From a virus, in IMG/VR virus record IMGVR_UViG_3300021594_000097, positions 64,640 through 96,845 of that record: 32,206 nt of DNA; one strand, 5' to 3'. The position numbers were made by a program, and so were the translations under genes. Position 1 is the stretch's first letter. Every line of letters begins with the position of its first letter. Positions 1 through 32,206 of this stretch are shown piece by piece. The notes beneath the pieces are model-generated. The model saw nothing but the letters and a program-made list of their open reading frames with translations. It ran no database searches and was not told the origin of the DNA.

Positions 1-3000
1 TTATTAGCGAAGATACATTTGCATTATGGAATTGCGGATCGCTAATCAAAGATACTGATTGTATTTTAAATGTTCAGTACTGGACATCTAGTGATAAAAA
101 TTCTAATATACATAATCAGTATCGAATTCTCACAGAAGGTCTTGGATCTAGTAAGCCTAGTACTGATACGGAGCGTAAATGGTTTGATAGCTTAATAGGG
201 TACGACGAACAATCGCGAGCTGTACCTAATCCTAATTTGTCTCCTAGAGAACGATATGGTATTTTAAATAAGCCACGACAAAGCTGGTTTGTTAATAGAA
301 CTGAAGCACTAAAACAGTTTATTGAAAGAACTAATTCTGTTCTTCGTAATAATCTTATTGTAGAATCTAGAGATATTAGCGAGTTATTCCAGAGTGATTT
401 ACCACCAACTAACACATCCAGACTTTATGATACAGTAGTAGACACTGAAATAGATCTACAATTTGTTGGAGTTGCCCGGGCTGAACGTGCAGTATTAACT
501 CCAATTGTAGAAGATGGCAAGATTGTTCGAGTTGATATAAAAGAACGCGGTCGAGGTTATAAAGTTGTTCCTACTTTTGAAATTTTAGGTACCGGTAGCG
601 GAGCAAATATAGAACTAACTATTAATAATCTAGGACAAGTGGTATCTGCTATTGTTTTAGATGCTGGTAATAATTACAAATCTGACACACAAATAATTGT
701 AAGACGATTTAATGTGTTAGTCAGCAATGACTCAAGTATACGTGGAAAATGGGCAATTTATGAAAGAATTAATGAAACCCGTTCATGGAATAGGATTATA
801 AGTCAATCTTACGACACTACTGCGTACTGGGAATATTTAGATTGGTACGCTGACGGTTATAACAGCTTTACTGAAATCGATTTTGTAATTGATCAAAGTT
901 TTTCATTACAAACGCTAGACGATGACCTAGGTGATATTATAAAAATATTAACAGTAGGCACAGGCGGTTGGTTATTACTTGAAAAAATTGATGTTCAAGA
1001 TACAGTTGACTATACAGTAAATTATAAAACAATAGGAAAACAAAATGGTACTATTCAATTTAAATCTGATCTTTACAATTTACAGAATAGTCAAGTAGGT
1101 TTTGATAGTCAAAGCTATGACACTAAGTTCTTTGATAGTCAGCCTATTGAAGAAGTTAGAATTATTCTTAACACAATTAGAAATAAGATTTTTACAGATA
1201 ATCTAGAAGTTGAATATAATAAATTATTTTTTGCAAGTTTAAGATATGTATTTTCTGAACAAGGATATGTTGATTGGGCTTTCAAAACTAGTTTTGTTAA
1301 GGCTAGACATAATGTTGGCGACCTAAAAGAAAAACTAACATTCCAAAATGATAACCTTGCAAGTTATGAAGATTATCTGCAAGAAGTAAAACCGTACAAA
1401 ACAAAATTACGAGAATATTTAAGCACGTATGATAAATTAGAAAATTCTTCTAGCGTAATAACTGATTTTGATCTTCCACCAGCGTACGATCCTATCAGAA
1501 AAGTAATATCTCCAGTATCAGTTAAAGTTATTAACGGCTTGTTAGTAGGCGATTCTGTTAGCTCTTATCCTAACAAATATTGGCTTGAAAATGTAGCATA
1601 TCAAATAGTTGCTGTTAAAGTAAGTGACCCGGGAGAAGGGTATATAACTGCACCCGTTATCAGTATAGAAAGCGAGTCAGGAGAAGGAGCAATAGCAGTA
1701 GCATCTTTAGGACCAAATGGAACTATTGCAAGTGTTACTGTTACAAATCCAGGCAGTGGTTATTTAACAATTCCTCGAGTAACAATTAATGGTGCTACTC
1801 GCGATGGAGGCCGTTCGGCAGTTCTTGCAGCAGAAATAGGCAATAGCTTGGTTAGAAACATACATTCTGTTGTAAAATTTGATAGAGTTTCAGGATCATT
1901 TTTAATAACACAATTAAATCAAAGTGAAAGATTCGTAGGAACTGGTTCTAAAACACAGTTTAATTTAAAATATCCAATGGATATGAGAACTAATACTATT
2001 GAAATTACCATTAACGGAGTAGTAGTGTTAGGTAGTCAATACACATATGAAAATGTCCTTGATAGAGATAATGGATATGATAGATATAGTGGCCGAATTA
2101 GTTTTGTTTTACCGCCAGAAAATTTAAGAGAAATTATAGTTAACTACAAAAAGTCTATTAGATTATTATCAGCAGCTGATAGAATTAATTTGTTTTATGA
2201 TCCTAAAACTGGTCAAATAGGAAAAGACATTTCTCAATTAATGGAAGGTATTGACTATGGCGGAGTAGAAGTTAGAAGCTACGGGTTTGTTGGCCCTGAA
2301 GGTTGGGATTCAGATCGTTGGTATGAAAATGCATGGGATCTATTTGATGAAAATTTTGACGAAGAAAGTTTCGAAACTGACGGCTCAACTTTAACATTCC
2401 AATTAAGCAAACCACTAGCTAAAGATGTAGAATACAACGTTTATATTAATGATGTAAGAGTTGACGATAATAACTATGATGGTACTACATCAACAGATAA
2501 TTTAGTAAACAAGCAAGCATTTATGGCTCCTGTAGTCGGCGACGGCATAACAGATACATTTACGTTTGAGAATGAAATAGGTTATCGAACTTACTTAGAA
2601 CAAAATTCTGCTTCAGGTCAAAATAATCCACCTATAGAAATAGTAACAATTCGTAGAAGCACTAGTGACGGTTCTAGGGAACTTAATGCAGAAAGTTTTG
2701 ATACAGCATTAATAGGCGGCGACTTAGCATATACAACAGCTAAAGGTATTAAGGCTGAAGAAATTACAGTTGATGGTGACGGCTTTGTAACTCCTACAAC
2801 ATCAAAAGGTCCAGAAGAAATTATTCCTGGACAAATTATGGATACCTTAGATATTACAGTTTACGAACGTCCAGTTGGTGGTTCAAGCATTATGTATAGT
2901 TCTAATCATCGAGGCGATGGTGTGACAAAAGAATTTTTTATGCAAGGATTGCCTTTCTCGTTTAGTTCTATGTTAGTTAAAGTAGACTATGAAATTTTGA

Positions 3001-5471
3001 CACAGCAATCTGATTTTAGAATCGATTGGGACAAAAAGAGTGTTGTATTTTATCAAGCACCTACTGCCGGTTCTGAGATACATTTATTAGCTATGGGACT
3101 ATCTGGTGATAATATACTGGACTATGATGAGTTTACAGCCAACGGTTCTGTGGCTGAATTCTTAACAAATGTAAGATGGACAGATAACATTAACGGATAT
3201 GTAACTGTAAACGGTGAAGTAAAACCTTTTGAATTATTTGAATCAGATGACAGTTACGCTGTAGCTAATAACGTTGTAATTAAATTTGTACAGCCACCGT
3301 TAGCTGGAACTAAAATACAGTTTGCACTGTTTGAAAGTTCAGCAATTACGTTTAGTCAAGTAACAGTAGACGATTTTATTGCCGACGGCAGTTCAACGTC
3401 ATATCAAATTAGTCAAGCACCGTTTAATCAAGAACCAGTACAATTTTATACCCTTGTAACTGTAAACGACAAAGTTCTAAATGCTGGTTACGTTCAACGA
3501 TTTGATGTCACTACCTCTAGACAGTATCAATTGAAAAAATGGCAAGTGCCTGTAGGTTCAATAACAGGTGATAAGATTGATGTTTACTTAAACAATAGAA
3601 AACTAAGTCTTTTACAAGAGTGGACTTATGAAGGTGCAGGATCTTTTAATCCTGCTATTAGTCCTGATGCACAAGAGGGTAGTACAGTTATTTTAAATAG
3701 CGGTGTTGGAGTTCCAGGCGACACATTGCGTGTGCATTTAATAGCTGACGGCGAGTATAGATTTGGGTATTTTGAAATAGGTGAAGATTCAAGTGACACG
3801 TTTGTAGGAACGCCTGATACAATTTATTTTGATGATACTTACCCTGCAGGCACTAAAATTCGTGTATATCAATTTAGTAATCACGACAGTCAAGGCATCG
3901 AAAGACAAAAATTTGATGTAATTGAACGTACACAAATGAGTGAAGCGTCAGACGGTTATCATGAATACAGAACACTTAAAAATGGACTAATTCAGTTACG
4001 TGAGCAAGCAGTAGATGTAGCATATATATGGGTATCTGTAAATGGTACCTTATTAACTCCTACAGCTGATTACATCTTATTAGAAAATAAACGTTACATT
4101 AAGATGATTACACCACTTAATGATAATGATGTAGTTGATATTATACATTTTAGTAATCCGCCTGTATCAAACAAATACGGTTGGAGAATATTTAAGGATA
4201 TGCTAAACAGATATCACTATAAGAGATTAGGTAATGATGCTCGATATACATTAGCAGAACCTTTACAATATTATGATAAAATAATTACTCTTGACAATGC
4301 TGAAGGTCTACCAACTCCTGCGGTACGTAGTCGTATACCTGGTGTAATTTTTATTAACGGAGAACGTATTGAATATTTCCGCAGAGAGGGAAATGTATTA
4401 AAACAACTACGCAGAGGTACGTTAGGTACTGGAGTTAAAACAGTTCATAGTCTAGGAGACAGGGTTTATGATCAAAGCATAGATTCTAATATTCCTTATA
4501 AGGATGAAGTAGTAACATTTGAAGCGTTCTCAGGCAACTATAAGGATATGAGTGTTGACTACAACAATATAGGTGCAATAAGTGTAAACAGTATAACATA
4601 TACAGCTAATAATAACACGGCATTTCCTTTAGGATACGAAGAACTTGATAATTTAGGTCTAGGTCTCCGTCAAAAGTGTGTTATAAAAGGTAGCGGATTT
4701 AGACCAGTTGTAAAAGTTATTATGCAAGGAACACTTGCAGATGAAAATACTCAAACAAATGTTGAACTAATAACAGAATATATTAACGATACAGAAATTC
4801 GTTTCCGATTGCCTGCAATGTCAGTAGGAGCATACGATCTAGTAATTGTAAATCCAACTGAAACAGATCCTTTCTTAATTCCTGCTACAAGTTTAGTGGT
4901 ACCAAAAGCAATTAAATATGTACAATTATTATTGCCATTTGCTCCGTTACCTAACCCAAGAACAGAAACTGGTTGGTATAAAGAACTTAGAGAAATAAAT
5001 GTTTCAAGTATTATACCTGGCAGATACTATACAGTTAGCAAAATAGGCAATACAAGATGGAGTAATGTAGGCGGCGCAAGCGTAGTAGGATACGACTTTA
5101 GAGCAACAGCGACCGGTACAGGAACAGGCACAGTTTACGACTATAGCAGTATACCATATGAATATTGGGAAGGCATGGACATTGATATATTCATTAGTGG
5201 TCGTAGACTACGTAAGAATCCATTAACAATATGGGATTCTACAGTAGGACAAGATAGTCCAACGGGCGATATTACATTAGAAGCAGAATACGCTGTTAAT
5301 AGAGTATTAGGTACTTATGTGCGATTTACTACTCCGCCTGCACCAGGAACTAAAATCGTTGTACAGAAACGTACAGGATTATTATGGAATGAACCAGGGG
5401 TCTCATTGAGACAAAGTTCTACAGAAATAGCCACTTTCTTACGCGAGAAAACTATTGATTTACCGCGATAA
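1..5471 (+). CDS. Giant virion structural protein, 5' end outside window
   Basis: The reading frame is open from base 3 to the TAA at 5469-5471, at least 1822 residues, so the gene starts left of the window; the TTG at 237 is not its start. It is a mosaic of beta-rich modules. Glycine-rich units of the form G-x-G-Y...P-x-[VF]...G-x-G-A lie near 500-700 and 1620-1850. Several units resembling 'DG.T..F...V.ING' lie between about 1930 and 4150. An IPT/TIG-like Ig fold lies near 4674-4910, and a small glycine/threonine-rich domain beginning I-I-P-G-R-Y-Y-T near 5000-5145. Such mosaics are typical of baseplate or tail-associated proteins of marine T4-like phages. Fibre genes follow directly, which fits a baseplate or fibre-attachment role, but I cannot assign it to a T4 gene number. 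The structural role is fairly secure; the exact one is unknown. Confidence 0.75.
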   Translation, partial: ISEDTFALWNCGSLIKDTDCILNVQYWTSSDKNSNIHNQYRILTEGLGSSKPSTDTERKWFDSLIGYDEQSRAVPNPNLSPRERYGILNKPRQSWFVNRTEALKQFIERTNSVLRNNLIVESRDISELFQSDLPPTNTSRLYDTVVDTEIDLQFVGVARAERAVLTPIVEDGKIVRVDIKERGRGYKVVPTFEILGTGSGANIELTINNLGQVVSAIVLDAGNNYKSDTQIIVRRFNVLVSNDSSIRGKWAIYERINETRSWNRIISQSYDTTAYWEYLDWYADGYNSFTEIDFVIDQSFSLQTLDDDLGDIIKILTVGTGGWLLLEKIDVQDTVDYTVNYKTIGKQNGTIQFKSDLYNLQNSQVGFDSQSYDTKFFDSQPIEEVRIILNTIRNKIFTDNLEVEYNKLFFASLRYVFSEQGYVDWAFKTSFVKARHNVGDLKEKLTFQNDNLASYEDYLQEVKPYKTKLREYLSTYDKLENSSSVITDFDLPPAYDPIRKVISPVSVKVINGLLVGDSVSSYPNKYWLENVAYQIVAVKVSDPGEGYITAPVISIESESGEGAIAVASLGPNGTIASVTVTNPGSGYLTIPRVTINGATRDGGRSAVLAAEIGNSLVRNIHSVVKFDRVSGSFLITQLNQSERFVGTGSKTQFNLKYPMDMRTNTIEITINGVVVLGSQYTYENVLDRDNGYDRYSGRISFVLPPENLREIIVNYKKSIRLLSAADRINLFYDPKTGQIGKDISQLMEGIDYGGVEVRSYGFVGPEGWDSDRWYENAWDLFDENFDEESFETDGSTLTFQLSKPLAKDVEYNVYINDVRVDDNNYDGTTSTDNLVNKQAFMAPVVGDGITDTFTFENEIGYRTYLEQNSASGQNNPPIEIVTIRRSTSDGSRELNAESFDTALIGGDLAYTTAKGIKAEEITVDGDGFVTPTTSKGPEEIIPGQIMDTLDITVYERPVGGSSIMYSSNHRGDGVTKEFFMQGLPFSFSSMLVKVDYEILTQQSDFRIDWDKKSVVFYQAPTAGSEIHLLAMGLSGDNILDYDEFTANGSVAEFLTNVRWTDNINGYVTVNGEVKPFELFESDDSYAVANNVVIKFVQPPLAGTKIQFALFESSAITFSQVTVDDFIADGSSTSYQISQAPFNQEPVQFYTLVTVNDKVLNAGYVQRFDVTTSRQYQLKKWQVPVGSITGDKIDVYLNNRKLSLLQEWTYEGAGSFNPAISPDAQEGSTVILNSGVGVPGDTLRVHLIADGEYRFGYFEIGEDSSDTFVGTPDTIYFDDTYPAGTKIRVYQFSNHDSQGIERQKFDVIERTQMSEASDGYHEYRTLKNGLIQLREQAVDVAYIWVSVNGTLLTPTADYILLENKRYIKMITPLNDNDVVDIIHFSNPPVSNKYGWRIFKDMLNRYHYKRLGNDARYTLAEPLQYYDKIITLDNAEGLPTPAVRSRIPGVIFINGERIEYFRREGNVLKQLRRGTLGTGVKTVHSLGDRVYDQSIDSNIPYKDEVVTFEAFSGNYKDMSVDYNNIGAISVNSITYTANNNTAFPLGYEELDNLGLGLRQKCVIKGSGFRPVVKVIMQGTLADENTQTNVELITEYINDTEIRFRLPAMSVGAYDLVIVNPTETDPFLIPATSLVVPKAIKYVQLLLPFAPLPNPRTETGWYKELREINVSSIIPGRYYTVSKIGNTRWSNVGGASVVGYDFRATATGTGTGTVYDYSSIPYEYWEGMDIDIFISGRRLRKNPLTIWDSTVGQDSPTGDITLEAEYAVNRVLGTYVRFTTPPAPGTKIVVQKRTGLLWNEPGVSLRQSSTEIATFLREKTIDLPR

Positions 5472-5474
5472 ATA
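5467..5474 (+). promoter_or_regulatory. T4-type late promoter (GATAAATA)
   Basis: GATAAATA differs from the T4 late consensus TATAAATA only at the first base. It overlaps the stop codon of the giant structural gene and lies 18 bases before the next ATG. Transcription would start near 5480, just ahead of the AGGA ribosome binding site at 5482-5485. T4-like late promoters need no -35 box. Confidence 0.6.
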
Positions 5475-5492
5475 CATGTACAGGACATAAAC

Positions 5493-6107
5493 ATGACAGA
5501 TAACTTTAAAGAAAATAACGGAATTTTACTCCAAGGTCACATAAAAATTCACGATCCGATTAGTGGAGAAGTACTCATCAATAAGCGTAATGCTATACAT
5601 TACGAAAATATGAGTATTTCTTTAGCAGAAAGTTTAGCAAATGCTGGACAGGGTTGGATTTATGAAATGAGTTTTGGCAATGGAGGTACTAGTATAGACC
5701 CAACAGGGATTATTACGTATCTAACACCTAACTCAACCGGTGCTAATGCAAGTTTATATAACCAAACATTTACTAAAGTTGTTGATGACAGAAGTGTAAA
5801 CAATATTGATCCTGTAAGAAATAAGATTGAAACTCGTCATGTAAGCGGAACAAATTATACAGATATTCTAGTTACTTGTTTATTAGATTATGGCGAGCCA
5901 AACGGACAAGAAGCGTTTGATACAGCAACAGATGTTAAGAGTTTATATGTTTTTGACGAACTTGGTCTTAAAGCATTTAATCCTACAGGTTCAGGACGAC
6001 TATTAACACATGTAATTTTTCACCCTATACAAAAAAGTTTAAACAGACTAATTCAAATTGATTATACAGTCCGTGTTCAGAGCTTAACTGGTTTTAACGA
6101 GGTATAA
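5493..6107 (+). CDS. Small virion-type structural protein, 204 aa
   Basis: This 204-residue protein sits between the giant structural protein and the fibre genes and has its own late promoter box and AGGA ribosome binding site 7 bases before the ATG. It shows no signal peptide or membrane segment. The N-terminus contains I-K-I-H-D-P-x-S-G-E-V-L followed by a short helix and the motif M-S-F-G-N-G-G near residues 59-65; the rest looks beta-rich. Proteins of this size and pattern occur among baseplate and tail genes of marine T4-like phages, which I state from general familiarity and not from a search. The structural role is inferred from pattern and position. It may attach or cap the fibres, but nothing in the sequence proves this. 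Confidence 0.55.
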   Translation: MTDNFKENNGILLQGHIKIHDPISGEVLINKRNAIHYENMSISLAESLANAGQGWIYEMSFGNGGTSIDPTGIITYLTPNSTGANASLYNQTFTKVVDDRSVNNIDPVRNKIETRHVSGTNYTDILVTCLLDYGEPNGQEAFDTATDVKSLYVFDELGLKAFNPTGSGRLLTHVIFHPIQKSLNRLIQIDYTVRVQSLTGFNEV

Positions 6108-6109
6108 TC

Positions 6110-8182
6110 ATGAGCTATACAATTTCATATACAGACGTTGCTAATAAAGGTACTATTGTAGTTGAAGACGGTACTGTTAATACAGAAACTAGTATAGGTA
6201 TCCCTGGAAGAAATACAACTGCTTATGGTGCAGTTATTGCAGAAAGTTTTTTACATCTTTTAGAAAATTTTGCAAATTCAACAGAACCTAACAATCCTTC
6301 GGAAGGGCAGTTATGGTATGATAATACCTTAGGAACCGAAACATTAAAAGTATATGACGGAACTAATTGGGTACCTGCATCAGGTATTATTAAACAGATC
6401 AATACTCCAGCAATTGCACAGATTGGTGATTTATGGGTTGATACAGACAATCAACAATTATATCTATTTACAGGCGGTGGTTGGATTTTAGTAGGTCCTA
6501 GTTTTTCACAAGGTCTTTCAACAGGAGCAACTCCTGCACAGATTTTAGGTTCTGATAACGTATCCTATAATGTATTACAGATTGAAGTTGGATCTGAAAT
6601 TATAGCAATCATTTCTAATAATATACCGTTTAGTCCAAAAGCAACTGTTGCAGGATTTGCAACTATTAATCCTGGTGTAAATTTAATTAATAAAGATACT
6701 GATAATGACGGTCAAAGCAATTTTAAATTTTACGGTACTGCGGAAAAAGCTGAAAATTTAATTGTAGCAAACGAAAGTATATCAGCAGCAAACTTTTTAA
6801 GAGGCGATAGCACCAGTACTACAAGTTTTCCTTTAAACGTACAAAATAATCAAGGTTTAAGTGTTGGTATTAATGCAGAATTAACTGTAGGTGTTGAAGG
6901 TAACGCCGGCATTATACAACAAAATATTGGTGGCGCAAACATTGACATTCGTGTAAGAAATAACGATGTTACTCGAACGTTGATGCGATTAGATAGTGCG
7001 TTACGTGTTGGTATTAATAACGAAGCGCCAGAAAAAGAATTAGATGTTACTGGTGATATTCAAAATAGTGGATCGTTATTAGTTAATGGCACTACAGAAT
7101 CAACAGTGTTTAACAACGGTGCTGTAATAATTAAAGGTGGTACTGGTATTGCTAAAAATTTAAATGTTGGTGGCAACAGTAGAATATCTGGAACATTAAC
7201 ATCAGCGCAAATATCCCCAGACGATAATAACATAAGAGATATTGGATCACCGGCATTTAAATATAGAAATATTTATGCTTCAACATTTACAGGAAATTTA
7301 GTAGGTAACGTTAGTGGTACAATTACTGGACGTTCTACATCTTCAGACAGATTAACTTCTAGAACAACGTTTGCTATTAGAGGAGACGTTGAATCAGTTG
7401 TTGATGTAGTGTTTGACGGGCAGTTCCAAGACCCAACATTTAATAACGGTACAGGAGTACCGGCTGGCGAGTTGCCGTTACGTAAAGTTTTAAGAACAGA
7501 AATATCAAATACATTCATTGCCGATAAAACTGCAATAACAGAGTCAGACAGCAAAGATGAATTAATTATTAACTCTGTATCAGGGGATATTGGTTTAAAG
7601 AAAATAACTAGAGAAAATCTTTTAAAGTCGGTTCCTGTCAATCCACCAGGCGTACTAGTGCCGTACGCAGGAGATGCAGCACCGGTTGGTTGGTTATTGT
7701 GCGATGGCAAAGAGTATGAACAAGAATCATTTAAAGAATTATTTGCAGTAATCGGATTTAAATTTGGTAGTAGAAGTTCAGTTACTCCAGGCTTTTTTAA
7801 AATCCCAGATCTTAGAGGTAGATTACCTTTAGGCGCTGATAATATGGGCGGCGCAAGTGCTAATATTATTGTTGCTGAATCTGCAGATAACATTGGTACG
7901 TTTGATGGAACAGAAACTAAACCAATTACACTTGCAAACCTACCAGAACATAAGCATGATTTACGAGACAGCACACGTCAGCAATTTTATGCTATCGCAG
8001 ACGTATTAGGCACACCTACTGACGATAATGTTCAGATATATGATGCTCCTACTGGCACAGGGTTAGGTCAGGCTCTTTCAAACAGCGGCGGCGTTATTTC
8101 TAGTGTAGGGTTAGGAGAACCGTTCAATGTTATGCCTCCAACTATAACACTAAATTATATCATTTATACAGGAAGAGCATAA
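6110..8182 (+). CDS. Tail fibre-like protein with tail collar domain, 690 aa
   Basis: Residues 1-135 form a module shared with the next two genes: a V-E-D-G-T segment, the helix L-L-E-N-F-A, then two successive G-[QD]-L-W-x-D...Y-x-G-x-x-W hairpin units ending V-G-P. The middle is a repetitive beta-rich shaft with a conserved I-T-G-D-like segment and 'DIGSPAFKYRNIYA' near residue 380. Residues about 510-585 match the phage tail collar domain: P-G-V-L-V-P-Y-A-G, A-P-x-G-W-L-L-C-D-G, then I-P-D-L-R-G-R-x-P-L-G and a M-G-G. In T4 this domain is found in the short tail fibre. The protein is thus probably a receptor-binding short fibre or collar protein. The ribosome binding site GAGG is at 6099-6102. 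The stop TAA shares its last A with the next ATG, so translation of the two genes is probably coupled. Confidence 0.8.
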   Translation: MSYTISYTDVANKGTIVVEDGTVNTETSIGIPGRNTTAYGAVIAESFLHLLENFANSTEPNNPSEGQLWYDNTLGTETLKVYDGTNWVPASGIIKQINTPAIAQIGDLWVDTDNQQLYLFTGGGWILVGPSFSQGLSTGATPAQILGSDNVSYNVLQIEVGSEIIAIISNNIPFSPKATVAGFATINPGVNLINKDTDNDGQSNFKFYGTAEKAENLIVANESISAANFLRGDSTSTTSFPLNVQNNQGLSVGINAELTVGVEGNAGIIQQNIGGANIDIRVRNNDVTRTLMRLDSALRVGINNEAPEKELDVTGDIQNSGSLLVNGTTESTVFNNGAVIIKGGTGIAKNLNVGGNSRISGTLTSAQISPDDNNIRDIGSPAFKYRNIYASTFTGNLVGNVSGTITGRSTSSDRLTSRTTFAIRGDVESVVDVVFDGQFQDPTFNNGTGVPAGELPLRKVLRTEISNTFIADKTAITESDSKDELIINSVSGDIGLKKITRENLLKSVPVNPPGVLVPYAGDAAPVGWLLCDGKEYEQESFKELFAVIGFKFGSRSSVTPGFFKIPDLRGRLPLGADNMGGASANIIVAESADNIGTFDGTETKPITLANLPEHKHDLRDSTRQQFYAIADVLGTPTDDNVQIYDAPTGTGLGQALSNSGGVISSVGLGEPFNVMPPTITLNYIIYTGRA

Positions 8183-10065
8183 TGAGTTACAGACTTAATA
8201 AAACCAACGGCGAACTACTAATAGAGTTAGTAGACGGACAAATTGATGCTACTTCAACGGATATAGTTTTAGTAGGAAGAAATTATAAAGGCTTTGGTGA
8301 ATTTTTAAACGAAAACTATATTAAGCTTCTTGAAAATTTTGCAAAGACAAGTGCTCCAGGCAAGCCTTTAACTGGACAACTGTGGTATGATACCGCAGAA
8401 GAACGACTAAAGATTTACAACGGAGAAACATTTAAGGCTGCAGGCGGACCAGTAGTAAGTAATGTAAGACCTAATCTAGTAGTTGGTGACTTATGGATTG
8501 ATAGTGAAAATAACAAGTTGTATTTTTTCGATGGTTCGGATCTAGTATTAGTAGGCCCTAATTATGACGCAGCACAGGGAAGAACAGGATTTGAAGCAGT
8601 TACTATTTTAGATAGAAATAGTCAAGACCAAACAGTATTATTCATGTATGTTGCTGGCCAATTAACTGGAATCATATCTAGAACTACATTTGTTCCTCTA
8701 ATCAATATTGTTGGATATCCATTAAACCCGGATGACCTAAGTACACCTCGACGACAAATTGTTAAACAGGGTCTTAATCCTGTAAATTTAGATTTTTGGT
8801 TTAGAGGAACATCACAGAGTACACGATCTCTAATCAGTGATGCTGGCGAAGAATTTACTGAAGCCAACTTCATGAAAACAGACAGAAATACTACAACTAC
8901 TGGTAATATTAAAATTAGAAATAGTGGTGGTTTAAGTATTGGTGTTAGTGATACAGAATTTCTTGTTTTAAAAATTGCAAGCGAAATAAGCACTATTGAA
9001 ACTCAACGATCTAATAAAGATTTTACAATTAGAACACGTCGAGGAAACTCTTTTGATAATGCGTTATATATTGATGCTACAAATAAACGTGCCGGCATTT
9101 GGACAGTAACTCCGTCAACTGATCTTGACATAAACGGAAGCACTAGAATTACTGGAGATCTTGAAGTTGAAGGTAATTTTACAGTTAAAGGTGAAACTTT
9201 ATTTTTAGATGTATCTAATTTAAGAATTGAAGATAAAACAATTGAACTAGCTTCTACATCTGACAGCACATTACTTACTCCTGAAGCAGCCGACGGCGCT
9301 GGAATTATTGTAAGAATGCAAGGTGATAGTAAAACATTAACTTGGGAATATGAGACTGGCGCTTGGACATTTAGTGAAGATCTTAATTTAGTAGCCGGAA
9401 AATCTTATAAAATAGGTAATGTTACTAAATTATCAACAAACAGATTAGATGATAGCATTTTATATGCTGAAGGATTAATTAGTATTGGTACTTTAGTAGA
9501 ATTAAATGTTGACAATTTTAATTTTAACGGTTCTAATATGGTAGTATCGGGCCCACTAGGAATTTCGTCAACGGGCACAATAGTCATAAACAATCAAAAT
9601 ATTACAGGAGTGTTAGATCCAACTACTAACTTTGACGTAGCAAATAAACGCTATGTAGATCAAACAGTTGCATCAGAACCTCTTGTAATGAGTTTAGACT
9701 TAACAGGGTTATCAAATCCTAATGCATCTTTTGCATCAGATGGTCCTTATAATGATGTTATTGGGATTCTCAATTTTATGTATCCTGCAATAGAAAAACA
9801 ACCAGGAACAATTGCTAGAGTTTATTGTATTTCTTATACAGGAACAACAGTTTCAGGGATCGATGTTACAGCAGCATCTAATAAATCTTATGTTTCAGTC
9901 TATATAGATCCTGATGACAGTACTACTCCACAGCTAGAAAGCGTATTGCAGGATATTAACTTTGCTACAGTTTCGGGTATTGCAAATCTAAGTCCAAGCA
10001 GAGCAACTATGGAATTTACAGTAAACAGCGGAGTTTGGCAATGGGTTCGTACAAACCCACTATAA
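8182..10065 (+). CDS. Tail fibre-like protein, second paralogue, 627 aa
   Basis: The start ATG overlaps the preceding TAA by one base and has AGGAAGAG at 8170-8177. Residues 1-130 repeat the N-terminal module of the gene before it (L-V-G-R-N-Y-K-G-F-G-E, L-L-E-N-F-A, G-Q-L-W-Y-D, G-D-L-W-I-D, V-G-P). A shaft follows with an I-T-G-D-L-E-V-E-G-N-F segment and, at about residues 341-358, the D-V-S-N-L-R-I-E-D-K-T-I-E-L motif common in phage tail fibres. The C-terminal 150 residues are unlike those of its two neighbours and carry no tail-collar signature. The shared N-terminus probably attaches the protein to a common baseplate or fibre partner, while the C-terminus supplies a different function; this is inference from the architecture. 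Confidence 0.7.
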   Translation: MSYRLNKTNGELLIELVDGQIDATSTDIVLVGRNYKGFGEFLNENYIKLLENFAKTSAPGKPLTGQLWYDTAEERLKIYNGETFKAAGGPVVSNVRPNLVVGDLWIDSENNKLYFFDGSDLVLVGPNYDAAQGRTGFEAVTILDRNSQDQTVLFMYVAGQLTGIISRTTFVPLINIVGYPLNPDDLSTPRRQIVKQGLNPVNLDFWFRGTSQSTRSLISDAGEEFTEANFMKTDRNTTTTGNIKIRNSGGLSIGVSDTEFLVLKIASEISTIETQRSNKDFTIRTRRGNSFDNALYIDATNKRAGIWTVTPSTDLDINGSTRITGDLEVEGNFTVKGETLFLDVSNLRIEDKTIELASTSDSTLLTPEAADGAGIIVRMQGDSKTLTWEYETGAWTFSEDLNLVAGKSYKIGNVTKLSTNRLDDSILYAEGLISIGTLVELNVDNFNFNGSNMVVSGPLGISSTGTIVINNQNITGVLDPTTNFDVANKRYVDQTVASEPLVMSLDLTGLSNPNASFASDGPYNDVIGILNFMYPAIEKQPGTIARVYCISYTGTTVSGIDVTAASNKSYVSVYIDPDDSTTPQLESVLQDINFATVSGIANLSPSRATMEFTVNSGVWQWVRTNPL

Positions 10066-10067
10066 TG

Positions 10068-10075
10068 GATAAATA
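10068..10075 (+). promoter_or_regulatory. T4-type late promoter (GATAAATA)
   Basis: GATAAATA lies two bases after the stop codon of the preceding fibre gene and 26 bases before the next ATG. AGGGG at 10088-10092 serves as the ribosome binding site. The element matches the late box at 5467 in all eight bases, and both are followed by C. Confidence 0.6.
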
Positions 10076-10101
10076 CTACATCGCTTTAGGGGTTAAACAT
10101 A

Positions 10102-11604
10102 ATGGCATATACAATTGATAGATATAATAAAGGTCAACTAACCGTAATTGAAGACGGTACTATTGATCAAAGCACCGACTTAAAATTAGTAGGTAAGAAT
10201 TATGCAGGTTACGGTGAAATACAAAACGAAAACTTTGTATTTTTACTTGAAAACTTTTCAGGAACAAATGCGCCTCCTAGAGCAGTAAGCGGACAGCTTT
10301 GGTTTGACAGTGCAAATAGCAAACTTAAATTTTATGACGGATTCCAGTGGAGAACCACAGGCGGTGCTGAAGTAAGTAGTAATGTTCCAACCGGTCTAAA
10401 GCGAGGCGATTTTTGGTGGGATACAGCTAATGAACAGTTGTATACATACAACGGTATTGATTTTGTACTTATTGGACCACAAAGTGCAGGATCAGGACAA
10501 ACACAGATTGTAAGTCGTACAGTTAGAGATACCGGTGGTGGATCAAGAGGCATTATTACAGCAGTTGTTAATGATGAAGTTATTTTTGTCATAAGCAATC
10601 AAGATTTTACTATTGACACTAGTGATGTTGCTAGTAACATTTCTGGATTTGACAGAATCAAACAAGGTATTACATTAAAGAATACGTTAAATAGCTCAGG
10701 CGGAGTTACATCAGGCGATTGGAGATTCTGGGGAACTGCATCTAACACTGAAAAATTAGGTGGTCAACCTGCGGCTAATTATGTTCGATCTGACAATCCA
10801 ACATTTAACTCTTTAGCATCTTTTAGAGATGCAGGTATATTAGTAGGTGATTCTGGAGATTTTAGAATCAGTGTTGAATCAACAACTACTAATGCTATAA
10901 TTGCAAACGAAGTTGGTAATCAAATTGTTTTTAAAGCAAAGGATCTTTTAGGCAACATCAAAAATCCAATGCGTATATTTGCTGATAATATTATACCAGG
11001 ATTTGTTGCAGGTACTGAATTTACTCCAAATCCAACTAGATTAGGTTCAACAATTGGTACAGCTGATTATCCTTGGCTAAACATATATGCAGACACATTT
11101 ACAGGTTTAGCTCAACGTGCTAGTGCTCTTGTAGTAGCAGGCGAAAATAGACTTGGTTCATTAACAGCAACACCTAACACTGTTGCTATTAGAAATAATG
11201 ATGGAGATATTTTTGCAAATGTATTTCAAGGAGTTGCAGCTGAAGCACGATATGCTGACTTAGCAGAAAAATATACAACTGATCAAGAACATATTCCAGG
11301 AACTATTATGATGGTATGTGAACATCCAGATCATGAGTTAGAAGCATGTCAAAGCACTGGCTTTCCTGTAGGTGTTGTGTCAACAGCGCCAGCATTTACA
11401 ATGAATGCCGAAGCTGATGGTCAAGCCATTGCTCTAAAAGGCAGAGTTCCAGTAAGAATTATAGGCGCTGTTAAAAAGGGTGATATAATATATGCAGGAG
11501 ACCACGGCGTAGGATCATTATCAGGCCCTTATAAAATTGGTGTAGCATTAGAAAGTAATTCTTTAGAAAATGAAAAATTAATCGAGTGTGTACTAGTATT
11601 ATAA
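10102..11604 (+). CDS. Tail fibre-like protein, third paralogue, 500 aa
   Basis: Residues 1-130 again carry the shared N-terminal module (V-I-E-D-G-T, L-V-G-K-N-Y-A-G-Y-G-E, L-L-E-N-F, G-Q-L-W-F-D, G-D-F-W-W-D, I-G-P). The middle has 'LGGQPAANYVRSDNPTF', a short motif seen in tail fibres of T4-like phages. The C-terminus, from about residue 379, begins A-R-Y-A-D-L-A-E-K-Y and continues with P-G-T-I-M, V-G-V-V-S-T-x-P-A-x-x-M-N, A-L-K-G-R-V-P-V and V-K-K-G-D. This resembles a conserved C-terminal domain of phage fibres related to peptidase G2 or autoproteolytic chaperone ends; I am only moderately sure of that link. It has its own late promoter box. Its likely role is an adhesin or trimerising fibre tip. 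Confidence 0.7.
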   Translation: MAYTIDRYNKGQLTVIEDGTIDQSTDLKLVGKNYAGYGEIQNENFVFLLENFSGTNAPPRAVSGQLWFDSANSKLKFYDGFQWRTTGGAEVSSNVPTGLKRGDFWWDTANEQLYTYNGIDFVLIGPQSAGSGQTQIVSRTVRDTGGGSRGIITAVVNDEVIFVISNQDFTIDTSDVASNISGFDRIKQGITLKNTLNSSGGVTSGDWRFWGTASNTEKLGGQPAANYVRSDNPTFNSLASFRDAGILVGDSGDFRISVESTTTNAIIANEVGNQIVFKAKDLLGNIKNPMRIFADNIIPGFVAGTEFTPNPTRLGSTIGTADYPWLNIYADTFTGLAQRASALVVAGENRLGSLTATPNTVAIRNNDGDIFANVFQGVAAEARYADLAEKYTTDQEHIPGTIMMVCEHPDHELEACQSTGFPVGVVSTAPAFTMNAEADGQAIALKGRVPVRIIGAVKKGDIIYAGDHGVGSLSGPYKIGVALESNSLENEKLIECVLVL

Positions 11605-11607
11605 ATA
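11600..11607 (+). promoter_or_regulatory. T4-type late promoter (TATAAATA, exact consensus)
   Basis: TATAAATA matches the T4 late promoter consensus exactly. It overlaps the stop codon of the third fibre gene (TAA at 11602-11604) and lies 24 bases before the next ATG. AGGA at 11622-11625 is the ribosome binding site. It would transcribe the two duplicated fibre-associated genes. Confidence 0.7.
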
Positions 11608-11631
11608 TAGTAGTATTTAATAGGAAATAAC

Positions 11632-12537
11632 ATGTCAGTAACAGTCGGCTCAAAGATTACAGCAGCAAATTATAATACCTTACAAAGTAGGGTTGCCAAC
11701 ATATTGGGGCAAGGCTTTGATCAATCTGGATACGGACAGTCATTAGTTAGTAGTTTAGTTGATGCTGAGACGTTAATAACAGCTGAACATATGGAATTAT
11801 TAAGAACTGATCTTAATAGAATTTGTGTACATCAAACTGGTAGTCTCTCAAATCTTTCAGAATTAGATTCTGGCGACAAAATTAGTGCTAACGCAGTAAA
11901 TGGTGATCCAACTAAAGGTTTTAACGCTTATGTTTCACTAATGAATGTTCTTGAACCAAATGCTCAAATAGTAGATCCTACACAAGTTACAATAGAAACA
12001 GCTATTACAAGTGTTAGATATAGTCCATGGAACGGTCAGCCAGTACATTCTTTTACAGTAACTTGGAATAGCCAAGATCAGCGTAGAGCATTTTTTAACG
12101 CTGGCGGCGAAATACACGTATCTGCTGAAATTGCTGGAGATACAACATCAAAAGGCTTAGATTGGAATGCCATGCTTCAAAACATGGGTACTATTAAATT
12201 TGGCAAAAATGCTACAACTAAAACAGGTAGTGGCGGAACAGCTTATTCAATTGGAAATTACCAAATAACATCTTCTTATCAAAGAATTTTTGAAAGAAAT
12301 GGACAACTTAGCACTTATGCCGAAAACAGATACTACGTGTCAGCAAAAGAAATAAGTACTAGAGCGATCCAGTTTAGAATAGAATTTTTAGATGCTGATA
12401 GCGGAGATCCAGGAAACGACGAATCAGTCTTTGGAACACTTACTAGTTTAGTTAAACAACTCCGTCCAACCGGAAGTTACGTATCAATTACATCTCCATC
12501 ATATTCTAATCAAGTTGATCTCGCCAGCGGCGCTTAA
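11632..12537 (+). CDS. Fibre-associated virion protein, first tandem copy, 301 aa
   Basis: This 301-residue protein is the shorter of two tandem paralogues. Residues 1-70 contain a helical segment of the pattern A-x-x-Y-N-x-L-x-x-x-[IV]-x-N-I-L-G-x-G, G-Y-G-Q and L-R-T-x-L-N-R-I...H-Q. The C-terminal half has R-R-A-F-F-N-A-G-G-E-I, D-W-N-A-M-L-Q-N-M-G, F-G-K-N and Y-A-E-N-R, all shared with the next gene. I recognise the pattern as a virion or fibre-associated family of marine T4-like phages but cannot name its exact function. It lies directly behind an exact late promoter box with AGGA 6 bases before the ATG, so it is expected late, with the structural genes. Confidence 0.6.
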   Translation: MSVTVGSKITAANYNTLQSRVANILGQGFDQSGYGQSLVSSLVDAETLITAEHMELLRTDLNRICVHQTGSLSNLSELDSGDKISANAVNGDPTKGFNAYVSLMNVLEPNAQIVDPTQVTIETAITSVRYSPWNGQPVHSFTVTWNSQDQRRAFFNAGGEIHVSAEIAGDTTSKGLDWNAMLQNMGTIKFGKNATTKTGSGGTAYSIGNYQITSSYQRIFERNGQLSTYAENRYYVSAKEISTRAIQFRIEFLDADSGDPGNDESVFGTLTSLVKQLRPTGSYVSITSPSYSNQVDLASGA

Positions 12538-12549
12538 CAAGGTTAAACT

Positions 12550-13662
12550 ATGACAGTAAGTATTGGTAATGTAGCACAAAACACAGACTATAATAATTTA
12601 GTTTCTGAGATAAGAAATATCTTAGGCAACGGTGTTGGTGCAGCAGGGTACGGTCAATTAATTTCTAACTTAACAACAGTAACTGGAAGTTCTACAAAAG
12701 ATATAGCCATTACAGAATGGAACAATCTTAGAACACAAATTAATAGAATTTCTAGACATCAGCAAAATACTGATCAAAGTATTGGTGCTCTTACTACCGG
12801 TAGAATTATTGGTGCAGATGAATCAGGTACTAGTGTAACACGGGTAGATACTGGTGGAACCATAACATTTACTCATAATAGTTCTGACACTACTATGGGA
12901 GTTAACGATTTTATTACAGCCGTTGCAAACGTAAAAACTATATCTGATGCAGTCACTCCTACAGTTCATCCTATACAAAATACATTAACAAATACTAGGG
13001 TATTTGCATCGAGTACACGTACTGCATCATGGGGCGGCGCTGGACAGCTACAAACAGTAAATTGTATATTTGAAATAGTTTTTGAAGGCGGGTATCAAGT
13101 TTCTGATTCTACTACCGGTGCTACAGTCACAGCAACTGGAGCAGATCATAGAAGACACTTTTTTAATACAGGCGGCGAAATAAGAATTTCAGGCGTAAAT
13201 ACTAGTACTAGTCAAGTTAAAGGGTCAGACTGGGCAGTGATGCTTCAAAATATGGGAGCAGTAGTACTTGGTAAAAATAAGACTACTGTGACTGGCACAG
13301 GAAGAGCAAGAGACGGCGTTACTGATGTTAACCTAGATGGTATTGTTGATAGTAGCATAGGAAATTTTCAATTAACAACAAGTTATCAATTAATTTTTCA
13401 ACGTAATGGCGGCGGGGAAAGTGCAAACTATGCTGAAAATACCATTACAATGTATGCACGACGAAACCTTACTGGCGACATTATTACTATATCAATTGAA
13501 TTAACTGATAACGATTTAGGCGACCAAACAGGTACAGGGCCAGGAGTTGACGAGCCAGTTGACGGTACATTACAGATTGGGTTAGATCTAAGACGAGCCA
13601 CTGGCAGTTTTGTTTCAGTCCCTACTCCTGTAGCAATAGTAGCAGACGAATTATTCACATAA
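12550..13662 (+). CDS. Fibre-associated virion protein, second tandem copy, 370 aa
   Basis: This paralogue of the preceding gene shares the N-terminal Y-N-N-L...I-R-N-I-L-G-N-G and G-Y-G-Q segment, then R-R-H-F-F-N-T-G-G-E-I, D-W-A-V-M-L-Q-N-M-G, L-G-K-N, a tyrosine-rich strand and Y-A-E-N. It is longer by about 70 residues, with an insertion near residues 95-130 and another near residues 255-270 (nucleotides 13310-13360). There is a 12-base gap from the previous stop and no promoter box of its own, so it is probably co-transcribed from the late promoter at 11600. It is the last structural gene: the sigma70 promoter of the accessory operon begins four bases after its stop codon. Its function is unknown beyond a likely virion role. 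Confidence 0.6.
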   Translation: MTVSIGNVAQNTDYNNLVSEIRNILGNGVGAAGYGQLISNLTTVTGSSTKDIAITEWNNLRTQINRISRHQQNTDQSIGALTTGRIIGADESGTSVTRVDTGGTITFTHNSSDTTMGVNDFITAVANVKTISDAVTPTVHPIQNTLTNTRVFASSTRTASWGGAGQLQTVNCIFEIVFEGGYQVSDSTTGATVTATGADHRRHFFNTGGEIRISGVNTSTSQVKGSDWAVMLQNMGAVVLGKNKTTVTGTGRARDGVTDVNLDGIVDSSIGNFQLTTSYQLIFQRNGGGESANYAENTITMYARRNLTGDIITISIELTDNDLGDQTGTGPGVDEPVDGTLQIGLDLRRATGSFVSVPTPVAIVADELFT

Positions 13663-13665
13663 TCA

Positions 13666-13694
13666 TTGACATCCTGCACATTTTGTTATATAAT
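13666..13694 (+). promoter_or_regulatory. Perfect sigma70 promoter of accessory operon
   Basis: TTGACA at 13666-13671 and TATAAT at 13689-13694 are separated by exactly 17 bases, matching the ideal bacterial housekeeping promoter at all twelve positions. Transcription would start near 13701, giving a leader of only about 12 bases that is filled by the ribosome binding site. It marks the switch from phage-late promoters to a host-polymerase promoter, so the downstream genes are probably expressed early. Confidence 0.85.
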
Positions 13695-13701
13695 AGTGTG
13701 T

Positions 13702-13707
13702 AGGAGG
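13702..13707 (+). promoter_or_regulatory. Strong ribosome binding site AGGAGG
   Basis: AGGAGG, followed by T, is a full Shine-Dalgarno match 5 bases before the ATG at 13713. It is the strongest site seen in the window and fixes the start of the first operon gene. Confidence 0.85.
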
Positions 13708-13712
13708 TCTCA

Positions 13713-14060
13713 ATGGACGATCGTTTAGAAAAAGCACTTGAATTTTCAAATTTTATGACTACGCTGAATAATCAGCGCAGAGTCATTCGTGAACAATTTT
13801 TAGAAAATTGTATACATTATCTTAATGGCGGTAAATTTTCAGTTACTAGAGAACTGATCAATTTTTGCAGTTTAATGCAAAGTCGAGGTCACGCTAATAT
13901 TGTTCTTATAGATGACAACGATGCTCCGGTTGAAGTATCTGATCTAGAAAAATTTTTAGATGACATAACTGACATTTATTTTACTAACTCAAATGAATAC
14001 CTTAATAAGTACAACGAAATCAAAAAAAATAGAACAGTAAAGGGACTTGTTAATTTATGA
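13713..14060 (+). CDS. Conserved small phage protein of unknown function, 115 aa
   Basis: This acidic, mostly helical 115-residue protein begins M-D-D-R-L-E-K-A-L-E-F-S-N-F and has Y-L-N-G-G-K-F-S-V-T-R-E-L-I-N-F at residues about 37-52, then V-L-I-D-D-N-D-A-P-V and a C-terminal F-L-D-D-I-T-D-I-Y-F. I recognise the pattern from short hypothetical proteins common in marine T4-like phages, but no function is known to me. It is the promoter-proximal gene, with a perfect promoter and ribosome binding site, so it should be abundantly made early. Its TGA overlaps the next ATG (ATGA), suggesting coupled translation with the glycosyltransferase behind it. No signal peptide or membrane segment is visible. 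Confidence 0.7.
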   Translation: MDDRLEKALEFSNFMTTLNNQRRVIREQFLENCIHYLNGGKFSVTRELINFCSLMQSRGHANIVLIDDNDAPVEVSDLEKFLDDITDIYFTNSNEYLNKYNEIKKNRTVKGLVNL

Positions 14061-14917
14061 CGAGGGGAGTATTACTGTTTGCTCTTAATAATTCTACAAT
14101 TGATTATATTAAACAAGCAATCTATTGTGCAAAAAAAATTAAGAAACATTTAGGCATTCCTGTAGCTCTTGCAACAGATAATCCTGACTATCTAAAAAGT
14201 CAATTTCCGTATTATGAAAAATACATACAACATATAATCCCGTTAGATTTTTATACAACCACTCAAACTCGAAGGTTTCGTGACGGTACAATGAGCAAGC
14301 GTGATCTAGAATGGAAGAATCATAATAGATCAAGTGCATACAATATAACGCCGTTTGACGAAACTATTGTTATGGATACTGATTTTATCATAGGTAACAA
14401 TTTGCTTTTAAATTGTTTTGGTACCGACGAAGAGTTTTTCATATATAGAAATGTTGAAGATTTAAATCAAGATAGGCCTGACGGTCACGAATTTAATAAA
14501 ATTAGTGACAGAAGTATTGATATGTATTGGGCTACTGTTTTTTATTTTAAAAAAACAGAGTTTATGCAAAGTTTTTTTGAATTACTAGATCACATTAAAG
14601 AAAATTGGCATTTCTATAGATTAATATATCAAATTCCGTTTAAATTGTTTCGTAATGATTATACGTTTAGTATAGCAATTCATATGCTAAATGGGTTTCA
14701 GCGTACTAGCTGGCCTAAAGCATTACCTGGAAAATTATGGTTTACTACTGACGCTGACGTATTAATAAAAATGGAAGATGAGAGTTATACATTTTTATTA
14801 GATAAAAAAGAGTGGGTAGGGCATTATACCGCCGGATACATTAAAGATACTAATATTCATATCATGAATAAGTTTAGCCTTAATCGTGCAATAGATGAGG
14901 CCTTGACAAATGAATAA
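14057..14917 (+). CDS. GT-A-like glycosyltransferase, 286 aa
   Basis: The N-terminus (G-V-L-L-F-A-L-N-N, then a helix with Y-I-K-Q-A) and the segment P-F-D-E-T-I-V-M-D-T-D-F-I-I fit a GT-A nucleotide-sugar transferase. D107-T-D109 is the metal-binding DxD. A second conserved patch, Y-W-A-T-V-F-Y-F-K-K, lies near residues 157-166, and H276-x-x-x-x-Y or a nearby histidine-rich segment closes the protein in the C-terminal part around G-H-Y-T-A-G-Y. It is soluble, with no membrane helix. The next gene is a clear paralogue with the same layout, so the two probably act in sequence on one glycan. Donor and acceptor sugars cannot be told. Its ATG overlaps the preceding stop by 4 bases and its own end overlaps the next start by 8. 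Confidence 0.65.
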   Translation: MTRGVLLFALNNSTIDYIKQAIYCAKKIKKHLGIPVALATDNPDYLKSQFPYYEKYIQHIIPLDFYTTTQTRRFRDGTMSKRDLEWKNHNRSSAYNITPFDETIVMDTDFIIGNNLLLNCFGTDEEFFIYRNVEDLNQDRPDGHEFNKISDRSIDMYWATVFYFKKTEFMQSFFELLDHIKENWHFYRLIYQIPFKLFRNDYTFSIAIHMLNGFQRTSWPKALPGKLWFTTDADVLIKMEDESYTFLLDKKEWVGHYTAGYIKDTNIHIMNKFSLNRAIDEALTNE

Positions 14918-15731
14918 AGGATTTTGTTTACTTGCACAAAATAATGAAACTACTGATTATGTAAAACAGGCATATGCTTTAGCATTGAGTCTTCACAAGT
15001 ATAACAAAGATCAAAAAATTTCGTTAATTACAAACGACACAGTTCCAACAGAATACAAAAATGTCTTTGATCAAATACTTCCAATTCCGTGGGACGATAG
15101 TGCAAAAGATGCACAATGGAAAATACAGAATCGTTGGAAGGTATATCATGCTAGTCCCTACGACGAAACAATTGTCTTAGAAGCAGACATGTTAATACTA
15201 ACTGACATTACACATTGGTGGCAAGAACTAGGCAAGCGAGATTTATTTTTTGTAAGTAATGTCCGCACATATCGAGACGAATTAGTAACTTCTGCTTATT
15301 ATAGAAAAACTTTTATTGCTAATAAACTTCCTAATCTTTATAGTGCCTGTCATTATTTTAAAAAGGGAGATGTTGCTAAGGAGTTTTATAATCTAGTTGA
15401 AATGATTACAAATAATTGGCAATTATTCTATGGTAAATTTGCGTCAGAAGAATATCAAAAATGGTGTTCAATGGATGTTAGCTGTGCTCTTGCAAGTAAA
15501 ATATTAGGTAACGAAACAGAAATAACTGATCCTAATAGTTTTATTACCTTTACGCATATGAAACCTCATGTGCAAGGATGGAGACAAACTCCAGAGCAAT
15601 GGACTAAAGTTATTGGAAAATATTATAGACCTGATGGTACATTAATTCTGGGTAATTATGTTCAAAAAGGTTTATTACATTATGTGGAAGACGAGTTTCT
15701 AACAGATAATATTATTGAGAAATTAATATAA
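14910..15731 (+). CDS. GT-A-like glycosyltransferase, paralogue of preceding gene, 273 aa
   Basis: Start and stop overlap the previous gene in the string ATGAATAA. The protein aligns along its length with the gene before it: G-F-C-L-L-A-Q-N-N, Y-V-K-Q-A, then P-Y-D-E-T-I-V-L-E-A-D-M-L-I-L. Here the acidic motif is E91-A-D93, an ExD variant of the DxD metal site, and both residues can bind the metal. A-C-H-Y-F-K-K near residue 147 matches Y-F-K-K in the paralogue, and W-C-S-M-D near residue 188 supplies a further aspartate. These features support nucleotide-sugar-dependent glycosyl transfer in the cytoplasm; the sugar is unknown. It is followed after 13 bases by the epimerase gene, a natural partner that could supply its sugar donor. 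Confidence 0.65.
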   Translation: MNKGFCLLAQNNETTDYVKQAYALALSLHKYNKDQKISLITNDTVPTEYKNVFDQILPIPWDDSAKDAQWKIQNRWKVYHASPYDETIVLEADMLILTDITHWWQELGKRDLFFVSNVRTYRDELVTSAYYRKTFIANKLPNLYSACHYFKKGDVAKEFYNLVEMITNNWQLFYGKFASEEYQKWCSMDVSCALASKILGNETEITDPNSFITFTHMKPHVQGWRQTPEQWTKVIGKYYRPDGTLILGNYVQKGLLHYVEDEFLTDNIIEKLI

Positions 15732-15744
15732 AAGGAAAATAATA

Positions 15745-16380
15745 ATGAAAATTTTAATGACTGGAACAAGCGGCTTTATAGGTCAACATTTAGAACCGTT
15801 GTTAAAAGAACAACACGAGATTTATTCTTTAAAAAGCGACTTACTAGATTTTGATGCAGTTACAAAAGAAGTTTTAGACTTTCAGCCTGACATTATTGTA
15901 CACCTTGCCGCACGTACAGAAGTAGAAAAAAGTTTTTACGAACAAATAACATTTAGTCAAATTAATTATGTAGGTAGTGTCAATTTAATTGAAACTGCAA
16001 CAAAAATTCCTAATCTTAAAAACTTCGTGTTTGCAAGTACTATGGAAGTGTATGGTTGGCAACCTATTAGTGATATTGTCCAATCTGGTAGAGTTCCGGA
16101 AATATTTGAAGCTTTTGACGAAAACACACCGCCCAATCCTAATGCGCCTTATGCTGTGGCTAAGTATGGAGTTGAAAAATATTTAGAATATGCACATCGT
16201 TGTTTAGAACTACCATTTACTGCTATTAGACAAACAAACTGTTATGGCCGCAAGGATAATGAATTTTTTGTTACTGAACAAATTATTAGTCAGATGCTGG
16301 CTAATCCGTATGAAGCAGAGTTTGGATATGCAGAGCCATATCGTAACTTTATCTTTATCGATGACATGCTAAGTGCTTAG
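15745..16380 (+). CDS. NAD-dependent sugar epimerase/dehydratase, interrupted by in-frame TAG
   Basis: This is an extended short-chain dehydrogenase of the nucleotide-sugar epimerase/dehydratase type. The NAD-binding G7-T-S-G10-F-I-G13, the H-L-A-A-R segment at 53-57, the catalytic-region S99 in F-A-S-T-M-E-V-Y-G, and Y136-A-V-A-K140 are all present, as is R-N-F-I-F-I-D-D at 200-207. Normal family members have about 300 residues, but this frame meets TAG after residue 211. The same frame then continues open for 93 codons and ends in TGA at 16660-16662, giving a normal length of 305 if TAG is read as an amino acid. The ribosome binding site AAAGGA lies just after the upstream stop. Product and donor are unknown; the UDP-glucose/galactose class is typical. 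Without readthrough the C-terminal substrate-binding part is lost. Confidence 0.8.
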   Translation: MKILMTGTSGFIGQHLEPLLKEQHEIYSLKSDLLDFDAVTKEVLDFQPDIIVHLAARTEVEKSFYEQITFSQINYVGSVNLIETATKIPNLKNFVFASTMEVYGWQPISDIVQSGRVPEIFEAFDENTPPNPNAPYAVAKYGVEKYLEYAHRCLELPFTAIRQTNCYGRKDNEFFVTEQIISQMLANPYEAEFGYAEPYRNFIFIDDMLSA

Positions 16381-16662
16381 ACTACTATTATCAATAATCC
16401 TGCACTAGTAAACACAGGAAAAATCTTAACTATTGGTCCAGATAATCCAATTAAGATTAGAGAATATGCAACTATAATTGCAAAGAAACTTAATTGGGAT
16501 GGTAAAATACATTGGCATCGCAAACTACACCGTCCAGGAGAAATTTATTGGTTGAATAGTAATCATAATTTACTTACCAAGCTAACCGGGTGGACACCTA
16601 AAGTAAGTTTAAGTGACGGTCTTGACAAAACTATTGAAATTTGGAAAGAAAAATTAAAATGA
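16378..16662 (+). pseudogene. C-terminal part of epimerase behind in-frame amber codon
   Basis: After TAG (16378-16380) the epimerase frame runs on without a break to TGA at 16660-16662. The 93 codons give a sensible epimerase tail: V-N-T-G-K-I-L-T-I-G-P near the start, then an I-R-E-Y-A helix, H-R-P-G-E near residue 270 of the whole, and T-G-W-T-P-K-V-S-L-S-D-G-L near the end, as in sugar epimerases. No frameshift or second stop has accumulated. The next gene's ATG overlaps this TGA as ATGA. Either TAG is read through, the mutation is very recent, or it is a sequencing error; a TGG, CAG or TAT codon is one base away. Confidence 0.75.
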
Positions 16663-17237
16663 AATGGTATTTTAATTTTAAAGATCCTGGAGGCGAGATA
16701 TGGAAAATAACCAATGAGCTTGACGAGTCAACTCCGTATATAGAAGTAGAAGCCGAACTTTATAAAGAGTTTTCAACTGAACAAAAGCGAATGCAAGACT
16801 ACATTATTGTTCCTACTGGCAAGACAGATTTAAAATATGAATTGCAATTGAAACATCAAGATCTATTAACATTTGACGTAGATACAAGCGTTCATCAAAT
16901 TCAAAAAGTTGATAATGTTAATACTAATAATGCAGTTGTAATCGAACAAGATGTTAAACAGGGAGTTTGGACAATCAGTATGACCGAACAACTACGAGCG
17001 TTATTAACTCAGACTGCATATTATAAAGATAAAACTCAGCTGATATATGTTACTGATCAAGACGACCCAAATATTTTACTAGACACAATAGAAGTAAAGT
17101 TGTATAATATACTATTCGATAAATCGTTTGTGCTGCCTAATCAATTAGTAAAAGTTGCTCAACGATTAAATGTAAGTTTGTATTGTGGTAAGATATTTGA
17201 AAATTATTATCATTTGGTAAAAAATTATGAAAATTAA
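16659..17237 (+). CDS. Unknown protein, 192 aa
   Basis: I chose ATG at 16659, which forms ATGA with the epimerase TGA, over the upstream in-frame TTG at 16641. The protein begins M-K-W-Y-F-N-F-K-D-P-G-G-E and has an early acidic E-L-D-E-S segment, then a mixed beta/alpha pattern with no membrane helix or signal peptide. I do not recognise a family and see no catalytic motif. Two central hydrophobic strands near residues 90-100 (A-V-V-I-E-Q) and 125-132 (L-I-Y-V-T) could form a small sheet. It lies between the epimerase and a glycosyltransferase and overlaps the latter by 11 bases, so a role in the same pathway is likely but unproven. Confidence 0.65.
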   Translation: MKWYFNFKDPGGEIWKITNELDESTPYIEVEAELYKEFSTEQKRMQDYIIVPTGKTDLKYELQLKHQDLLTFDVDTSVHQIQKVDNVNTNNAVVIEQDVKQGVWTISMTEQLRALLTQTAYYKDKTQLIYVTDQDDPNILLDTIEVKLYNILFDKSFVLPNQLVKVAQRLNVSLYCGKIFENYYHLVKNYEN

Positions 17238-18120
17238 AGTAGCGGAACAGGACATTATTTTCCTTAGTTATGACGAACCTAATGCTGAAAAAAATTATGC
17301 TGACCTATGTGCAAAAGTTCCTTGGGCAAAAAGAGTTCATGGAGTTAAGGGCAGCGACGCCGCACACAAAGCATGTGCCGCACTAAGCGAAACAGAATAC
17401 TTTGTTACTGTAGATGCTGATAATATAATTGGTCCAAAATTTCTTGACATTGAAGTAGACTTAGCAGAATTAGGTCTCACTACTGAGCATGTGTTTAGTT
17501 GGTGCGGAAAAGTTCACGTCAACGGCCTTATGTATGGCAATGGTGGTTTAAAAATGTGGACACGTAAATTTGTTAATAATATGCGTACACACGAAAATTC
17601 AGCAGTTGACGACGAAAAGGGAAAAGTAGAATTTTGTTTTGACGAAAAGTATTATCAGTTCAACGACAGTTATTCAGAAAGTTTTACTAATGCAACACCT
17701 TTTCAAGCCTGGCGAGCAGGATTCCGCGAAGGTGTTAAAATGAGCCTCAACCAAGGCACTAAAACTACTGATATAAAAAAGGTGTGGTGGCAAAATTATC
17801 AACGATTACTTATATGGTGCAATATTGGTGTAGACGTTGATAACGGCATTTGGAGTACAATAGGTGCTCGAGAAGGTTGTTACATGACTAATTGTACTGA
17901 CTGGGATTATGCACAGGTGCGCGACTTTGAATATTTAACTGAGTATTGGAAAGAAAAGGGATACGGTCCTACAACAGATACTTCTGATTATTTTAATTGG
18001 TTAGGTACTGAACTTAAACACAAGTGCGGTTTAGAAGTTTCCAATATTGATAGTGACGGTTCAAAATTTTTCAAGACGGTGTATCAAAACACGCCAAGAA
18101 TAATTAAAAGGGCAAAATGA
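17227..18120 (+). CDS. Family 2-like GT-A glycosyltransferase, 297 aa
   Basis: The N-terminus reads D-I-I-F-L-S-Y-D-E-P-N-A followed by A-K-R-V-H-G-V-K-G and A-A-H-K-A, then V-T-V-D-A-D-N-I-I at 61-68, where D63-A-D65 is the metal-binding DxD. This layout is that of GT2-like transferases and closely matches the protein encoded at 27022. The C-terminal half differs: it carries N-A-T-P-F-Q-A-W-R-A-G-F-R-E-G, and a tyrosine- and tryptophan-rich tail near residues 195-260. It has no membrane helix, so it acts in the cytoplasm or at the inner face of the membrane. It overlaps the unknown gene before it by 11 bases and the radical SAM gene after it by 4 (ATGA). Substrate unknown. Confidence 0.7.
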   Translation: MKIKVAEQDIIFLSYDEPNAEKNYADLCAKVPWAKRVHGVKGSDAAHKACAALSETEYFVTVDADNIIGPKFLDIEVDLAELGLTTEHVFSWCGKVHVNGLMYGNGGLKMWTRKFVNNMRTHENSAVDDEKGKVEFCFDEKYYQFNDSYSESFTNATPFQAWRAGFREGVKMSLNQGTKTTDIKKVWWQNYQRLLIWCNIGVDVDNGIWSTIGAREGCYMTNCTDWDYAQVRDFEYLTEYWKEKGYGPTTDTSDYFNWLGTELKHKCGLEVSNIDSDGSKFFKTVYQNTPRIIKRAK

Positions 18121-19499
18121 GCAACGAGCAAAAAATACAAATACTCAAAGATAAACGAGATAAAATTAACTCAGTAAGTTGTAGTTTTTGCACAGCTAAA
18201 TGGTTACAAACAACTTTATATCTGCAAAACGGTTACAATCACAGTTGCCATCATCCTGCTCCTCATAAGATTCCTCTCGAAGAAGTACTAGCAGATCCTG
18301 CGGCATTGCATAACAGTAAATTTAAAAAAAGCCAACGTGAACTGATGCTCAAAGGCGAGCGACCTAGTGAGTGTGATTATTGTTGGAACATAGAAGATTT
18401 AAATAAAGATTATTTTAGCGATAGGCATTATAAAACATCGGATTACTGGGCATGGGATAAATTTGATCAAATTGCTAACAGCGACCCTAATGATAATGTT
18501 TATCCTAGTTATTTAGAAATTAGTTTTTCCAATGCATGTAATTTTGCGTGTATTTACTGTAGTCCTGAAATTTCATCTAAATGGATGGAAGATATACAAC
18601 AGAACGGGTCTTACCCAGTTAAGAATGGAGCTCATCATTTAGGCTGGTTAAAACAAGTGGGACGTTATCCGTATGCACATCACGATGAGAATCCGTATGT
18701 AGACGCTTTCTGGAAATGGTTTCCAGAAACGTTACCGCATTTAAAAGTGTTGCGTATTACAGGCGGTGAACCAACTATGAGTAAAGACTTATGGAAATTA
18801 TTAGATTACTTAATTGAAAACCCGCAGCCTGAATTAGAATTAGCTATTAACACTAACATGTGTGTGCCTGATGTATTAATTGAAAAATTAATTAATAAAA
18901 TTAATAGCTTACGAGGTGTGATAAAGCGTTTAGATATTTACACTAGTCTTGAAAGCACTGGATCTCAGGCAGAATATGCAAGAGACGGATTAGACATCAG
19001 TGTATGGCAGCAGAATGTTTGTAAAGTATTAGATAATACGCAATCAACAGTGGCTATAATGACCACTGTTAACATATTAAGTTTACCTACCTTTGTAGAT
19101 TTTATAGAACTAGTAATGCAGTTACGTAAAGATTACAATACAAACTTTGAACATAATCGAATTCCGCTCAGTATAAATTATCTAAGATGGCCACCACATT
19201 TGCAATGCACTCTTTTAGATAAAGAAGAAAGACAGCAGTATGCAGATGATATCTATGTAGCTTGTGAAAAATGGCTGAAATATTATAGCTTAGAAAAGTA
19301 TGCTCGAATCTATTTAGAAGAATGGGATCAAATACAAAGATTTTGTGATTACTTACGCACAGCAGAACCAGCAGTAGAACACAGACAGGACTTTGTAAGA
19401 TACATACAAGAGTATAATTTTAGAAGAAACAAATCGTTTACTAAGATATTTCCTGAATTCAAAAACTTATTAAAGGAATGGGATGCCCAAGAAGCCTGA
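18117..19499 (+). CDS. Radical SAM protein with N-terminal twitch/SPASM-like domain, 460 aa
   Basis: The radical SAM cluster motif is C141-N-F-A-C145-I-Y-C148, the [4Fe-4S] site that cleaves S-adenosylmethionine. I-T-G-G-E-P-T at 214-220 is the usual second SAM-contact motif. Ahead of the core lies a cysteine-rich domain: C22/C25, C44-H-H, and C86-x-x-C89 following M-L-K-G-E-R-P-S-E. That order is what SPASM or twitch domains show at the C-terminus of other radical SAM enzymes, so this protein appears permuted. It is about 100-130 residues longer than the simple radical SAM proteins of the operon. The next gene is its tandem paralogue. Such enzymes usually modify a peptide, sugar or cofactor; no substrate can be named. 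It overlaps the preceding gene by 4 bases. Confidence 0.85.
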   Translation: MSNEQKIQILKDKRDKINSVSCSFCTAKWLQTTLYLQNGYNHSCHHPAPHKIPLEEVLADPAALHNSKFKKSQRELMLKGERPSECDYCWNIEDLNKDYFSDRHYKTSDYWAWDKFDQIANSDPNDNVYPSYLEISFSNACNFACIYCSPEISSKWMEDIQQNGSYPVKNGAHHLGWLKQVGRYPYAHHDENPYVDAFWKWFPETLPHLKVLRITGGEPTMSKDLWKLLDYLIENPQPELELAINTNMCVPDVLIEKLINKINSLRGVIKRLDIYTSLESTGSQAEYARDGLDISVWQQNVCKVLDNTQSTVAIMTTVNILSLPTFVDFIELVMQLRKDYNTNFEHNRIPLSINYLRWPPHLQCTLLDKEERQQYADDIYVACEKWLKYYSLEKYARIYLEEWDQIQRFCDYLRTAEPAVEHRQDFVRYIQEYNFRRNKSFTKIFPEFKNLLKEWDAQEA

Positions 19500-20931
19500 A
19501 GAAGATTTAAAGCAATATAGAGAACGTGTTCTAGACACTAAGAGCACCAGCTTCTGCGGAGCAAAATGGTATAATGCTACTACATGGCTAGGTAGTGGTA
19601 CCACAGCAAGTTGCCATCATCCTCCAGCACATAAAATTCCAATAGAGGAAATTAAACGTAATTACACTGCTATTCATAATACTGAACATAAAAAAGAAAT
19701 GCGTCGAATGATGCAGTCTGGCGAACGCCCTCGCGAGTGTGAGTACTGTTGGAAAATGGAAGACATGGGCAAAGATGCTGTTAGTGATCGAACATTTAAA
19801 AGTATCATTTATACTGATGAAGAACTACAACAGGCGTTTGATGCAGACATAAACGAAAATACTAATTTAAAAACTTTTGAAATTGCATTTGATAGGGTAT
19901 GTAATCTTGCCTGTTCATATTGTAATGCTAGTTTCTCAACTACATGGGCAAAGGATATTAAAAACAACGGTCCTTATATTAATCTTGTAAGTGACGGCGC
20001 AGGCGCATTTCATCACGATGGATCTTGGGCACAGCCTTACAAAGACGATGAAGATAATCCCTATGTACAAGCATTTTGGAAATGGTGGGATAACGGACTA
20101 TCAGAAAGTCTACAAGAGTTACGAATCACAGGCGGCGAACCTCTAATGAGTGGTAACACATGGAAATTATTTGATTGGTTTGAAGCGCAAAACAGTGATA
20201 TGAGATTTGCTATTAACAGTAACTTAATTGCAAAGTCTGATATTATAGATAAGTTAATTGCTAAATCAAAAAATATTAAACACTTTGATTTGTACACAAG
20301 TTGCGAAGCAGTAGGCGATCAAGCAGAATACATACGTGATGGTCTAGATTATCAACTATGGAAAACAAATCTAAAAAGAATTCTTACAGAAGCAAACTAT
20401 AAAGGTGTACACATAATGATGACTATTAATAGTTTATCTTTGTTTAGTATTACTGAATTTCTTGACGAAATGTACCAGCTAAAAGAAATGACACAAAGTA
20501 GAACTCCTACTGTTAGTTTAAATCTGTTAAGATTTCCTAGTTTTCAAAGTCCGTTGGCACTACCTAATCATATTAAAGATCATTGCCATAAAAAGCTGTC
20601 AACATGGTATGCGCAAAATAAAGACCTACCAGGTTGGCACGAATTTGAACGTGCAAGTATTGAAAGATTAATTGATTATCTTGTTACAGTAGATGCACCT
20701 CATCGCAGAACAAGTAATCCTATTACACTGTGGAGAGACTTTAAAACTTTTTATCAGCAGTACGATCAGCGCAGATCAAAATCCATATATGTATTTCCTA
20801 AAATTTTAACAGATTGGATTGATACTATACCTGATACAGACATAGCAATAAAAGAGTTAGCAGACAAAGAAGGCTGGGTGTTAACACCTGACTCAAGGAA
20901 CATTGATGATCCTATTGCGACCTACAATTAA
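19483..20931 (+). CDS. Radical SAM protein, tandem paralogue, N-terminal twitch-like domain, 482 aa
   Basis: It has the same architecture as the preceding gene and clear sequence similarity along its length. N-terminal ligands are C25, C44-H-H and C86-x-x-C89 at the same spacing. The core motif is C140-N-L-A-C144-S-Y-C147, and I-T-G-G-E-P at 215-220 is the second motif. Both proteins also share Y-V-[DQ]-A-F-W-K-W just before it and D-[IL]-Y-T-S-[LC]-E-[SA] with a following A-E-Y-[AI]-R-D-G-L-D. AAGGAA at 19472-19477 precedes the ATG by 5 bases and lies within the 17-base overlap region with the previous gene. Both copies keep every cluster ligand, so both should be active. They could act on related substrates or as partners. 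Confidence 0.85.
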   Translation: MPKKPEEDLKQYRERVLDTKSTSFCGAKWYNATTWLGSGTTASCHHPPAHKIPIEEIKRNYTAIHNTEHKKEMRRMMQSGERPRECEYCWKMEDMGKDAVSDRTFKSIIYTDEELQQAFDADINENTNLKTFEIAFDRVCNLACSYCNASFSTTWAKDIKNNGPYINLVSDGAGAFHHDGSWAQPYKDDEDNPYVQAFWKWWDNGLSESLQELRITGGEPLMSGNTWKLFDWFEAQNSDMRFAINSNLIAKSDIIDKLIAKSKNIKHFDLYTSCEAVGDQAEYIRDGLDYQLWKTNLKRILTEANYKGVHIMMTINSLSLFSITEFLDEMYQLKEMTQSRTPTVSLNLLRFPSFQSPLALPNHIKDHCHKKLSTWYAQNKDLPGWHEFERASIERLIDYLVTVDAPHRRTSNPITLWRDFKTFYQQYDQRRSKSIYVFPKILTDWIDTIPDTDIAIKELADKEGWVLTPDSRNIDDPIATYN

Positions 20932-22198
20932 TTTATATTACGATAATATTGTTAACGGAATACCTGTTCCTAACGGCATAACACGATATAAAATTAATAA
21001 ACAGTACGATATTCCAGTGATGTCTAGTTTAGAATACAGTGATCAAGTCCTTAAAACTACGTATTTTTATAATGTAATGAAGGCAAACGAAGTCACAGTT
21101 AATTTGTTTACTAAAAGAGATATGGCGTCAAATTTATTTTATCCATTGGAGCTTTCAAAAACAGCAATACGGAATCGTCTTATTGATATTATTCCGGAAA
21201 AGACATTAACTCGTATTAAAAAACGAAAAATGAAATTATTATTACTTTATCAACAATGGATAGGTGATTATAACTTTATGCAAAATCTTAAAGAAAGAAT
21301 TGATGTATTAATTCGAAACGGAGTTCCTACTGATCAAATTTATTTAATAACCGGTGATATTAATTGTTCCTATCAGGAATTATTTGACAAGGTTAAAGTA
21401 TTTGGTATTGATTGGTGGCAAATTGCTTATCAACTAACTTGTAAATCTAAGTATCAAAATATTGATTATCATTGGGTCACATTTTTACTAGATGATGAAG
21501 TGCGTGAAAGTTTTGATATCAATAATTGGAATAATCCCAGTTTACTATTTACAGCATTAACTGGTGAATCGTCAATGCATTCACTGGCTACTATTACTGA
21601 ACTAGAATCTAGAGAATTATTAGATAAAGGTTGCTATGAATTTAATGTTAAGAAAAACAAAAATCTAAATTTAGATAGTAAAATATTTACTAATGAGTCA
21701 TTGTTAAATAACAAACAGTCAAAAAAAGATATAATTAATAATTTATTATCATCTGAGACAACTATCGCAAATATATCGGAGTCATTAGAAGACAGTCTAT
21801 TTGCAATTGTAGCAGAGCCGTTCACACCTATGATGGATAAAACGTATCTGTCAGAAACAAATGCACTATGGGTATCGCCAAATATATGGAACGCTATTGC
21901 TCAAGGTTATCCTTTTATGGTAGTAGGAAGTTTATCTACTATGCGTTATCTTAATAACGAAGGATATTTTAGTTATGTAGATCTGTTTAATGAAACATAT
22001 GATAGTGTTAGTGATTTAAAAATTAAATTAAATTTAATAATGACTGAAGTTGACAGATTATCTAAATTGTCTAAAGAAGAAATTAATGATCGTATAATTT
22101 TAACAAAACCATTTATCGAGGCCAATAAGAAAAAGTTTTATGATAAAAAACACACTTGGAAATTTTACGACCTTTTCAAAGAAATGCAATATGAATAA
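20906..22198 (+). CDS. Unknown protein, possibly glycosyltransferase-related, 430 aa
   Basis: AAGGAA at 20895-20900 is 5 bases before ATG 20906, so I prefer this over the TTG just before it. The gene overlaps the previous one by 26 bases. The N-terminal half is unlike anything I recognise but contains K-L-L-L-L-Y-Q-Q-W-I-G-D near residue 110 and D-Q-I-Y-L-I-T-G-D-I-N near 142, which look like Rossmann-type strands. The C-terminal part has A-E-P-F-T-P-M-M-D-K-T-Y-L-S-E-T and then Q-G-Y-P-F-M-V-V-G-S and E-T-Y-D-S-V-S-D, a pattern similar to E-K...PF..vG...Y-D segments in phage and giant-virus proteins thought to be glycosyltransferase-like. That link is an impression from motifs. No membrane segment is seen. 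Confidence 0.6.
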   Translation: MILLRPTINLYYDNIVNGIPVPNGITRYKINKQYDIPVMSSLEYSDQVLKTTYFYNVMKANEVTVNLFTKRDMASNLFYPLELSKTAIRNRLIDIIPEKTLTRIKKRKMKLLLLYQQWIGDYNFMQNLKERIDVLIRNGVPTDQIYLITGDINCSYQELFDKVKVFGIDWWQIAYQLTCKSKYQNIDYHWVTFLLDDEVRESFDINNWNNPSLLFTALTGESSMHSLATITELESRELLDKGCYEFNVKKNKNLNLDSKIFTNESLLNNKQSKKDIINNLLSSETTIANISESLEDSLFAIVAEPFTPMMDKTYLSETNALWVSPNIWNAIAQGYPFMVVGSLSTMRYLNNEGYFSYVDLFNETYDSVSDLKIKLNLIMTEVDRLSKLSKEEINDRIILTKPFIEANKKKFYDKKHTWKFYDLFKEMQYE

Positions 22199-23450
22199 AG
22201 ATTTTAATAATTTTTGTGTAGCACCCTGGATGCACTTGCACGTCATCAACGACGGTAGAGCTTTTGCATGTTGTCAAACCCCATTAAAAAACGAAAATAG
22301 TTTTGGAAATGTAAAAACTCAAAAACTTATAGAAATTGTTAATAGTGATCAAGCTAAAGTAATGAGGAAAAATATGCTTGAAGGCAAGCCTCTGCCTACT
22401 GCTTGTGAAAGATGTACTTCTAAAGAAGCTGTTGGACTTAATAGTATGCGAACAGGCTTTAATGATAGATGGTATGCAGAAATGCAACCGTTAATTGAAC
22501 AAACAGATATAGACGGTGCCATTCCTTCATTGCAATTAAAATACTGGGATTTTAGATTTAGTAACTATTGTAATCTAGCTTGCACAACATGTTCACCACT
22601 GTTTAGTACACAGTGGGCATCTGATTGGATTAAACTACATCCTGGATACGACAAATATTCTGAAACAAGATTAATTGATTTAGAAAAAGCAGATTTATTT
22701 TGGGACGACATTGCACAAAATTTAGATACAATGAAGCAGATACATTTTGCAGGTGGCGAACCACTAATGATGCCTGAACATTGGAAAATTTTAAAACTAC
22801 TTGATGAACGTAAAAAATATGACATTGAATTAAGATACAGTACCAATGGGACCACGTTAGGTAGAGATAAAGACAATGTATTAGATTATTGGAAAAAATT
22901 TAAACATGTACATTTAAGTTTGAGCATCGATGGCGAAGGTGATGCATTTGAATATATCAGATATAAAGGTAACTGGAAATCTACATTTGAAAATTTAAAA
23001 CGTATACGAGAAAGCGGAGTAGTTGATTATTGGTTTCATCCTACAGTGAGTATATTAAATATATTTAGATTAACAGAATTGCATGAAGTTTTACATAAAG
23101 CAGATCTTATGCCTTTAAAATCAATACACAAGCACATGGGCTTCAACATTGAAAATTATTGGGTTGATAGATTTCACCTGAATCCTTTGTTTACTCCTGA
23201 TTATTATAGTATAACAGTTCTTCCTGCCCATTTAAAAGATCAAGCCGCTGAAAAAATAACAAAGTATGGCAAGAAGCTTGAGGCTGACACAGCAATACCT
23301 TTTAGCGGTTGGCAAAATATTATTGATTTTATGTATAGTGAAGATCGCAGCATACTATTTGAAAAGTTTAAATGGAAATCGCAACAGATTGATACTATTC
23401 GAAACAATGATGTTTTTGCATTTAATCCGGAGCTTATCAATGTTAAATAA
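22191..23450 (+). CDS. Radical SAM protein with N-terminal twitch/SPASM-like domain, 419 aa
   Basis: I start the gene at ATG 22191, which overlaps the previous stop as ATGAATAA, and not at the in-frame ATG 22140; the protein then begins M-N-K-D-F-N-N-F-C, right at the conserved F-C-x-x-P-W of this family. N-terminal ligands are C9, C27-C28 and C72-x-x-C75, with M-L-E-G-K-P-L-P before the last pair. The core is C127-N-L-A-C131-T-T-C134, and F-A-G-G-E-P is at 186-191. The radical SAM domain continues through L-S-L-S-I-D-G and Y-I-R-Y-K-G. It is closest to the operon's last radical SAM gene (30234). It probably modifies an organic substrate by radical chemistry using two iron-sulfur clusters; the substrate is unknown. 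Confidence 0.85.
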   Translation: MNKDFNNFCVAPWMHLHVINDGRAFACCQTPLKNENSFGNVKTQKLIEIVNSDQAKVMRKNMLEGKPLPTACERCTSKEAVGLNSMRTGFNDRWYAEMQPLIEQTDIDGAIPSLQLKYWDFRFSNYCNLACTTCSPLFSTQWASDWIKLHPGYDKYSETRLIDLEKADLFWDDIAQNLDTMKQIHFAGGEPLMMPEHWKILKLLDERKKYDIELRYSTNGTTLGRDKDNVLDYWKKFKHVHLSLSIDGEGDAFEYIRYKGNWKSTFENLKRIRESGVVDYWFHPTVSILNIFRLTELHEVLHKADLMPLKSIHKHMGFNIENYWVDRFHLNPLFTPDYYSITVLPAHLKDQAAEKITKYGKKLEADTAIPFSGWQNIIDFMYSEDRSILFEKFKWKSQQIDTIRNNDVFAFNPELINVK

Positions 23451-24291
23451 AATAAAAAAATATATAAGAGGTTTAACTCTTGAAGAGTATATAAAATATG
23501 TAAAAACATCATCAAGTCATGTTAATAGTATTGACGACCTTGCACAATTTGGTATTAAAAAATCAGTATGGTCTAAAGATGACTATGAGCGCGGCTATAC
23601 AACTGTACTAGGTATGAATTCAGCAGAGGAAAAAATAGTAAAACCTGGAGATTGGGAGTACGTTATCAATAGATACAATTTTAGAGAAATATGGGACTTT
23701 AATTCTCCTAGACCTAAAATTGGATTTTTTGGTTGTAGTTTTACATTTGGTGAAGGTATAGAATATAAAGATACATTTGTTAGTATGGTTTCAAAGCAGT
23801 TTGACCTTAATTGTTTTAATTTAGCTATAGGTGGATCTTCTTTACAAAGGGTGGCAAAAACGTTTAGTGCTGCCTCTAAAGTAATAGATCTTGATTATGC
23901 TGTGTTTACCTTGCCGCAATGGCATAGACAAATGTATCTTGACGATCAAGGTAAAATTGTTAATCTTATACCCCAATGGCCGCATCAACAGTATGAAGAA
24001 TTAAGTAATCAGCTTACTGCTTTAGACGAGGAATATTATATAGTACAAGCAGTATCTTATGTAAACTGGATACATGATTTAGCAGAACATAAAAATATAA
24101 AAATAATTTTATGTTCTTGGGATTATCCACTAAACGATTTATGTGAGGTTATGTACCCTAATGAAACAATAAAACCTTTTCCTAATATTGATGATAAATG
24201 CGCTAGAGATAAAATGCATCCTGGTATACGTTCTCAACATGCACATGCAGAGCAAATTAAAAGAGCAATATATGATAGAGCTTGGTTTTAG
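23440..24291 (+). CDS. SGNH/GDSL-type hydrolase-like protein, 283 aa
   Basis: The start is ATG 23440, 11 bases inside the end of the previous gene and preceded by GGAG; the longer frame back to 23266 merely crosses that gene. I-G-F-F-G-C-S100-F-T-F-G-E-G matches SGNH block I with the nucleophilic serine, N-L-A-I-G-G-S-S at 127-134 matches the following glycine block, and D257-K-M-H260-P-G gives the terminal D-x-x-H pair. These hydrolases and transferases remove or move O-acyl groups, often on sugars of surface polysaccharides. There is no signal peptide, so it would act in the cytoplasm. Its TAG stop is followed one codon later by TAA. Its neighbours are radical SAM and unknown genes. I am confident of the fold and unsure of the substrate. 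Confidence 0.75.
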   Translation: MLNKIKKYIRGLTLEEYIKYVKTSSSHVNSIDDLAQFGIKKSVWSKDDYERGYTTVLGMNSAEEKIVKPGDWEYVINRYNFREIWDFNSPRPKIGFFGCSFTFGEGIEYKDTFVSMVSKQFDLNCFNLAIGGSSLQRVAKTFSAASKVIDLDYAVFTLPQWHRQMYLDDQGKIVNLIPQWPHQQYEELSNQLTALDEEYYIVQAVSYVNWIHDLAEHKNIKIILCSWDYPLNDLCEVMYPNETIKPFPNIDDKCARDKMHPGIRSQHAHAEQIKRAIYDRAWF

Positions 24292-25234
24292 AAATAAAGA
24301 TAATCAAATAAAATATCTTCAGATTAAACCTGATGATACAGCATTGGCATCTGCATGGACTAAACAATTAGATCATTTATTACTAACACATAATAACAAA
24401 ATATTTCAAAAGAATTTTAGTTTGTTAGGGTTTCATAACGATTGCAGAACGCGAGAACATATTTGTAATGATTTAGATAGGAGTATCCAAACAATAAATT
24501 ATTATAAAGCATATAGAATTAATGAAGATTTTAGTTCTTTAAGATACGAACACAATCAAGATCTTCTTAATGTTCTACATCATCATTTTGAAATAACACA
24601 AGGACAATTATGGAAACCAGGTACTGTTTTAGCTAAAGCTAATGGGGAAACAAGAAATGCAATATCTATGCTTAACCATTGTTGCCATGAATTAGAGGCA
24701 TGGTATGAAACAGAAAAAAATAGCCCTGAATGGACCAACGGATATTTTTATTATAATGTACTTGGAGTAACAGATCGTATTGAAATTCCTCTAGAAGAAA
24801 AACGAAATTTTACTAGAGACATTACTGATGGTTTAGTTTATCTTCATTATGCGCAAACAGGCAAGACATGGTACGAAGCATATCTTGACAATGATAATAT
24901 AGTAGAAGCAAATGGCATTTCAGAACACAGAATAATCAGCGGCGAGTTTAATTGTTACTTTGGAACAGGCTATGAATTGCCTATGGATGACAATTTTACA
25001 AAATGGTTAGAAGCAAGAGGAGTAGATCCTACAGACGAACAGCTTGCACTTGGTTATGCACCTGTGGGAAAAATTATTGATATGCCATATACTGAGGCAG
25101 TAGATTTTTTTAAAGAATATACAGATTTTTACTCAATTGAATTTAATAAAAAACGCATAGAATACGACTACAGACATACTGATATTGGTTATTTTCCTAT
25201 GTTAGAACGTATGTGGAGTAAATGGAATGGCTAA
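24272..25234 (+). CDS. Unknown protein, 320 aa
   Basis: I choose ATG 24272 (M-I-E-L-G-F-R-N-K-D), 20 bases inside the preceding gene with AAAGAG upstream, rather than ATG 24188. The protein is soluble and rich in aromatic and acidic residues. Notable stretches are L-L-G-F-H-N-D-C near residue 52, H-H-H-F-E near 95, L-N-H-C-C-H-E-L-E-A-W-Y near 125, F-N-C-Y-F-G-T-G-Y near 225 and a C-terminal Y-F-P-M-L-E-R-M-W-S-K-W. The several His/Asp/Glu positions could bind a metal, but I recognise no family. Its place between an SGNH protein and another unknown, with 8-base overlap to the latter, ties it to the accessory pathway. Its function is left open. Confidence 0.65.
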   Translation: MIELGFRNKDNQIKYLQIKPDDTALASAWTKQLDHLLLTHNNKIFQKNFSLLGFHNDCRTREHICNDLDRSIQTINYYKAYRINEDFSSLRYEHNQDLLNVLHHHFEITQGQLWKPGTVLAKANGETRNAISMLNHCCHELEAWYETEKNSPEWTNGYFYYNVLGVTDRIEIPLEEKRNFTRDITDGLVYLHYAQTGKTWYEAYLDNDNIVEANGISEHRIISGEFNCYFGTGYELPMDDNFTKWLEARGVDPTDEQLALGYAPVGKIIDMPYTEAVDFFKEYTDFYSIEFNKKRIEYDYRHTDIGYFPMLERMWSKWNG

Positions 25235-26036
25235 TTTTATTAATGGTATATGGGAAAATGCTGGAAATGAATTTTGGAATATTAAGAAACCTGACGAAAT
25301 ATTAGGTATAGCTCGTGTGTCTAAACACATGTTAAGTTATTGGCCCAGAATTAAAAACTACGAAAACTACTTAATAAATTATTTTCAATACGGTATTAAT
25401 AAAGAAGTAGAACCTACTATATGGTTATCTCACACAGATCCTGTGTATAACAGATATCAAGAAGAAATTGAAGGATATGTAAAAGCAGTTTGGCTTACAC
25501 ATGGATTTTTTACTGAAGGCGGTCTAAGAAAGCCAGTTGGGGTTCATTGGAGTCCTGTGTCTCTTGACTGGAGAATACATCCGGGTGGAACAAGACAAGC
25601 AATTATAAAATATTTTGCACCCGATGAAATAGATTGTCTTTGTTTTAATACAGGCGGTCAACCTATGCAATTTATAAAAGAATTTAACACAGTAGAAGAA
25701 ATTGCTGAATATACTAATAGCTCTAAAGTTTTTTTAGTAGTTACAGATGAACGCGGTCATTATATACCGCATGTTCATTTAGATGGATTTACTATTAAAC
25801 CTGCAATGGTCGAGACACATGCACAGATGAAAAAGTTTTTTAGAAAAACTAAGATTGAAGCTAATTTTGATTTAGCTGAGTTAGGATATGATGAAACAAA
25901 AATATTAAAAACTGAAAAAAAACGCATAAAAATAACTATTGAAGATCAGTCTATGGATACAAAGGTAAAAGCAATGCTACTATTACCGTCGTTTAATAAT
26001 TTTGAAGGACATGGAGTTAAAATTGAGCGTACCTAA
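25227..26036 (+). CDS. Unknown protein with W-R-I-H-P-G-G-T-R motif, 269 aa
   Basis: The ATG overlaps the previous TAA as ATGGCTAA. The protein has no membrane helix. Its most distinctive part is residues 105-123, G-V-H-W-S-P followed by L-D-W-R-I-H-P-G-G-T-R, a compact motif that looks like a conserved substrate or phosphate-binding loop. Further on are C-L-C-F-N-T-G-G-Q-P at 137-146 and H-Y-I-P-H-V-H-L-D near residues 176-184 with three histidines and an aspartate, which could form a metal site. I cannot name a family. It overlaps the frame of the following radical SAM gene by roughly 14-26 bases. A role as an enzyme of the same pathway is a reasonable guess only. Confidence 0.65.
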   Translation: MANFINGIWENAGNEFWNIKKPDEILGIARVSKHMLSYWPRIKNYENYLINYFQYGINKEVEPTIWLSHTDPVYNRYQEEIEGYVKAVWLTHGFFTEGGLRKPVGVHWSPVSLDWRIHPGGTRQAIIKYFAPDEIDCLCFNTGGQPMQFIKEFNTVEEIAEYTNSSKVFLVVTDERGHYIPHVHLDGFTIKPAMVETHAQMKKFFRKTKIEANFDLAELGYDETKILKTEKKRIKITIEDQSMDTKVKAMLLLPSFNNFEGHGVKIERT

Positions 26037-27006
26037 TCTAGAACGTGCAGTAGTTGAAGTTTTTGGGGGATGTAATTATACCTGTCAAATGTGTCCACAG
26101 ACTGAAGGTAGAGGCAAGGCCTGGACACGTAAAATGCCACTTAATATGTTTGAAAATATATTAGATCAGTTACCAGGTAATCCAGTTATTAATCTTGAAG
26201 GTAGTGGCGAACCTACTCTTGCTAAAGATTTGCCTTTGTACATAGAAGCATGCACTAAACGAAATTTTCCTAGTTTTATGTATACTAATGGAAGTTTTTT
26301 CAGCGGTCATTTCATGCAAGATTGTGTAGACGCTGGACTAAGTTTTGCAAGATTTAGCTGTATTGGATACAATAAAGAAAAATATCGTGAGTGGATGAAT
26401 GTTGATAATTTTGATTTACTAAAGACCAATGTAATAAAGGCCAAAGAGTATATTAAAAAATCTAACAGCAAATGTATACTGTCTAGTTATCATTTGATAT
26501 TAGATAATACGCAAATAGATTACGAAGTTGAACAGTACCGTAATAATTTTATTGGCCCAACTGGAACGTTAGGATACATATGGAAAATGCACAACTGGAG
26601 TGGCAATTATACTCCTGTATATTTTAGAGATCCTAAAAAACGTAGAACTTGTGGTAGACCATTTGCTCCTGAAATTACAATCCGAGCCGGTGGCAATAAT
26701 GGTCTTACAGGCGCAGTTACTTCGTGTTGTCAAACAATGGGTCCACCAAACGAAAGTTTAAGTGTGCTAGGACATGTAGAAACACAATCAATAGAAGAAA
26801 TATGGAACGGAGAAGCATACAATAAATTACGTGATGCACATGCTAACAAAAATTTTGATAGTATTGATTACTGTAAGAATTGTGATTTTTTATACGACGA
26901 CCCCGAGGTGTTAGTTTGGAGTAACGACAAAGCAGCATCACTAGATCATATGCTTGGAACTAATTTTAGTCTTAAAGACTTTATGGTTGACAATACTTTA
27001 AAATAA
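26011..27006 (+). CDS. Radical SAM protein with C-terminal SPASM domain, 331 aa
   Basis: C21-N-Y-T-C25-Q-M-C28 is the radical SAM cluster motif, and E-G-S-G-E-P at 63-68 is the second motif. The C-terminus carries C214, C239-C240, L-G-H-V...S-I-E-E-I-W-N and C288-K-N-C291, the classic SPASM order for auxiliary iron-sulfur clusters. SPASM enzymes usually act on peptides, less often on sugars or aminoglycosides. The start is uncertain: ATG 26011 has AGGA only one base away, while TTG 26023 has GGAG at a good 6-base spacing and would give a protein starting S-V-P-N-L-E. The longer TTG 26002 is unlikely. The last codons of the gene contain the -35 box of the next promoter. Confidence 0.85.
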   Translation: MELKLSVPNLERAVVEVFGGCNYTCQMCPQTEGRGKAWTRKMPLNMFENILDQLPGNPVINLEGSGEPTLAKDLPLYIEACTKRNFPSFMYTNGSFFSGHFMQDCVDAGLSFARFSCIGYNKEKYREWMNVDNFDLLKTNVIKAKEYIKKSNSKCILSSYHLILDNTQIDYEVEQYRNNFIGPTGTLGYIWKMHNWSGNYTPVYFRDPKKRRTCGRPFAPEITIRAGGNNGLTGAVTSCCQTMGPPNESLSVLGHVETQSIEEIWNGEAYNKLRDAHANKNFDSIDYCKNCDFLYDDPEVLVWSNDKAASLDHMLGTNFSLKDFMVDNTLK

Positions 27007-27015
27007 TAGTATAAT
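26987..27015 (+). promoter_or_regulatory. Perfect sigma70 promoter inside operon, for leaderless start
   Basis: TTGACA at 26987-26992 and TATAAT at 27010-27015 are separated by 17 bases, again a perfect match. The -35 box lies in the last codons of the radical SAM gene. Six bases separate the TATAAT from the ATG at 27022, so the normal start point, seven bases downstream, is the A of the ATG itself. It would drive the last five + strand genes on their own. Confidence 0.75.
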
Positions 27016-27021
27016 AATAAT

Positions 27022-27705
27022 ATGTATGATATCATTTTTATTTCTTATCAAGAACCTTATGCAGACATTAATTGGGAAAGATTAAAGTCTAAATTTCCTA
27101 CAGCTAAAAGAGTTCACGGAGTAAAAGGAATTCATCAAGCACACATCCAAGCGGCAAAATTGTGTTTTACAAAGATGTTTTGGGTCGTAGATGCTGATGC
27201 AGAAATAGTTGAAGATTTTAAATTTGATTATGTTGTTCCTGAATGGGATTTAGAAACAGTACATGTATGGCGCAGTATAAATCCTGTTAACGATTTAGTT
27301 TATGGTTACGGAGGTGTTAAACTACTTCCTCGTAAATTAACAATAAACATGGATACATCAAAAACTGATATGACAACAAGTATTAGTACGTTGTTTAAAG
27401 CAATGCCTGAAATATCTAATATTACAGCATTTAATACTGATCCGTTTAATACGTGGAAAAGTGCATTTAGAGAATGTGTAAAATTATCAAGCAAAACAAT
27501 CGATAGGCAAGACGATATAGAAACTCAGTTAAGACTAGAAGCGTGGTGTACATTAAATGAGTCAGCGCCATACGGCAAATATGCACATCTGGGAGCTATT
27601 GCTGGAAAATATTTTGGTTTGTTTTGGCAAAATGCACCTAGTGAATTAGCGAAGATAAATGACTTCGAATGGTTAAATGAACAATTTTCAAAAAATACCT
27701 TTTGA
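27022..27705 (+). CDS. Family 2-like GT-A glycosyltransferase, 227 aa
   Basis: The protein reads D-I-I-F-I-S-Y-Q-E-P-Y-A, then A-K-R-V-H-G-V-K-G and V-V-D57-A-D59-A-E, the metal-binding DxD. This order matches the protein at 17227, from which it differs mostly by a shorter middle and tail (227 against 297 residues). Both also share Y-G-[YN]-G-G-[VL]-K near residue 95 and a P-F-[NQ]-[TA]-W-[KR] segment. No Shine-Dalgarno site precedes the ATG, and the next in-frame Met is far inside, at residue 52. A perfect sigma70 promoter predicts a leaderless transcript; the alternative is reinitiation by ribosomes ending 15 bases upstream. It overlaps the next radical SAM gene by 29 bases. Confidence 0.7.
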   Translation: MYDIIFISYQEPYADINWERLKSKFPTAKRVHGVKGIHQAHIQAAKLCFTKMFWVVDADAEIVEDFKFDYVVPEWDLETVHVWRSINPVNDLVYGYGGVKLLPRKLTINMDTSKTDMTTSISTLFKAMPEISNITAFNTDPFNTWKSAFRECVKLSSKTIDRQDDIETQLRLEAWCTLNESAPYGKYAHLGAIAGKYFGLFWQNAPSELAKINDFEWLNEQFSKNTF

Positions 27706-28663
27706 ACAAATAGTACGCTTTGGTCAAAAAACTTTATTAGATACTCGTCTTTTTACAGTATCGTGGATCCTTGCAAGATTCTGTAATTATAATTGTTCCT
27801 ATTGCTGGCCCTATGCTAGGTCTGACAAACCAGATCATCAAGAATTAGAATTATACCTACGTACTATTGACAGTATAAAAGCTCAAGCTCGCGCAAATAA
27901 TTTTCCAGATTTTCATTTTAGTTTTAGTGGCGGCGAACCTACTGCTTACAAACAATTTGATAAAATTATAGAACATTACTGTGCGGATAGTAATGCTTTG
28001 TATCAAAGCATCCACATGACCACTAATTTATCCCCTGGCAGTAAATGGTGGAACAATTGGTTAACTACTACAGACTCTTTACAGCGAAGAAGTATTACAG
28101 CAAGTTATCATGCTGAGTTTGCAAAAGAGCAAGAGTTTGGCGACAAATGTTTATATCTTATAAACAATGGAGTATTTGTAACCATTAATCAAGTTATGGT
28201 TCCTAATCAGTTTGATGACTTATATGCTAGATGTGAAAGATTTGCTGAACGAGGTATTAATGTTACTTTAAAACCTCAAAGTGACCCCACCGCAAGTTTT
28301 GTAATAAATGAATACACAACGGATCAAATTGATAAAATGCAAATAGGGTTTCCGCAAGTGTGGCAAAGCGAAAATGTATCTCAAATTGAATTAGAGGATG
28401 CAACAGGTAATAAGTATTATATAGATCAAGCTGAGCGATTCAATGCATTTGGATTTAATAAATTTAAAGGTTGGTTATGTAATGCAGGATATCAAGGAAT
28501 AGTAATTCGAGAAAACGAAGTAAAGCGTAGCTATAGTTGTTACGAACAACCTTTAGGAACATTAGAGCATGGGTTTGATATTTTTAAATCAGCAAAACAC
28601 TGTGTAACACCTAGTTGCGTTAGTAGCGCAGATAGCAAAATACCAAAGATGAAAAATGTATAA
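27677..28663 (+). CDS. Radical SAM protein with C-terminal cysteine cluster, 328 aa
   Basis: C36-N-Y-N-C40-S-Y-C43 binds the SAM-cleaving cluster and F-S-G-G-E-P-T is at 83-89. The C-terminus has C268, C288 (S-Y-S-C-Y), C309 and C314 (H-C-V-T-P-S-C), enough for one auxiliary cluster in a short SPASM/twitch-like domain. The N-terminal 30 residues before the core are ordinary. The ATG lies 29 bases inside the glycosyltransferase gene, the longest same-strand overlap in the operon, and no strong Shine-Dalgarno is visible (GGTT only), so translation is probably coupled. The closest relatives in the operon are the other C-terminal-cluster enzymes at 26011 and 28656, though they differ strongly. 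Substrate unknown. Confidence 0.8.
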   Translation: MNNFQKIPFEQIVRFGQKTLLDTRLFTVSWILARFCNYNCSYCWPYARSDKPDHQELELYLRTIDSIKAQARANNFPDFHFSFSGGEPTAYKQFDKIIEHYCADSNALYQSIHMTTNLSPGSKWWNNWLTTTDSLQRRSITASYHAEFAKEQEFGDKCLYLINNGVFVTINQVMVPNQFDDLYARCERFAERGINVTLKPQSDPTASFVINEYTTDQIDKMQIGFPQVWQSENVSQIELEDATGNKYYIDQAERFNAFGFNKFKGWLCNAGYQGIVIRENEVKRSYSCYEQPLGTLEHGFDIFKSAKHCVTPSCVSSADSKIPKMKNV

Positions 28664-29642
28664 ATTAGAAGATATACGAGACATACACTTAGAAATTACC
28701 AGCAAGTGCCAGGCTCGTTGTCCTATGTGTCCTCGAAGGATAAACGGCGGTGTAATTAATCCGTTAATTAAATTAGATGAAATTAATCTAGACAAATTTA
28801 AGTCTTGGTTTCCTGACTCATTTATTAAACAACTAGATAGTTTGTTTATGTGTGGTAACTTAGGTGATCCTATTATTGCTAAAGACTGTTTAGAAATCTT
28901 TGAATATCTTAGAACAGTAAATCCTTTAATACAATTATCAATGCACACAAACGGTAGTGCAAGAGATAAATCATGGTGGCAAGGTCTAGCCCGTGCAAAT
29001 GTTCGAACAGTATTTGGTATAGACGGGTTAGAAGACACTCATAATTTGTATCGAATTAACACAGACTTTGATAAGATAATTGACAATGCTTATGACTTTA
29101 TACAAGCTGGTGGATATGCTGAATGGCATATGTTAGTGTTTGATCATAACGAGCATCAAATAGAAAAATGTAAAAAACTAAGCGAAGAGCTTGGATTTAA
29201 AAAATTTCAAATTAAACATACTACTAGATTTGAAAAAGGTAAATTCAATGTACTTGACGATGTAGGTAAAACTACACATATCTTATACCCTACACAAAAA
29301 AGCAAAGATATGATGAGTAAGGTAACTGGTTACATTACAGATGTTAAACCAGAGATAAAATGTAAAGCACAGAAGAACAAAAATTTCTATGTATCCTCGT
29401 GTGGTAAAATTACTCCGTGCTGTTGGTTAGACTTTGATTGGATACTGCCTAATCAAAATCGGCGGATTGATTATATGGATAAAATTGGAGTATTACCAGA
29501 TCTAAATAGTCATTCCTTGGGTGAAATTTTTAACAGTGGGTATTTTGATAAAATAGCAGAAACTTGGAATAATGATCCTCTAATAGAATGTAGTAAACAG
29601 TGTGGAACGTTTGACAAATTAGGAGCGCAGTTTGAAAGTTGA
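28656..29642 (+). CDS. Radical SAM protein with C-terminal SPASM domain, 328 aa
   Basis: C18-Q-A-R-C22-P-M-C25-P-R-R is the cluster motif of the CxxxCPMC type, and C-G-N-L-G-D-P at 66-72 takes the place of the usual GGEP. L-S-M-H-T-N-G and V-F-G-I-D-G-L are the expected strands. The tail has I-K-C-K-A, S-S-C-G-K-I-T-P-C-C-W and C-S-K-Q-C-G, the SPASM ligand pattern. The CPMCPRR start and GDP motif are common in radical SAM/SPASM proteins of phages and of peptide- and sugar-modifying systems. It overlaps the previous gene by 8 bases and the next by 11. Its TGA stop lies inside the methyltransferase start region. A radical SAM identity is firm; the substrate is not known. Confidence 0.85.
   Translation: MYKLEDIRDIHLEITSKCQARCPMCPRRINGGVINPLIKLDEINLDKFKSWFPDSFIKQLDSLFMCGNLGDPIIAKDCLEIFEYLRTVNPLIQLSMHTNGSARDKSWWQGLARANVRTVFGIDGLEDTHNLYRINTDFDKIIDNAYDFIQAGGYAEWHMLVFDHNEHQIEKCKKLSEELGFKKFQIKHTTRFEKGKFNVLDDVGKTTHILYPTQKSKDMMSKVTGYITDVKPEIKCKAQKNKNFYVSSCGKITPCCWLDFDWILPNQNRRIDYMDKIGVLPDLNSHSLGEIFNSGYFDKIAETWNNDPLIECSKQCGTFDKLGAQFES
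29621..29625 (+). promoter_or_regulatory. AGGAG ribosome binding site that fixes a TTG start
   Basis: AGGAG lies 6 bases before the TTG at 29632. No ATG in this frame has a comparable site, the first being at 29665. This supports TTG as the start of the methyltransferase gene. Confidence 0.65.
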
Positions 29643-30237
29643 TATACAAGATGTTTTATTTTGGATGGATGCAATTCGTAACAGCGATAATCAACATCGC
29701 ACACTTGAAAGTTTTTGGAAAGGACAAATTAACAGTAAAGTTTGGTTAATAGAATCTTTAGAAAAAACGTTCTCATGGCTTCCAGTAACAGCAAATATTG
29801 TTATATATGGAGGATGGAATGGAGTACTTGCAAGTTTGTTGTTTAATACAGATATAGGTATTAATCATATTACAAGTATTGACATTGACCCTGAATGTGA
29901 AAAAATTGCATCTACAGTTAATAAGAGACAAGAGATAGAAGGTAGATTTAGTGCTATTACAGGTGATATGTGTCATTACACTAATCCCGAAGCTACTATA
30001 GTTATTAACACAAGTTGTGAACATATAACACAACAACAATACGATCAATGGTTTAATTTACTCTCTGACGATGTATTAATTATTGTGCAAGGTAATAATT
30101 ACAATATACCAGAGCATGTTAGAATTTCTCAAGATTTAGAAGAATTCAAATCTCAGTGTAATATTAAAAATATTTTATATGCTGGCGAAATTGATCTTCC
30201 TCTATATAAAAGATTTATGATTATTGGTAAAAAATGA
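29632..30237 (+). CDS. Class I SAM-dependent methyltransferase, 201 aa
   Basis: V-I-Y-G60-G61-W-N-G64-V-L-A is the SAM-binding glycine loop, S-I-D84-I-D86-P-E the acidic strand after it, and I-V-I-N-T-S-C-E-H-I near 123-132 the motif IV region. The N-terminus L-F-W-M-D-A-I-R-N-S...R-T-L-E-S-F-W-K-G-Q is a segment I associate with small phage methyltransferases. The TTG start is supported by AGGAG. About 200 residues is short but complete for the fold. It follows and overlaps a radical SAM gene by 11 bases and overlaps the next by 4. The likely target is a small molecule or sugar of this pathway rather than DNA, since no DNA-binding or DPPY-type motif is seen. An N-terminally truncated relative cannot be excluded. 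Confidence 0.75.
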   Translation: MKVDIQDVLFWMDAIRNSDNQHRTLESFWKGQINSKVWLIESLEKTFSWLPVTANIVIYGGWNGVLASLLFNTDIGINHITSIDIDPECEKIASTVNKRQEIEGRFSAITGDMCHYTNPEATIVINTSCEHITQQQYDQWFNLLSDDVLIIVQGNNYNIPEHVRISQDLEEFKSQCNIKNILYAGEIDLPLYKRFMIIGKK

Positions 30238-31628
30238 ATAAAATTAAACAATGGCAAGATAAAATTGAAGTAGTATCAGGAAGCAAGACTTTTTGCATAT
30301 TGCCATGGATACATTTTGCTACACGACCCAACGGTGATATGCGATTGTGCTGTAGTGCTAATGCTAGTGGTGCAGGTGAGAATCATACTGTAGGCCTTGT
30401 TAAAAACGAAAAAGGGCAACCAGCAAATTTTGGCCGTGAAACTCCTATGAGTGCTTGGAACAATGAGTATATGAAAGATGTACGCTTAACTATGCTTGAA
30501 GGGAAGATACCTGCTAGTTGTAGTAAGTGCATTGCTGAAGAGTCACGTGGGGTTGCCAGTAAACGTATTTGGGAAACAGGTTCTTGGATGGAAGATGGAA
30601 TTGATGTTGAAGAACTTATTAAACAAACCAAAGAAGATGGCACTGTTCCTGAGAAACTTGTTTATTTAGATTTAAGATTAGGACACACTTGTAACTTAAA
30701 GTGTGTTATGTGCAGTCCGCATGACAGCAGTCAATGGGTTGGTGATCACAAGAAAATCTATCCACTATTTCAAGCAAAAGAACTTAAAGAACAAATGCAA
30801 TGGGATAGAAAAGATTTTAATAACTTTTGGCATGAAAATCCAGACTTCTGGAAAGAAATGTATGCACAGATTCCTAATTTAAAACAAGTATACTTTGCTG
30901 GCGGAGAACCATTGATGATTCGCGAGCATAAGTGGTTCCTTGAAGAAATTATTCGTCAAGGGTATTCAGATAAAATTCTTATACGTTATAATACAAATGG
31001 ATTATTAGTTGATGACGAAATTATTGAGCTTTGGAAAAAATTTAAAAAAGTTAAAGTGGGATTCAGCATCGATGCAGTCGGCGATCGTAATTATTATATA
31101 CGCTATCCTAGTGACTGGGATACTATCGAGCGTAATCTTCACAAGTTAGATAATACACCTGACAACATACAAGTTAGTATTGCTACTGCTATACAAATTC
31201 TTAATATTAAACACTTGGCTGATTTTGCTAAATGGAAAATTAAACAGAATTTTAAGAAAGTTAATCTTGAAAATACTGTAGGCGGTATACAAGCTGGCGG
31301 CGGAATTGTTAATATGCATCTGTTGTACATACCTACATTTTTAAGTATTAGACTATTGCCCGAAGCAGACAAAGAAGAAGTACGTAAGAGTTTTGCAGAT
31401 CTTGCTAGTTGGTTATATGAAAATTACAGACAAGATGAAGACTTCTGGAAAAATAATCCGTACGGTTGGAAACGTTGGCAAGCAGTATTAGATTTTATGA
31501 ATGCAGAAGATCATACTGATCAACTACCTGCTTTTAAAGAATACATTGAAAAATTAGAAGCATTACGTAAGACTAATTTTAAATCTACGTTTCCAGAGCT
31601 GGCACATTTGCTACATTGCCCAGTCTAA
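30234..31628 (+). CDS. Radical SAM protein with N-terminal twitch/SPASM-like domain, 464 aa
   Basis: It has the same architecture as 22191: F-C21-I-L-P-W-I-H-F, L-C39-C40-S, M-L-E-G-K-I-P-A-S-C96-S-K-C99 in front of the core C153-N-L-K-C157-V-M-C160. F-A-G-G-E-P-L-M is at 221-228, followed by Y-N-T-N-G and G-F-S-I-D-A-V. It is longer than 22191 by a small insertion near residues 45-70 and a longer tail. It is the last + strand gene; its end overlaps an oppositely oriented radical SAM gene by 44 bases. ATGA links it to the methyltransferase. No intrinsic terminator follows, only a weak hairpin. The enzyme class is secure and its substrate unknown. Confidence 0.85.
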   Translation: MNKIKQWQDKIEVVSGSKTFCILPWIHFATRPNGDMRLCCSANASGAGENHTVGLVKNEKGQPANFGRETPMSAWNNEYMKDVRLTMLEGKIPASCSKCIAEESRGVASKRIWETGSWMEDGIDVEELIKQTKEDGTVPEKLVYLDLRLGHTCNLKCVMCSPHDSSQWVGDHKKIYPLFQAKELKEQMQWDRKDFNNFWHENPDFWKEMYAQIPNLKQVYFAGGEPLMIREHKWFLEEIIRQGYSDKILIRYNTNGLLVDDEIIELWKKFKKVKVGFSIDAVGDRNYYIRYPSDWDTIERNLHKLDNTPDNIQVSIATAIQILNIKHLADFAKWKIKQNFKKVNLENTVGGIQAGGGIVNMHLLYIPTFLSIRLLPEADKEEVRKSFADLASWLYENYRQDEDFWKNNPYGWKRWQAVLDFMNAEDHTDQLPAFKEYIEKLEALRKTNFKSTFPELAHLLHCPV

Positions 31629-32206
31629 CTTTAGGGTTATTAAAGACTGGATTAGTTAGCACTTCTTTAAATGCTGTATATTCTGGATGTTCTGTTTTCC
31701 AGATAGTACGTTGATTGTAAATGTCCTCACTCCATGTTCCCCAATCAATAACTAACTGAAACTCTACATAATAAAAATTAGGGTAACGTGTAAGTATTAA
31801 GTTAGTATAGTCGATCATTTCTTTATAATTTAAATCTTGTACTACAAATTGTGTTAGTACGTTAATGTTGGGATATTTGCTTATTTCGTTATTGATGTAG
31901 TCGCAGTTTATTAGCAACGTTGGCCAATTTCCGCCCCGCCGCACTACGTTATAAGTTTCCTCGCAAGCCGCATCAAAGCTAATTCGAATACTTCTAATTT
32001 TACTGTGCCACTTAGCTATTCTACGCCAATATGCTGGTGTAAGCATTACCCCGTTGGTTTGTAGGTCTAATATTAAGTTAGGCCACGGTGTTGGATCAAA
32101 ATTAACTAGAAACTCACGAAATATTTTAGAACCAAATGGATCTCCACTGCCGGTCATATCTAATGTAATATGTTTGTTATGTGGTTTGTCAAATACAGTA
32201 TTGATA
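31585..32206 (-). CDS. Radical SAM protein, 5' end outside window (partial)
   Basis: The minus-strand frame is open from the right edge to TAG at 31587-31585, at least 206 residues, and the CxxxCxxC core lies outside the window. It is read as a radical SAM protein from H-I-T-L-D-M-T-G-S-G-D-P-F-G-S, where G-S-G-D-P is the second motif, L-D-L-Q-T-N-G-V, then R-I-S-F-D-A-A-C-E-E-T-Y-N-V-V-R-R-G-G-x-W. The M at 32157 is not the start. The ending V-R-L-G-N-V-A-N-V-P looks natural, with no SPASM cysteines visible in the C-terminal part. It is the only minus-strand gene here and converges on the operon, overlapping it by 44 bases. TAG is followed one codon later by TAA. If its core proves intact it brings the radical SAM count to eight. 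Confidence 0.75.
   Translation of the reverse strand, partial: INTVFDKPHNKHITLDMTGSGDPFGSKIFREFLVNFDPTPWPNLILDLQTNGVMLTPAYWRRIAKWHSKIRSIRISFDAACEETYNVVRRGGNWPTLLINCDYINNEISKYPNINVLTQFVVQDLNYKEMIDYTNLILTRYPNFYYVEFQLVIDWGTWSEDIYNQRTIWKTEHPEYTAFKEVLTNPVFNNPKVRLGNVANVPALET
31620..31650. repeat. Inverted repeat at convergent gene ends
   Basis: CCAGTCT (31620-31626) and AGACTGG (31644-31650) can pair around a 17-base loop that includes the last bases of the + strand stop codon. An alternative fold pairs CCAGT with ACTGG and CTTTA with TAAAG. No run of T follows on either strand, so it is not a standard terminator, but it could protect the operon's 3' end. Confidence 0.4.

Follow-up and report, generated by a model that had tools for sequence, protein, structure and literature searches.

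A variable island of radical SAM genes bordered by tail fibre genes in a T4-like phage lineage, and its possible role in glycan modification

Phages with many radical SAM (rSAM) genes are already known. The Campylobacter phages CP220 and CPt10 have 11 and 12 rSAM genes, respectively, in print since 2010 and proposed by their authors to boost host metabolism (PMC2853527), and the T4-like ocean virus TARA_ERS488813_N000010 has 12, which its authors read in terms of Fe-S-cluster metabolism (PMC5332604). The Aeromonas jumbo phage 332-Vera has 8 rSAM genes among its structural genes (PMC12390700), and pelagimyophages possess a host recognition cluster (HRC) among their structural genes, a large and variable island that averages 44.6 kb and holds tail fibres, glycosyltransferases, and rSAM gene cassettes. 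GT8 is the most frequent glycosyltransferase family in pelagimyophages, and O-chain modification has been proposed for their glycosyltransferases (PMC7029224). Thus, the high rSAM density that a sequence-only reading of the present DNA had considered unusual for a phage was already in print for all four of these cases. In the literature we searched, which included few subscription journals and no preprints, we found no tested product of a phage rSAM array.

The DNA analyzed here (“the window”) is a 32,206-nt stretch, positions 64,640–96,845 of IMGVR_UViG_3300021594_000097, which is itself a fragment of a virus and 96,845 bases long. The carrier of the array is a T4-like phage lineage, with a portal protein nearest to those of jumbo phages such as Phosso, Atu_ph07, and PA5oct (50–52% amino acid identity). 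One further contig, L024, is 99.9–100% identical to positions 20234–32206 of the window in every 1-kb step. A DNA-level search of 50,697 phage records with positions 18117–31628 gave zero matches. Protein searches of these records matched three with rSAM 7, four with rSAM 6, three with rSAM 1, five with F6 (a family of the right arm, which begins with rSAM 8), and none with rSAM 5. Because every match was below 60% identity, the five protein queries reveal no close cultured relative among the 50,697 records. We propose, with a probability of about one half, that the array belongs to a structural-region island whose enzymes build an unusual glycan and decorate it, either on the host surface or on the virion.

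Radical SAM genes of the array and their neighbours

The sequence-only reading had placed eight rSAM proteins near positions 18117–32206, and this was borne out. All seven complete genes within 18117–31628 are rSAM by profile, each with CxxxCxxC and, downstream of it, GGEP, SGEP, or GDP, as had been claimed (Table 1). The profile check it had proposed likewise came out in its favor, with all seven matching PF04055 at E ≤ 6e-4 and with N-twitch or SPASM domains found. At the cut-offs of the models (29.5 bits for PF04055, 170 bits for NF033640, and 21.5 bits for SPASM), five of the seven translations pass PF04055; 19483 (20.5 bits) and 28656 (29.2 bits) fall below. A six-frame search raised this to six of seven, 28656 now scoring 30.6 bits. 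In addition, 19483 exceeds the NF033640 cut-off (302 bits), and 28656 exceeds that of SPASM (22.3 bits). Four genes, 18117, 19483, 22191, and 30234, belong to NF033640 (N_Twi_rSAM) at 302–415 bits, and 26011, 27677, 28656, and the partial 31585 score below its cut-off. SPASM matches lie at the N-terminus of 22191 and 30234 (the latter at 21.2, just below cut-off) and at the C-terminus of 26011 and 28656.

The eighth gene is whole in L024, where it has 365 codons with CNLTCPSC and TGSGDP; its portion in the window gave no Pfam match and only 34 bits to NF033640 because it comprises the C-terminal 206 codons. In an alignment of 22 rSAM 7 sequences, C21, C40, C96, C99, C153, C157, C160, and GGEP at 223–226 are invariant. 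No rSAM of the array reached the cut-off of any listed NCBIfam family with a known function. For prokaryotic viperin (NF038283, cut-off 180 bits), the best score was 40 bits, by 27677.

Table 1. Annotated features of the window and the evidence for each
Feature	Coordinates	Strand	Evidence
Tail-fibre/collar operon (6110, 8182, 10102 etc.), island border	5493..13662	+	PHROG tail matches, 6110-8182
115-aa protein, fibre-side island border	13713..14060	+	Same-place homologues in G003, G046, G058 (37-50% identity)
GT8 (glycogenin-like) glycosyltransferase a	14057..14917	+	Profile A12 to glycogenin-1, E 1.2e-5; homologues in G046, G058
GT8-like glycosyltransferase b	14910..15731	+	Member of profile A12
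NAD-dependent sugar epimerase/dehydratase, truncated by premature stop	15745..16380	+	PF01370 1.3e-34
Putative GT-A-type transferase c	17227..18120	+	Alignment A11, D63 and D65 (DxD) invariant
rSAM 1, N-twitch type	18117..19499	+	CNFACIYC; PF04055 1.7e-7; NF033640 325 bits; G046 homologue 793 bits; 25% identity to 30234
rSAM 2, N-twitch type	19483..20931	+	CNLACSYC; PF04055 6e-4; NF033640 302 bits; G046 homologue 901 bits; 22% identity to 30234
Untyped 430-aa protein	20906..22198	+	ATG start; no Pfam or PHROG match
rSAM 3, N-twitch/SPASM type	22191..23450	+	CNLACTTC; PF04055 6.4e-14; SPASM; NF033640 379 bits; 30% identity to 30234; ATG start within longer mechanical ORF 22140
SGNH-hydrolase-like protein	23440..24291	+	Motif by eye; ATG start; no Pfam match
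Uncharacterised protein, distant relatives in other islands	24272..25234	+	ATG start; 4 relatives, 24-26% identity
Uncharacterised protein	25227..26036	+	No family match; only in L021-L024
rSAM 4, C-terminal SPASM	26011..27006	+	CNYTCQMC; PF04055 1e-10; SPASM 5.5e-11; ATG start within longer mechanical ORF 26002
Putative GT-A-type transferase e, family of 17227	27022..27705	+	Alignment A11
rSAM 5, conserved core	27677..28663	+	CNYNCSYC; PF04055 2e-12; family in 68/80 loci
rSAM 6, C-terminal SPASM, conserved core	28656..29642	+	CQARCPMC; PF04055 1.3e-6; SPASM 1.6e-4; family in 73/80 loci
Putative class I methyltransferase, conserved core, TTG start	29632..30237	+	Alignment A4; family in 75/80 loci
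rSAM 7, N-twitch type, conserved core	30234..31628	+	CNLKCVMC; PF04055 5.4e-13; NF033640 415 bits
rSAM 8, C-terminal 206 codons, first right-arm gene	31585..32206	-	Complete at L024:11352-12449(-)

Glycosyltransferases, an SGNH protein, and a methyltransferase had also been reported beside the rSAM genes. For 14057 and 14910 the assignment held by GT8 (glycogenin-type) profile together with DxD (in A12, D109 is found in 10 of 10 sequences and D107 in at least 90%), with no Pfam match at E ≤ 0.01 for the pair. The other two candidates, 17227 and 27022, have the invariant DxD but neither a Pfam match at E ≤ 0.01 nor a convincing PDB profile match. The SGNH (23440) and methyltransferase (29632) labels reflect motifs recognized by eye but no Pfam match. 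PDB profile searches with the methyltransferase and with two right-arm proteins, a PP-loop protein and the tandem HxD...H protein F0, gave no convincing match. The protein at 24272 had no Pfam match and a PHROG match only at E 0.077. The truncated epimerase/dehydratase is intact (305 aa) in G003, a longer and near-identical record.

The genes are tightly packed. From 17227 to 31628 every junction is an overlap or a gap of at most 15 bases, and in the right arm of L024, using mechanical starts, intergenic gaps are at most 24 bases. This packing bears on whether the island encodes a RiPP pathway, in which the rSAM set would mature a precursor peptide. Many of the rSAMs match SPASM or twitch models, and many of their NCBIfam side matches, all far below cut-off, are peptide maturases. 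However, there is little room for a precursor gene between genes so closely spaced, and in 17227–32206, the array to which the search was confined, neither strand has an ORF of at least 20 aa lying mostly outside the called genes. We therefore consider a RiPP product highly unlikely.

Island borders and recurring core

The array sits within a variable, partly swappable island of ~35–50 kb that occupies a fixed place in the T4-like lineage. In G003 it spans 117,976–162,621 (44.6 kb), of which the window holds a part, between the tail-fibre operon on one side and an Mtd_N fibre-like gene on the other; this record has 16 rSAM matches. The G003 island also encodes an AspH-type hydroxylase (PF05118) and, outside the window, a pentein-type gene matched by PF02274 (arginine deiminase family) alone, at 3.3e-6. 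In two further records, G046 and G058, matching places are occupied by the fibre gene, the 115-aa protein, and an Mtd_N-type gene, and the homologues of 10102 there, just ahead of the island, are 46–49% identical to the G003 copy. In G055, four rSAMs lie between the fibre gene and an ATPase gene, which comes beyond the Mtd_N gene in order. Among 17 portal-sharing contigs of at least 35 kb, rSAMs occur in all seven with a full neighbouring fibre gene and in none of the remaining ten, which include fragments. Thus, within its own lineage the rSAM density looks routine and not exceptional.

To describe the neighbourhood across phages, we used 80 viral loci picked by the last complete gene, rSAM 7. 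A core of rSAM 5, rSAM 6, the methyltransferase, and the N-twitch rSAM 7 recurs in 68–80 of the 80 loci, followed by the right arm with further rSAMs and oxygenase-like, kinase-fold, and PP-loop proteins. The CxxxCxxC motif is kept in members of at least 250 aa in 79 of 79 for the rSAM 7 family, 77 of 77 for rSAM 6, and 62 of 64 for rSAM 5, and in the right-arm families F5 (54/54), F6 (51/51), F8 (43/45), F9 (42/42), and F20 (15/15). Given this conservation, all eight families look like working enzymes.

The sequence-only reading had suggested a dedicated multi-step pathway, with which the mutual dissimilarity of the rSAMs, the overlapping run of genes, and the recurrence of the core across phages are consistent. 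An alternative is that the island is a loose set of unrelated genes that share no product and boost host metabolism, the role proposed for CP220/CPt10 (PMC2853527). Strong matches to 20906–27006 occur in near-identical loci alone (for 20906, L021–L024), which indicates high gene turnover and favors such a set. We had considered the left-hand genes as a whole to be rare. Because the loci were trimmed 10 kb from rSAM 7, 18117 and the genes before it are hidden in most of them, and we dropped this view for those genes; it stands for 20906–27006, which is mostly inside reach. Against a loose set, the recurrent core, the common borders, and the neighbour pairs (F6–F5 45 times, rSAM 6–rSAM 7 30 times, and rSAM 7–F9 29 times in the 80 loci) argue for a shared task, and we regard the loose set as improbable.

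A second alternative, 7-deazaguanine-type hypermodification of a nucleobase, tRNA, or DNA, would draw on a QueC-like PP-loop protein, QueE-like rSAMs, and QueD. The PP-loop family F11, present in 39 of 80 loci, weakly resembles the C-terminal part of QueC (PF06508 at 0.0055, below cut-off; phrog_1550 at 2.6e-7), and QueD (PF01242) is found in 7 of 16 array-bearing records. However, PF01242 is absent from the window’s own record and the three longest near-identical ones (together G000–G003) and from G046 and G058, all possibly fragments; the island sits among fibre genes; and the glycosyltransferase, AspH, and SGNH genes would be left unaccounted for. This alternative is very improbable.

Candidate products of the island

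The glycan proposed above would be built as follows. The epimerase and the rSAMs may remodel a glycan or nucleotide sugar through radical reactions, for which epimerisation, dehydration, oxidation, and decarboxylation are candidates, the enzymes probably acting sequentially on one sugar. AspH-type and other 2-oxoglutarate oxygenases, the kinase-fold protein, methyltransferases, and SGNH esterases would decorate it, and the GT8-like and DxD transferases would attach the modified sugar. We infer that the target could be the infected cell’s surface polysaccharide, which would block rival phages, or the phage’s own fibres, which would change adsorption.

Several lines of evidence support this glycan reading: the rSAM profiles and kept CxxxCxxC motifs, the GT8, epimerase, and AspH-type genes, and the island’s borders. 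Fold comparisons contribute further. In a second-look alignment, the rSAM 5 model (pLDDT 79) was nearest to BlsE, named cytosylglucuronate decarboxylase in the PDB (Z 16.6, rmsd 3.3, 259 aligned), with MoaA (Z 14.8) and the peptide maturase SkfB (Z 14.7) less than 2 Z units behind. BlsE is also among the profile matches listed for rSAM 7 and rSAM 6, though not at the top. The F7 model (pLDDT 93) has a protein-kinase fold (Z 13.0, rmsd 4.2, 198 aligned), and its top Foldseek matches include RIOK2 and, weakly (TM 0.46), the kinase-methyltransferase WbdD, which functions in O-antigen capping. The right-arm hydroxylase F10 matches PDB 7v4f at E 1e-16. In addition, the isolates CP220 and Mosig mix rSAMs with sugar genes, and in pelagimyophages glycosyltransferases and rSAM cassettes are placed in the host recognition cluster (PMC7029224).

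Other results weaken the glycan reading. As noted, no rSAM reaches the cut-off of an NCBIfam family of known function, and five neighbours (17227, 27022, 20906, 23440, and 29632) lack a Pfam match. The BlsE likeness of rSAM 5 appears in the second look only: MoaA and the peptide epimerase EpeE led in Foldseek, where BlsE was absent among the best 50 matches, and TigE, anSME, and viperin-like enzymes led the sequence profile, with BlsE not among the matches listed. The PDB matches of rSAM 7 were headed by a tetraether synthase, SkfB, and MoaA. WbdD was missing from the best 50 second-look matches of F7. Finally, glycan genes are not a consistent neighbour of single-copy N-twitch genes in bacteria. 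Among the matches listed for 90 of 140 candidate flanking proteins (12 of 14 loci), 2 are Glycos_transf_2, and the Pfam families show no theme within the 25 of 151 listed. At 12 Bdellovibrionia-type and allied loci, the matches listed for 80 of 108 candidates include 3 each of Glycos_transf_2, Asp_Arg_Hydrox, and rSAM, which is too few for an argument.

These fold matches also bear on a third alternative, in which the direct substrates of the rSAMs and AspH-type hydroxylases would be virion proteins, such as those of the fibres. Radical cross-links or epimerised or hydroxylated residues would then change host binding, and the glycosyltransferases would glycosylate the fibres. SPASM and twitch domains, present in the array’s rSAMs, are common among peptide-modifying rSAMs. 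The peptide maturases and peptide epimerase among the rSAM 5 matches point the same way, as do the AspH-type and tandem HxD...H proteins of the right arm and the island’s place beside fibre genes; the eight rSAMs of 332-Vera likewise lie in a structural cluster (PMC12390700). However, direct protein modification leaves the sugar epimerase without explanation, and the array has no short substrate gene. We judge it rather unlikely.

The fullest form of the glycan reading is a radical assembly line, in which at least seven recurring rSAM steps, oxygenases, the kinase-fold protein, and glycosyltransferases would yield an undescribed glycan, or a glycan-bearing virion modification, that in the course of infection alters or protects the surface of the cell or of the fibres. 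We offer this only tentatively, as a doubtful possibility.

Comparison with known systems

What is new here is the set of rSAM families, their recurring core, the borders of the island, and its tie to one lineage. With the families named and the core, borders, and common neighbourhood defined, the question of the island’s product can now be tested with a small set of genes. Should the product be a surface glycan or fibre modification, the island would give phages a new means of governing adsorption or superinfection, and it would also supply unusual radical enzymes.

Arrays of NF033640-like proteins also occur in Bdellovibrionia and other bacteria (nine matching ORFs in locus L112); the bacterial N-twitch rSAM genes have chromosomal neighbours, in contrast to the phage fibre genes here. 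Among phages, TARA_ERS488813_N000010 resembles the window phage in being T4-like and having many rSAMs (PMC5332604). 332-Vera similarly clusters many rSAMs with tail-fibre and baseplate genes, but it is phiKZ-like (Chimallinviridae) and not T4-like (PMC12390700).

CP220/CPt10 are T4-like and have an exchangeable module of five rSAMs with a putative amidinotransferase (PMC2853527). In CP220, the module is adjoined by two proteins whose annotation includes a nucleotide-diphospho-sugar transferase domain. The G003 island has rSAM and sugar-transferase genes as well as the pentein-type gene, a candidate counterpart of the amidinotransferase through its match to PF02274 only. However, the CP220 module measures ~7 kb against 44.6 kb, rSAM 6 matches CP220 at about 24% identity, and protein searches with rSAM 1, 5, 7, and F6 gave no CP220 match.

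The island is, like the HRC, a large, variable structural-region island with tail fibres and glycosyltransferases, and its 44.6 kb in G003 equal the mean HRC size. The HRC is delimited by VrlC and the neck gene gp14, in phages of SAR11 hosts. Mosig, a phage of Pelagibacter, carries between its tail fibres and VrlC three genes with molybdenum-cofactor (MoaA-type) annotations, together with an aminodeoxyarabinose aminotransferase, a carbamoyltransferase, an epimerase, and two Asp_Arg_Hydrox genes. In contrast to the HRC, the island described here has far more rSAMs and a recurring multi-rSAM core, and its borders are formed by a fibre operon on one side and an Mtd_N gene on the other.

Radical SAM genes of the window

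The sequence-only reading had recognised eight radical SAM (rSAM) genes here, and profile searches bear this out. All seven complete genes encode CxxxCxxC and match PF04055 (E ≤ 6e-4 in each); the eighth (31585, - strand) is truncated at the window end, and the whole protein, taken from a contig (L024) 99.9–100% identical to window 20234-32206, carries CNLTCPSC. By NF033640, 18117, 19483, 22191 and 30234 are N-twitch rSAM proteins (302–415 bits; cut-off 170 bits), while 26011 and 28656 have a C-terminal SPASM domain. The protein of 27677 combines an rSAM domain with C-terminal cysteines conserved in the alignment, and gave no SPASM match in the profile search. Because 22191, 18117 and 19483 are only 30%, 25% and 22% identical to 30234, the N-twitch proteins of the window are, judging by sequence, not recent copies. 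From 17227 to 31628, 12 of 13 gene junctions overlap (by 4 to 29 bases) and one has a 15-base gap; we found no ORF of ≥20 aa lying mostly outside called genes in 17227-32206.

The sugar epimerase gene (15745-16380) is shortened by a premature stop, real or a sequencing error, relative to the intact 305-aa copy in the near-identical record G003. In the window's own record (96,845 bases; window at G000:C1:64640-96845), a run of unknown bases interrupts a large structural gene immediately before window position 1.

Extent and frequency of the island

In G003 (185,762 bases), the island occupies 117,976-162,621, about 44.6 kb, and is bounded by the fibre operon and by an Mtd_N-domain gene (PF18454, 2.3e-9). 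The entire record contains 16 PF04055 matches, at least one of which (304-819) falls outside the island. Two further virus records, G046 and G058, have at these places a homologue of the fibre gene (identity to the G003 copy 49% in G046 and 46% in G058), one of the 115-aa protein (37% and 50%) and a relative of the G003 Mtd_N-type gene (about 30–55% over parts); these shared borders therefore give island sizes of about 35 kb (G046) and 50 kb (G058). On the fibre side, the G003 order is 115-aa protein, two GT8-like genes, sugar epimerase, small protein, DxD protein, rSAM 1 (18117) and rSAM 2 (19483). G046 has this order without the epimerase, and its rSAM 1 and 2 homologues score 793 and 901 bits. 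In a fourth record, G055, the four rSAM matches fall between the fibre gene and the ATPase gene found on the far side of the Mtd_N gene. The G003 island also contains a pentein-type gene (L260:16039-17130, + strand; PF02274, 3.3e-6), which recalls the amidinotransferase of the phage CP220 module; a gene in G016 (L269:10261-11316, - strand) is similar to it by eye.

Frequency was surveyed with the portal protein, and hence not conditioned on rSAM genes: of at least 598 relatives the best 80 were kept, and the 17 with contigs of at least 35 kb were examined. Seven contigs had rSAM matches (2, 12, 2, 6, 6, 4 and 16), six of the 17 had NF033640 matches over the cut-off, and ten had no rSAM match, although these contigs are fragments and the region may simply be missing from those ten. 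The seven are exactly those, among the 17, with a full-length homologue of fibre gene 10102-11604, and the island therefore looks routine in the lineage with that gene; G045, which matches it only partially (residues 349-465), has no rSAM gene. The earlier suggestion that such density is unusual for a phage is thus not supported in that form, given this lineage and the many-rSAM phages described in the accessible parts of PMC2853527, PMC5332604, PMC7029224 and PMC12390700.

Recurring core, gene families and cellular relatives

Searching viral contigs with rSAM 7 (30234) yielded 90 relatives, the best 80 of which were used as loci. Families were grouped by BLAST and Louvain clustering, so that counts depend on the thresholds chosen, and most are lower bounds because many loci are short. 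Among these 80 loci, rSAM 7 occurs in 80 (by selection), the methyltransferase (29632) in 75, rSAM 6 (28656) in 73 and rSAM 5 (27677) in 68.

Families of the right arm and their occurrence in the best 80 of 90 loci
Family	Description	Position	Loci
F5	rSAM	beyond window end	59
F6	rSAM	beyond window end; also takes in window gene 22191	51
F8	rSAM	beyond window end	43
F9	rSAM	beyond window end	40
F7	kinase-fold protein	beyond window end	50
F0	tandem HxD...H proteins	beyond window end	51
F10	AspH-type hydroxylase	beyond window end	41
F11	PP-loop protein	beyond window end	39

Genes 20906-27006 look like a variable insert, since their strong matches among the same loci are restricted to the near-identical L021–L024. 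PF04055 matches per record range from 4 to 16 (median 8; 42 of the 80 records), numbers uninformative on frequency because the records were selected for rSAM 7. QueD (PF01242) is present in 7 of 16 island-bearing records (G004, G007, G016, G018, G019, G025 and G033), and one phage protein (L024:20124-21155, + strand) fuses a cold-shock domain to a 2-oxoglutarate oxygenase domain.

A single scan of genome contigs gave 130 relatives, with 76 loci kept. L101–L104 and L119, each with several core families, appear to be phage contigs that were assigned to cellular genomes during binning. L101 (PUNK01000001.1), labelled as a Thermoplasmata archaeon, has rSAM 7 at 66% identity and other island rSAMs, and is probably phage DNA that was misassigned to an archaeal genome bin. 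Other loci are chromosomal arrays: L105, bacterial, carries seven matching ORFs, with ATP synthase and parAB genes recognised by eye nearby, and L112 (Bdellovibrionia) contains nine ORFs of N-twitch type besides two F5-type pieces. In the bacterial contig L105, and in L112, L115 and L118 (these three Bdellovibrionia and allied), five to eleven ORFs each match phage rSAM profiles. An AspH-like family was seen by eye in L112, L115 and L121, L112 and L121 being overlapping parts of one contig; PF05118 matched 3 of 80 scanned neighbours of cellular loci.

Proposed substrate, and comparison with known phages

The GT8-like genes match glycogenin (E 1.2e-5) and F10 matches solved beta-hydroxylases (1e-16) in profile searches. 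The predicted structure of rSAM 5 (pLDDT 79) was nearest, in a second-look structure alignment, to BlsE (Z 16.6, rmsd 3.3, 259 aligned), a sugar-nucleoside enzyme named in the PDB as cytosylglucuronate decarboxylase, followed by MoaA (14.8), SkfB (14.7) and others at about 14. The top Foldseek matches, in contrast, were MoaA and EpeE, a peptide epimerase, and those of the sequence profile were TigE and anSME. The F7 model (pLDDT 93) has a protein-kinase fold (Z 13.0, rmsd 4.2, 198 aligned), with RIOK2 and WbdD early in the Foldseek list at low TM scores. Taken together with the epimerase and the place beside the fibres, these matches make a glycan the most economical substrate for the island enzymes, a reading to which we give about even odds, as no single item fixes the substrate.

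In the alignment of F7 (L024:18321-18998, + strand, and relatives), Y138-P139-H140 and D154 are invariant. Protein-kinase-like enzymes usually have the catalytic aspartate of an HxD motif at this site; the F7 base may be histidine, or F7 may be a pseudokinase.

Vibrio phage K566 (OZ196521.1, 255 kb), a possible cultured model, has four annotated radical SAM genes near a PagP-type lipid A gene (161548-180190).

In the accessible parts of the published accounts, rSAM proteins number 11 in CP220 and 12 in CPt10, including an exchangeable module of five (PMC2853527), and 12 rSAM genes are described for a T4-like ocean virus (PMC5332604); pelagimyophage host-recognition clusters combine rSAM cassettes with glycosyltransferases (PMC7029224), and in 332-Vera eight rSAM genes lie among the structural ones (PMC12390700). 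The same parts of these four accounts assign no tested product to a phage rSAM set, and the families, core and borders of the present island are absent from them. Because many-rSAM phages and rSAM-bearing host-recognition clusters are in print, the island belongs to a kind that is already known.
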